A stretch of DNA of 64,000 nucleotides from Cephalotus follicularis. Lineage: Eukaryota > Streptophyta > Magnoliopsida > Oxalidales > Cephalotaceae. The translations under genes were made by a program, and so were the position numbers. This document shows, in pieces, positions 1-64,000 of the stretch. Within the stretch, counting starts at the first letter, position 1. Each line of letters opens with the position of its first letter. The stretch lies in the NCBI GenBank assembly GCA_001972305.1, contig BDDD01000717.1, forward strand, positions 270,701 through 334,700. The letters run 5' to 3'. Under the pieces are notes generated by a model. That model searched no databases and was not told the DNA's origin. It saw only the letters and a program-made list of their open reading frames with translations.

Positions 1-144
1 CTCGTTTTGGATTGGATTGAATTGAGGAAGACATGCATTTTTCTGCTGTTTTTGCCTACTGATATAAATCCGGTCGACTGCCAAGGCGGGCAGCCGACTG
101 GCAAGCAAGAACAGCCGGCTACTCAATAGGAAACAGTCGACTGG
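1..144 (+). mobile_element. Family A LTR fragment with CAGTCGACTG palindromes, fused to a pol remnant
   Basis: Contains GTCGAC/GCCGAC palindromes like those of the LTR at 368-3086, and a stretch resembling the sequence around 1601-1660 of that LTR. It ends abruptly near base 145, where retroelement pol sequence begins. The left part runs off the window. Orientation is inferred from the weak match. Confidence 0.5.
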
Positions 145-403
145 ATTCATTAGCCCGAGATTGACTTGTGAAGAAAGGCCGACGAGGATTGTGGATCACA
201 CGGAAAAGGTTCTGAGGAACAAGACCATCCCTATGGTCAAAGTGTTGTGGCGTTTTCACGGAGCGGAGGAAGCTACGTGGGAGCGTGAAGAAGAAATGAT
301 CCCCACCTATTCAGAATGTGATGTAAGGGCTAAATTCGAGGACGAATTTTCTTTAAGGAGGGGGGAATGCAATAACCGCAAATTCAATTCGTGTACATTG
401 TAA
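145..403 (+). pseudogene. Gyp1: C-terminal tail of Ty3/gypsy (Tekay-type) pol
   Basis: The frame encodes the end of a Del/Tekay polyprotein, with the chromodomain-like signature VKVLWRFHG..EATWERE. It closely matches the tail of Gyp4 pol near 45440-45600. Only this last part remains: the upstream pol is replaced by an LTR fragment at about base 145, and the join reads palindrome-then-GGATTCAT. Small indels after the signature shift the frame, so the normal stop is missed and the frame reads through the polypurine tract into the LTR. No function is expected from this remnant. Confidence 0.85.
353..367 (+). other. Polypurine tract of Gyp1
   Basis: A run of A and G ending in GGGGGGAA sits directly before the TG that opens the LTR at 368. 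This is where plus-strand DNA synthesis is primed in LTR retroelements. Confidence 0.8.
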
Positions 404-537
404 TATTGATTACTAAAATGTGCACTCATTTGAATTTAATGTCCAATTATTATAAATTGTGATCGGTAATTTCTTGGGACGAATGGAGATACAATTTGGA
501 GAAAATCAAACTTAAGAAACCCTAAAACAACCATTGA

Positions 538-666
538 CAGTCGACTGCCACAGGGAGGAAGTCGACTGCCTGGTTTATGAAGGGGCAGCCGACTGTCACA
601 GGGGAGAAGTCGACTGCCTGATGCGTGTTGTGGACAGTCGACTGGCCAATACCTCCAGTCGACTGG
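538..666 (+). repeat. Palindrome array 1 of Gyp1 LTR
   Basis: Six copies of CAGTCGACTG or one-base variants (AAGTCGACTG, CAGCCGACTG). Distances between successive cores are 21, 27, 21, 28 and 21 bp. It lies about 220-350 bp upstream of a TATA-like motif at 888-895. Confidence 0.85.
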
Positions 667-887
667 ATCGGTATAGAACAGGTGTATGTGCATGCATGTT
701 AGACTGAATCAATAGGGCATTGCATGAAGGGGCAGGTGTCATGCGTGTCAGGGACTGCCAGAGCATGCAAGATAGAATGCTTGCATGTTCTCTGCAACCT
801 GCAAAACAAAATAGAAAAGAGAGAAAGGTGAGAAAAGAGATGCAGTGATGAGAGAGGCTAAGTAAATGAACTCTGGCGAATTCAAGG

Positions 888-895
888 CTTATATC
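888..895 (+). promoter_or_regulatory. Putative TATA box of Gyp1 LTR
   Basis: CTTATATC occurs at the same relative place as CTTATATA in the Gyp4 LTR (minus strand, 44824-44832) and TTATATC at 52851 in the solo family A LTR. Conserved position is the main support; no transcript evidence is available. Confidence 0.45.
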
Positions 896-1671
896 AACTG
901 TTGAGTTGTGAGATGAGTGTTAGAAACACTGAATATTGAGGAGAGTTGCTGGATATTATTGAGAGCTTGCATTGGAAGGATTTTGGAGAACTCAAAGAAG
1001 GAACCTTGAAGCTTTGGTCTCTTGGTAAGTTCTCAATCCGAATTCTCTGTTGTTATGATATGATAATGTAACTAGGAGAATGTTGAATACCTTCTGTTAA
1101 CATAATTAAATATAACAGATTCTAGAATTGAAATGGAAATTGTAAATGGATCAAGTGAAAATGATGACTATAACCTATAGATTGGATTATAATTGATGTT
1201 AAGGTCAGGATATGCTTACTGGTTTCCTAAATGTAAATACGCATCTTCTGTCAACACACTTAAGATCAATGAATCCGAGTTTGAATAATAGTTGACATAG
1301 AGTTCAAAGGAAGTTGTAAAATGGGAGTTTAGGACTTGATGGATTGGTAATAAACTACTGTTGAAGTAGTAATCGTATCTGATAATTAGAAACCTACTGG
1401 TACTGATGCATGTGTCTGTAAACATGCATGCATAGATTGAACTTGCTGCAATTGAAGGATTGTTGGTGAAAAGGCTTTGGAACACAAAGAGAAAGATCAA
1501 TTACAATTGATCTTGGGATAGCGATTTAAGGTAGGGGTAATGATATGTTATGGAAGATATAGTATGCATATCGTGTATGTCTATTTTCTGCATGTTTACA
1601 TGTGTGGCAATTGATTGGAAATTGAACTTGGATTGCTTGACCTGCTACTACCTGCATTTTCTGAGCAGAAG

Positions 1672-1784
1672 CAGTCGACTGTTCTTCATGGCAGTCGACT
1701 TCTCAACCTATCCAGTCGACTGCCAAGGCAAAGCAGTCGACTACTTAACCAAGGCAGTCGGCTATTCTCTAAGGCAGCCGACTG
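1672..1784 (+). repeat. Palindrome array 2 of Gyp1 LTR
   Basis: Six GTCGAC-type cores with CAG/CTG flanks, spaced 20, 21, 21, 21 and 20 bp. The bases between cores vary, so this is not a simple tandem repeat. It lies downstream of the presumed start of transcription, unlike array 1. Confidence 0.85.
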
Positions 1785-3086
1785 TTCTGGGCAGATTACT
1801 GATATAAGTCCTGTTAAGGCCTCAATTTGGAATGTAATTAACTTGACATTCATATGGATGATTGGAACAGTCTATACTGGCCTCATATTCAATTACATTT
1901 CAAGATTTAAACAATATACGCAATTCTTGTGAAAGTTGCATATGAATGACTATGAAATGCTATTGCCTTGTAATTCCTTGAATTACTACTGCTTTCGATT
2001 ATTGTTACTGTATATGCTACCTCATATTAGTATATACGGTTTTTGGTGATATTAACACCATTACCACTGATGTTTCAAGATTGAAACCAACTATGGGCTA
2101 TGTACCCAAAATTATGATATTAACTATCATTTCAAATGAAAGACTAATGCTAAATGAACTACTGATTTTCCTCCTACATGAGAGGTACCTACTGTTTTGT
2201 TTCCTCATCTGGAAACCACTACTGAATTGATGTCGTTTTCCTCACATGAGACGCACGATAAATAGATTGTTATATGTTTCTAAAGAAACAACCCTTATAT
2301 TGCACATTAGTGATATATGTAATATTACTATTGAAATGCTTGAATTGTTTGTCTATGTTTATTGCCGTAGTCGAGTGATGGAGGATATCACGGACTACGG
2401 AAGTGATCCTGGGTGCCAGGAGTTGGCCAGAGTATCACCCAAATGTCTGCCTTGCAGAACTTACTGTTAAACTACCCGCCAACGCCGGTAGTAAATGTTA
2501 CCTGTTCTGTCAACCTCGATGCATAGGGTGATAGTTAGGTGGTGCGCAGTTGGTGCTAGGAGTTAGCGAAATGTGACACCCAAACCACTGTATGAATTGA
2601 TTGTACCATTGTTCGGTATGCTTGCATTGTAATGTCCATGGCCACTTGGCATGGTTGCTTATTATTGGAATACTAAATGTTGTTTTCATATAAACTGTCA
2701 TATATATTGCATCCATATATTCCTTAGCATGCATTATCTTCCTACTTAGCCAAGTGAGGACAACGGCTAACCCCTACAATTACAGATTGAGCAAGGACGT
2801 TCGGAGCTTGCTGTTGAAGCTTTGGGGTTATGTTGTTGTATTGAATGTAATGAACGGATCATACCTCGTTTATGTTGTATTTCCTTGTGTTTAAGGATAA
2901 TATTTGACTTATACCCGCACGTAGTATGGGATGCGTGTGGATGACTTGTATTTATATTCCAGCTTATTGACTGCTTCCGCATATTATTTATGAACTGTTG
3001 AATGAAATGCTGGAGTATTATGTTTAATTCTGATATCACCATATATGCTTGTCTTAATGGTATGGAATGAGTAACGGGGTGTGACA

Positions 3087-4470
3087 ATTCATGTGCAACA
3101 ATCACAATGAGTGCATACTTGTTTAGTTTCTGAAATGTAATTGTATATAAGGCCAGGATTGATTGTTCTAATCATCCATATGGAGGCCAAGTTAATTACA
3201 TTTAAACTGAGGCCTAAACAGAACCTATATCAGAATTGTAACCCAGGACAGTCGGTTGTTCTCAAGAACAGTCGGCTGTTTTGATTAAGTAGTCGACTGT
3301 TTTCTCTTAACAGTCGACTGGATAGATTGAGTAGTCGACTGCCATGAAGAACAGTAGACTGCTTTGCCAAGAAAATGCAGGTAGTAGCAGGTTGTATATT
3401 TCAATGCGTAATACAAAACCAATAAGTGCATGCAATCAAGCAGAAAATAACCATACATGATATGCATACTCATATCTTCCAAAATATGTCATTACCCCTA
3501 CCTTAAACGCTATCCCGAGATCAATTGGGATTGATCTCTCTCTTTGAGTTTCCAAGGCTCTTTCACCAACTTAGCCCTCCAATCTCAGTAGAAATGATCT
3601 GTATAATGCATGTTTGAAGGTTCAGTCATTTAGTTAGCGAGTTTAACTAATTATCCAGCTACAATTGTTGTTCTAACAGTAGCTTATCAAGAGTTCATTA
3701 AGTCTCTCTTTCCCATTATTAAACAACTTCTCTCCACTATTCAATTCTACTTCTAGTAATTACCACGCTTTCATGTTACAGAAGGTAGGTATAGAGGTGA
3801 TTAGAACACATATACTTATTAACAACCATAACAACGTTAAGGGATTCGGATTAGTGACTTACCAGGAGAATCAAAGTTGCCCAAGTCTATTTGAACTCTC
3901 CAATCCTCAATGCAAGCTTTCACAATTCTTCAGCAATTCTCCTCTTCTCTCAGTGCTTTCTAACACTCACACTCTAATCTAACAGTTGATATAAAGGCTT
4001 AGGAGCCTTAGAATTCGCCAGATTCCCATTAACCCAGCCTTCTTTTTTCTCTCTCTCACATGTTCACTCCTCTCTCATTCTTTCTATCTTTTTCTCACTA
4101 CTCTGCTGTGATTGCAGGTTGCAGGTCTGTAAAGTACATGCAAGGCACTTCTTTTGCATGTGATGGCAGCTGCAGGCTTCGCATAACACCTGTCCATCAT
4201 GCCTTGCCTCTGCCCTGTCTCATATGCATGCACACCATTCCAGTCGACTGTCTTTAACAGGCAGTCGACTGTCACCCCATGCATCAGGCAGTCGACTGTT
4301 ACCCTGTGACAGTCGGCTGTCGATGGCTGCTTTTGGTTATTTTAGGTCCATTTGCTCAATTAAATTAACAACCACAATCCGTATAATAATTGGACAATTA
4401 ATCTCAATTAAAATGTATATTTTATTTAAAATTGGAGCAATATACATTAATTGAAATTGCGATTATTACA
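3087..4470 (-). mobile_element. Family A LTR, truncated, minus strand
   Basis: Reads TGTAATAATCGCAATTTC from 4470 leftwards and aligns with 368-1920 of the Gyp1 LTR in reverse orientation, including a match at 3093-3130. It stops where the Gyp1 LTR ends, as expected if Gyp1 inserted here. Palindrome arrays lie at 4241-4319 (spacing 21, 26, 21) and 3249-3361, the same offsets as in Gyp1. There is no polypurine tract or pol at its upstream side, only another LTR fragment. Confidence 0.8.
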
Positions 4471-5883
4471 TAAACAACATCTAATATAAACAATTTATCT
4501 CTTAACAGTCGACTTTCCCTAAGAATAGTCGGGTGTTTACATTGAGCAATCGACTGTTTGTCCTTAACAGTTGGCTGTTTACATTGAGCAGTCGACTGTT
4601 TATCCTTAACAGTCGGCTGTTTACATTAAGCAGTAGACTGTTAGGCTCAACAGTGGACTGTTTTGCCTAGAAAAACGACAGGCAGTAGTTTAACAGAATA
4701 GATTATGCATGTTCACATTCTAATTCCAACCAATTAATAGCATGCAATCATATAGCAAATATCCATACATGATATACATACTATATCTTCAAGAACATGT
4801 CAATACCCCTACCTCAATCGCTATCCCATAATCAAATTGGATTGATTCTTCTCTTTGTGTTCCAACTTCAACTCAACACCAACAATCCAAAAATTTAATG
4901 CTATAGGTGCATGTTGACAGGCATAAAGAATGGAAATCAGTAACTATATATGGTTGACTAACTACCATACCAGTACTTGAATCAAACCAACAATTTACCA
5001 GAGAGATCCTAAGCCGTAACTCACTTTGAATTCCAAGACTCTTATACCAGCTCAACTCCAATTCTAGCACTCCAGCAATTAAACTATGTGTGCATCTTAA
5101 CAGGAGATATACGTAGTATACAATCAGTACATATATACCTATTGAACGATTATAACACATTTGTAATCATAACAGAAGCTTACCTCTCAATTTCAAGCTT
5201 CTAACACACATGGAACACTTTGGCTCCATTATGCAAAGTCTAGAATCACCAGCAAGATTCTCCTCTTTACTCAGTGTTCTAACACTCAAATCAAGCTCTC
5301 AACAGCTGATATAGAAGGTTTAAATGCTTAGGAATTAGTCAAATTCCATTAACTTCAATCCCAACATTTTCCTTTCTCTCTCTCACATGCACATTTCCTT
5401 TCTCATTCCAATTTCTGTTTTGCAGGTTGCAGGTCTGCAGATGGGATAGTGCACATGCAAGACACCACTCTTGCATGTTACACAGCTGGTGGCATGCATC
5501 AGTCCTGCATGACACATCCAGGACACTTGCCATCAACTGCCACTGTCCTGTTTCACACGCCATGCACAAACACCTATCTGAGCTAGACCAGTCGACTGTC
5601 TTTAACCGGCAGTCGACTATCCACTTATGGCAGACTAGTCGATTGTTACCCTGTGACAGTCGACTGTCCTTCCATAACCAACCAGTCGACTATTACCCTG
5701 TGATAGTCGGCTGTTAGGCGCTGATTCTGGTTCCTTAAGTTTATTTAAGGACCCCTCGATTTAATTCAATTCTAAACCAACCACGTACACATTATTCAAG
5801 TAATTGGACACTAAACCACAATATAATGTATATTTTATTCAACATTGTACAATATACATTAATTAAAAATTACGGGTATTACA
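4471..5883 (-). mobile_element. Family A LTR fragment, minus strand
   Basis: Begins TGTAATACCCGTAATT at 5883 on the minus strand and matches the upstream half of the neighbouring family A LTRs. Arrays lie at 5589-5713 and 4506-4660. It is cut on its downstream side by the LTR at 3087-4470 and abuts a copia LTR at 5884. Confidence 0.8.
4506..4660 (-). repeat. Regular 21-bp palindrome array
   Basis: Eight cores (GTCGAC and decayed forms such as GTTGGC and GTAGAC) at spacings 20, 21, 21, 21, 21, 21 and 20 bp. Spacers alternate between two types, a TTTACATTGAG-like one and a TTTGTCCTTAA-like one. This suggests growth by duplication of a 42-bp pair. Confidence 0.85.
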
Positions 5884-6319
5884 TCCAACATCTCTGGTTT
5901 TAACCGCTGATGTAGTGTTTTTAACTGATGACGCCTTGGATCAAAGCGCTGACGCATTCTTCTAAGCATCGCCGTTTTGTGCAACTTAATTGACTTCAAA
6001 CTTCTCTGGTTTTAACCGCTAATATGGGGTGCTTAACTACTGACGCCTTAGCTATAAGCACTGCGCTTTCTTCAGAGAGTCGACGGTTTGGGCAATTTCT
6101 CCTTTGGTCCAAATGCTTCAACTGCTGACGATTTACACTTGGCCGTCGAAGGTCTCACAAAGCGCTGATGATTTCATTGTGACCGTCGATGCTTAGACCT
6201 GTATCTGTAATTTTCTATTTTGACTGTCGCAACTTTTTATCTTAACTTGCACAAAAAGAAACTTTGTTAAATACAAATATGTTATCATCAAAACCCGGAT
6301 TGAGACATAAATGTCAACA
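5884..6319 (-). mobile_element. Cop1 3' LTR, truncated (copia, Sirevirus type)
   Basis: The minus strand begins TGTTGACATTTATGTC right after a polypurine tract. It is nearly the same as the first part of the LTR at 30137-31431 and is cut at 5884 by a gypsy LTR. It contains GCGTCGACGC-type motifs (5905-6200, many decayed). Confidence 0.9.
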
Positions 6320-6333
6320 ATCTCCCCCATTTT
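6320..6333 (-). other. Polypurine tract of Cop1
   Basis: The minus strand reads AAAATGGGGGAGAT directly before the TGTTGACA LTR start. Further G-rich tracts occur at 6430-6437, 6449-6458 and 6527-6538. Several polypurine tracts before the 3' LTR are known from Sireviruses. Confidence 0.85.
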
Positions 6334-6803
6334 GATGATGACAAAATTTGCTACATTTTTAATAAAAAATTATACAAGTTAAAAGAATATAACAATTATG
6401 CATAAGTTCAAGAAACATATAACTCATAACTCCCCCTAAATTCATTAACTCCCCCTTAGTATGACAAGAGTTATTAACTTGTTATTCTTCCTATATTTTC
6501 TCTCTATCAATCTCCCTATATTTTCTCCCCCTTTTTGTTATCATTTCAAAAAGGATTAAACATAATATGAAATCAAATTCAAACTTAATAAAAACATCAA
6601 ACATCCAAAATATTCATTCATCCAAGTCATTAACATTCAATTCATAACATAATACTATTCAACTCATAATATTAAATCATTCAATCAAAACATCAAACTT
6701 ACAATATTCAAATCGATTACAAAATAACAATTGTTGTCAATATATAAAAACTCATATCAAAATTAAACTTCATAAACATATTAGAAACTATTTATCAAAA
6801 GCT
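6334..6803 (-). other. Cop1 3' non-coding region
   Basis: AT-rich, no coding potential. It holds the additional G-rich tracts and is almost identical to 31446-31900 downstream of Cop2 ORF3. Confidence 0.7.
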
Positions 6804-7906
6804 TCAAACAAAATGAACAGAGATGCAAGATGAAACATGAGATGCATGAGCTCCGTCGTCCATAGGATCATCCATGACGCTCTCCAAATCATCGGTAGCT
6901 CCATCATCTCGTTGATTGGTATCGTCGTCTCGACTCGAGGATGAAACGATAAGACTTTCGTTGCCAACCGTCTCTTTCCCGGAAAGCCTTCTCGCAATCC
7001 TCTTTTGCCTTCTCTTGAGTGTTTGAACCTCAACCTTTATTTCCTTGATAGCTTCCATGAGCTCTTCGAATTGATTTCTCGGCAGGTTGACATTCGATGC
7101 CGGATCGACTTGTGGCTCGTTTGCTGCTTCTCCTTGAGCCTCTTCACCCATTTCTTCACCTTAATCTTCAATTACCCTATTTGAATTCAGTTCTCTAGGG
7201 ATCCATGTCCTGAGCCTCTTATGCTTCTTAAACCCCATTCTACATAGGGTCCCTTTTCCTAGCTTATCCGCACTTTGGAGTGAACATTGCAACTCTCCAC
7301 TTAAATCAACTCCAAAATGCATGAGGATTTTTGGGATGATATTACTATATGGAAGACATATGTTTTCCCTAGAGTGCATAGCTTGCATGTGGTGGATTAT
7401 AAGACTTAGCACATTAATCTCTCCAAATAGCATTCTCACACACTCTTTTTTTTTGTTAAATTCTTTATTGATAATCCAATTTGTTTTGTTCCAACCCCTA
7501 GCACCTTCATATGGGATATCTAAGATAGTGGCTAGGGTTGGGAAGTTAAAACCTATCTCTGTATATTTAACTTTTGTGCATAATTCTACCCTTGAATTAT
7601 GTAGAATATTAATGTAAAATTCTTTCATAAGCTCATGATAATATGGCAGATTAATTTGAAACAAAGGGGCTAAACCTTGAGCTTCTAACCATCCAACAAT
7701 AGGGAACCCTCATTGCTACAAAAATCAAAGTCCAGAATCTTACTCACGAGTATCTTGTGTTTGAAATAAGCTTTTGGGTATCTAATGACCTGAGGGTTCT
7801 CCTCTGGTGATGGTGGGTCAGTAGTACCCCTCTTTTTCTTGTTGCCAAGGTGCTTCGTTTTTGTTCTTGATCCTTGCCCAGCCTCAGTGTTCTTAGTTCT
7901 CAGCAT
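6804..7906 (-). pseudogene. Cop1 ORF3: env-like / plant transposon domain protein, broken
   Basis: This is the third ORF between RNase H and the 3' LTR, the place of the env-like gene in Sireviruses. Fragments in order: start near 7906 with a basic N-terminus; 7664-7161 with a block (YHELMKEFYINIL ... LDIPYEGARGW) resembling the so-called putative plant transposon protein domain; 7151-6804 with a coiled coil (EELMEAIKEIKVEVQTLKRR) and an acidic tail. I see no clear signal peptide or transmembrane segment, so the envelope role is by position only. Stops and frameshifts break it. Compared with the Cop2 copy it lacks about 55-57 residues in the middle, near 7425. Function unknown. Confidence 0.7.
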
Positions 7907-8036
7907 ATTTGGTGATTTGGTGTGGTTTAGAAACGATTTTTGGAAGAAAATCGCAATGAAATCCCCAGAGCAGTGATTTTTGTAGCTAGGGATTTAAGTT
8001 TATGTGTTGAAAGTGATTGACAGATGAGGGATTCTG

Positions 8037-8043
8037 TTTTATA
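8037..8043 (-). promoter_or_regulatory. Putative internal TATA box upstream of Cop1 ORF3
   Basis: The minus strand reads GATATAAAACAG, about 130 bp before the ORF3 start at 7906 and directly downstream of a palindrome array. The same array-then-TATA order is seen in LTR promoters of this window. Confidence 0.5.
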
Positions 8044-8052
8044 TCTCAACTA

Positions 8053-8233
8053 AAGCGTTGACACTTTCAGTTAAAGCGTTGTCGCTTTGTTGAATTTTAA
8101 ATTTTGAGCCCTAACTTCAGTGTCAAGCACTGACTCTTTTAATTCAAGCGTTGGCGCTTTGCACATCTTGCAAATTTCTAATTCTAAGCACAGTGTTAAG
8201 CGTTGAAGCTTACATTCTGGGCGTCGGCACTTT
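8053..8233 (-). repeat. Internal palindrome array between RNase H and ORF3
   Basis: Imperfect GCGTTGAC/GCGTCGGC-type motifs with AAG...CTT flanks occur in three pairs. Within each pair the centres are 21 bp apart (8053-8089, 8126-8161, 8200-8233). The motif class matches the Cop1 LTR array, but the site is inside the element. Confidence 0.7.
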
Positions 8234-8344
8234 GTTCTGTTTTTCTGCCGATATATCGATAACGCAAATGAATGAATGCACATGATGCAACAATTGACAT
8301 ACAGGCATATCAAGCAAAAACATACAAGCATAAAATCATATTAA

Positions 8345-9783
8345 TCACTCAATTTCACATAGACCTAGTTCAAACCTGAATTTTGAGAATGTTTGTTCAT
8401 CTAAAGGTTTTGTGAAAATGTCCGCGACTTGTTCTTGAGTAGATACAAACACAAGTTCAATGTCACCTTTTTCTATGTGATCTTTAATGAAGTGATATCT
8501 AATGTCAATATGTTTGGTTCTAGAGTGATGTACAAGATTTTTGCCTAAACAAATTGCACTAGTGTTGTCACACCTAATTGACACTTTTTCAAATTTAAAG
8601 CCATAATCAATAAGTTGTTGTTTCATCCACTTTATTTGTGTGCAACAACTTCCGGCAACAATATACTCAGTTTCGGTAGTAGAGAGTGCTACCGAATTTT
8701 GTTTCTTGCTACACCAAGAAATAAGCATATTACCTAAAATTTGGCTTGTGCCATAAGTACTTTTTCTGTCTACTTTGTAACCTCCGAAATCGGCGTCGGA
8801 GCATGTGTGTAAGTCAAATGATGAATTCCTAGGGTACCAAAGAGCTAAGAAGGGTGTATAAGCTAGATATTTGAAAATTATTTTTATAGCAAGCAAGTGG
8901 GATTCCTTAAGGGAAGCCTGAATTCTAGCACATAAGAGTACGCTAAACAAAATATCTGGCCTACTAGCCATTAAATAAAGCAACGAACCAATCATACTTC
9001 TATAAAGTTTCTGGTCAATAGGTTTACCTTGCTCGTCTTTATATGACTTAGTAGTTGTGCTCATCGGAGTCTTACTCTTTTTGGCGCTTTCCAATCCAAA
9101 CCTTTTAAGTATGTCTTTGACGTACTTGGATTGGTTGACGAAGATCCCATCCTTTATTTGCTTAACTTAAAGTCCTAGGAAGTAGTTGAGCTCTCCCATC
9201 ATGTTCATTTCAAATTCATCCTGTATAATCTTAGCAAAACACTTGCACAAATTTTCATTAGTAGATCCGAAAATGATATCGTCAACGTAAATTTGCACAA
9301 TTAGTATATCTTGATTTAGGGATTTAGTAAAAATGTTATATCAATAGTACCTAGTTTAAATCCACTTTCAAGTAGATATCCACTTAATTTTTCATACCAA
9401 GCTCTAGGAGCTTGTTTCAAACCATATAAAGCTTTAGAAAGTTTAAAGACGTGATTTTGAAAATGTGGATCTATAAAACTGAGAGGTTGTTCTGCATACA
9501 CTTCCTCCTTTACTAAGCCATTTAAGAAAGCACTTTCAACGTCCATTTGATAAAGAGTGAAATCCTTAAAGGATGCATACGCAAGTAACATGCGTATTGA
9601 TTCTAGCCTAGCTATGGGGGAATATGATTCATCAAAGTCAATTCCCTCTTATGGGGAATATCCCTTAGCGACTAATCTAGCTTTATTTCTAATCACTATT
9701 CCTTGATCATCAACTTTATTGTGAAATACCCATTTAGTTCCAATTATGTTTTTGTCATTAGGCCTAGGTACTAGGTTCCATAC
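8345..9783 (-). pseudogene. Cop1 reverse transcriptase and RNase H
   Basis: Ty1/copia RT. Motif A QMDVESAFLNG is near 9545 and the YVDD catalytic box is at 9278-9289, both with their aspartates. ALYGLKQAPRAWY and the RNase H end follow (SDADFGG, STTETEY, TKHIDIRYHFIKDH, VADIFTKPL). The last 249 codons (9094-8345) are open, but stops lie near 9315, 9170 and 9650, so no full protein can be made. The N-terminal side is cut off by the LTR insertion at 9789 and continues at 16441. Confidence 0.9.
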
Positions 9784-11850
9784 GTTATTGTAACACCCCC
9801 GATTCAGAACCGGGATCATTCCTGATTCGGGATCGGTGTGTCACACAAAACTGAACTAAAACATACCAAAGATCTTAATCTTAATCATCATCAATACGTG
9901 GTGGTTCTAAAAATCTGAATACATGTATCATCATGGAACATAAACTGAATCTGAAACATAATCTAAAAACTTTGCATAAACCAAAATCACAATACTGTTT
10001 AGATAACTGGCCTATACACGACCATAACACTACTAAGAACATAACCGGATCAAACTCCTAGATGATCCTCTGATATAGGGTAACTCTCTCATCACACTTG
10101 CCCATGCTGCCTCTGAAAACCTGCCGCATGGAAACAAAAACGCGACTGAGCAAACCTCAGTACGAATATAGAATCATAAAACAGTTTATGAACAGTTTAT
10201 GAAACAAATCAGTTACAAAACAACATAATTACGAATCAAAACAGATACGAATCAAAACAGAACGGGTTACGAACAAAACATTACAAAACATAACTGTATC
10301 CGAAACAAAGCAGTTTACAAAACGAAATAGTATCCGAAACAGAACAATATCATGCACAATACAATATCTGAAACAAACCCGATACGATACAAAACATTTT
10401 ACGAAACGAAACACTTTACGAAACAGGAAAGAACAATTTACGGAACAAAAGAAAGCAGTTTCTGAACAGTACGAAACAAACAGATTACGGAACAAAACAA
10501 AACAGTAAACGATTAATGATAATTTGAAAGCAGTAAGATTTCAAAAGTTAACTCAAGACATAAATCTTAAACAATATATCAGTTTAAACGTTCTTTGAAG
10601 TCACATATGAATTTTCATAAAAACCAAATCCATAACTTTCAAAACGTATGACAAACTTTTCAAAACATAAGTTCCATACTGAGCCACATAACATATCGCA
10701 TATCGAAACACATATAGCAAGGGAGTAGATAATTCTACATTGCCAAATAGAATTGCAGTGTACGACACTACACGTACAATTCCCATATCATAACATATCC
10801 CAAATCATATAACTAGGATCTATCCATACACCTCTATCACAAATCCTATCCAAGGATATCCCAGAGAGACGCCGTAAACTAATCACACCGTTACGGAAGG
10901 TGTCATGCCCCTGTGTCAGGCCCACAGCATGCCTATGGCACACCCCATAGGTGGGTACAAAAACTCAGTATTTAACCATTTCAAAACTTTGATTTCATCA
11001 AAATCAATTAAAACACATAGAAAGGTTTCCCAAAATATAATCATAAATCGTTCTCAAACGATATAGTTTCACATAACGTATACTTTCATAATCCAAAGGC
11101 AACTCTTTTATTTTCACAATAAAGAGACATTGGCATAGCATTTCGTAAACATAACACAGCTGAATTCATTAAGAAAGAAAAATATTCATTTCCGTAAGAT
11201 ATCAACTGACTTATTTCAAAGCATACGAAATATACTTAAAACATGTTCATAAAACTGAATTTATTTCAAATAATTCGGATGTCCAAAAATGATTTTATTT
11301 CGCTAAAATCGAAGAGAGTAGCAAAGAGCGGAATACTCGTACATCTCATTAAAACAAAACAGATTCAATTCAGATAAAACCGAATGATAACCAAAACGAA
11401 GAATCCGTGTTTTATTCGCAAAATAAAACTGAATTTATACTCTAATAAAATCGATAAGAGTGTATCAAGAAACGAAGACACGTACTTCATTTACTAAACA
11501 AAACCGAATTTATCTCAACAATACCGAAGGAGATATCAAGGAAAGGGAATCCGTGCTTTATTCATAAAAGTAAATTTAACTTTTTACTCTAATAAAAACA
11601 ATAGAAGGGTATCAAGGAATAAAAAATCCGTACTTTATTCTTTAAAGCAAAATAACCCTCATTTTAGTAAAACCAACAAGGGAGGGTGTTGGCCTTTGCC
11701 ACCCCAATTAAATGTTTACCATGAGTTATTTTGATGATTAACAAACATAAACTACTTGTATGCATGATTCTTCAAGTTATAACTTCACATACTCACTTGA
11801 TTCTTTGTCCAAAGTTGTGCCAAGAGTGTTTATGCAGATACAGGCAATTC

Positions 11851-12336
11851 CAGCCGACTGGAGAGCAATCCAGTCGACTGCCAAGGCTAGGAGTCGACTT
11901 CCAAAGTCATGTAGTCGACTGCATCTTCAACCAAAACCCAGAATCTGCAGAAGTAGCACACCAGTCGACTGACACAGGGGTCCAGTCGACTGCCAGGCAA
12001 TTTTAGTCGACTGCAACAGGGCATCAGTCGACTGCCATGGGTACAATTTCAGGCAGAAGCTTCTGTAACATTTTACACTCAATCCAGCCGACTGAAGCAG
12101 GGGATCAGTCGACTGCCAGGGATTCCAGCTGACTGCCATCAATTGTGCAAAATCATACAGTAGGTTTTGTAACTTCTTATTTAGCCTCAACAGCCGACTG
12201 AAGCAGGGCATCAGTCGACTGCCGAGCACACCAGTCGACTGCCTACAGGATCCAGCTGACTGCCGCACTACCAACGGCTATATTCAAATATACGCACCAT
12301 CAAACCAGCTGACTGCCGTCCAAATCCAGCCGACTG
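11851..12336 (+). repeat. CAGTCGACTG palindrome array in copia LTR
   Basis: About 17 cores (GTCGAC, GCCGAC, GCTGAC) in four groups. Within groups the core spacing is 20-21 bp throughout. The motif is the same as in gypsy family A LTRs although the LTRs themselves are unrelated. Confidence 0.85.
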
Positions 12337-12380
12337 GATTTGTATCAGACAGTTAAAAATAGATCCATTGGAGGCTCAAC

Positions 12381-12386
12381 TATAAG
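12381..12386 (+). promoter_or_regulatory. Putative TATA box of CopG LTR
   Basis: CAACTATAAGAGG lies about 45 bp after the last palindrome of the array. No other TATA-like element is closer. Confidence 0.5.
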
Positions 12387-12938
12387 AGGAAAATTGGACC
12401 TCTTACGCAAGTGATCAAGCTTTCAAGTTACACATTCTCTCAAGCTATCTCAAGAACAATATCAAGCATTCACACAATCAAAAGAGATCAATCCAAAGCA
12501 ATCTTTTACATTTACAAAGCTTTGTACTTTACATTACATACACACTTGTAGCTTTGTTTAGAGTTGTGCTTCACTGTAAACAAATTCGCTACGAATTTTT
12601 AAACACTCAAACTACTACTTTCACACATCCAAGAGAGGTTGTCTCTTGTATTGCTCGGTTGTAGCAAAGTGTAATTCGCTTGGTTGGAGCGAAAGTTTGT
12701 TGGAGCTCGGTTGGAGTTCCAAGCCCGGATTGGGGCATACCTAGTGAATACTCAAGGGGAGGCCTTGGGGAGTGGACGTAGGCGGTTTGCCGAACCACTA
12801 TATATCCGTTTGCAATCTCTAAACCCTACACTCTTTACTTTCCGCATTGTGTGTTTGAGTAATTAATTTTTATTGGTGGTATATTTGCTAGATAAATTTT
12901 TATTAGTCTATTCACCCCCCCTCTAGACTTCCAACAAT

Positions 12939-12950
12939 TGGTATCAGAGC
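12939..12950 (+). other. Primer-binding site of CopG
   Basis: TGGTATCAGAGC starts two bases after the LTR end. It is complementary to the 3' end of plant initiator tRNA-Met, the usual primer of these elements. Confidence 0.9.
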
Positions 12951-12990
12951 GGGTTACTCTGTTTAAAGATTAACATCTTGAGTTTAGATC

Positions 12991-14829
12991 ATGGCCACTA
13001 CTAGCATGAACAACCAATCCCGACACAACGACGATGTCTCCGAATTTAAGGTCCCATTCTTTAGTGCTGACGATTTTCCTTATTGGAAAAGCCGTATGGA
13101 GATATACCTTAAGTCTAGAGACTTTAGGAATTGGCTTAGTGTTAAGAATGGCCCTCACACCCCAATGAAGCTCAATGACAAAAATGAACTCGTTTCCAAA
13201 CCGGAAGACGAATGGGATGAGGATGACTTTAGAAAATTGACTATAGATAACAAGGCCTTGAACATTTTACTTGTATCTTTAGACAAGACAGAATACAATC
13301 TCTTTAGGAGATGTACTTCCGCACATGAGGTGTGGAAATTGCTCATTCTTACCCACGAGGGTACCGAGCAAGTTAAGAATGCCAAACTTGCTATATTAAA
13401 TAGAGATTACGAATTATTCAAAATGCAACCGGATGAATCTATTAAGAATTTGTATAATCGGTTGCTTGACATTACTAATGGTTTGCTTGGTCTTGGTAAG
13501 GTATTTGGGCAGGACGAACTTGTAAGGAAATTTCTAGGGTGTCTCAATGATGAGTGGGAACCCAAGGTGACGGCAATTGAGGAATCCAAAGACTTGAAGA
13601 CTATGGAGATTGAAGAATTGCTTGGTTCCCTCATGACTCACGAGGTCAAGTTGAACAAGAAATCGGCAAAACTTGTGGAGACAAAGCCACAAGAAGAAAG
13701 AAGAAAAGACATTGCCCTCAAGAGCACTCACAAGGAAGATATGTCAAGTGAAGATGAGCTAGAGGAAGAGGACTATGTTCCCTTTGCGAAACGGTTCACA
13801 AAATTCGCAAAGATGAACAAAGCAAGAAGATTCCAAAGAAAGAACTTCAACAAGGGAGAAGGAAGCAAGATGGATCCTCCCACATGCTTCGAATGCAACA
13901 AACCAGGGCACATCAAAGTTGATTGCCCACAATTGAATAAAAAGAAGCTATTCAAGAAGAAAGCACTCAAGGCTTGGCACCTAAGTGATGATGAATCCTC
14001 CGAAGATGAAGTCACCGAGCAAGTAGCAAACCTATGCTTTATGGCATTGAGTGACGATGACGAGGATAGAGAAAATGAGGTAGGTGACTCTTACACCTTT
14101 GGTGAATTGCAATTTGCATTTGATGAATTGCTTGTAGAGTTTAAGAAAAAATGTTCACAATGCACTTCACTTAAGAAAAATATGACTAGTATAGAAAAAG
14201 AAAAGGAATTACTAGTTGTTGAAAATGAGCTTTTGAAAAGTGACATTGCTATGTTAGAACATGAATTAGCTAAAAAGGAAAATGACATAGCTAAACCTAC
14301 TTCACCTAGTGACATTACCTTAGAAAAGGAAGTAGAGACCCTAAAAGAAAAGAATGTGAATTTAGAAAAATCCTTTAGTAAATTCACATTAGGAAGTAAG
14401 AAACTAGAAGAGATGCTAGGTAGCCAAAGATCTTACCTAGATAAGACCGGTATAGGTTATGCCGCTCTAGAGGTTAAGGCTAAAATGAAAAAGGCTAGGA
14501 TAAGACCTCATTGCACATATTGTAATAAAATGGGACACACTAGAAATAAATGTTTTAGAAGGATTGCACATTCACATCACTCACACACTAGACCATCACC
14601 TTATTATGATGCAATTACTTTTAGACAAGTGTGGGTTCCCAAGGGAACTATTAGTGCTAAAAGTAACATTAAAGGACCCAATAAACAATGGGTACCAAGA
14701 TCAAATTCCTTTAACAAGAGAGGTTGTCTCTTGTATTGCTCGGTTGGAGCAAAGTGTAATTCGCTTGGTTGGAGCGAAAGTTTGTTGGAGCTCGGTTGGA
14801 GTTCCATGCCCGGATTGGGGCATACCTAG
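12991..14829 (+). CDS. gag: CopG Gag protein, intact frame, 612 residues
   Basis: Structural capsid/nucleocapsid protein of a copia element. The ATG at 12991 is the first after the primer-binding site and follows the LTR by 54 bp. Residues 20-60 (FPYWKSRMEIYL, NWLSV) and the following about 150 residues form the UBN2/gag domain. A CCHC zinc knuckle (CFECNKPGHIKVDC) lies near residue 300, acidic and Lys-rich stretches follow, then a coiled coil (about 390-490), then a second knuckle (CTYCNKMGHTRNKC) near 510 and the WVPKGT motif that normally leads towards protease. The last about 35 residues come from reading into the truncated 3' LTR, so the C-terminus is new. No stop or frameshift occurs. 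It could still form particles in trans; this is inference. Confidence 0.9.
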   Translation: MATTSMNNQSRHNDDVSEFKVPFFSADDFPYWKSRMEIYLKSRDFRNWLSVKNGPHTPMKLNDKNELVSKPEDEWDEDDFRKLTIDNKALNILLVSLDKTEYNLFRRCTSAHEVWKLLILTHEGTEQVKNAKLAILNRDYELFKMQPDESIKNLYNRLLDITNGLLGLGKVFGQDELVRKFLGCLNDEWEPKVTAIEESKDLKTMEIEELLGSLMTHEVKLNKKSAKLVETKPQEERRKDIALKSTHKEDMSSEDELEEEDYVPFAKRFTKFAKMNKARRFQRKNFNKGEGSKMDPPTCFECNKPGHIKVDCPQLNKKKLFKKKALKAWHLSDDESSEDEVTEQVANLCFMALSDDDEDRENEVGDSYTFGELQFAFDELLVEFKKKCSQCTSLKKNMTSIEKEKELLVVENELLKSDIAMLEHELAKKENDIAKPTSPSDITLEKEVETLKEKNVNLEKSFSKFTLGSKKLEEMLGSQRSYLDKTGIGYAALEVKAKMKKARIRPHCTYCNKMGHTRNKCFRRIAHSHHSHTRPSPYYDAITFRQVWVPKGTISAKSNIKGPNKQWVPRSNSFNKRGCLLYCSVGAKCNSLGWSESLLELGWSSMPGLGHT

Positions 14830-15021
14830 TGAATACTCAAGGGGAGGCCTTGGGGAGTGGACGTAGGCGGTTTACCGAACCACTATATATCCGTTTGCAA
14901 TCTCTAAACCCTACACTCTTTACTTTCCGCATTGTGTGTTTGAGTAATTAATTTTTATTGGTGGTATATTTGCTAGATAACTTTTTATTAGTCTATTCAC
15001 CCCCCCTCTAGACTTCCAACA
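14715..15021 (+). mobile_element. CopG 3' LTR, truncated to last 307 bp
   Basis: Matches 12630-12936 without indels and with four substitutions. The join with gag is at the shared string CAAGAGAGG. It lacks the palindrome array and TATA box, so a transcript could still end here but not start here. Confidence 0.9.
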
Positions 15022-15599
15022 GAGGGTATCGAGGAAAGAGTTATCCGTACATAATCATTAAACAGTAAAATTGACTTTATTCAAATAAAATCGAAGGGAG
15101 TATCCAAGAACGAAAGAATAATCCGTACATTAATCATAAAAGTGAAACTGGATTGTTTCAATAAAATTAGATAGCCAAAGAACGATAGAATCCGTACCTC
15201 ATGCGATCACCAAAACAACCTCAAGAATATATATCGAGACTTCTCTAGACCGCTCATCGGTTGTTGCAAACATCTAACAAAAATAAAATCCTTCTCATGA
15301 GGACTTGAAATAAAATCAAATCTCAACTCATGGGTCATTGTACACTGATCATAACCATATAAGATAATAATAGGTTTGTTAAGTCCAATTCGCAGAAGTC
15401 TCATCTAAACATAATTTCGAATTCACTAAGGTAAGTCCAATTTGTCCAATTCATCCAATTTTGAATCATAATACTAGTTCAGCTCATAATATCGTTAAAC
15501 GATTACAGAAATACATAATTCAACCGAAAACAGAATTTAACGGAGTAGGGTTCAGAGTTTACCGAAAGTAGATGGAACAGATAAGAGAGGCATAATAAC

Positions 15600-16190
15600 A
15601 CCGCGAATCACACCTATGCGGAGAACGGAGTCGGAAACTGTGCAAAACATGTCGCCAGAGACTGCCGCGCGTGGGCTCACGCACCGCCGCTGGCCGGTGC
15701 GTGTATGTCACGCGTCGCCGGTCAGACTCTGAAAAGGGCCGATCTAAAGTGTTTGAGGCCGGGCATCACATATCCATGACGCGTTTGCCACAACGCCGCC
15801 GTATTTGGCCGGAACGAAGACATTTGACCGTGGTTGACTTTGCGCCGATCTGCTTTTCCGGCGACGCCAAGGGTCGGGGCTGGTCGGGTTCACTTCCTCT
15901 CATCGCCAGGATGTCGAATATGACCTTGGCTTGTCATGCCGATCACCGGAGACGGAGCTATGGCGTTCGACAGTGGCGGGGAGAGAAGACGTCGCGCATG
16001 CAGATTGGGCCGTTGGCCGGTGCAGGAGTTGGGTCCGGTGGACTCAGGAGGCTGTGGGGGTTCGACCAGTGCCTTCTCCAGTGCCATATCAGTACCGACG
16101 CCAACGGCAGACGCTGAGCGGGGAGAGAGAACAGGAGAGAGGGTGGCGGGGAGAGAGGGAGTGTGGGAGATAAGAGAAATTTAATATAAA
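15600..16190 (-). other. GC-rich block in family F LTR
   Basis: Rich in CGCCGG-type words, in sharp contrast to the AT-rich surroundings. A similar block occurs at 23180-23960 in the LTR at 22884-26626. Open frames of up to 148 codons here look like by-products of base composition. Confidence 0.5.
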
Positions 16191-16440
16191 ATAGGGTTTT
16201 TGATTATTAAAATGCAGAAATGGTTTTTATTGAATAAATAAAAAGCCAAAATTATTTTATTTATTCATGGACTTAATTTTAAAACCCTCTAGGCTAAGGC
16301 CAAAACCCGCTTAGCCTAGCCAAAAGCAAAACAAACCGAAAAATGGGCAGTCCACAAACCGGGAAAAAAATCGACAGCCCACACGAAACAAATCGAAAAG
16401 CCCGAAAATTCTATACGGAAAAACAGGGTATTACAGTTAT

Positions 16441-16616
16441 TTCCCTCAAATTGATTAATTTACTCTTGCATAGCGTTAATCCAATTTTCGCATGTTTTCG
16501 CTTCTTCTATATTCCTAGGTTCTATGTGAGATAAAAAGGCAATATAGTTATGATTCAAACTAGACCTAGTAGTTACTCCTAATCAAGGATTACCTAAGAT
16601 AGCTTTGTGGGGGTGA
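16441..16616 (-). pseudogene. Cop1 pol linker between integrase and RT, fragment
   Basis: This short piece lies between two LTR insertions and matches Cop2 at about 60524-60705 (pol region before NVWNLVPRP). It proves that the flanking LTRs are insertions in one pol gene. Stops are present. Confidence 0.8.
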
Positions 16617-16621
16617 CCTCT

Positions 16622-19600
16622 TGTCACACCCGTCCCAACCGAGACAGATGTGACCATCACACGGTAAGCCTCCTTTTGAAAACCTCCACGTGATATCTTA
16701 AACCTCATTTGAAACTTCTCAAAATGATTAAAAATCCTAAAGTTGAACTTTTTCTAAAAACTTTAAAATTTTTCTAACTCTTAAAATTTTACGAAAATCG
16801 GGCATGTAGTATCCGTTTATCGAACTATGCCCCCTGTAAAGAAAACACAGTTTATAAAACACACTCCCGAAGGAGGAATCAGCAGTTTATAATTGGGCTC
16901 ATCCCTTCTTAAATCACAAATGGGCTCAACCCTCAACTATATTATCAAAGCATGAAAAGAAATTAGGCCTCAGCCCTTCGATGCAAAATCATAATATAAA
17001 ACATCTATGAAATACGTAAGTAATGCATAATTTAAAATCTGATGTCTTGAATGATATGCATGTGTTCCAATCTAGTAGGCATGCCTTGCTCTCATGGTTC
17101 ATCCCCTACTGAATCTGACTTAGCAACTGCTCGCCATTATCTGAAAAGGAAAACTGGGAGGGGGTTAGTCCAAATGACTAAGTGAGTTGGGACAAGTCAT
17201 TCCCTGCTATATCCATGAATAATCGAATGTGCTGAAAGAAAATATATATATATATATATGAGGAAATCGAAAGTATATACTACAAATATAAGACAGTCCA
17301 TGAAAAGACATAATCATCAATAAGACTCCAAAATAGAAGATCAGAACTCAATAATGGAATTGATTATACAATAACTGTAACCAACTTTAAGCCCAAGATA
17401 AACATCTGAATGCCCGCTGAATAACAGCATAAACAAAAATTAGGCCATTCGAGTATAACAAGATCACAATAAATCAATATACATGAATATCAAGAATTAA
17501 ACACATGATCATGAATAAAAATCAAGGTTTGTGCCCATGAAGAAAATCACAACATCCGAGGATGCTGGTACATCTGTCGTCATATCACATCACCATCAAT
17601 TCCATGTATCCATCAATTCCATATATCCGTCAATTCCCATCTGGCCATATCTAATGGCAATACTGAATCTGACTGCATCAATAATATACATATAGGCCAA
17701 TAGGCTACAGGATGTGTACATCATCCATCATACACTAGTGCAGAATGCCTATGGTAAGTGACACGCACCCAACAACCACCAAGGGCATGCGTGTAAGCGG
17801 CACGTACCCCACCTGTCATGATGGGTGTACATGTAAGCATATCAATGTCATCCAGCCAAATAGGCTGTAGCCACATGGGCAAAATATCATCAGAGTAGTA
17901 ATATGGTCTGTCAAGTGAGTGATGGAGCAGCTCTGCTGCACTCACACTCAGCATACCATCATAGACAACAGTATGTTGTAGATCCAGGTATGGAACCCAG
18001 GGGCAGTTCCCACATAACACCCCATCATAGACCAATGGGCATGCTAATGAGAGTTGAGCATCAAACGTACACCTCACCCTAGACATTATTACATGTCATA
18101 GACCACATAGTACCCAGCATTATAGTACAAAAACACGGTTACAATGATACATAAAGAAAAACAAGAAGGTGACCTAGTCGCCCAGAGTCTATCACATAAA
18201 AATCAATAACAAACTCAACATAAGACATGTGGGATTCAAATCCGGATCAGATCATCAATAAAAAACAAAGGGCACATATAGAAACAAGAGTCTCAAAGAC
18301 AATAAAAATAAAGGAAGGGAATGTCCCACTCACTGTATTGATGCTAATAACCCCCGTGGACTAGTCCCTCGATGCTCTAGATCAGCTACAAGATTCGCGT
18401 CTCACTGGATGCTGAAATCTAGTTCGACTATCAGATTCCCCATCATGGACTGGAAGCTCCACTATCATTGATCATATCCTTAACTCTGCATGAATACACG
18501 TATGAGCTACATTATGCAATAAGATATTGTATTGAAGTGTAACTTTCCATATCATAATTAAAATATCTTAGTAGTCTGTCATTTGAAAATCGAGTGAAAT
18601 CGACAAACTGAGCATTAGAATCCTTTGTAAAGTCATCACTCGCGAGTTTTCTGCAAAAACAAAGTTAACACTCATTTACCGTTTTTAAAGATCCAATGGA
18701 GTTGAAACTTTGGAAAATGTGTTTATTCCTACCCAAGAATCCACCACAGAAAAACAAAGTCAAACTGATGACCGGAGCTATGAGCTACTTTGAAAAACTG
18801 GGGTATGAACTATTATTCTGTAAAAACAGCAAAAATGAGACTTTTGGCCAAAATCATATCCGTTTGACATCAAACTGCCAGAGATGTTCTTAATAACATC
18901 TAGGAGCCTGCTACTCAAAAAACAACTCAAACAAATAAACAAAGCTATATGTTCCTTTGTAAAATCACCGTTTCAAAACAATTTTATCGTAACTTCACAA
19001 TTTTTAGTCCAAAGCATGTCTGTTTGGCACTAAACTTTACATGTAATATTTAAACATATCCTGAGGTATACCATTAAAATTTCAAGTTAATCGGACCACT
19101 CTAGGTCCAAAAAGTGACAAAAACGCTATTTTGACGGTATGGCGGCTATAATTGCCGATATCAACCAATAACTCAATTCAACCGGTCTAAACACCAACCA
19201 ATCAATCATTTAAATGTCTTACCATTACCATTTATCATTTAACATACACCTCTACATTCAAAAGCTTATTACACATTACACTTCTATGGATCATGTCTTC
19301 TAGCCAATAGATTCTATACATATTAACATAGTTAAATCGACCTTAATTATTAAATCCATCCATATTTTCAAACTCACCTTCCAACCATATTAATCTCATA
19401 GTCAACCTATTTAACCATAAACATTTTCACAAGAATTACCTGTACTTACTTTCTTATATCTTAAACTATTAATCTAACATCATATTCATGTAATTGCAAC
19501 TCATTAACATTTTTAATCATCCTTGAAAACCCAAGAATTCTTCCTTCAATTTACTAACACATATATCCACCTTTAACAGCAAAAAAAATCTACCTTCCTT

Positions 19601-20431
19601 ACTTCTTGTCAAAGTCGAAATTTAAAGGAGAATAATGGAAGATTCAACCAAGATAACAACTTCAATTTTAACACAACTTTAAATTCATTTCAATATCAAC
19701 TTCCATCCTCCTTCATTAAACCCCACAATTTGAGGCATAAAAAGGGTGATGAATCTTTAAGAATATAGTTCAATTCATGTCCATTAATCATCCACCATGT
19801 CATTTTAATCCATTTCTTCAACATACTAACATGCCATCATCAACCTCTTAAACAAATCTTAACTTATAATGTAAGAGAACTAGAAAACTTACAAGAATAA
19901 GGTAGTAGGATAAAAGATGGTTCACTTTTGCACTAAATTCCTTGAAGAATTCTTGAAGAAATTTGGAGAGCCCGGAGAAGGAGCTACTTCGGCAAAGAGA
20001 TCATGAAAATGTCGTCCCTCCCTTTTGTAAAGTATGTCTTATAGCTTGTTTAGGAAGACAAATCTAGAAATGTTGAGAAACTTTGAGTGGTGAGCCGAAG
20101 TTTGCCCAATAAAAATATTTTGGGCTCAATTTTTACACAATTTCGGCTACCTAATTAAGGAAATGCTTGGGCTGGAAATTTAAGCTTACAAAATATGATT
20201 ATTAGGCCTTAAATGGAGTAAAATTCGGCCATGTAAACATATTAAGGTTTTGGGCTATAATGCATAAATTTAACAATTGCACAACTTAGTAATTTAGCCC
20301 AAAAAGTTTAATAGCTTAGCATGACAATTCTTTAATGCATGCCCCAAAAAAATATATTTTACCAAAGTCACATGTAAGGATATGGATGGCATGCACACAC
20401 AAGAATCCTGAATGTGACACGGGCTGTCACA
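16622..20431 (-). mobile_element. Family E gypsy LTR (solo), 3.8 kb
   Basis: TGTCACACCC...GGCTGTCACA, flanked by CCTCT at 16617-16621 and 20432-20436; Cop1 pol continues on both sides. No primer-binding site, polypurine tract or coding region lies inside. On the minus strand its last part (around 16780-17060) matches 26200-26460 of the LTR at 22884-26626. Short AT runs occur at 17248-17260. The stretches between show no gene. Confidence 0.85.
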
Positions 20432-21295
20432 CCTCTTGCTACCTTCAATGTGTTGTTATGTAAAGCTTCTTGATAGCTTTGAGATGATTCTTCATTTATA
20501 CATTGCTCTTTCTTGTTATCATCTAGATTTAGTTCATCAATTTTATTTTCTATAAAATCTAATGAATCAACATTGATGACTTCTTTTGAAAGTTTTGGGT
20601 TAGTTTTATCAAATATTACTTGCATGGATTCTTCTACAAGCAAGGTTCTTTTATTAAAACATCTATATGCTCTACTAGAAGTTGAATAGCCAAGAAAGAT
20701 ACCTTCAACAACTTTGGAGTCTAACTTATTGAGATGTTCCTTCCCACTGTTGTGGATGAAGGATTTACATCCAAATGCGTGAAAGTAACCAATGTTAGGC
20801 TTTCTCCCCCTCCATAATTCATATGGAGACTTTTTGAGAATTGACCTTATAGATATATGATTTAGGATATAACACGAAGTATTTATAGCTTCTGCCCAAA
20901 AAAATGTTGGCAAGTTATTTTCATTTAAAATGGTTCTACACATTTCTTGTAGAGTTCTATTTTTCCTTTCAACAGCCCCATTTTGTTGAGGTGTTTTAGG
21001 GGTGGAGAACTCATGTGTAAATCCGTTTTCATTACAAAAATTTTCAAAAAGGTGATTTTTGAATTCCCTTCCATGATCACTTCTAGTTTTAAAAATAGAA
21101 GTGTCTTTTTCTTTTTGAACAACTTTACAGAAACTTGAAAACTCTTTAAAAGCTTCACTTTTATGGGCAAGAAAAATAGTCCATGTATATCTAGAATAAT
21201 CATCTATTATGACCATGGCACAAGATTTACCACCTAGACTTCTAATATCTATAGGACCAAATAAATCTATATGCAAGAGTTGCAATGACCTAGTT
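20432..21295 (-). pseudogene. Cop1 integrase
   Basis: Retroviral-type integrase core (rve) of a copia element. The catalytic acidic residues are all visible: D in HIDLFGP, D in RSDHGREF and E in NGAVERKNRTL. The GYSTSSRAYR..N..T...E block of copia integrase follows. This stretch itself is open, but the gene is cut at both ends by LTR insertions (D family upstream, E family downstream), so it cannot make a whole enzyme. The upstream HHCC part lies at 27676-27860. Confidence 0.9.
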
Positions 21296-22342
21296 TGTAA
21301 CACCCCCGATCCGAGTTCACTTTAAGCTCAAAATGAACCTCAAGGATCTGGTGCATTACGTGGGGTGAAACCTTTAACCTTGTAAACGATATTGTTTATA
21401 TCGTATTTGATAGACTCATAACTAATCTTCACAGGATCTGATTCATGATATTCAATAATCGTATAATCATTTACGATTTATCATGTCTAATAGTTTCATA
21501 GTACACCTTTACAATCTCTTAATACAAAACTTTTAGGATCATCATAATTCTTATTGAAACATTTAAATTCCAATCTTGAACCTTAAAAAGCATCATACTT
21601 TTCATCACCACGTGTCATAATTATCATTTCTTCCATATAACAATTTTACTTATTGCTAACATTTTCCATTAATTTCTCATAATCTCAAATATGTCTTTAC
21701 AACTTTCAACATCACTACACTCATTGGAACAATCCTTTCATTTCCCTTTACCTTTATACATAACTTGTCATATTTCATTTCACAACGGAAACATCAGCTC
21801 ATAATTGATAACTTGATATCTTCAAATATCCTTATTACTTAAGAATTATCATATTCGTAATAATTTGCAGCAGAATTCAAAACCTCAAATATATATTCTA
21901 TAACTTTCAGCACCAACTTCTAAATAACAACAAATTATGAAAACGTCATAATTATAGCGTTCATTTTTATACATATATGTCTACACGTCATCTGTCATAG
22001 TACCTTGCACAACGGAAAACATAGACTTGTCATAACACTGTTATACAGTCGAAACATAAACTCGTTATGTCAAAAGCAGTTGATACAAAACCATACTTTC
22101 TTTCCAAAACTTCTTTTACGAATTTTCTCTAAAGCTCGCAATTCCACCTTCGATCATCTCCTGGAAAACATTTTATTTGGAAACAAAAATATTGAAAGAA
22201 GTGAGCTCAAATAGCCCAGTAAGAATCATAGTTATAAAAACATTTTCGAAATTCCTCTTTGAAAATATTGGCATATAATATAGCCAGCCATACTTTTGAA
22301 AACATCGTTAAAATCTTTTTTTTTTTAACATTTCAAAAATCC

Positions 22343-22505
22343 TTTGGGAAAAAAAATCGAAAATCCCTTTTTGAAAACATTTAAAAAATCCTTTTTGAAA
22401 ACATTTCGAAAATCCTTTTTGAAAAACATCATGAAAATCCTTTTTGAAAACATTTCAAAAATCATTTTTGAAAAACATTTCGAAAATCATTTTCTTTTCA
22501 AAATC
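22343..22505. repeat. Short tandem repeat in family D LTR
   Basis: About six copies of a 24-29 bp unit with core AAAATCCTTTTTGAAAACAT; looser copies continue to 22880. The matching part of the 47603-49878 LTR lacks this expansion. Confidence 0.7.
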
Positions 22506-24202
22506 ACATTCTTTTCTGTTCATATCTCATGAAATAGAACATTTCGTAAATAACTAAGGGGTCATAAAAACACAAAAACAGACCCAATTGAACCAGTCAC
22601 CAGGGAAAGGTGCACATCCCCGATCACCAACTTACATCACATGCATGCCCGTGAGCACTCTCCGCTCATAACATTAATCCTTATCTAGATTAATCCTCTA
22701 TGGATCGCAATCCAGTAGTTGTTCATCTCAATTCGTTGCATTTTCTCATTCCGTAAAAACATTTCTTAATACTTCGAGTGACCATCTCAAAGCATTAATA
22801 AAACAATTTTGTAAAACATTTGAAAACATTTTGAATTTTTTTTTTGTAAAACATTTGAAAAACTGATTTTAAAACATTTTTGTTGTAACGCCCAGAATTT
22901 TATAAATAATTATTTTAATATTGGCACAGTGTATGGCCGTATTGAGCCGATGGAGCCCGAATTAATAAAAAGCATTGCGTATTGGAGCCGCAATCATAAG
23001 GCCCAAAATGATTAATAAACCTCATTTTTAATGCATGATAATAAGGCCCTATTTTCGCACTTTTATTGCGATTATTTTGGTACCCTTTCGGATAATTAAT
23101 ATCGCAAATTGCGGATTAAACGAGACCCATGCCTTAGTGTTTTGTTGGTAAATACCAAGAAGGAAAGCAAAATAATTAAAAGAAGATAAGGGGGACACGG
23201 GCGCATAAGGCGCCCGTACAAAAGGAGAGATGCGTGAGAGAATGGGAGAGAGCAGTGGGAGAGAAATGGAGAGAGGGACGCTGGTGCATCGGGGAAGACG
23301 TCGGAGCTAGCCGCCGGACTAGGAAGAGATGGCGAACGGTCCAGACCCCATAACCCGCCGGTAAGCTCTTCTCTTTTCTTCTTTTTCTGCTCGTTTTCTT
23401 CTCCCTAACGTCGCTACTGTCGCGCGTTGCTGACCGTTCCACCACAAGTTAGCATCGTGGGAAGGTCTGGTCTTCACCTCAGAGGCCGGCTACACCTATT
23501 TCAGTGGCTGATTTGGCACCATTTGGCCGGAAACGGCCGGATTCAAACTGGCTAGTTGACTCAGTGGAGCCAACTCACTGTCGCCTTTGACCGCGCGTTT
23601 GGCACCGAGTCTCGGCGAGTTAAGGGCATGGATGTGTTGATATGATGGTTGTGATGCGTTTTATGGTGTTGGTCGGAGCTGTAGTTGACCGGCGAGTCAA
23701 CTCAGTGAGTTAAACTCACTGGCCGGCCGTGACATCACGATTCACTGCGAGTCTCTGGCAGTGACGTGTAGAATTGATGATTGTGAGGTGATTTTGGGTG
23801 GTGACCAAAGCTGTGGTTGACCGACGAGTTGACTCACTACCAGCCGTGACAACGCGTTTCACGACGAGTCACGATGAGACTCCGATGGTTTTGAACATAT
23901 CGTCCAATGTGGAACCTGTTTTTGGGTTTCGCCGGAGCTAAATGAGTTGGCAGAAAACAGGCCGAAGCTCCGATGGCGGCTATTCTTGGTTTCCATGCAT
24001 AGAGTGTAACGGAAATGTGTTGTGCATGTAGGATAAAGGAAATGATCAAGGATAAACGAAACGATCAAGGATAGAGGATTTTCGAGCTTTACGAGCTCAG
24101 TTGCTAAGAGGTAGGTTATACTATTGCTTGCATTACATTCATGCATTCTAAATAATTATGTGGATTGATGTGTACGAATTGTATTTGTATGGATACATGA
24201 CT

Positions 24203-24228
24203 GTATATATATATATATATATATATAC
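24203..24228. repeat. (TA)n microsatellite
   Basis: Uninterrupted TA dinucleotide run of about 26 bp within the LTR. Confidence 0.9.
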
Positions 24229-24420
24229 GAGCATATGGATTGATATATATACTGCATATGGCATATGATATAAGGGTTCGGCGTTGAATTAAGAGAAGAT
24301 GAATTCTTGCCATCTCTCAATTCACGGGCTATGGGATGAATCTTAAAAAGGGCTTTGAACTGTTTTGGACACAGTTCCATTGATTTACGAACTATATCGC
24401 AAACTACATTTTCTATCAAA

Positions 24421-24565
24421 ACCGTCGACACTTTATGCTTTCAAAACTAAACCAGTCGACGCTTTATGAGTTAAACCAAACAGTCAACGCCTTATACTTT
24501 AAAACAAACCGTTGACGCTTTATACTTGTGCTTTTTTAAACTGTTGACGCTCGGGGCTAGGCATC
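24421..24565 (+). repeat. GTCGACGC-type array in family E-like LTR
   Basis: Five cores (GTCGAC, GTCAAC, GTTGAC) followed by GCTTTAT or similar. Spacing is looser here, about 28-33 bp, than in the other families. Confidence 0.6.
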
Positions 24566-25266
24566 GACGCTTAGTGCCCTATTTAGCCCAAACACACCAT
24601 TTTACATGGTTTTCCATCCAAAATGATTTTATCTTCAACCGGATTCCATAGAAAGCCTCCCTAAGGCTTTGTAACCTATGGAAATCCTTATGTATCACTT
24701 TTGATTTCTAAATCGATGTTCAAGTGAAGTTGTAAGGAAATTACTCAATAAAAGAGTTTTACGCAAATGGTTTCTAAATGGTTTTCATAATGGTCAGGTA
24801 GGTCCATTGGGATATTGAGACGCGAATATCTTATTTGGACTTCCTTTCCATTGTTTTATGGATTTCAAAATGGTCAGGTACTTCCATTGGGACATCTGGG
24901 CGTGGATACTCCCATTTGGACTCCCTTTCCATTCATTATGACTTCGATAGGGACCAACCAAATGATATATGAAAAATTGGTTACAAAATGGATTATGAAC
25001 ACGAAATGGCCATTGGATATGAAAAATGACTTATGATTACAAAATGATCTTTATATGATTTGACGGATGTGGATACTATGAGATCCTATATGAAATGGTC
25101 CCTATCCTTTAAACAAATATATGTTATGGGTTACGAGTATTACAAGGTACAACTATGATATATACTATTGTTTGAGACCTATGAGATAACCCATCCATAA
25201 CCTACGTTTCTGTCGCGAGGATTATGGGTGTTCGATCACATCATCATTGGAGGTTACCGGCGCCTA

Positions 25267-25440
25267 TGGGTTCTGACCGTTTTTACAGCTTTACCACTCT
25301 ATGGGTTCTGACCGTTTTTACGGCTTTACCACTATACTATGGGTTCTGACCGTTTTTACGGCTTTACCACTCTATGGGTTCTGACCGTTTTTACGGATTT
25401 ACCACTATATTACGAGCTTTGACCAGTTTTACGGATTAGC
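25267..25440 (+). repeat. Minisatellite of 34-38 bp units
   Basis: Five units of the form CTATGGGTTCTGACCGTTTT... ending in TTTACCACT; the last is diverged. Confidence 0.85.
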
Positions 25441-27028
25441 CATGATGTGATCAGCGTTATCTCTTCCCCACTCGGCTACGACCTCAAAAGGGTAGGTAGT
25501 CGGTGGTAGTGCTATCTCGGGCCAGAAGGGCAGAGTAGTACTCAGACCTATGGACTGGTTGTCCCTATGATTGATATTGATTGTTATATGGATTGTCTGC
25601 AGGCCTATGGCCTTTTATGTGATTAGGACCAGCCCAGTATACCAGTGCTTAGGGACAATTGGTATACGGACGCCGTCCGCAATTGTCATTTATGCGCACG
25701 ACATGACATACATTGATATACTGTTACACGCATATCACTATTATACTATTGCATGCATATCACCATTATGCTGATGCACTACATGACATACATTGATATA
25801 CAGTTACACGCATATCACTATTATACTGTTGCATGCATAGCATAGTATACCTACACGACATTATGTCGCTGACCCATTTCCCCTATGTGCGGAATGGGTC
25901 AGGCTCAGGCTCAGGTGATGGATTGCAACAAGGTAAGCGGAGAAGGACAGGTTTTCTATAACAGATTTTGTTAGCCAATTGTATATGGAGTTGCCTGTAT
26001 ATGAATTGTATTAAATGTGACAGGCTGAGACGGATGGATTCTCTGTAGCATATTTTTATTTGCCCTATTGTACATGATCTTACTTATGGTAAAGGATATG
26101 AGTTTGTTTATATGAGTTGTAAAAAGGGCCTCGAGTTATAAATGAACTGTACTGATATGTTAGATTTGTTATGCATAAGAGACAGATCTAAAGATATATT
26201 AAAGATGTTTTATTTCAGCTATCGACCTGCCGGCATGTGGCAGTACTTATGATATGTGTATTGATGTATTAAACAGGGACAAGCCCATCATTTGAGGCAT
26301 TAGAATGATATGATACTTGTTTAGTTGTGATTGCTGAGGGCTGAGCCTATATCTATGCATAAACAGCTGATTCCTCCTTCGGGAGTGTTGAGATATAAAT
26401 TGAGTTTTCCTTTGCAGGGGGTTTAGTCCTATAAACGAATACTTCATGCCAAAATTTCGGGAGATTTTAAGAGTTAGTTTTTATTTGATTTGATTATTCC
26501 ACTGATGTTATATAATGGTTCTTCCACTTATATGACTTTGATTTAAGTTTTAAATTTATAGCACTTTTTGGAGTATGAATTATATGACTAAATGGACTTA
26601 AGAGAATGAATATCACGCGTCGGACAGTTGTAAAACATTTTGAAACATTTTTGTAGAATAATAATAACTATAATTTTCCAGAAAATACTTTAAAGTAAGT
26701 AAGTATAAAACACTCTGGTAAAAATATAGAATTTTAGTAAAATACTTTGGTATAAAAATAGCATTTTTCCTTACCACCATAAAATACTTTGGAAAGGTGA
26801 TTAGGAATCCTTACCTTGCTTCATTCTCCTTCTTTCCTCCTTTATACCCATCTCAGCAAGACTCTCCTTCTCTATACTAAAATTCTCCTACTTTTTCTCT
26901 TCTTCTCTCTTCTTCTCTCCTTCTTCCTCTCCATCTTCTTTCTCTCTTTTTCTTCCTCTCTTCTTCTTTCTCTCCCGTCTGCCTCTTCTCTCTTTCCCTC
27001 TGTGCTGAGCAATGAAGCTGAATGGGGT

Positions 27029-27036
27029 ATTTATAG
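27029..27036 (-). promoter_or_regulatory. TATA box of family D LTR
   Basis: The minus strand reads TATAAATA, directly downstream of the palindrome cluster at 27134-27395. The same sequence and order occur at 48235-48242. Confidence 0.6.
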
Positions 27037-27133
27037 GAAGTCTTCAGCCGCCTTCATTTTGTCGTTTTCTAACACGGTCTTCTTCTATCGTCCGTTGCTT
27101 GACACGCATCCTTCTTCTTAAAGTGGCAGAGGT

Positions 27134-27395
27134 TAAGCGCTAAGCGTCGTCGCTTAAGCCCCAAAGTGCTGCAGCTTTGCCCTCTAAGCGCTGCCTGTTG
27201 ACGCGTAACAAAGGAAATTTAATGCTTGAAAGCGTCGCCACTTTCTCCATTACACTATAACAAACTGTCAACGCTTTAACTCACAAATTTGGTACCCACA
27301 AAAGAAGCCAAACTGTCGACGCCTTGAATAGGACTGTCGACGCTTTATGGCATTTCACCAAACTGTCGACGCTTTAAAATAGGCAGTTGACTCTT
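27134..27395 (-). repeat. GTCGACGC palindromes of family D LTR
   Basis: Includes three cores at 27313-27390 with flanks ACTGTCGACGCTTT; spacings are 21, 29 and 21 bp. Further decayed forms (GCGTCGTCGC, GCGTCGCC) lie at 27134-27245. Confidence 0.75.
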
Positions 27396-27675
27396 TCAAC
27401 ATGGCAAGATGCGCAAACATGCTTACGGCACACAGTACAACCGTATATCCATAAATAATGACTTCAAAATGTTCCAGTCCAAAACAAATATCCAAATTAA
27501 ATTTTCTTTCGGGGGTGCTGCCCCGAAGCTCCTGCCACCGGGGAACGGAACCCCTGAACCCATGAGTGCTAGGGTTATATTACGGGTCCCTTTCTGGCAT
27601 TCGCTGATCTCAATAACGGAAATCATACTTTCATAAATAATATCTCAAATGGAAATTTATGGTCATTTCATAGTT

Positions 27676-28262
27676 GTAGAAACTATGTCTGGGCTTTTAA
27701 AGGATGCCCTAGTTTGTTTTCCATATTGACACGCGTCACAAATTTTATCCTTTTCAAAGCTAAGTTTGGGAAGACCCTTAACTAGTTCATGTTTTAAAAG
27801 CTTTGTAATGTTTGACATACCTACATGACATAGTCTCCTATGCCATAGCCAATTGTCTACATTTAAGGAAACTAGACATTTAACATTTTGTAGGTCATTT
27901 AAATCTACAACATTTACATTTCCTTGTCTATGTCCAATAAACCTAGTTTGGTCATTATTGATGTCTATTACTCTACAAACATATTTTTCGACAGTGACTT
28001 TACAATCCTTGTCACATAATTGAATTATGCTCAAGAGATTGTGTTTTTGTACATTCACATATAATACATTATGAATAAAGGTTTGAGCATTACCTATGGA
28101 GCCAAAACCCATAATCCTTCCTTTAGCATTATCTCCAAATGTAACAACTCCCCTTTCCTTTGACTCGTAGTTGACAAAAAGGCTTTTGTCACCCATCATA
28201 TGCTTGGAGCACCCACTATCCATGTACCATTGCGTTTTCTTGGATAGTGGCTTCAAGCACAT
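27676..28262 (-). pseudogene. Cop1 protease and integrase zinc domain
   Basis: Retroviral-type aspartic protease with the active-site string DSGCSKHM near residue 17, then the GAG-pre-integrase HHCC domain (WHRRLCHVGMSNI ... CDACQYGK) near the end. This part has one open frame. The upstream connection to gag has stops near 28263-28310, and the downstream side is cut by the family D LTR. In the complete polyprotein these domains mature Gag-Pol and help bind element DNA. Confidence 0.88.
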
Positions 28263-30136
28263 CTACAAAAAATAAACTCAAGTTTTTGTTTGAGGTACCC
28301 AACTAATTTAGGGTCCCTTGGGGTTAGTCATGATGGTTCCTTTAGGAACCCAATTTTTCTTAATTCTTATAAAGTTTGAATCATGCAAGATATTTATTTT
28401 ATAAAAGCATGAGGTAGAAACGTGTCCTAGTTTACCACAATTATTACATGAGACATTTATTTTTTCTTTATTCACGATATTTCTATTATGCATGACATTT
28501 TTCTTATAAAAGCACAATGATGATTTATGTACGAATTTACCACAATGAATTCAAGAAGTATCTACCCCTTTCTTGTATGTAGCATTTTTCTTATGAAAGC
28601 ATGAGGATGATGCCTATCCATATTTACCACAATAAATACAAGAATTGATAACATTTCTCTTAATCATTGCATTTCTTTTAGGATAACAAGAAGAAGATAT
28701 ATGTCCTATCTTACCACAATACTCACAAGTAACTTTTGCAACTTTATTCTTAGAAGAGACTTTTTGTATTTCATCTTTTTCTATCATTTCTTTCCTTTCA
28801 AAGAAATTTCGATATAACTTTACATTTGTCATCTCTTCATATCCTATACCTGCTTTGTCAAAGACACATCTTTGCATCCCTAAAAGGTTTTCTAACTTTT
28901 CACTACTACTAGAAAACTTTGAAAAAGTTTTCTTTAAGGCATCTATTTCAACCTTAAGATTCTTATTTTCTTCTTCTAAGTGAGCTACTTCATATTCTAG
29001 AAAATCTATTTCTACATCCATAGAGTTGATTTCCTTAGTCAAATCAATTGTTTTTAGTTCATCATTTTCATTTGTCAAAGTTTTGACCTTTTTCTTTAGG
29101 GAAGTAATCATAGAACTATATTTTCACACATAATAACAAGCTCATCATAAGTTACCTCATCATTTTCCTCCTCCTCTTCTTCCTCGAATTCCATCAAAGC
29201 CAGTTGAGCCACTTGTTCCCGAGTGTCCTCATCCGAACTTGATTCATCGCTATTGTCCCAAGTAGCGACCATTGCTTTCTTCTTCTTCATGGATTCCTTT
29301 TTCTTTAGTCGGGGGCAATCGCTCTTGTAATGCCTCGGCTTGTTGCACTCGAAACAAATGACTTCTTCCTTTTTGCTCAATTCTCCCATTTGGTGGAACT
29401 TCTTGTTTTGTTTTCCCCGAAACTTCTTTTATTTTGCTAGAAATTTCTGGAACTTCCTTGTGAAGAGAGCAAGATCTTCATCATCATCATCATCTTCATC
29501 ATCATAGGAATCTTCATTTGCGGATGATTTTAGGGCTACCACCTTTTTCTTCTTTTTCTCCTTTTCTTCATCATCTTCTCTCTTTTGCATTTTTAGCTCG
29601 TGCGTCATGAGAGACCCAAGAAGGTCCTCCAAGGGAAGAAGGTTGAGATTCTTGGCTTCTTCAATCCCCGTTACCTTAGGCATCCATGATCTTGGTAAAC
29701 ACCTAAGAACCTTTCTCACCAATTCACTATTAGAATAAGTTTTATCTAACGATTGCAAAGCATTAATAATATTTGTAAATCTTGTGAACATAGATTTAAT
29801 GTCCTTATTTTCATTCATTGAGAACAATTCATAGTCGTGAACTAGCATACTTATTTTGGCATCTTTTACTTGGTTTGTACCTTCGTAGTTGACTTCGACT
29901 CTATCCCACATTTCTTTAGCCGAATTGCAAGATGAGACTCTATTAAGTTCACTAGAGTTTATGGCACAAATAATTATATGCTTGGCTTTTACATTCATCT
30001 GTATTCTTCTCCTATCATCATCATTATAAGTGTTTCTAGGCTTAGGAATAACTTTCCCACTTTCACTCCTAATAGCAGGAAGATTTGGGCCGTCAGCAAT
30101 GAGGTCCCACAAGTTATAATCAAGGGATTGATTTTG
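28263..30136 (-). pseudogene. Cop1 gag with five zinc knuckles, N-terminus lost
   Basis: The UBN2/gag domain is at 30112-29600 (NLWDLIADGP ... MWDRVEVNYEGTNQVKDAK ... LLGSLMTHELK), then Lys/Glu/Asp-rich tracts and a CCHC knuckle (CFECNKPRHYKSDC) near 29350. A coiled coil follows at 29100-28860, then a row of knuckles: CEYCGKIGHISSSC, CIYCGKYG..., one with its first Cys codon turned to a stop, and CNNCGKLGHVSTSC. It ends at WVPKGT near 28350. Stops and shifts occur near 29400, 29110, 28612 and 28550. The first about 40-50 residues are missing because the LTR joins at 30137. Confidence 0.85.
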
Positions 30137-31431
30137 GATTTTTCAATTTAAATAATGAACACAAAATAAATAAGCAATCCAAATAAAATAAATAAAGTAA
30201 TTACAGAGAAAAGGGTTAGAGAGATGCAAACACAATTTATAGCGGTTCGGCAAAGATCGTGCCTACGTCCACTTTCCCAAGGTCCTCCTTGAGTTTCCAC
30301 TAGTATTCTACCTGAATACAATCTCTGAATATCTTTACAGGGGCTATTCGGTGTACCTTACAATCTTCTATGATTGACCTCAATCACTAGGGTTCACTCC
30401 CCTTTCTCACTCTAGGGTTCACTCCCCTTTACAAGCGTGGATTACGAAAATGATATGTGTTTTGTGTAACCTCTCAAAGGTTTGATATTTCTATTTTGAT
30501 TACAAGGAATTTGGTTGCTCTCAAATAGATAAAGAAAACTTGTTCTGGCTTTGATCTTGATATGAAAGTGGATTTTGCTCTTGATGATCTCTTGCTTGAA
30601 TGATCTCTTTTTCTTTTCAATTTCTTGTATCTTTTGTTTGTAGCTGATTTGATTTAATAGAGCTTCTATTTTGAACCTTGGGAATTGTTACTTTTGTCTT
30701 GAAAGTTGTTCTATCAGTCTTGGGAGTTGTAACTTCAGTCTTGGATGATGTATCTTCAGTCTTGGAAGTTGTAACTTCATTAATGGAGTATTAAACTGTT
30801 GTCAGTAATTTGTTCCCCGCACTCAATGCTTCGACGATGTTCCTCAAAGCATCACCTCTTATGTGTCTATTGGAAATTTGAATTTGAAAGTTCTGCTCAA
30901 AGCGCTGAAGGTCTTGATCTTGGTGTCGACGGTTTGTCACAAAGCGCTGACAGTTTGTGTAGAGCGTCGCTGCTTTCTGTAAATTAATTTTCCGTCCAAC
31001 ATCTCTGGTTTTACCCGATGATGTAGAGTCGTTAACCGCTGACGCCTTGGATCAAAGCGCTGATGCTTTCTTCGAAGCGTCGCCGTTTTGTGCAATTTAA
31101 TTGACTTCAAACATCTCTTGTTTTAACTGCTGATATGGGGTGCTTAACTGCTGACACCTTAGCTCAAACCGCCGCCGCTTTCTTCAGAGCGTCAACGGTT
31201 TGGGAAATTTCTCCTTTGCTACGAATGCTTCAACTGCTGTTGCTTTACACTTGGGCATCGAAGGTCTCACAAAGCGCTAACGGTTTTATTTTGACTGTCG
31301 ACGCTTAGACCTGTATCTGTAATTTACTGTTTTGACTTTTGCAACTTTTTATCTTAACTTGCACAAAAAGAAACTTTGTTAAATACAAATATGTTATCAT
31401 CAAAACCCGGATTGAGACATAAATGTCAACA
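30137..31431 (-). mobile_element. Copia LTR shared by Cop2 (as 3' LTR) and Cop1 (as 5' LTR)
   Basis: The minus strand starts TGTTGACA right after a polypurine tract and Cop2 ORF3. It runs through the palindrome array (30890-31300) and a segment near 30240-30300 recalling the end of the CopG LTR (GTGGACGTAGGC, GCCGAACC). It then joins Cop1 gag without a TG..CA end or a primer-binding site. The last bases of the LTR, the primer site and the gag start appear deleted. Confidence 0.85.
30890..31300 (-). repeat. GCGTCGAC/GCGCTGAC array of Cop1/Cop2 LTR
   Basis: Cores GCGCTGAAG, GTGTCGACGG, GCGCTGACAG and GCGTCGCTG at 30900-30970 have centres 20-21 bp apart. More decayed copies continue to 31300. 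Flanks are AAAGCG or CGCTTT. Confidence 0.75.
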
Positions 31432-31445
31432 ATCTCCCCCATTTT
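31432..31445 (-). other. Polypurine tract of Cop2
   Basis: Same sequence as at 6320-6333, directly before the LTR. Additional G-rich tracts follow at about 31545-31570. Confidence 0.85.
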
Positions 31446-31904
31446 GATGATGACAAAATTTGCTACATTTTTAATAAAAAATTATACAAGTTAAAAGAAT
31501 ATAACTATTATGCATAAGTTCAAGAAACATATAACTCATAACTCCCCCTAAATTCATTAACTCCCCCTTAGTATGACAAGAGGTATTAACTTGTCATTCT
31601 TCCTATATTTTCTCTCTATAAATCTCCCTATATTTTCTCCACCTTTTTGTTATCATTTCAAAAAGGATTAAGCATAATATGAAATCAAATTCAAACTTAA
31701 TAAAAACATCAAACATCCAAAATATTCATTCATTCAAGTCATTAACATTCAATTCATAACATAATACTATTCAACTCATAATATTAAATCATTCAATCAA
31801 AACATCAAACTTACAATATTCAAATTGATTACAAAATAACAATTGTTTTTAACATATAACAACTTATATCAAAATTAAACTTCATAAACATATTAGAAAC
31901 TGTT
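31446..31904 (-). other. Cop2 3' non-coding region
   Basis: Nearly identical to 6334-6803; no coding potential. Confidence 0.7.
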
Positions 31905-32696
31905 TTTCAAAAACTTCAAACAAAATGAACAAAGATGCTAGATGAAACATGAGATGCATGAGCTCAGTCGTCCATAGGATCATCCATGTCGCCCTCCAAA
32001 TCATCGGTAGCTCCATCATCACGTTGATTCGCATCGTCGTCTTTACTCGAAGATAAAGTGATAAGACTTTTGTCGCCAACTGTCTATTTCCTGGCAAGCC
32101 TTCTCGCAATCCTCTTTTGCCTTCTCTTGTGTGTTTGAACCTCAACCTTGATTTCCTTGATAGCTTCCATCAGCTCTTCGAATTGAGTTCTCGGCAGGTT
32201 GACATTCGATGTCGGATCAACTTGTGGCTCGTTTGTGGCTTCTCCTTGAGTCTCTTCACCCATTTTTTCAACTTTATCCCGAGCCTCTTATGCTTCATAA
32301 ACCCCATTCTACCTAGGGTCCTTTTTCCTAGCTTATCCGTACTTTGGAGTGAACGATGCAACTCTCCACTTAAATCAACTCCAAAATGCATGAGGATTTT
32401 GGTGATTATATTACTATAGGGAAGACGTGTGTTTTCCCTAGAGTGCATAGCTTGCATGTGGTGGATTATAAGGCTTGGCACATTAATCTTTTGACCCGTG
32501 ATTATGTGGTACATCGTGTATGGCTCCATCTGGGTCACTTCATCAAAACCACCGGCCTTAGGCAATATATGTGTGGCAACGGTGCTATGTAGGAACCTAT
32601 GGTGCAAGCTAAGATTTCTAGTGTACATTCTTTGCATACAATCTGCATTCTCTCCAAATAGCATTCTCACACACTCTTCTTTGTTGAATTCTTTAA
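31905..32696 (-). pseudogene. Cop2 ORF3: env-like protein, 5' part lost
   Basis: Matches Cop1 ORF3 from KEFN.EECVRMLFGE onward. It keeps a middle part of about 55 residues (with QRMYTRNLSLHHRFLHS and YHIITGQKI) that Cop1 lacks. The coiled-coil end (EELMEAIKEIKVEVQT) lies in another frame, so a shift separates it. The N-terminal half is gone: at 32696 the sequence changes to a gypsy LTR. Same unknown role as the Cop1 copy. Confidence 0.7.
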
Positions 32697-34065
32697 GAAC
32701 CAGTTGACTGTTCATACATTTAATAGAACATATCTGCAGAAGGTTGTGTAGTCGACTGCCAAGAGAGGGCAGCTGAGTGGATAAGGTAGGCAGCCAACTG
32801 TCAAGAGGAGACAACCGACTGTTAGAGGAGGCAGCCGAATGCCAGGACTAGGACAGACAGCTATCAAAGGAAAACAGCCGACTGTGAAGAGGAGACAGCC
32901 GACTGGTTAGGGACTGACCCGCACTTTGAGCATATCTTTGCATTGCATTTTGATATGAAATGAATTGATGATTGGAATATGGATGATTCTAAAGTGTTTT
33001 ATTCATTTTAGAAATGTGTACATGATTTTATATGAATCATTATTTGATATGAAAATATATATTTTGATAAATGTATGTTTTCAAGGATTGAAACATGGTT
33101 TCAAAGATGTAATACATTTTGATATAAATGTATTATTTCCAGTACTTTATAAACTACTTGGAAACGATTTGAATTGAATTGATTTGTTGATTGTGATTGA
33201 TGTCGTACTGGCTGGGGTGATGAAGTGTCACCGATGGCTGGTGGCAGGGATGTTCTCCTAGGTGTCAGGTGATGGCCAGGGACGCCCAAGTACAATGTTA
33301 CCTGAGACATAGTGCGAGTAACACGGGTTACCATGATTGCTGAACACAGAGTGCGAGCATCATGAGTTGATTGATTTGACTTGCTTCGTGACCCAGGAGT
33401 CGTGGGCCGGAGTAAGAGTACGATGTCAGGGCCAGGAGATGGCGGCGCTCTTCGTACCGTTGATTGGATTGATTTTGTCCTTTGAGACATGATTGATGAT
33501 TTGATGGTTGTAGCCACTTGGCATGGTTGCACCTATTGGCATATATATATATATACATATGTATATGTACGTGTGGTGATATATTATATATTGCATCATG
33601 AGTGCATTCATTTCATGACATTCATTATCACTGACCTTGAATTTCACTTATGATTTAGCCGAGTGAGGACAAAGGCTAACCCCCTACTATTGCAGATTGA
33701 TGCAGTAATGTGGATGTCGACGGTACGCGGCGAATCTGTTGGGAGATGGAGTTTTATTGCTTAAATAAATGTTTTAACAATGTATTGAGACCCATATTAT
33801 TTTGAATTAATGTATTAATGGTGTAGATCGACTTTTGATCACGCCCCGTTTATGGGCAATCGACGATGGCTCAATTATGTTAATGTTGGAATCATGTGGT
33901 ATGGGATGCATGATTCGGTTTGTTTATCTAGCTTATTATTAAATGCTTCCGCAAATAAGAATGGAATTGGAGTTTTTAATTTTATCATATTTGTATAAGC
34001 TGGATAACATTATATTGATTGCCTTTACCGCTTTAATGCTATCTTATCAGGAACAGGGTGTGACA
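32697..34065 (+). mobile_element. Gyp2 5' LTR, start missing
   Basis: Ends CAGGGTGTGACA before the primer site. It holds one CAGTCGACTG-type array (32701-32905; spacings mostly 20-21 bp, many cores decayed). The stretch 33190-33700 resembles the second half of family A LTRs. By comparison about 1.3 kb of the upstream part is lost. Confidence 0.75.
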
Positions 34066-34069
34066 GCAG

Positions 34070-34081
34070 TGGTATCAGAGC
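34070..34081 (+). other. Primer-binding site of Gyp2
   Basis: TGGTATCAGAGC, complementary to initiator tRNA-Met, four bases after the LTR end. Confidence 0.9.
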
Positions 34082-34207
34082 ATATATCTATTTATATGCT
34101 TAGCTAGGATACTGTCCTTGGCAATTAAATAAGTGTTCCTATAAGGAAAGTTCATTAATGATTTAAGATTGTTCCTGATGGTTAATGTTATTCTATTATA
34201 GGAACAA

Positions 34208-35370
34208 ATGGACGGTCGGAGGAGGCGCGGAAGGCGTAGAGTTATTGAGGAGGATGTTCCCGAGGACGTGAATCTTGGGGGAGATCCAATGAATAATGTT
34301 CCGGAGGCGGCACCCAATGTGAGAGATCCGATGGACCGTATCGCCGACTACATCCAGTAACAGATAGCTGCTAATCAGCAACAGATGGCTGCTAATGCAG
34401 CGAATATGGAGGAGATGTGGAGATTGTATGCTCAAGCTTAGCCTCAGTAGATGGCTCCTGCTAAAGGTATACATGATGACGGTAATCGGTTTGGAAGGAA
34501 TCTTGAGAGGTTCATGAGGCAGAATCTTCCCAGTTTCAAAGGGGAGCTTGATGCTACTATTGCAGAGAGGTGGCTACAGGATCTAGAGAAGATCTTCAAG
34601 GTTATGGAGTGCACTGACAGACAGAAGCTGAGATTTGTTGTGTACCGATTGTGGGGTGAGGCCACTCACTGGTGGGAGATGGTCAAAGCCAAATGGGAGG
34701 CCACTGGAGTTGCTAGTACTTGGGAGGGGTTTCAAGAGGAGTTCTTGGCGACTTATGTACCCCCGATAGAGCGGGAAAGGAGGGAGACAGAGCTCTTGGA
34801 GCTAGGGGAGGGTGACATGACTGTGGCCGAGTATCAGGCCTAATTTGTAGAGCTCGCCAGACATTCAGCCTATCTAGTGGCCGATGAAGAGAAGAAGATC
34901 CGAAGGTTTCTGAGGGGTTTACGACCGGATCTTCAGTCTCGGATCAGAGTTATGGAGCTGGGTACTTTTGTGGAAGTCACCCAGAAGGTGAGATTGATAG
35001 AGAGTGTACTGAATGAAGATCGGGCTGAGAGGGCCAGAGCACAACAGAGTAAACAGACATCTACTCAGTCTAGGCTAGCTTCATCTAAGTGGCAAGGCAA
35101 CGGTTCTCCAACTAAGTCACCAAGGAGTAGATCCAACCAGTGTTCCAATCAAGGGAGTAACACGAGGCCCAGAGCTTGTTCTGCCTGTGGCCGTATGGGT
35201 CACATTCAGAAGGACGGTTGGTTGAAGAAAGGGTCGTGCATGAGATGTGGAGAATCTGGCCACCTGGCGAGGGATTGCCCGAGGGGTCAGATGACAGCAC
35301 CTACTGGGCCAGCGAGTGGTAGCGGTTTGGCACCTGGACCGTCACAGCGGAGAGATACCGGCAAGGGTAT
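34208..35370 (+). pseudogene. Gyp2 gag with four premature stops
   Basis: Retrotransposon gag domain. The ATG at 34208 opens an Arg-rich start (MDGRRRRGRRR), then the conserved gag block (AERWLQDLEKIF ... GEATHWW ... FLATYVPP ... MTVAEYQ), then two CCHC knuckles. The first, CSACGRMGHIQKDG, lacks its last Cys; the second, CMRCGESGHLARDC, is complete. In-frame stops lie at 34358, 34439, 34448 and 34841, all TAA or TAG, as expected for C-to-T change of Gln codons. From 34877 the frame stays open into protease. Confidence 0.88.
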
Positions 35371-35848
35371 CGTGAAAGGTAGAGTTTTCATTCTCACTCA
35401 TACAGAGGTTCCAGAGTCTACTTCTGTTGTGGGAGGTACTATATATGTTTACGGATTTTCTGCTAGAGTGTTGATGGATTCGGGAGCATCACATTCTTTT
35501 ATTGCTTCCTGTTTTGCATCATGTTTAAATTTGTTCCCTGATTGCATGCCTTATGTTCTTGATGTGAGTACACCTACTGGAGGTTCCATGTGTACAGATT
35601 CAGTGTATAGAGGTTGTGAGATGTCTATGGCAGGTGTTCCAGTGTATGCAGATTTGATTGTATTACCTATACATTATTTTGATGTCATCTTGGGTATGGA
35701 CTGGTTGTCAGCTTACCGTGCATGCCTGAACTGTTATAAAAAGACTGTGGATTTTTGCTTACTAGATGGAACTACTGTACAGTTCAAGGGAAACAAGGGG
35801 TTCTCGACGCCGATTATATCTTTGATTCATGCCTTGAGGTACCTATAG
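35371..35848 (+). pseudogene. Gyp2 aspartic protease
   Basis: Same open frame as the second half of gag. Active-site VLMDSGASHSFIA near 35470-35510 and the second conserved block YFDVILGMDWL near 35680-35710 are both intact. It is followed by a stop at 35846 before RT. Confidence 0.85.
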
Positions 35849-36148
35849 AAAGGGTGTGAAGGGTTTCTCGCTCAAGTGGTTAACAGAAGGAAGGAGAAAG
35901 GTAAGAGCCTGGAGGAAGTTCCGGTTGTGAATGAATTTCCAGATGTGTTTCCACAGACTTGGTGTCTTTGCCACCGAGAAGGAACACGAAGTTCGTGATT
36001 TACCTAGTACCAGGTACGACTCCTATATCTAAGGTGCCTTACCGAATGGCTCCTGCAGAGTTGAGAGAGTTGAAGTTGTAGCTGCAAGACCTAATTGATA
36101 TGGGTTTTGTACGGCCCAGTGTTTCTCCATGGGGCGCGCCAGTGTTGT
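35849..36148 (+). pseudogene. Gyp2 reverse transcriptase, N-terminal fragment
   Basis: Encodes the start of Ty3 RT (NEFPDVFP, then after a shift near 35958 [13 protein letters not shown] and [13 protein letters not shown]). A TAG at 36079-36081 replaces a Gln that Gyp3 and Gyp4 keep. It ends at GTTT, where Cop2 RT sequence begins, so all catalytic motifs are gone. Confidence 0.85.
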
Positions 36149-36199
36149 TTAAAGACGTGATTTTGAAAATGTGGATCTATAAAACCTGGAGGTTGTTCA
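36149..36199 (-). pseudogene. Cop2 RT sliver
   Basis: Nearly identical to 9439-9490 of Cop1 RT. Its continuation is at 60228, on the other side of Gyp3. Confidence 0.85.
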
Positions 36200-37450
36200 T
36201 GTAACACCCCGCGCACGCAGGGCGGACACGTGGCATTACTCTCAATCCAATAACAATACAATGGTCGGGACTAGCAGTATAAAAATATGGAAAAACTTAT
36301 AACTTTGCAATACATATCATTAAGCGGAAGATACAATACAACTAGCCATCCTTACAGTGCAATACAATAGAATACAATCCTTTACAATACCAATCTTTTA
36401 CAATACACTTATCAACTCTTCAATACAGTATTACAATGAGCTCTATCAGATCCAGACGATCCCCTTGGTCAATAGAGTCTTCAATCCTTTGGTCCGCTAC
36501 TACCCGCAGCTCTACTTATGTCGCACACAAAGGTACAACACAGCTCCACCCCGAAGGATGGGGTTAGCCACACTGGCTAAGTAGAAACCTCATGCAGCAT
36601 GTACAATGTACAATGTGCAATATCGGTGATGATCTATGCAATAACAATGTGCGGTGTACAATATCAATGCATGACATGGCAAATGCATATGTACAGTTGG
36701 CGATCAGACTACCCGTATGACAATGGCCCGTAACAGAGCAAACGGACATGATATACAACAATCAATCAATGGCAGACACTCAATGGTGGCGTATAAAACA
36801 CCCAATCAATCAATCAATATCCTATAGAGCATGCGACCCCGGGTCAATACAATGTCAATCAGTAAGCAGTGATCAATCCCACAGAAGGTAGTCCTTTAAA
36901 AAGGGTAGGAGATCTATCTACTGTTCTCAAATTGATCTGGTCTGGAACTCATAGATCTTCCAGCCTATGATCGGGTCAATACAGTCTCGATGAGCTACAA
37001 CTGAGGGAGCTACTGATACCGTTAGGGAGCTACGGCCTCAAGGGAGCATCAATAGACAGTCAATCTGTACCGCTCGTTAGTGGGTCAATGCAGTACAGTA
37101 AATGAAACAATCGACGAAATAGGTGGACAGAGTCAACAACCTAACATGCTGACACGAATCATAAGGTCGCTCTATAGGATCCATACAATTCAATCAATTA
37201 AGTCTGTACAATATCATTACAATGTTGATAAGCAAAGTCAATGATTGACGGTATCTAATGGAGAATTGGGAATGTGCGTCCAACTTACCGACTTAGACTC
37301 ACATCACTCATGACTCAAGCAACCAATCAATCAGTACAATCATTAAAACCGTTTTCAAACACTTGAACACCTTAAGTGAGGGTCCAGTCAAGTGGCAATG
37401 TGAAAAGAAGTTGAAAACCAGCTTTAAACAGTTAAAAAACTCCACTCAGC

Positions 37451-37915
37451 CCGGAAGCCGTCGATGTCCTTGGTAAAAGACATCGATGCGTATCAGGGCA
37501 TGCCTTTGAAAACGGTAGAAGGACATCAATGTCTTTGAAAGACATCGGCGTCTTTCTCAGTTGGCCAAAGACGTCAATGTCCTTGGACAAAGACGTCGAC
37601 GCGTTTCAATAAAAATGGCTTGGGAATGCGCATCGATGTCCAGTGTCGATGCCTTTCCTAGGAAAAGACATCTCAAGGCAAAGACGTCGATGTCGATGTC
37701 CTTGGACAAAGACGTCGATGCGTTTCAATAAAAATGGCCTGGGAATGCGCATCGATGTCCCGCATCGATGCCTTTTCTGGGAAAAGACATGTCAAGGCAA
37801 AGACGTCGATGTCTTTCATAGACATCGATGTCTTTGCCGCGAAATCAAGGAGGTTGCATCCCAAAGCGAAAGACATCGATGTCCATGGGCAAGGGGATCG
37901 ATGTCTTTGCTGGGA
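37451..37915 (-). repeat. GACATCGATGTC / GACGTCGAC palindrome array
   Basis: Many AAAGACATCGATGTCTTT-type sites and variants (GACGTCGATGTC, GCATCGATGTCC). Spacings of about 19, 22 and 29 bp recur. It includes a 119-bp tandem duplication absent from the other LTR of the same element. Confidence 0.85.
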
Positions 37916-38438
37916 ATGGCCGATTTTGTGCAGAAAACCAGAAATTTTCAAGCCAAAATACAATTTAAAGCCATTCTTTGAAAACCAAGGTTTAAAATCA
38001 ATCATTTGAGGTTAGTAAAACTTGTTACAACCTTCAAAATTCAGTTTCAATCTTTCTAGATCAATTATAGCAAGGAAAATCAATGAAAACCCTAGTTTCA
38101 TAATTCATTTCAATTCAATCAGTCAACCACTCAATCAATCATGCAATTCAATCAATCATGCATTTAAGCAATAGGCAATTCCAGTAGGGAAGTCCTACCT
38201 TTAATGAAGCTTCAAAAGTTGAGCTTCCAATCAAACAATCGGTTGGGAAACTTGAAGAATCCACTGCAATCTTGCTCCAGCCAAGGAAAGGTGAGACTTC
38301 AATTGTTGTTTGCTGTTGGAGATGCAATCCGGAGCTGCTATGGAGGAGGAGGCTGCCGGCTGGGAGAGAGAGAGAGGAGGAGAAGGATAGAGAGAGGGAG
38401 AAGAATGAGTGAAATGAGAGGAATGGCTAAGGAATTGG

Positions 38439-38446
38439 CTTATATA
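38439..38446 (-). promoter_or_regulatory. TATA box of Gyp3 3' LTR
   Basis: The minus strand reads GCTATATAAGCC about 170 bp from the LTR start; the same occurs at 60049-60056. Here the palindrome array is downstream of the TATA box. Confidence 0.6.
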
Positions 38447-38614
38447 GCCGATTCCGCCAACTCTCCGAAACTCAGCCCAAAAATCCCGACTATACATGAA
38501 TTTAACCAATACAATAACAATAGGTATAGGAATACCTCAATTCAATACAATTCGATACGGTCCAATGTGGTACAGTATGTATGAACAGTACAAAAGGGAA
38601 TTCGAGTCGTCACA

Positions 38615-38628
38615 TTCTCCCCTCCTTA
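38615..38628 (-). other. Polypurine tract of Gyp3
   Basis: The minus strand reads AAGGAGGGGAGAA directly before the LTR. Confidence 0.85.
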
Positions 38629-38667
38629 AAAGAATCTGGTCCCCAGATTTACCAGTCAATCGATCAA

Positions 38668-39255
38668 TCAGTCAAATAGGAAGGGATAAGTCTCTCTCAT
38701 ATCGTCCGCGTGCTCCCAGGTGCGCTCCATAGAACCATGATACTTCCATAGTTCACTGACCAGAGGAATGGTCTTGTTCCTCAAAACTCTGATATGTCTA
38801 TCAACAATTTGTATAGGAGTCTCAATAAATGATAAGTCACGTTCTAGCTGAATCTGACCATACTCAATGATGTGAGAGGGATCACGAACATATTTCCTCA
38901 ATTGAGAATCATGGAACACATCATGAACTCCCGACAAGGCTGGAGGCAAGGCAAGCCTATAAGCCAGTAGGCCAATCCGATCCAATACCTCGAAAGGTCC
39001 AATAAAACGAGGAGAAAGCTTCCCTTTCTTCCCGAATCTCAAGACTCCTTTAGTGGGCGACACTTTGAGGAAGACATGGTCACCAACACCAAACTCCAAG
39101 CCTCTGCGATGAACATCAGCATAGCTTTTCTGTCTACTCTGTGAAACAATTAATCTGTCTCTAATCAATTTCACTTTCTCTGAGGTAAGCTGTACAATCT
39201 CTTGCCCCAAAATGCTCTTTTCACCGACCTGAACCCAAAAACTGGAGATCGGCAC
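38668..39255 (-). pseudogene. Gyp3 pol C-terminal part (integrase end, chromodomain-like tail)
   Basis: Open frame following the main pol frame after one frameshift near 39240. It has the integrase C-terminal region (QKSYADVHRRGLEF.VGDHVFLKV, GPFEVLDRIG..AYRLALP, GVHDVFHDSQLRKYV) and the tail LRNKTIPLV.ELWKYHG...TWEHADDM, typical of Tekay chromoviruses. It ends near the polypurine tract. Apart from the shift it looks complete. Confidence 0.88.
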
Positions 39256-41486
39256 TTCCTACCATATAGGGCTTCATAAGGAGCTATCTGTATGCTCTCG
39301 TGATAACTATTGTTATACAAGAACTCAATCAAATGTAAGTAGTCATCCCAGCTTCCTCCAAAGTCGAGAATGCATGCACGAAGCATGTCCTCCAAAGTCT
39401 GAATGGTCCTTTCGGACAACCCATCTGTTTCGGGATGAAAAGCAGTGCCGAAACTCAATTCGGTACCCATAGCTACCTGTAACTTCCTCCAAAAACTGGA
39501 AGTTAAGCGAGAGTCTGGATCTGAAACGATGCTAATAGGAGCTCCAAGTGCTTTAACAATATCTTTCAAGAACAATCTGGACAACTTTTCTCTAGAGTAA
39601 GTCATCCGAATCGGTAGAAAGTGGGCCGACTCCGTGAGCCAGTCGACAATAACCCATATACCATTGTGTCTTTCATGAGTCAGAGGTAACCCAGACACGA
39701 AATCCATGGTAACGTGCTCCCATTTCCACTCGAGAATGAGCAAAGGCTGAAGCAAGCCTACCGGTCTCTGGTGCTCTGCCTTTACTTGTTGACAAGTGAG
39801 ACATCTCGATACAAATTCCGCGATTTCTCTCTTCATGTCAATCCACCAATAGCAAAGTTTTAGGTCGTGGTACATCTTCGTACTTCCTGGATGAACAGAG
39901 AAACGAGATTTATGAGCTTGAGAAAGAAGCTCTTCCTTCAACTCGCTATTGGCTGGAATGCAAATTCTATTCTTGTATCTCAATAACCCATCTATAGACA
40001 GGGAGAAATCGGGTTTCAATCCTTGATCAATAGCAGTAGCCACTTTCGGCATTTCAATATCCACTATCTGAGCATCTCTAATCCGGTCGAGCAATGTAGG
40101 TTTCACATGTATATGGGAAAGAGTCATAAAAGACAGCTTGCGAGTCAATGCATCTGCAACAACATTCACTTTTCCCAGATGATATTCAATATCACAATCA
40201 TCATCATTAAGAAGCTCAAACCACCTTCTCTGTCTCATGTTCAATTCCTTCTGTGAAAAGAGATATCTCAAACTCTTATGATCAGTGAAAACTGTGAATT
40301 TAGTCCCATAAAGGTAGTGGCGCCATTTTCCAAGAGCAAAGACAATGACCGCCAACTCCAAGTCATGCACTGGGTAGGTTTCTTCGTGTGGTTTGATCTT
40401 CCTCGATGGATATGCAATCACTTTGCCGTATTGCATAAGAACGCAACCAAGCCCCTTCCCAGAAGCATCGGTGTATACAACAAAGTCTTCGTTCCCATCT
40501 GGCAAGGCTAGGACAGTAGCAGAAATCAATCTGTCTTTCAACTCTTGAAAACTTCTTTCACAATCACTATCCCATACAAATGCAGCATTCTTCTGTGTCA
40601 ATCTGGTCAATGGTGTAGCAATATGGGAAAATCCCTCAACAAACCGACGATAATACCCTGCTAAACCCAAGAAGCTGCGAACTTCAGAAGCATTCGTCGG
40701 TTGTTTCCAATCTTTAACTGCCTCTACTTTCGATGGATCCACTGATAATCCGTCACCAGAAACAATATGCCCAAGAAAAGCAACCTTCGATAACCAAAAC
40801 TTGCACTTGTCGAATTTGGCATACAATCGATGATCCCTCAATGTTTGCAATACAATGTAGAGGTGCTGGGCATGCTCCTCATTGGTCCAGGAATAGACCA
40901 AGAGGTCGTCAATGAACACTACAATGAACTGATCCAAATACTGTCTGAACACTCCGTTCATCAGGTCCATAAAAGCCGCAGGAGCATTAGTCACACCAAA
41001 TGGCATAACTAAGAACCCATAATGGCCATATCTCGATCTGAAAGCCCTCTTCGGAATATCCTCCGATCTGACTTTCAACCGGTGGTAGCCCGATCTGAAA
41101 TCGAGCTTAGAAAACACTGTCACTCCTCTGAGCTGGTCGAACAGCTCATCAATGTGCGGTAGAGGGTACTTATTCTTCACTGTAACTTTATTGACCTGTC
41201 GGTAGTCAATACACATATGGAGCGATCCATTTTTCTTCTTGACAAAAAGAATAGGTGCTTCCCAGGGTGAAGCACTAGGTCTTATAAAACCTTTGTCACG
41301 AAGATTCTGTAACTGTATCTTTAACTCTTTCAATTCTATCGGTGCCATTCGGTACGGTGCTTGAGAAATCAGGGCAGTCCTTGGTATCAAATCAATCACG
41401 AACTCTATCTCTTTGTCAGGCAGTAAAGAAGTCAAATCCTGAGAAAAAACATCTCCGAACTCGCAAACCACTGGAATATCTTCCAT
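39171..41486 (-). CDS. pol: Gyp3 pol: RT, RNase H and integrase, 771-codon open frame
   Basis: Ty3/gypsy polyprotein. RT: PYRMAP near residue 45, KLDFRSGYH (motif A Asp) near 128, FIDD catalytic box near 191-194. RNase [10 protein letters not shown] near 337-345, Glu in DLELAV, Asp in TDHKSLRYL and in VVADALTR. Integrase: HHCC zinc finger near 525-565 (ends CLTCQQ), catalytic Asp in TMDFVSGLP, Asp in SDPDSRL, Glu in [12 protein letters not shown]. All catalytic residues that I can place are present. The start at 41486 is only the first Met; in the intact element this follows protease in one frame. A frameshift near 39240 moves the end into another frame. Confidence 0.92.
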
Positions 41487-41624
41487 TGCCGGCCGTCATC
41501 TATCTATATCTAGCACATGTACCAAAAACCCCTGGCATTCCTATCATAACAATCTGTCTGCATGAAAAGCCAAAATCATCGGAACAAACAATGGCTCTAA
41601 GGTACCAAGGAACCGAAAAGGTAG

Positions 41625-42046
41625 TCATCTTGGAGGACTGAAAACCACTACTTTCCAATGACAATCCACCTGAGAAAAGCTAGCAGACAACCAATCCATG
41701 CCAAGAATCACATCTAGGCCATCCATCGGTAAAACAATAAGATCGACTAATAAGCAATGATCATCAATCTCTATAATACAATCTGTATACACTCGATCGG
41801 TGGTCGCTGATTTACCGAGAGGTATGGATACCTCCATCAAGAATGGAAGGTACTCGGGTCTTAAACCAACATGGGAGACAAAATGCAATGCAATGCAATG
41901 AATGAATTGGATGAACCTAGATCAATAAGAACCCGTGCTGGAAGTTGAAACAGTTGAATGGCACCTCCAATCACAACATCAGACCCTACTACAGCACTCG
42001 GTTCCATAGCAAACACTCTAGCCTGAACTGTCGGAGCAGAACTCAA
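41625..42046 (-). pseudogene. Gyp3 aspartic protease
   Basis: Two overlapping frames, 42046-41861 and 41888-41625, hold ARVLIDLGSSNSFIA (active Asp kept, usual Ser/Pro before Gly replaced by Leu) and LDVILGMDWLS. A frameshift near 41880, within a short ATGCA repeat, separates them. About 140 bp of broken sequence joins this to pol. Confidence 0.82.
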
Positions 42047-42127
42047 AGGCTGCTTCCCCCTGGACTGCGAAGTCCCACGAGAAGAAGATGGTACACAGGC
42101 TGTCGGTCCTGGTGGAGGCAGTGACCA

Positions 42128-42896
42128 CTATGTCTGATCAAATCCTCTAGGACGAGAACTCCAAGGACAATCTCTAGCAATGTGGTCGGAACAAACACAA
42201 ACCAAGAAAAGGCCCAAAAACAATCTACAGTTATCAGAAGTGTCGTTGGTCTTCTGAATATGCACACAAGGAACCAAAGCACTCTGATCACCAGTCCCAG
42301 AAAGTTTGGAAGGCGTACTCTGACTAGGTGCTGAAGATCGGCCTCCACGGCGTGCGTTCCTTGATCTGTTTCTCCTCTGAGAATGGGACGGGTTCCCGCT
42401 ATCCTGATTACTACCCTGAGAACCAAGAGAGGGACTACTATCAGTCTTCTGTGACTTCGCACTGCCACTGTCACTACCACTTTGCCAAGCGGGGGGAGCA
42501 GGCCTAGTACAGGTCATTTCTCTCATCAGTTTAGCCTCAGCTGCAATGTCCTCAAGCTGTATAGCCCGGGAAGAAATATCCGATATGGAGGTCAAACCCA
42601 AGGGAGTCAGGTGCCTCCTCAAATCCAATCTCAGTCCCCTAAGGAACTCTAGGCCTTCAACTAGGTACGGGGTGGATCAGGCTAATTGCATGAATCTCGA
42701 CTCATACTCAGCAACTGTCATGCTTCCTTGAACTAGGTTAGCAAATCCAATCTCTCTTCTATATCTCTCTACCTGAGGGTAGTACCTTACATTAAATTCT
42801 CTTTTGAAGCCATCCCAAGAACGAACTGTACCATTCCTTGTCCAATCTGTGTTAACCATAGCCCACCAGTGCTCAGCTTCTCCTTCGAGCATATAC
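42128..42896 (-). pseudogene. Gyp3 gag, middle and C-terminal part
   Basis: Gag block (MLEGEAEHWWAM, WDGFKREFN.RYYPQ, MTVAEYESRF) at 42892-42677, then after a shift a Ser-rich linker and a decayed zinc knuckle (CSDHIARDCP, first Cys pair disturbed). The upstream end is cut by Gyp4 at 42897. The start of the gene is at 57655-57784; the piece between is missing. Confidence 0.82.
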
Positions 42897-45389
42897 TGTC
42901 ACACCCCATTTTCCATTCCATTACGACAAGCATATATGGTGATATCAGGTAAAAAAATAAATAATCCAGCATTAAAATTTTAACAATTTCATAATACCAT
43001 AGCGGAAGCATTCCATTTGATGGATCATAAAATCATCCGCACGCAGCCCATACTACGTGCTTATACAGTACCAACAATTATCCTTTTACATACGGAAAAG
43101 TAAAACAACAACAGCGGAGTGTGATGGTTCAATGCAGTACAAAACATAAAGATAACAACCTTAACAGAAATAGAAGCTCTCCAAAAGCTTCAACAGCACT
43201 TCCCGAACGTCTTTACTTAATCTAAAATTGTAGGGGGTTAGCCGTTATCCTCACTTGGCTAAGTAGGAAATAATGAATGATAATTGAATATATAATTCTA
43301 AACATGCATGATAGTTATTTTAGATAAAACATATATATAAGTATTTCAATATATATATGCAATCATGCCAAGTGGCCATAGACAATATAATGCAGGAATA
43401 CCGCACAAGAGTACAATCAATCAATACAGTGGTTCGGGTGTCACATGTCGCTAACTCCTAGCACCAACTGTGCACCACCTAACTATCACCCTACACTGTG
43501 AAGATGATAGATCAGGTCAATTACTACCGGCATTCGCGGCCAGTTTAACAATCAAGATCTGCATTGTAGACAGTTTGGGTCGATACTCTAGCCAACTCCT
43601 GGCACATAGGACCACCTCCGTAGCCAGTTACATCTGCCATCACTCGACTAACGACAATAGCATAGACAATCAATCCAATCAATTCAATTACAATATTACA
43701 TATATCTATAATATGCAATATAACGGTAGTTTCATTTTTAGAAAACATAACAATTCAGTCAGTGGTTCTCATGGAGAACTAAACGATACAACACCTCTTG
43801 TAGAGGAAAATACCAATATGTATAACAATAAGATTTTCTGTCTGAAATCAGTTGTTAAAAAAAAAAACAGTATTTATGCTTAAAGGATTAAGTTGGTATA
43901 ATCCTTGAAAATTTGTATGAACAACAGTAATTACTTTAAATAACAGTAATGGCAGCTAACAATATAGCAGTTCAAGGATATTCACAACCACAACCAATTG
44001 AATCAATCAATTAAGCACTTTCCATAATTACTGTTCTAAAGCGTCGACAATTTCTATTTAAGTGTCGAATGTTGTCGATTAAGCGTCGACACCGTACGCA
44101 TTATCAAAGCGTAAAGCGTGAACTTTCTAACCTTTAAAATGTGATTTTTACACACCAAGGCATCGACTGTCTGAACCTAAGCGTCGACGCTTCTGGCGTT
44201 CTGACGAAATCCAAGAACAACAACAAAACAGAGCATGCATAAATTCATACTAATCCTAGTCCAAATCAACATGCAATCATATACCAACCATCACTACACA
44301 TCATACATGTTATATGTTCAAAAACATCTCAAAACCCCTACCTTAAAAGCAATCCCGAAATCAAATCGAACTTATTTCTCTCTCTATGTCCACATGTTCT
44401 TCACTCTCCTTCAATCTTCCAAAATTGCCGAATTAATCTACACAATTGCATGTTTACAGGTTTTAGATACCAATCCAGTAAGTTTAACTAGTTATCTAAC
44501 CATGATAACATCAAGGAATTGAACCCAAAGCTTATAATCAATCTCCTAAGTTCCATTTCTTTTGAACAAATTCAAGTTTTAATTCCCAGGTTTTCTCCCT
44601 GATCGTTTCTCAACAATGGATAAGTATATCTAATTTTATCCTGTTTCCATAATTGTTAACCATAACAACAACGCGGATTTTGGATCAGTGGCTTACCAGG
44701 AAGAATCAAGCTTAGTTTCCTCTTCAAGTCCACTAGCTCCACATGCAAGGCATTAGAGGTTTCTCAGCAAGAATTTCCTCTCCTCTTAGTGCTTCTAGCA
44801 CTTACTCTTACTCACAAACACGGGTATATAAGGCTAATTGCTTGGAGATTTTTGGCCTAAATTAACTCCAACCAGTAGCATTTCTTTCTCTCTCTCACAT
44901 GCATGTCTTCATTCATTTGTTCTTCCCTGTTATTTTCTGGCATGTTGTAGGTTGCTGGTTTAGATCACATGCAAGGCTCCACCCTTGCATGTTACCCAGC
45001 TGGTGGAGGCTTCTAGTATGCATCGACACGTTTATAGGACACTTGTCCTTAGCCCACCATTTTAACACTGCAGTTTCATGCCAATTGACAAGTGTTCTGC
45101 GCCAGAACACGTCTAAAGCATCGCCGGTTTGAACGTCGGCGTCGACGCTTTTGTTCGTCATAACACAGCCCTCAACTGCACGCCTTGTACACATGTCTAT
45201 GCTCAAAGAGTCAACGGTGCGGCGTTAGACGTCGACGATTTAGCACCAGAATTTACTTCTTTAATTTTTGCCTAAGAATTATCCCAATTTCATTCTATTC
45301 AAATGATATCCCAACATATAAACTCAAGAAAATGCATACTTTATTCATCATGAGTACAATATATATGAATTGAAATTACAGATATTACA
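42897..45389 (-). mobile_element. Gyp4 3' LTR (family A, GCGTCGACGC version)
   Basis: The minus strand starts TGTAATATCTG and ends GGGGTGTGACA. It is collinear with 54887-57250 with scattered mismatches. Arrays of GCGTCGAC motifs lie at 45117-45243 and 44039-44190, at the same LTR offsets as the CAGTCGACTG arrays of Gyp1. TATA-like CTTATATA is at 44824-44832 (minus). Confidence 0.9.
44039..44190 (-). repeat. GCGTCGACGC array in Gyp4 3' LTR
   Basis: Cores GTCGAC, GTCGAA, GTCGAC, then ATCGAC and GTCGAC; spacings within groups are exactly 21 bp. The matching array in the 5' LTR lies at 56030-56185. Confidence 0.8.
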
Positions 45390-45405
45390 TTCCCCCCTAC
45401 TTAAA
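45390..45405 (-). other. Polypurine tract of Gyp4
   Basis: The minus strand reads TTTAAGTAGGGGGGAA directly before the LTR. Confidence 0.85.
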
Positions 45406-45430
45406 GAAAATTCATCCTCGAATTGAGCCT

Positions 45431-47602
45431 TTACATTTCGAACAAGTGAGGAAATGTCTCCATCATTTTATCTTCACGTTCCCACGTAGCTTCCTCAGAT
45501 CCATGAAAACGCCATAGTACTTTTACCATAGGAATAGTCTTATTCCTTAGCACCCTCTCCATTCGATCCACGATCCTCGTTAGCCTCTGTTCATAAGACA
45601 ATCTATCTTTGATGAATCTAGGGTCGTAGCTCAATATGTGAGATGGGTCGGGTACGTATTCCCGTAACATGGAAACATGAAATACGTTATGCACTCCCGA
45701 CAGACTGGGCAGTAGTGCAATCTGATATGCCACATCCCTTACTCTTTCTAGTATCTCATAGGGTCCAATATACCTTGGAGCCAACTTCCCCTTGAGGCCA
45801 AAACGGTGTATCCCTTTCGAAGGCGAGATCTTCAGAAAAACATGATCTCCTTTCTCGAATTCTAGCTTCCTCCTCTTGACATCGGCGTAACTCTTCTGCC
45901 TGCTATGTATAGCTAGTAATCTCCACTTGATAACTTCCACTTTATCAGTAGTCTCTTGTACCGAGTCTGGTCCCAGAACTTGTCTCTCACCTACCTTGTC
46001 CCAGTAAATAGGCGATCTGCACTTTCTCCCATACAAGGCTTCATAGGGAGCCACCCCAATGCTGGTGTGAAAGCTGTTGTTGTAGGAGAACTCAATCAAT
46101 GCCAGATGATCCTCTTAACTCCCAGCAAAATCAATCATGCAAGCCCGTAGCATATCTTTAAGAGTTTGAATGGTACGCTCGGACTGTCCGTCGGTCTGTG
46201 GCTGAAACGCAGTGCTGAAGTTCAATGCCGTTCCCATTGCCGCTTGGAACTTCTTCCAGAATCTTGAAGTAAATCTAGCATCACGGTCACAGAAAATACT
46301 GACCAGCACTCCATGCAATCTCACTATCTCCTGGATGTACAATCGGGAAAGCTTCTTGATAGAATACGTCATGTTCATTGAAAGAAGTGAGCAGACTTAG
46401 TGAGTCTATCCATAACAACCCACACTGCCTCATGCTAATTCCGTGACCTCGGTAATCCCGACACGAAGTCCATGGTCACATGTTCCCATTTCCATTCAAC
46501 CACTGGTAATGATTGCAGTAGTCCCACCGGTTTCTGATGTTCAGCCTTCAATCTCAGACAGGTCAAACATCTTGTTACGTATTCAGCAATCTCTCTTTTC
46601 ATACCACTCCACCAGTAGTTCTTTTTCAAGTCATGCCACATTTTGGAACTTCCCGGGTGAACACTGTATTTTGACTTGTGGGCTTGCTGCAGTAGCTCAT
46701 CCTTGATGCTCTCGTCATCCGGAACACATATCCTTCCTCGGAATCTCAATATCCCATCGGTATGGATAGGAACTCAGAATCAATGTCTAGGTTTTCACGA
46801 ATACTCCATAACTCAGTGTCACTGTACTGAGTAGTCAAAATATACTCCAGAAGTTTTGGTTGTGCTCTCAGATTTGCCACAATAACCCCTCAGGAAACCA
46901 TGAACGGATTCCATCTCTGAAATTCCTCCAATAGCTTCCACTGTGAAACCATTGCTCCAGCAATCATTGCCTTGTGACTCAGTGCATCTGCCACTACATT
47001 TGAGTTTCCTGGGTGGTATTGAATGTTGCAGTTGTAACCATTAAAGAACTCCACCCACCGTCTCTGTCTCATGTTGAGCTCCTTCTGGGAGAACAAACAC
47101 TTTAAACTTTTATGGTCAGTGAAGATCTCAAATTGAGCACCATAGAGATAGTGCCTCCATTTCTACAAAGCGAACACTATGGCTGCCAACTCAAGATCGT
47201 GTAAGGATAATTTTCTTCGTACGGTTTTAACTTTCTCGATGCGTATGAAATCACCCTACCATGTTGCATAAGAACGCATCCCAATCCCTTCCCAGAAGCA
47301 TCAGTATAGACGATGAAACCCTCATTACCCTTCGGTAATGCCAACACTGGAGCCGAAATCAACCGATTCTTCAACTCTTGGAAACTTGCCTCACAAGCAT
47401 CATCCCACACAAAACATGACTTCTTCTGAGTCAACTGTGTCAATGGTGTAGCAAGCTTCGAAAACCCTTTGATGAACCTTCGGTAGTAGCCAGCCAATCC
47501 CAAGAAGCTACAAACCTCAGTAACGTTCCTCGGTTGGGGCCAATCAACAATACTTTCTATCTTTGAAGGATCCACCGACAATCCTTCACTCGACACAATG
47601 TG
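45431..47602 (-). pseudogene. Gyp4 pol: end of RT, RNase H, integrase, chromodomain-like tail
   Basis: Open pieces in order: 47602-47177 with the RT thumb ([15 protein letters not shown]) and RNase H start ([12 protein letters not shown]); 47096-46890 with the RNase H end (VVADALSHK); 46749-46435 with the integrase zinc finger (CLTCLRLK) and catalytic Asp in TMDFVSGLP; 46378-46115 with CDRDARFTS and [10 protein letters not shown]; 46099-45431 with the integrase C-terminus and tail WRFHGSEEATWERED. Stops or shifts separate the pieces, for instance a stop in place of Trp near 46112. Not functional. Confidence 0.9.
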
Positions 47603-47689
47603 TGTAAGGACCCAAATTTCCATGTAAGATATTAATTATGGAAAATGATTTCTATTGTGTAAATTGGCAATTATTTCAAGGGACCCGTA

Positions 47690-47800
47690 GTATGACTCTA
47701 CGCTCAGGGAGTACGGGGGTTCCGCTCCCCGGTGAGCGGACGGGGGGTCCCACTGCCCGGACAGCGGGCGGGGGTTCGGGGGGCAGCGCCCCCGGAAGAA
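47690..47800 (+). other. GC-rich inverted repeats near LTR start
   Basis: Two short hairpins, CCGCTCCCCGGTGAGCGG and GGGGGCAGCGCCCCC. The related LTR has the counterparts at 27507-27560 (minus). Confidence 0.65.
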
Positions 47801-47837
47801 AATTTTATTTGGCTAAGTGATGAGAAGAAAACCTGTC

Positions 47838-48175
47838 TTAAGCGCTGACAGTTGTAGTTAAAGCGTCGACGCTTGGGTAGTAACGGTCGATGCTTAGACC
47901 CCTTCTATCTGCGCTTTAAACCAGTGCAATGGTAAATTGGACAAAGCCCTCACACAGTCGACGCTTAGAGGTAAAGAGTCGACGCTTTGGGCAACGGTCG
48001 ACGCTCTAAATGTAAAAGTCGACGCTTCGAGATCAAGTATTGAAGATTGACTTGGACGAAGACTTAAAAGCGGCGACGCTTTGTAAGAAATCGTCAGCGC
48101 TTTAGTCGGGATAGAGGTAAAAAACTCAGGTAAAGGCTATGACCGTCGACGCTTAGAGAGAAACCGTCGACGCTT
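47838..48175 (+). repeat. GCGTCGACGCTT array upstream of TATA box
   Basis: At least eight cores with GCTT or GCTTT flanks. Spacings within groups are 21, 21, 19, 21 and 21 bp. The array stops about 60 bp before the TATA box. Confidence 0.85.
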
Positions 48176-48234
48176 TGAGTCATTTTTTGATGTTTTGTGC
48201 ACCACGAGCAACGAATGGAGGCGGCGTTTTTACC

Positions 48235-48242
48235 TATAAATA
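48235..48242 (+). promoter_or_regulatory. TATA box of solo family D LTR
   Basis: TATAAATA, followed about 30 bp later by a GA-rich stretch that is likely the transcribed leader. It matches 27029-27036 on the other strand. Confidence 0.65.
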
Positions 48243-49883
48243 GCAGTAAAAATTGAGAAAGAGATCAGTAGAAAAAAAACTGAGAAAGAGTGTTTACTGA
48301 GAGAAGGAAGAGAGAAAGAGAAAGAAGAGAAGGAAGAGAGAAAGAGAGAAAGAAGAGAAGGAAGAGAGAAAGAGAGAAAGAAGGGAAGAGGAGAAAAGAG
48401 AATTTTGTTGGGATTTCAGCATAGTAATTTCTTCAGTGTGGAGAAAAGAGAGAAGGAGATAAAGCAAGGTAAGGATCCCTAGTCTTCTTCTAAAAGTACT
48501 TTATGTTAGTAAGGATTTTTGGCCACTTTGTCAATATATTTTATGTTAGTATTTTATGTAAGGAATTTCAACTCACTCTCTTAAAGTATTTATTTTTTTT
48601 GTATTCATCTCAATTTAATTTAACTTTCCCATCGACATGATCGGTATATCCATCTGACTGAGCGGAGGAAGTTAATTTGAAGTTAATTTTCAGTTAATAT
48701 TTTAATTAAGCAATTTTATGCTCGTCGCAACCGTTTATTTTATCAATTCAATTTAATTTAACTTTCCCATCGACATGGTCGGTATATCCGTCTGACTAAG
48801 TGGAGGAAGTTAATTTTAATTTAATATTTCAATTAAGCAATTTTTATGCTCGATATTTAAATAACTTATTTTTATATATCTTTTATAATTATTACGTTCC
48901 TGTATTTTAAATTTCTGCCAATATTCGTGGTAATTGTCTATATTAAATTTATGTAAATTCTTAAATTCTATATTGAATTGCTGCCAATTTCTTAACGAAA
49001 TTATATATTACAATTTTTAAAATATTTCCGTTTGAAATATGAATTCTAGAAAATGTTGTACAAAATTATTTATGAATGCTTTGAGCTGATCACTCAACGT
49101 ATTAAGAAATGATTATTTTTACGAAATGAGAAAAGGCAACAAACTGAGATGAACAACGAGTGGATTGCGATCCAGAGTGGATTAATCTAGTAAAAGATTA
49201 ATGTTAAAGAGCGGAGAGTGCTCTCAGACATGCATGTGATGTAAGGATAGTAATCGGGGAGTGCACAATGCCCCGGTGAAGCAATGGTTCAACAGGGTTA
49301 ATTAATTTTATAAACCCCTCAGTATTTATAAAATATTCTGATTCATGAGATATGATCAGAAAAGAAATGAATGAATGTGAAATGTACTGGTTTTATAAAA
49401 ATACTAGAAAATGGATTTGAATAATGTTTTATTTCGATAGTTCTTACTGAGCTATTTTGGTGCTCACCCCTTTCAATGTTTTTGTTTTCAACTAAAATTT
49501 TCCAGGAAAAGATTGAACAAGGAAAGTCGAGCTTTGGCAGGAGCTCATAAGTGATAATTTCGAGAAGAAATTATGTTACGAATTATGTTACGAAATATAG
49601 TTTTGTGTAATAGTTTATGACATTATAAACTAATGTTTTCTGCTGTATAGTGCCTTTTGATAGATCCTGTGGAGATGTAAGATGTTGACTATAATTGTTA
49701 TGATGTATGATGATTTAAAAAAAAAGTATACAATTTTAAGGTTTAGTATATCAAGTTATTTATAGATATTAGCAATTAGTAGGATTGTTAAAGGATAATA
49801 GGTTTCACCACCATGTAACGCACCGACTCCCCGAAGTTCGCTTTGAGCATAAAGTAGACTAAGATCTGGGGCGTTACAATGTG

Positions 49884-50619
49884 ACCTAGGAAAGTCACAT
49901 GATCCAGCGAAAACTCGCACTTGCTGAATTTGGCGAACATTTGTTCCTTTCGCAATGTCTGCAATACGATCCTTAAATGTTGCATGTGTTCCTCAATGCC
50001 CCTCGAATAAATCAGCAACGACAAACTGGTCAAGATAGGGCTGGAACACTCTGTTCATCAAACACATAAAGGCTGCATGAGCATTTGTCAAACCAAATGG
50101 CAGTATCAGAAATTCATAATGCCCATATCTGGTTCGAAATGCGGTCTTCTCCACATCACCTTCCCGGATCCTCAGTTGATGATAACCTGTTCTCAGGTCA
50201 AGTTTGGAGAATACAGTAGAGCCTTGCAATTGGTCGAACAACTCCTCTATATGTGGTAGAGGATACTTGTTCTTCACAGTCACCTGATTTAGCAGCCTGT
50301 AATCGATGCATAGCCGCATCGATCCATCCTTCTTTTTCACAAACTGAACCGGTGCGCCCCACGGTGATACACTCGGTCTGATGAAGCCCTTATCAAGATA
50401 ATCCTGCAATTGAGTCTTCAACTCCTTCAGTTCAGCAGGAGCCATTCGGTACGGTGCTTTGGATATAGGAGTAGTTCCAGGCAGTAGTTCAATGCTGAAC
50501 TCTATATCTCTCTTTGGTGGAAACGAAGTGAGATCATCCGGAAATACACCAGGAAAATCACATAAAACAGCTTGTTCAATACTAGGTGTACCTTTCGTGT
50601 GATCAATTACATACGCCAA
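49884..50619 (-). pseudogene. Gyp4 reverse transcriptase, catalytic box deleted
   Basis: RT N-terminal region and palm: [58 protein letters not shown] (motif A Asp), [13 protein letters not shown]. Around 50014-50018 the frame breaks exactly where the FIDD box should be; after QFVV the sequence resumes in another frame at [11 protein letters not shown]. The small deletion removes the two catalytic aspartates. The remaining part reads up to HVTFLGHI, where the solo LTR sits. Confidence 0.9.
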
Positions 50620-50699
50620 ATAGCCTTCACATCCTTGGTTGAGATACTTTTGTGCTCTAGTATACGAAATGATCGGAGCAGAAACATTCTTCCCTCCGA

Positions 50700-51114
50700 T
50701 AAACTTGCACTCAGTTCCATCTTAGAGGAAAAAGGTCATCATCTTTTTATAGCAATCAACACAAGCATGATGAGCATACAACTAGTCCATCCCCAAGATC
50801 ACGTCGAAATCTCAGATAGGAAACACTATCATGTAAGCAGATAACTGAATCCCAGCTACCATGATCTCACAATCTTTCATTACAGTATCAGATAGAAGAC
50901 AAGTACCAGCCAGGGTGCTCACATCCAATACATAAGGTAATCTAGAAGTCATACCATGCAAGCTATAAGAAAATTCAGATGCAATGAATGAATGTGTCGC
51001 ACCAGGGTCAATCAGTACATGAGCTAGTATGCCAGATATATAAATAGTACCTCCCACAACAGTATTAGATTCTGGCACATCATCTCTAGATAAGGTGTAG
51101 ACCCTACCATTCAT
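50700..51114 (-). pseudogene. Gyp4 aspartic protease
   Basis: Active-site block HVLIDPGATHSFIA and the stretch LPYVLDVSTLAG up to AGIQLSAYMIVFPI are open from 51114 to 50812. The second conserved block follows after a shift (50700-50812). Confidence 0.8.
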
Positions 51115-52242
51115 AAATCACTTTTCCGGTATCCTTCCGCGGTTGAGCAGCCGCAACACTACCACTCGCACCAGCACTCCCCTGGCTGCCACGTGCTTGA
51201 TCTCTAATCATTATACACCCATTCAGCATATGTTCTTGTGAACCACACCTCAAGCATTTCCCCATCTTTTTCCAGCACTCAGTCTCATCATGGTTCTGAC
51301 GACCACAAAAAGTACATCCACCCGAATTCTGTTGACTGCTTCAGCTAGGAGTCCTTGATCGTGAATTACCGCGTCGAGAACCCCCTTGACCCCGGTTACC
51401 AGACTTTGATGATTTAGCATGATTGTTACTTCCCAGCCCCTGTGATTGTGCGAGCCTCGATTGATTATTACGAGACCGCTCAGCTCTCCTTTCATCAGCA
51501 TCGACTTCCAGAATCATCGCCCTTTCAGCGATATCTACAAAAGAAGTTACCTGTAACATTAATAATTTAGATCTGATGTCAGGTATAAGGCCTTTCAGAA
51601 ACCTTCGGATCATCCGTGATTCACCCTCCACCAGGTAAGGTGTATGTCTTGCAAGCTCATCAAATCTAGTCTGGTACTGAGCTACCATCATGTCCCCTTG
51701 ACGTAACTCCATCCGCTCAGTCTCCCTCCGGTCACGTTCTATCTGTGGTACATAAGTTGCAAGGAACTCAGACCGAAATCTGTCCCAAGTCCGGTCAAGT
51801 GTACGCGATTCCCACTTTGTTTCAGTCCTTTCCCACCAATAGGTAGCCTCGCCCCATAAGCGTTATACAGCAAAGTTGAGTTTCTGCTCATCAGTGCACT
51901 CCAAGGCAGCAAATATTTTCTCCAGGTCTCTAATCCACTGCTCGGCCACAGTAGAATTCAGCTCACCATTGAATATCGGAGGATTCTATCTCAGGAACAG
52001 CTCCAAATCTATGCCGAATCCACCAGTATGACAAGCTTCAGGAGCCTACTGATAGGCCCGGTTAGCCTAATACATCTACCGTATCTGTTCCATGTTCATC
52101 GCATTGGCTTGCATCTGCTGCTGGAAAAGGTCAGCCATGCGGTCAAAATTACTCCTCTCTTCTTGCACTGGAGGAATATTCACTCCTTCATTCGCTGGCG
52201 GATCATTATCATGCACTGGCGGTGCATTGACTCCTTCGTCAG
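51115..52242 (-). pseudogene. Gyp4 gag, main part
   Basis: Minus-strand reading from 52242: Gln/Met-rich start, gag block (WIRDLEKIF, GEATYWW, FLATYVPQIERDRRE, MMVAQYQTRF, FLKGLIPDIRSK), Arg/Ser-rich linker, then two complete CCHC knuckles (CTFCGRQNHDETEC, CLRCGSQEHMLNGC) near 51320-51240. Stops occur near 51346 and 51866. The N-terminal end is cut by the solo LTR and continues at 54733. Confidence 0.85.
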
Positions 52243-54732
52243 TGTAATAACCACAATTTCAATTCATGTATTTTGTACCCAACGATGAATAAAATATACT
52301 TTTTGAGATGTTATGTTGGTTACCTTTTTTAATAGAACGAAGTTGGAATAAAATTCTAAGATGGAAAACTAAAGAAATAGTTTCTGGTGCCAATCGCCGA
52401 TGCCTAACTCCTTACCTTCGACGCTCTAAGCCCTGACACGTGTACAAATTCACAGTTGAAGGCTAAGTTAAGGCGCCAAATCATCGACCTTTAAACGCCA
52501 GCATCGACGCTTAAAGGCGTATAAGCGTCGACGCCCACGATAAAACCGACGATGCTTTAGACGTGTTCTAGCGCAAAGACATATGTCAGTTGGAATGGAA
52601 TGACAGGGTTTGAATGATGGTAACATTGGCATGTGTCCATAGACGTGTTGGCCATGCAAAGAGAGGCTTCACCAGCTGTTGCTAAGGCACACTAAGGAGT
52701 CTTGCATGTATTCCTTTCACCCGTAACCTGTAAAACACAACAGAAAAGGGTAAATAGAAAGCACAAAAGAGAGGATGCATGCATGTGAGAGAGAGAAGTG
52801 CACATTAAAAGTTAAACCAACTAAGGAATGAGAGACACGGAATTGAGCACTTATATCAGCTGATACTTGAGATATTTGAGTGTTGAAAAACACTGAGGAA
52901 GAGGAGGACTATATGGACAGTTGCTGGAAGTGCTAGAGATTACATGTTAATGTTTGAAGAGTTCAAGTGGTTGAAGCTTTGATTCCAGGTAAGTTACAAT
53001 TCGAAGCTCACTTACTGTGGTTAAGATGGTTATGTAAACATGTTGATGTCAATGATATACCTACTGTTGAATATGCAAATAAGTAGTTGAATCGTAAAAG
53101 TTAATTGGAAAATGGAGAAGTGATTTAAATGGGATTAGAGGATTAGAAATTAATTATTAAGCTTCTGATTCAATTCCTTGATGTTGTCATGGTTAGATAA
53201 CTAGCTTAACATACTGGATTCGTATCCAAAACCTGTAAACATGCAATTATGTAGATTAATTCTGCAATTTTGAAAGATTGAAGGAGTGTGGAGAACTTTG
53301 GACATAGGGTGAGAAATCAATTTGATTTGATTTTGGGACTTCTTTAAAGGTAGGGGTTTTGACATGTTTTTGAACATATAACATGTATAATGTGTAGTGA
53401 TGGTCAATACTTGATTGCATGTTGAATTAGATTGAGTTTAGGTTGATTTTGTGAATCCCCTGTTTTAAAATTGCTCCTGGAATTCGTATGAATGCCCGAA
53501 GCGCCGACACTTACACAGAAACTGTCGACGCTTTGGTGCGGAAATGGCATATTAAGGCTTAGAATGTCGATGCTTGAGTTGTGTAGTGTCAACGCTTAGT
53601 CATAAACCGTCGACGCTTACATAGAAACTGTCAACGCTTTAGAACAGTAAATGTAGAAATGTGTAAACTGATCGATTGAATTGTTTGTGGTTACAATTAT
53701 CCTTGATCTGCTATATTGTAACTATTATTACTGTTAATTAATGAAATTACTACTGTTATATATACACATTCAAGGATTTTACCAACCTAATGCTTTAAGC
53801 ATAAATAATGATTTTTAACGGTTTTCTAATGGAAAATCTTATTGTCATACAAACTGTTATTTTTCCTCTTAATAGAGGCACTGTTACTGTTTAGTTCTCC
53901 CAAGAGAACCACCGACTGAACTGTTATGTTTTCTAAAAATGAAAACTACTATAATATTGCATATTATAGATATATGTAATATTGTTACTGAATTGATTGA
54001 ATTGATTGTCTATGCTATTGCCGTTAGTCGAGTGATAGGAGATATCACTAGCTATGGAGGTGGTCCCAGGTGCCAGGAGTTGGCTATAGTATCCACCCAA
54101 ACTGTCTGCAATGCAGAACTTGATTGTTTATCATCTTCGGAGTGTAGGGTGATAGATAGGTGGTGCACAGTTGGTGCTAGGAGTTAGGGACATGTGACAC
54201 CCAAACCACTGTACTGATTGATTGTATCCTTGTGCGGTATTCTTGCATTGCACTGTCTATGGCCACTTGGCATGATTGCGTATATATTGGAATACTATAT
54301 ATATATATATATATATCATTTAAACTGTCATGCATATTTACATTTATAGATTCAATTACATGCTTTATCTTCCTGCTTAGCCAAGTGAGGACAACGACTA
54401 ACCCCCCTACAATTTCAGATTAAGTGAAGGCATTCGGGGAGTTGCTGCTAAAGCTTGGAGAGTTTTTATCTACTTAAGGTTGTTATCCTTATGTTTTGTA
54501 TTTGTAATGAACGGTTCGCACTCCGTTGTTGTTTTACCTTTCCTTATGTATAAGGATAATTTGATGGATTGTATACGCACGTAGTGTGGGCTGCGTGCGG
54601 ATGACTTTGTAATCTAGTTTTAAATGCTTCCGCTTATATTGTTGAATTTTTGAATGAAATGCTGGATTATTTACTTATTCCTGATATCACCACATATGTT
54701 GTCTAAATATAATTGGAAGGCGGGGTGTGACA
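52243..54732 (+). mobile_element. Family A LTR (solo, GCGTCGACGC version) in Gyp4 gag
   Basis: TGTAATAACC...GGGGTGTGACA, 2490 bp, in reverse orientation to the closely related LTRs of its host Gyp4. Arrays lie at 52386-52560 and 53497-53641; TATA-like TTATATC is at 52851; a TA run is at 54292-54317. Flanks read TTCGT then CAG on the left and TTCGG on the right, so the TSD is imperfect. Confidence 0.85.
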
Positions 54733-54774
54733 TTCGGCTTTACGCCTTCCTCTTCTACCTCTTCGTAGGTCCAT
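54733..54774 (-). pseudogene. Gyp4 gag start
   Basis: The ATG at 54774 (minus) opens MDLRRGRRGRRKAE, an Arg-rich start like those of Gyp2 and Gyp3 gag. The solo LTR follows immediately. The leader from 54775 to 54870 has no other feature. Confidence 0.7.
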
Positions 54775-54843
54775 TCGGTTTCCTATATGGAATGACGTAA
54801 TCATTAGGAAACAATTCACCTAATTTCTGAGAAACTTATCCCA

Positions 54844-54902
54844 GCTTGTCACACCCCGTTTTAAAAATAAGCTCTGATACCATGCTTGTCACACCCCGTT
54901 TT
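54844..54902 (-). repeat. LTR-end duplication around Gyp4 primer-binding site
   Basis: The 19-base string GCTTGTCACACCCCGTTTT occurs at 54844-54862 and again at 54884-54902, the second being the true LTR end. The primer-binding site (GCTCTGATACCA, 54871-54882, complement TGGTATCAGAGC) lies between them. Confidence 0.85.
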
Positions 54903-57250
54903 CCATTCCATTAAGACAAGCATTTATGGTGATATCAGGTAAAAAATAAATAATCCAGCATTAAAATTTAAACAATTTCATAATACCATAGCTGAAGCAT
55001 TCCATTTTTCGGATCATAAAATCATCCGCACGCAGCCCATATTACATGCTTATACAGTACCAACAATTATCCTTTTACATACGGAAAAGTAAAACAACAA
55101 CAACGGAGTGTGATCGTTCATTACAGTACAAAACATAAAGATAACAACCTTAACAGAAATAGAAGCTCTCCAAAAGCTTCAACAGCACTTCCCGAATGTC
55201 TTCACTTAATCTGAAATTGTAGGGGGTTAGCCGTTGTCCTCACTTGTCTAAGTAGGAAATAATGCATGATAATTGAATATATAATTGTAAACATGCGTGA
55301 CAGTTATTTTAGATAAAACAATTATATAAGTATTTCAATACATATATGCAATCATGCCAAGTGGCCATAGACAATACAATGCAGGAATACTGCACAAGGG
55401 TACAATCAATCAATACAGTGGTTTGGGTGTCACATGTCGCTAACTCCTAGCACCAACTGTGCACCACCTATCTATCACCCTACACTTGGAAGATGATGGA
55501 TCAGGTCAATTACTACCGGCATTAGCGGGCAATTTAACAATCAAGATCTGCATTGCAGACAGTTTGGGTAGATACTCTAGCCAACTCCTGGCACATAGGA
55601 CCACCTCCGTAGCCAGTGACATCTGCCATCACTCGACTAACGGAAATAGCATAGACAATCAATCTAATCAATTCAATGACAATATTACATATATCTATAA
55701 TATGCAATATAACGGTAGTTTTCATTTTTAGAAAACATAACAATTCAGTCAGTGGTTCTCATGGAGAACTAAACGATACAGTACCTCTTGTAGAGGAAAA
55801 TAGCAATATGTATAACAATAAGATTTTCTGTCTGACATCCGTTGTTAAAAAAAATCAGTATTTATGCTTATAGCATTAAGTTGGTATAATCCTTAAAAAT
55901 TTGTATGAACAGTAGTACTTGCTTTAAATAACAGTAATGGCAGCTAACAATATAGCAGTTCAAGGATATTCATAATCACAACCAATTCAATCAATCAATT
56001 AAGCACTTTCCACAATTACTGTTCTAAGGCGTCGACTGTTTCTATTTAAGCGTCGACTGTTGTCGATTAAGCGTCGACACCGGACACACTATCAAAGCGT
56101 AAAGCGTTGACTTTCTAAGCTTTAAAATGCGATTTTTACACACCAAAACGTCAACTGTCTGAACCTAAGCGTCGGCGCTTCTGGCGTTTTGACGAATTCC
56201 AGGAACAACAACAAAACAGAGCATGCATAAATTCATACTAATCCTAGTCCAAATCAACATGCAATCATATACCAACCATCACTACACATCATACATGTTA
56301 TATGTTCAAAAATATGTCAAAACCCCTACCTTAAAAGCAATCCCGAAACCAAATCGAATTTATTTCTCTCTCTATGTCCAAATGTTCTTCGCTCTCCTTC
56401 AATCTTCCAAAATTGCCGAATTAATCTACACAATTTTATGTTTACAGGTTTTAGATACCAATCCAGTAAGTTTAACTAGTTAGCTAACCATGATAACATC
56501 AAGGAATTGAACTCAAAGCTTATAATCAATCTCCTAAGTTCCATTTCTTTTGAACAACTTAACAAATTCAAGTTTTAATTCCCAGGTTTTCTCCCTGATC
56601 GTTTGTCAACAATGGATAAGTATATCTAATTTTAGCCTGTTTCCATAATTGTTAACCATAACAACAATGCGGAATTCGGATTAGTGGCTTACCAGGAAGA
56701 ATCAAGCTAAGTTTCCTCTTCAAGTCCACTAGCTCCACATGCAAGGCATTAGAGCTTTCTCAGCAAGAATTTCCTCTCCTCTTAGTGTTTCTAGCACTTA
56801 GTCTTACTCACAAACACAGGTATATAAGGCTAATTGCTTGGAGATTTTCGGCCTAAATTAACTCCAACCAGTAGCATTTCTTTCTCTCTCTCACACATGC
56901 ATGTCTTCATTCATTTGTTCTTCCCTTTTATTTTCTGGCATGTTGCAGGTTTAGATCACATGCAAGGCTCCACCCTTGCATATTACCCAGCTGGTGGAGG
57001 CTTCTGGTATGCATTGACACCTTTATAGGACACTTGTCCTTAGCCCACCATTTTAACGCTGCAGTTTCATGCCAATTGACAAGTGTTATGCGCCAGAACA
57101 AGTCTAAAGCGTCGCCAGTTTGAACGTGGGCGTCGACGCTTTTGTTAGCCATAACACAGCCCTCAACTGCATGCCTTGTACACATGTCTATGCTGAAAGA
57201 GTCGATGGTGCGGCGTTAGGCGTCGACGGTTTAGCACCAGAATTTACTTC
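54887..57250 (-). mobile_element. Gyp4 5' LTR, outer end truncated
   Basis: Collinear with 42897-45250. Arrays at 56030-56185 and 57108-57235. It stops at 57250, where a different LTR begins; the first part corresponding to 45250-45389 is missing. Confidence 0.88.
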
Positions 57251-57654
57251 TGTAACGCCCGGTATTTTCCTGAATGTAATATTCCATTTATGATGTAATC
57301 ATTGAACTTGAATTAATGAGAATGTTGAGTTACAAACCCTAGTTATGGTCTTGGAATTGGAATGTGTATGTTAAGCTTAAAACGGCAACGTTCTGGGAGA
57401 AAGACATCGACGTCTTTTGGAAAGACGTCGACTCCTTTGTGAGCTAGGGCTCACGTGAATGCATGGACATGCACGTCGACTTTAGGGGAAAGCATCGACA
57501 CCTCCTTACCAACTGGAAAAGACATCGACGTCTAAAGGAAGACGTCGACGTCTTTGTCACGAATGGACAGCACGTTCTTCGTCGACAAAACATCATGCAT
57601 GGGGGAATTGTTTAAAAGGCTACCTAACGCCTTTTCTGAGTGTTTTATTTCAAG
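57251..57654 (+). mobile_element. Fragment of another gypsy LTR with GACGTCGAC palindromes
   Basis: Starts TGTAACGCCCGG like other gypsy LTRs, then has AAAGACATCGACGTC-type sites at 57402-57560. After about 400 bp it runs into Gyp3 gag; the exact right end is uncertain. No other copy is present in the window. Confidence 0.6.
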
Positions 57655-57784
57655 GATCATACTCTGGAAAAACGTTACCAGGAGCCGGTTCATTAACAAC
57701 TGGAGCAGGGGCAAGAGCAGGAGCAGGGGTAGGAGCAGGAGCATTCCTTCTGCCTCGTCGACCACGCCTTCCCCTATTGTTCAT
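57655..57784 (-). pseudogene. Gyp3 gag start
   Basis: The ATG at 57784 (minus) gives MNNRGRRGRRGRRNAPAP followed by an Ala/Pro repeat (PAPALAPAP). The reading stops near 57655 at the junction with the LTR fragment. It lies 130 bp downstream of the primer-binding site. Confidence 0.75.
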
Positions 57785-57914
57785 TTCTATAAGAGTCAAC
57801 AATGGGATGATTAGATACAATCACTTTCAATTTCAATATCAATCTCTATGCATATCCATTCAGTCAATCTCAATCAACGCATTAATATACTTAACTAGCA
57901 GGCCAACCAATGTC

Positions 57915-57926
57915 TCTGATACCATT
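57915..57926 (-). other. Primer-binding site of Gyp3
   Basis: The minus strand reads TGGTATCAGAG, next to the LTR end at 57928; complementary to initiator tRNA-Met. Confidence 0.88.
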
Positions 57927-57927
57927 C

Positions 57928-60223
57928 TGTAACACCCCGCGCACACAGGGCGGACACGTGGCATTACTCTCAATCCAATAACAATACAATGGTCGGGACT
58001 AGTAATATAAAAATACGGAAAAACTTAAAACTTTGCAATACATATCATTAAGCGGAAGATACAATACAACTATCCATCCTTACAGTACAATACAATACAA
58101 TACGATCCTTTACAATACCAATCTTTTACAATACACTTATCAACTCTTCAATACAGTATTACAATGAGCTCTGTCAGATCCAGATGATCCCCTCGGTCGA
58201 TAGAGTCTTCAATCCTTTGGTCCGCTGCTACCCCCTGCCCTACCTATGTCGCACAGAAAGGTACAACATAGCCCCACCCTGAAGGATGGGGTTAGCCACA
58301 CTCGCTAAGCAGAAACCTCATGCAGCATGTACGCATGTACAATGTGCAATATCAGTGACGATCTATGCAATAACAATGTGTGGTGTACAATATCAATGCA
58401 TGACATGATAAATGCATATGTACAGTTGGCGATCAGACTACCCGAATGACAATGGCCCATAACAGAGCATCGGATAGGATCAATAATAATCAATCAATGG
58501 CAGACACTCAATGGTGGCGTATAAAACCCCCAATCAATCAATCAATATCCTATAGAGCATGCGACCCCGGGTCAATACAATGTCAATTAGTTAGCAGTGA
58601 TCAATCCCACGGAAGGTAGTCCTTCAAAAAGGGTGGGAGATCTATCTATGGTTCTTAGATTGATCAGGTCTAGAACTCATAGATCTTCCAGCCTATGGCT
58701 GGGTCAATACAGTGTCAATGAGCTATAACAAAGGGAGGTAATGATACCATTAGGGAGCTACGGCCTCAAGGGAGCATCAATCGACAATCAATCAGTACCG
58801 CTCGTCAGTGGGTCAATACAGTACAGTAAATGAAACGATCGACGAAATAGGTGGACAGAGTCAACAACCTAACATGCCGACATGAATCATAAGGTCGCTC
58901 TATAGGATCCATACAATTCAATCAATCAAGTCAGTACAATATCATTACAATGTTGATAAGCAAAGTCAATGATTGATGGTATCTAATGGAGAGTTGGGAA
59001 TGTGCGTCCAACTTACTGACTTAGACTCACATCACTCATGACTCAAGCAATCAATCAATCAGTACAATCATTAAAACCATTTTCAAACACTTGAACACCT
59101 CAAGTGAGGCTCCGGTCAAGTGGCAATGTGAAAAGAAGTTAAAAACCAGCTTTAAACAGTTAAAAAACTCCACTCGGCCCGGAAGGCATCGATGTCCTTG
59201 GTAAAAGACATCGATGCGTATTAGGGCATGCCTTGGATAACGGTAGAAGGACATCGATGTCTTTGAAAGACATCGATGTCTTTCAAAGTTGGCCGAAGAC
59301 GTCGATGTCCTTGGACAAAGACGTCAACTTGTTTCAATAAAAATGGCCTGGGAATGCGCATTGATATCCCGCGTTGATGCCTTTTCTGGGAAAAGACATC
59401 TCAAGGCAAAGACGTCGATGTCTTTCAAAGACATCGATGTCATTGCTGCGAAATCTAGGAGGTTGCATCCCAAAGCGAAAGACATCAATGTCCATGGGCA
59501 AGGGGATCGATGTCTTTGCTGGGAATGGCTGATTTTGTGCAGAAAACCTGCAATTTTCAAGCTAAAATACAATCTAAAGCCATTTTTTGAAAACCAAGGT
59601 TTAAAATCAATCATTTAAGGTTAATAAAACTTGTTACAACCTTCAAAATTCAGTTTCAATCTTCCTAGATCAATTAGAGTAAGGAAAATCAATGAAAACC
59701 CTAGTTTTCCAATTCCTTTCAATTCAATCATTCAATCAATCAATCAATCATGCAATTCAATCAATCATGCATTTAAGCAATAGGCAATTCAAGTAGGGAA
59801 GTCCTACCTTTAATGACGCTTCAAAAGTTGAGTTTCCAATCAATCAATCGGTTGGGAAACTTGAAGAATCCACTACAATCTTTCTCCAACCAAGGAAAGG
59901 TGAGACTTCAATTGTTCTTTGCTATTGGAGATGCAATCCGGAGCGGCTATGGAGGAGGAGGCTGCCGGTTGGGAGAGAGAGAGGAGGAGGAGAATGATAT
60001 AGGGAGGGAGAATAATGAGTGAAATGAGAGGAATGGCTAAGGAATTGGCTTATATAGCCGATTCCGCCAACTCTCCAAAACTCAGCCCAAAAATCCCGAC
60101 TATACATGCATTTAACCAATACCATAACAACAGGTATAGGAATACCTCAATTCAATACAATTCGACACGGTCCAATACGGTACAGTATGCATGAACAGTA
60201 TAAAAGGGAATTCGGATCGTCAC
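57928..60223 (-). mobile_element. Gyp3 5' LTR, 2296 bp
   Basis: Collinear with 36200-38614 but 119 bp shorter, the size of the array duplication in the other copy. Palindrome array at 59188-59520, TATA box at 60049-60056 (minus). Confidence 0.9.
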
Positions 60224-60227
60224 GATT

Positions 60228-60717
60228 CTACATACACTTCCTCCTTTACTAAGCCATATAAGAAAGCACTTTTAACGCCCATTTGATAAAGAGTGAAATC
60301 CTTAAAGGATGCATACGCAAGTAACATGCGTATTGATTCTAGCCTAGCTACGGGGGCATATGATTCATCAAAGTCAATTCCCTCTTCTAGGGAATATCCC
60401 TTAGCGACTAATCTAGCTTTATTTCTAATCACTATTCCTTGATCATCTACTTTATTGCAAAATACCCATTTAGTACCAATCATGTTTTGGTAATTAGGCC
60501 TAGGTACTAGGTTCCATACGTTATTTTGCTCAAATTGATTAAGTTCCTCTTGCATAGCGTTAATCCAATTTTTGTCTCTTTCCGCTCCTACTATATTCCT
60601 AGGTTCTATTTGAGATAAAAAGGCAATATAGTTATGATTCAAACTAGACCTAGTAGTTACTCCTAATTTAGGATTACCTAAGATAGCTTCGTGGGGGTAA
60701 CCTCTTACTACCTTCAA
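60228..60717 (-). pseudogene. Cop2 reverse transcriptase, N-terminal half
   Basis: Copia RT ([20 protein letters not shown]...[29 protein letters not shown]). Motif A reads [11 protein letters not shown]: the catalytic Asp has become Gly (codon at about 60277-60279), while Cop1 keeps it. It is open for 165 codons, then cut by Gyp3. The upstream linker to integrase (60718-60830) has small shifts. Confidence 0.9.
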
Positions 60718-60827
60718 TGTGTTGTTATGTAAAGCTTCTTGATAGCTTTGAGATGATTCTTCATTTATACATTCCTCTTTCTTGTTATTTTATAGATTTA
60801 GTTCATCAATTTTATTTTCTATAAAAT

Positions 60828-61604
60828 CTAAGGAGTCGACATTGATGACTTGTTTTGAAAGTTTTCGTCAGTTTCATCAAATATTACATGCAGAGATTCA
60901 TCTACAAGCAAGGTTCTTTTACTAAAACACCTATATGCTCTACTAGAAGTTGAATAGCCAAGGAAGATTCCTTCGTCGACTTTGGAGTTGAACTTACCGA
61001 GATGTTCCTTCCATTTGTTGTGGATGAAGCATTTACTTTCGAATGCGTGAAAGTAACCAATGTTAGGCTTTCTCCCCCTCCATAATTCATATGGAGTCTT
61101 TTTGAGAATTGGCCTTATAGATATACGATTTAGGATATAACACGAAGTATTTATAGCTTCTGCCCAAAAATATTTTGGCAAGTTATTTTCATTTAAAAGG
61201 GTTCTACACATTTCTTATAGAGTTCTATTTTTCCTTTCAAGAACCCCATTTTGTTGAGGTGTTCTAGGAGTGGAGAACTCATGTGTAAATCCGTTTTCGT
61301 TACAAAAATTTTCAAAAAGGTGATTTTCGAATTCCTTTCCATGATCACTTCTAATTTCAGAAATAGAAGTGTCTTTTTCTTTTTGAACAACTTTACAGAA
61401 ACTTGAAGACTCTTTAAAAGCTTCACTTTTATGGACAAGAAAAATAATCCATGTATATCTAGAATAATAACCTACTATGACCATGGCATAAGATTTACCA
61501 CATAGACTTCTAATATCTATAGGACCAAATAAATCTATATGTAAGAGTCGTAATGGCCAAGTTGTAGAGACTATGTCTTTGCTTTTAAAGGATGATATTG
61601 ACAT
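60828..61604 (-). pseudogene. Cop2 integrase with one stop
   Basis: Integrase core with D in HIDLFGP, D in RSDHGKEF and E in NGVLERKNRTL. A TAA at 61217-61215 follows RTL, where Cop1 has Gln. The C-terminal half continues in the same frame (EMCRTLLNENNLP ... GYSTSSRAYR). VIVGYYS replaces the usual acidic pair after VIV. Confidence 0.9.
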
Positions 61605-62133
61605 GCGTCACAAATTTTATTCTTTTTAAAGCTAAGTTTGGGAAGACCCTTAACTAGTTCATGTTTTAAAAGCTTTGTAATTTTTGACATACCTACAAGA
61701 CCTAGTCTCCAATTCCATAGCCAACTGTCTACATTTAAGGAAACTAGACATTTAACATTTTTTAGGTCATTTAAATCTACAACATATACGTTTCCTTGTC
61801 TATGTCCAATAAACCTAGTTTGGTTATATTGATATCTATTACTCTACAAACATCTTTTTCGAAAGTGACTTTACAATCCTTGTCACATAATTGACTTATG
61901 CTCAAGAGATTGTGTTTTAGTCCATTAACATATAATACATTATGAATAGAGGTTTGAGCGTTACCTATGGAGCCGAAACCCATAATGTTTCCTTTAGCAT
62001 TATCTCCAAATGTAACAACTCCCCATTGCTTTGACTCGTAGTTGACAAAAAGACTTTTGTCACCTGTCATTTGCTTGGAGCACCCACTATCCAAGTACCA
62101 TTGCGTTTTCTTGGATAGTGGCTTCAAGCACAT
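61605..62133 (-). pseudogene. Cop2 protease and pre-integrase zinc domain
   Basis: Active-site LDSGCSKQM near residue 15; open from 62133 to 61777, then a shift. The HHCC domain (61780-61600) has lost about 18 bp after CDACQY compared with Cop1. Confidence 0.85.
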
Positions 62134-62194
62134 CTACAAAAAATAAATTCAAGTTTTTGTTTGAGGTACCCAACTAATTTTGGGTACCTTGGGG

Positions 62195-63985
62195 TTAGTC
62201 ACAATTTTTCTTAATTCTTATAAGGTTTGAATCATGCAAGATATTTATTGTATAAAACCATGAGGTAGAAACGTGTCCTAGTTTACCACAATTATTACAT
62301 GAGACATTTATTTTTCCTTTATTCACGATATTTCTATTATGGATGAAAATTTTCTTGTAAAAGCACAATGATGATTTATGTTTGAATTTACCGCAATGAA
62401 TGCAAGAAGTATCTACCCTTTTCTTGTACATAGCATTTTTCTTAAGAAAGCATGAGGATGATGCATGCCTATATTTATCACAATAATTACAAGAATTAAT
62501 ATCATTTCTCTTAATCGTGGCATTTCTTTTACGATAACAAGCAGAAGGTATATGTCCCATCTTACGACAATACTCACAAGTAACTTTTGCAACTTTATTC
62601 TTAGAAGAGACTTTTTCTATTTTATCTTTTTCTATCATTTCTTTCCTTTCAAAGAAATTTTGATATAACTTTACATTTGTCATCTCTTCATATCCTAGAC
62701 TTGCTTTGTCAAAGACACATCTTTGCATCCCTAAAAGGTTTTCTAACTTTTCACTACTACTAGAAAACTTTGAAAAAGTTTTCTTTAAGGCATCTATTTC
62801 AACCTTAAGATTCTTATTTTCTTCTTCTAAGTGAGCTACTTCATTTTCTAGAAAATCTATTTCTACATCCTTAGAGTTGATTTCCTTAGTAATATCAATT
62901 GTTTTTAGTTCATCATTTTCATTTGTCAAAGTTTTGACCTTTTTCTTTAGAGAAGCAATCATAGAACTATAATTTTCACACATCATAACAAGCTCATCAT
63001 AAGTTACCTCATCATTTTCCTCGTCCTCTTCTTCCTTGAATGCCATCAAAGCCAGTTGAGCCACTTGTTCCCGAGTGTCCTCATCCAAACATCATTCATT
63101 GCTATTGTCCCAAGTAGCGACCATTGCATTCTTGTTCTTCAGGGATTCCTTTTTCTTTAGTCAGGGGCAATGGCCCTTGTAATGCCCCGACTTGTTGGAC
63201 TCGAAACAAATGATTTCTTCCTTTTTGCTCGATTCTCCCTTTTGGTGGAACTTTTTTTTTGGTTTTCCATCAAACTTCTTTTTGTTGGCTAGAAATTTCT
63301 GGAACTTCCTTGTGAAGAGAGCAAGAGCTTTATCATCATCATCATCAGAATCTTCATTTGCGGATGATTTTAGGGCTACCACCTTTTTCTTCTTTTTCTC
63401 CTTTTCTTCATCATCTTCTATCTTTTGCATTGTTAGCTCGTGCGTCATGAGAGACCCAAGAAGGTCCCCCAAGGGAAGAAGGTTGAGATTCTTGCCTTTT
63501 TCGATCACCGTTACCTTAGGCATCCACGATATTGGCAAACACCTAAGAACCTTTCTCACCAATTCACTGTTAGAATAAGTTTTTTCTAACGATTGCAAAG
63601 CATTAATAATATTTGTAAATCTTATGAACATAGATTTAATGTCCTCATTTTCATTCATTGAGAACAATTCACAGTCGTGAACTAGCATACTTATTTTGGC
63701 ATCTTTTACTTGGTTTGTACCTTCGTAGGTGACTTCGAGTCTATCCAAAATTTCTTTAGCGGAATTGCAAGATGAGACTCTATTAAATTCACTAGAGTTT
63801 ATGGCACAAATAATTATATGCTTAGCTTTTGCATTCATTTGTATTCTTCTCCTATCATCATCATTATAAGTGTTTCTATGCTTAGGAATAAAATCCCCAC
63901 TTTCACTCCTAATAGTAGGAAGATTTGGACCGTCAACAATGAGGTCCCACAAGTTATAATCAAGGGATTGAATAAAGATAGTCAT
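62195..63985 (-). pseudogene. Cop2 gag with five zinc knuckles
   Basis: Two open pieces. 63985-63161: UBN2/gag domain (MTIFIQSLDYNLWDLI ... YEGTNQVKDAK ... LLGSLMTHEL) and a first knuckle with Cys-to-Ser (CFESNKSGHYKGHC). 63088-62195 (297 codons): coiled coil (about 40-125), then four knuckles at residues 171, 200, 229 and 264, spaced 29, 29 and 35; the last has Trp for its final Cys. A shift near 63120 separates the pieces. Upstream of 63985 an in-frame TAG lies where a Trp is expected; the gene start is outside the window. Confidence 0.88.
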
Positions 63986-64000
63986 TTTTGCCTTCTAATG

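Follow-up and report, generated by a model that had tools for sequence, protein, structure and literature searches.

According to the consulted part of PMC2829016, the repeated motifs of Sirevirus copia LTRs are specific to Sireviruses and do not occur in classic retrotransposons. A CGG-CCG core occurs in 12 of the 13 published motifs, the exception being Tnd-1, and a TCGA centre is found in two of them (Vitis, CGGTCGACCG; Tnd-1, ACAATCGATTGT). An earlier sequence-only reading also named repeated palindromes as known from Sirevirus LTRs. In maize, one palindrome is common to Copia and Helitron elements, according to the parts of PMC10760457 and PMC5311732 consulted.

We analysed a stretch of 64,000 nucleotides from Cephalotus follicularis (the window), in which the sequence-only reading had claimed palindrome arrays within LTRs. 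The arrays are present, and the four that it had quoted all lie at the positions given or within a few bases of them. Three dyads recur: A (CAGTCGACTG), B (GCGTCGACGC) and C (ACATCGATGT). Allowing at most one mismatch, the window has 50 A, 18 B and 19 C sites, and same-class pairs spaced by 20-21 bp number 26. In 20 dinucleotide shuffles the averages were 0.75 A, 0.2 B and 2.25 C sites, and no such pair arose. The excess holds for all three classes across the 1.58-Gb plant genome containing the window, when exact pairs are set against a control (the identical pattern read backward): 38,284 versus 137 for A-A at 15-25 bp, 4,236 versus 7 for B-B and 1,433 versus 1 for C-C, both at 10-40 bp. All 256 8-bp palindromes were also screened in 264 kb, comprising the window and 20 non-randomly chosen 10-kb stretches (bases 100001-110000 of contigs C2 to C760), 12 of which hold at least one exact dyad site. 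Pairs at 20-21 bp were found for AGTCGACT (25), CGTCGACG (4), ATATATAT (2) and TATATATA (1), and for none of the remaining 252, which in this screen confines the distance to TA repeats and the cores of A and B. A-A pairs at 19-22 bp numbered zero in viral contigs; among prokaryote genome contigs, nine stretches had them.

The carriers and arrays in the window are as follows.

368..3086, plus strand: gypsy LTR v1, class A, TG...GGGGTGTGACA, with a chromodomain-like tail and a purine-rich tract just before it
538..665: v1 array 1, A dyads, steps 21,27,21,28,21; a TATA-like box follows downstream near 890
1672..1784: v1 array 2, A dyads, steps 20,21,21,21,20; the TATA-like box and a GGTAAG near 1024 both lie upstream
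3087..4470, minus strand: truncated class A gypsy LTR v3, carrying array 2 (3249-3361) and array 1 (4241-4319)
4471..5883, minus strand: truncated class A gypsy LTR v2, carrying array 2 (4506-4660) and array 1 (5589-5713)
11687..12936, plus strand: class A copia LTR, TGTTGG...TCCAACA; next come a PBS (TGGTATCAGAGC, 12939) and a copia-type gag (12991-14829)
11851..12336: copia array of 17 A dyads with up to two mismatches, grouped in blocks of 2-4 with 20-21 bp steps and stopping ~45 bp short of a TATA-like box (12381)
32701..32905, no strand assigned: A array, decayed; the stretch that holds it finishes with a gypsy-type LTR end and PBS (34070)
36200..38612, minus strand: 3' LTR of gypsy element ii, class C, dyads at ~37458-37904, downstream of a TATA-like box near 38446
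42897..45264, minus strand: 3' LTR of gypsy element i, class B, B-like dyads at 44041-45238
48143..48173, no strand assigned: B-like site pair, step 21 bp, in the internal part of element i, probably a nested LTR
52243..54732, plus strand: gypsy LTR vi, class B, inside element i in opposite orientation
54887..57255, minus strand: 5' LTR of element i, B-like dyads including 56029, 56050, 56071, 56169, 57130 and 57220
57928..60229, minus strand: 5' LTR of element ii, C dyads at ~59186-59513

Element i, whose PBS lies on the minus strand at 54882, is nested within element ii, whose two LTRs are 93% alike in alignment. The chromodomain likeness beside v1 stems from 158-442, which matches the end of the ORF at 45431-46099. 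At up to one mismatch, v1 carries 11 A sites and the copia LTR 13. Array 2 of v1 has its sites at 1672, 1692, 1713, 1734, 1755 and 1775; in v2 the corresponding steps, from 4506 to 4651, are 20,21,21,21,21,21,20 if a three-mismatch site at 4526 is included, and otherwise begin with 41. The sites at 56029, 56050 and 56071 are likewise 21 and 21 bp apart, the first two reading GCGTCGACTG, half B and half A, while those at 48143 and 48164 both read CCGTCGACGC. Among related gypsy LTRs the dyad class differs at homologous places; in the window, A and B arrays sit at such places in gypsy LTRs and are therefore not independent inventions.

The design is present in both superfamilies, as had been proposed: dyad and two-turn distance recur in copia and in gypsy. 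Gypsy LTRs, whose elements have gypsy RT, RNase H and integrase domains, carry A, B and C; copia LTRs carry A and C, with B in one probable copia LTR. As to a possible common ancestry of the copia and gypsy arrays, distinct spacers of copia compared with those of gypsy array 1 gave a weak excess over shuffled spacers (15 of 500 shuffles equally good), and compared with those of array 2 no excess (140 of 500). With TATA-like boxes picked by pattern, the copia arrays of the window and of locus L016 end upstream of the box, A-type gypsy LTRs have arrays on both sides, and element ii has its array only downstream.

Among the matches listed, 57 of 57 A pairs (15-25 bp allowed), 41 of 50 B pairs and 38 of 50 C pairs (10-40 bp allowed for both) stand 19-22 bp apart. 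The distance recurs across many spacers, so that the 20-21 bp excess expected in other LTR copies was borne out: among pairs with distinct spacers, 23 of 25 A pairs lie at 20-21 bp (P = 2e-15) and 20 of 28 B pairs at 19-21 bp (P = 7e-15). The claim that spacings are mostly 20 or 21 bp was too simply drawn for class C, whose distances among the matches listed are 19-22, 29-31, 38 and 12-13 bp; those at 29-31 bp (8 of 50) form a minor mode of their own. Mixed B-C pairs fall at 19-22 bp in 51 of 100 of the matches listed and peak at 37 bp in 42 of 100. In the 26-56 bp range, a separate set of 57 listed A pairs stands at 27-28 (12), 40-43 (26), 48-50 (18) and 52 bp (1). We had to abandon the proposal that all sites share one helical face, since spacings of 27-28 bp in class A and of 37 bp in mixed B-C pairs, both common, are off phase and rule out strict helical phasing for all sites. 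Two-turn phasing is valid within blocks only. A strict constraint on spacer length is also unsupported, because indels are about equally frequent in spacers and flanks (2.5 versus 2.3, 2.1 versus 2.7 and 1.3 versus 1.7 gap openings per 100 columns).

When the paired LTRs of single insertions are compared, dyads change at about double the rate of the remaining sequence (8/70 versus 116/2288 and 14/120 versus 141/2179). Among LTR lineages v1-v3 they are the slower part (9/100 versus 386/1227; P = 0.001 for the within-insertion versus between-lineage contrast), and between lineages they change 2.3-3.5 times slower. Being fast within insertions and slow between lineages indicates that selection would act on the dyads before insertion and not after it. 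The expectation that dyads evolve more slowly than spacers was met between lineages. In all 68 comparisons of relatives, which are not independent, dyads diverged less than spacers, and in 51 of 54 they diverged less than flanks, with sites chosen by consensus likeness, which favours conserved ones. Copies within families have 20 private and 3 shared variants in dyads, and 97 and 62 in flanks (P = 0.019). In the 20 closest copies, spacers are conserved equally to dyads (0.0225 versus 0.0206). The central CpG is retained in 89 of 102 in-array A sites.

We think it rather probable that these LTR arrays are candidate cis-regulatory sequences that would be bound by a dimeric host factor and would take part in expression. 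A symmetric (dimeric) DNA-binding protein would occupy each dyad, and adjacent dimers, two helical turns apart, would be able to touch. Tandem duplication would enlarge the arrays, and spacers would drift while selection on the replicating lineage preserves the dyad and its distance. Because the class A dyad and its spacing are common to gypsy and copia, and because the coding end adjoins the LTR in the three gypsy elements examined, we take a host protein, or a small protein family with related specificities, to be the most likely factor. In favour of a binding array we count the phasing with distinct spacers, the rate contrast, CpG retention, the copia TATA position, the class common to both superfamilies and the private/shared variant contrast in family copies. 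Against it we count the off-phase spacings, spacer indels, the TATA position in element ii and A-type gypsy, the partial tandem origin, the spacer conservation of closest copies and the consensus-based choice of sites.

The spacing could instead merely remember the duplication of 21- or 42-bp units, so that dyads may function and their distance does not, which we consider unlikely. Some duplication is evident: 4527-4663 is partly a plain 42-bp tandem repeat (85% matches), which must have produced at least part of the spacing; 1690-1783 has a weak 21-bp period (68% matches); spacers alternate at 4547-4651 and at 8127-8253 of L016; the copia array is 72% duplicated at a shift of 102-106 bp; and the parity of indels in spacers and flanks fits the same explanation. 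No tandem repeat was called at score 30 in the copia array at 11851-12336. The claim that spacers differ while dyad and distance are conserved therefore holds for many different spacers and not for this partly tandem stretch, nor for spacers that share an ACAGGG-like motif (28 of 100 A spacers against a chance expectation of 3.9%, for a motif chosen after looking). Unit duplication fits poorly with a two-turn step that occurs in three dyad classes and in mixed B-C pairs, that persists where spacers differ at more than 35% of positions, and that is accompanied in class C by a 29-31 bp mode of its own.

It is less probable still that the arrays act as RNA, with transcript hairpins of neighbouring palindromes serving packaging or attracting small-RNA silencing, an idea already put forward for the palindromes of maize Sireviruses. 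Folding is far better than in shuffles (z = -4.8 for 11840-12345; z = -8.7 for 1665-1790), but arrays of equal palindromes always fold so, and these scores do not discriminate between the readings. Palindrome clusters of maize Sireviruses gather small RNAs, as the consulted parts of PMC10760457 and PMC5311732 report; hairpins, however, need no fixed 21-bp step, and the copia arrays lie upstream of the TATA-like box. Least probable, in our view, is an element-encoded DNA-binding or anti-silencing protein acting in trans on several families, as with VANC of VANDAL. VANC21 binds a nine-base motif dense in non-coding regions, and its targets evolve via tandem repeats (PMC5735166, consulted part); the variation of dyad class among related gypsy LTRs would also suit such a protein. 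Yet the coding end adjoins the LTR in elements i and ii and beside v1, leaving no room for an extra gene on that side, and class A is common to gypsy and copia.

Within the binding-array reading, a more specific version is possible, though we hold it doubtful: one host regulator, or a few related ones, may read a common two-turn dyad code across superfamilies of this genome, which gypsy and copia converged on or exchanged, exact A and B almost never meeting. Dyads decay fast after insertion, yet the replicating lineage retains the central CpG, so the factor may either sense CpG methylation or evade it; in that case the arrays would be switches coupled to silencing. DREB-like or WRKY-like recognition of the dyads is speculative, and we do not claim it. 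In open-licence literature, nothing was found for GTCGAC together with CBF, and GTCGAC with DAP-seq appeared only as a primer site. Should a host factor prove to bind the arrays, a single protein or small family may govern much of the retrotransposon load of a large plant genome in both superfamilies, and could be sought with the arrays themselves as probe. The contrast of decay within insertions with conservation of lineages gives a sequence-only view of selection on LTR regulatory sites in repeat-rich genomes.

In open-licence literature, a search for CAGTCGACTG with retrotransposon found nothing, and the sole mention of 'helical turn' among the matches listed concerned designed bacterial proteins. 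Relative to the literature searched, the gypsy carriers and the measured phasing appear new. VANC targets, in the consulted part of PMC5735166, resemble our arrays as short, dense motifs in non-coding DNA that evolve by tandem repeats and differ among relatives. VANDALs, however, are DNA transposons, and the VANC motif is non-palindromic, forms same-orientation arrays and has an element-encoded binder; the dyads here, being palindromic, lack such shared orientation. Maize Sirevirus palindromes likewise mark a palindrome-rich, fast-evolving regulatory part of the LTR, but the maize motif is CACCGGACNNNGTCCGGTG, treated as RNA structure and small-RNA target, and the consulted parts of PMC10760457 and PMC5311732 report neither phasing nor sharing with gypsy, both of which are found here. 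On the parts of these sources consulted, Sirevirus palindromes are the closest known relatives. As in PMC2829016 (consulted part), one palindrome has many copies per LTR, and the motif varies by element; a palindrome present at least eight times per element and clustered in the LTR, which defines the Sirevirus motifs, also describes the copia LTR at 11687-12936 (17 sites, at most two mismatches) and v1 (11 sites, at most one). Sirevirus motifs cluster upstream of the TATA box; with respect to the pattern-picked TATA-like boxes, the arrays here lie upstream in copia, on both sides in A-type gypsy and downstream in element ii. Unlike those motifs, the A, B and C dyads are without a CGG-CCG core, the gypsy carriers, by their domains, stand outside the Sirevirus lineage, chromodomain gypsy LTRs carry dyads, and a two-turn step is measured where the consulted part of that paper gives no spacing rule.

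Three short palindromes, dyads A (CAGTCGACTG), B (GCGTCGACGC) and C (ACATCGATGT), recur in groups at steps of about two helical turns. Allowing at most one mismatch, the window holds 50 A, 18 B and 19 C sites (dinucleotide-shuffle means 0.75, 0.2 and 2.25), and 26 same-class pairs lie 20-21 bp apart, compared with none in 20 dinucleotide shuffles. Among all 256 8-bp palindromes, screened over 264 kb (the window plus 20 non-random 10-kb stretches), recurrence at 20-21 bp was confined to AGTCGACT (25 pairs), CGTCGACG (4 pairs) and TA repeats (3 pairs). Genome-wide (1.577 Gb in 9,746 contigs, the window lying in C717), exact A pairs at 15-25 bp number 38,284 against 137 for the reversed pattern; at 10-40 bp, exact B pairs number 4,236 against 7, and exact C pairs 1,433 against 1. 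The dyad groups described in the sequence-only reading are thus real. The central CpG is retained in 89 of 102 in-array A sites (sites with up to two changes). Exact CAGTCGACTG pairs at 19-22 bp also occur in nine prokaryote stretches (L031-L039), three of them from one Myxococcales assembly.

The window consists of stacked and nested LTR retrotransposons, including:

368-5883: three gypsy LTRs or LTR pieces (v1-v3)
11687-14829: copia LTR, primer binding site and gag
36200-60229: gypsy element ii, enclosing element i; its own two LTRs align at 93-94%
42897-57255: gypsy element i, nested in element ii; its own two LTRs align at 93-94%

The gag ORF (12991-14829) is 70-88% identical to the first eight protein matches listed, seven of them named Cephalotus follicularis, and 36-39% identical to the next nine, which makes C. 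follicularis the probable host. A 98% direct repeat (12630-12945 and 14715-15030) flanks this copia-type gag, which lacks pol; the arrangement resembles a copia copy that has only gag and whose 3' LTR is truncated. A second gypsy LTR (vi, 52243-54732) lies within element i, opposite in orientation to that element's own LTRs. Degenerate AACAGTTACGAAACAA-like tandem repeats with a period of 17-26 bp occupy 10191-10504. Three A dyads at 71-143, outside identified LTRs, immediately precede a chromodomain-like tail, the end of a gypsy pol. Element i also has B-like dyads in its interior (47863-48173), lying between the stretches for RT and RNase H; a nested LTR probably carries them.

Carriers of each dyad class (L-numbers are stretches outside the window)
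A, gypsy: v1-v3; L011 (array 1756-1868, primer binding site 3209, gypsy gag from 3570); L008 (array downstream of gypsy pol, putative LTR)
A, copia: LTR 11687-12936; L019 (85% like that LTR); L001 (array between copia gag stretches)
B, gypsy: i and vi
B, copia: L010 only (adjoins copia RNase H; LTR borders less clean)
C, gypsy: element ii and L017
C, copia: L016 (order: array, TATA-like box, primer binding site, gag)

The proposal that gypsy and copia share one design holds for A and C, and probably for B, through L010. The A and B arrays of gypsy occupy homologous LTR places, so gypsy LTRs have switched class on a scaffold they share. Hybrid sites, half A and half B, are present; exact A and B lie 10-40 bp apart at four places genome-wide, and exact B and C at 423 (forward) and 398 (reverse). 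Copia arrays end upstream of the TATA-like box. A-type gypsy LTRs have one array upstream and one downstream of it, and element ii has its array only downstream. In gypsy LTRs, a GGTAAG lies about 130 bp beyond the TATA-like box (1024 in v1, with counterparts in v2, v3, i and vi) and is aligned in six of six gypsy LTR rows; as a possible splice donor, it would place the second array in a leader intron.

Pair distances were taken from the matches listed, which are the first places in the genome and partly related copies. Among 57 A pairs listed, 40 were at 21 bp, 12 at 20 bp, 3 at 19 bp and 2 at 22 bp, with none at 15-18 or 23-25 bp. Among 50 pairs listed for each of the other classes, B gave 39 at 19-21 bp, 2 at 22 bp and nine at 23-40 bp, and C gave 38 at 19-22 bp, 8 at 29-31 bp, 2 at 38 bp and 2 at 12-13 bp. 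Counting spacers as distinct only when more than 35% of positions differed, 23 of 25 A spacers (P = 2e-15 against a uniform range) fell at 20-21 bp and 20 of 28 B spacers (P = 7e-15) at 19-21 bp, again among the pairs listed. Mixed B-C pairs also favour 19-22 bp (51 of 100 listed). Departures occur at 27-28 bp for A (12 of 57 pairs listed in the 26-56 range) and at 37 bp for B-C (42 of 100 listed), each mainly one lineage by the look of the spacers. The two-turn rule is therefore valid within blocks; its extension across the whole LTR fails. Spacers do differ, as had been claimed, except that an ACAGGG-like motif occurs in 28 of 100 A spacers in both superfamilies (3.9% by chance). The motif may mark a second site or reflect shared origin, for which the comparison of spacers is weak.

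The two LTRs of one element evolve freely once inserted. Between such LTRs, dyads were more divergent than the rest (8/70 against 116/2288, P = 0.028; second pair, 14/120 against 141/2179, P = 0.037); CpG sites are expected to behave in this way. Between the A-type gypsy lineages v1-v3 they were less divergent (9/100 against 386/1227, P = 3e-7), as in further A-type comparisons (24/130 against 533/1241; 17/110 against 459/1162); the contrast of v1-v3 with the pooled one-insertion pairs gave P = 0.001. Defining dyads by consensus likeness biases toward conserved sites; the one-insertion pairs, handled identically and opposite in sign, serve as the control. Of 72 comparisons among 34 arrays, we left aside two of overlapping DNA and two of one-insertion LTRs. 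In the remainder, dyads diverged less than spacers in 68 of 68, as the sequence-only reading required, and less than flanks in 51 of the 54 with enough flank, although rows share sequences and are non-independent. Within one family (40 of 6,635 candidates scored; best 20 of 39 besides the window taken), that difference vanished: spacers were as conserved as dyads, both below flanks (0.0225, 0.0206 and 0.051). All 20 of these best copies retained the spacing 20,21,21,21,20. Their private/shared variants were 20/3 in dyads and 97/62 in flanks (P = 0.019), with 14/4 in spacers (P = 0.20). Like the equal conservation of spacers in these copies, the frequency of spacer indels, no lower than in flanks, counts against selection.

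Judged from sequence, the arrays are best read, with somewhat better than even confidence, as putative cis-regulatory sites for a dimeric host factor. Such a factor would bind the dyad array, and its dimers, two helical turns apart, would contact each other. Tandem duplication is evident in 21- and 42-bp periods, alternating spacers and, within the copia array, a duplication of 72% at a shift of 102-106 bp, and we consider it possible, if unlikely, that the spacing is simply a memory of this process. Action through RNA structure seems improbable: the arrays fold strongly as RNA, but the palindromes themselves already account for this. Least probable of all is recognition by an element-encoded factor.

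Such arrays have known neighbors. Sirevirus LTRs are described as containing palindromes in repeated copies ahead of their TATA box, 2 of 13 being TCGA-centred, and these palindromes are called Sirevirus-specific (PMC2829016). Other work reports that maize palindrome clusters draw small RNAs and that one of the palindromes also occurs in Helitrons (PMC10760457, PMC5311732), and that VANC targets are short-motif arrays evolving by tandem repeats (PMC5735166). Our literature search found no earlier account of a two-turn preference or of such dyads in chromodomain gypsy LTRs. What the present analysis adds to the Sirevirus, maize and VANC arrays is the measured two-turn preference, independent of spacer and largely of class, together with the occurrence in chromodomain gypsy LTRs of dyads that copia LTRs also carry.
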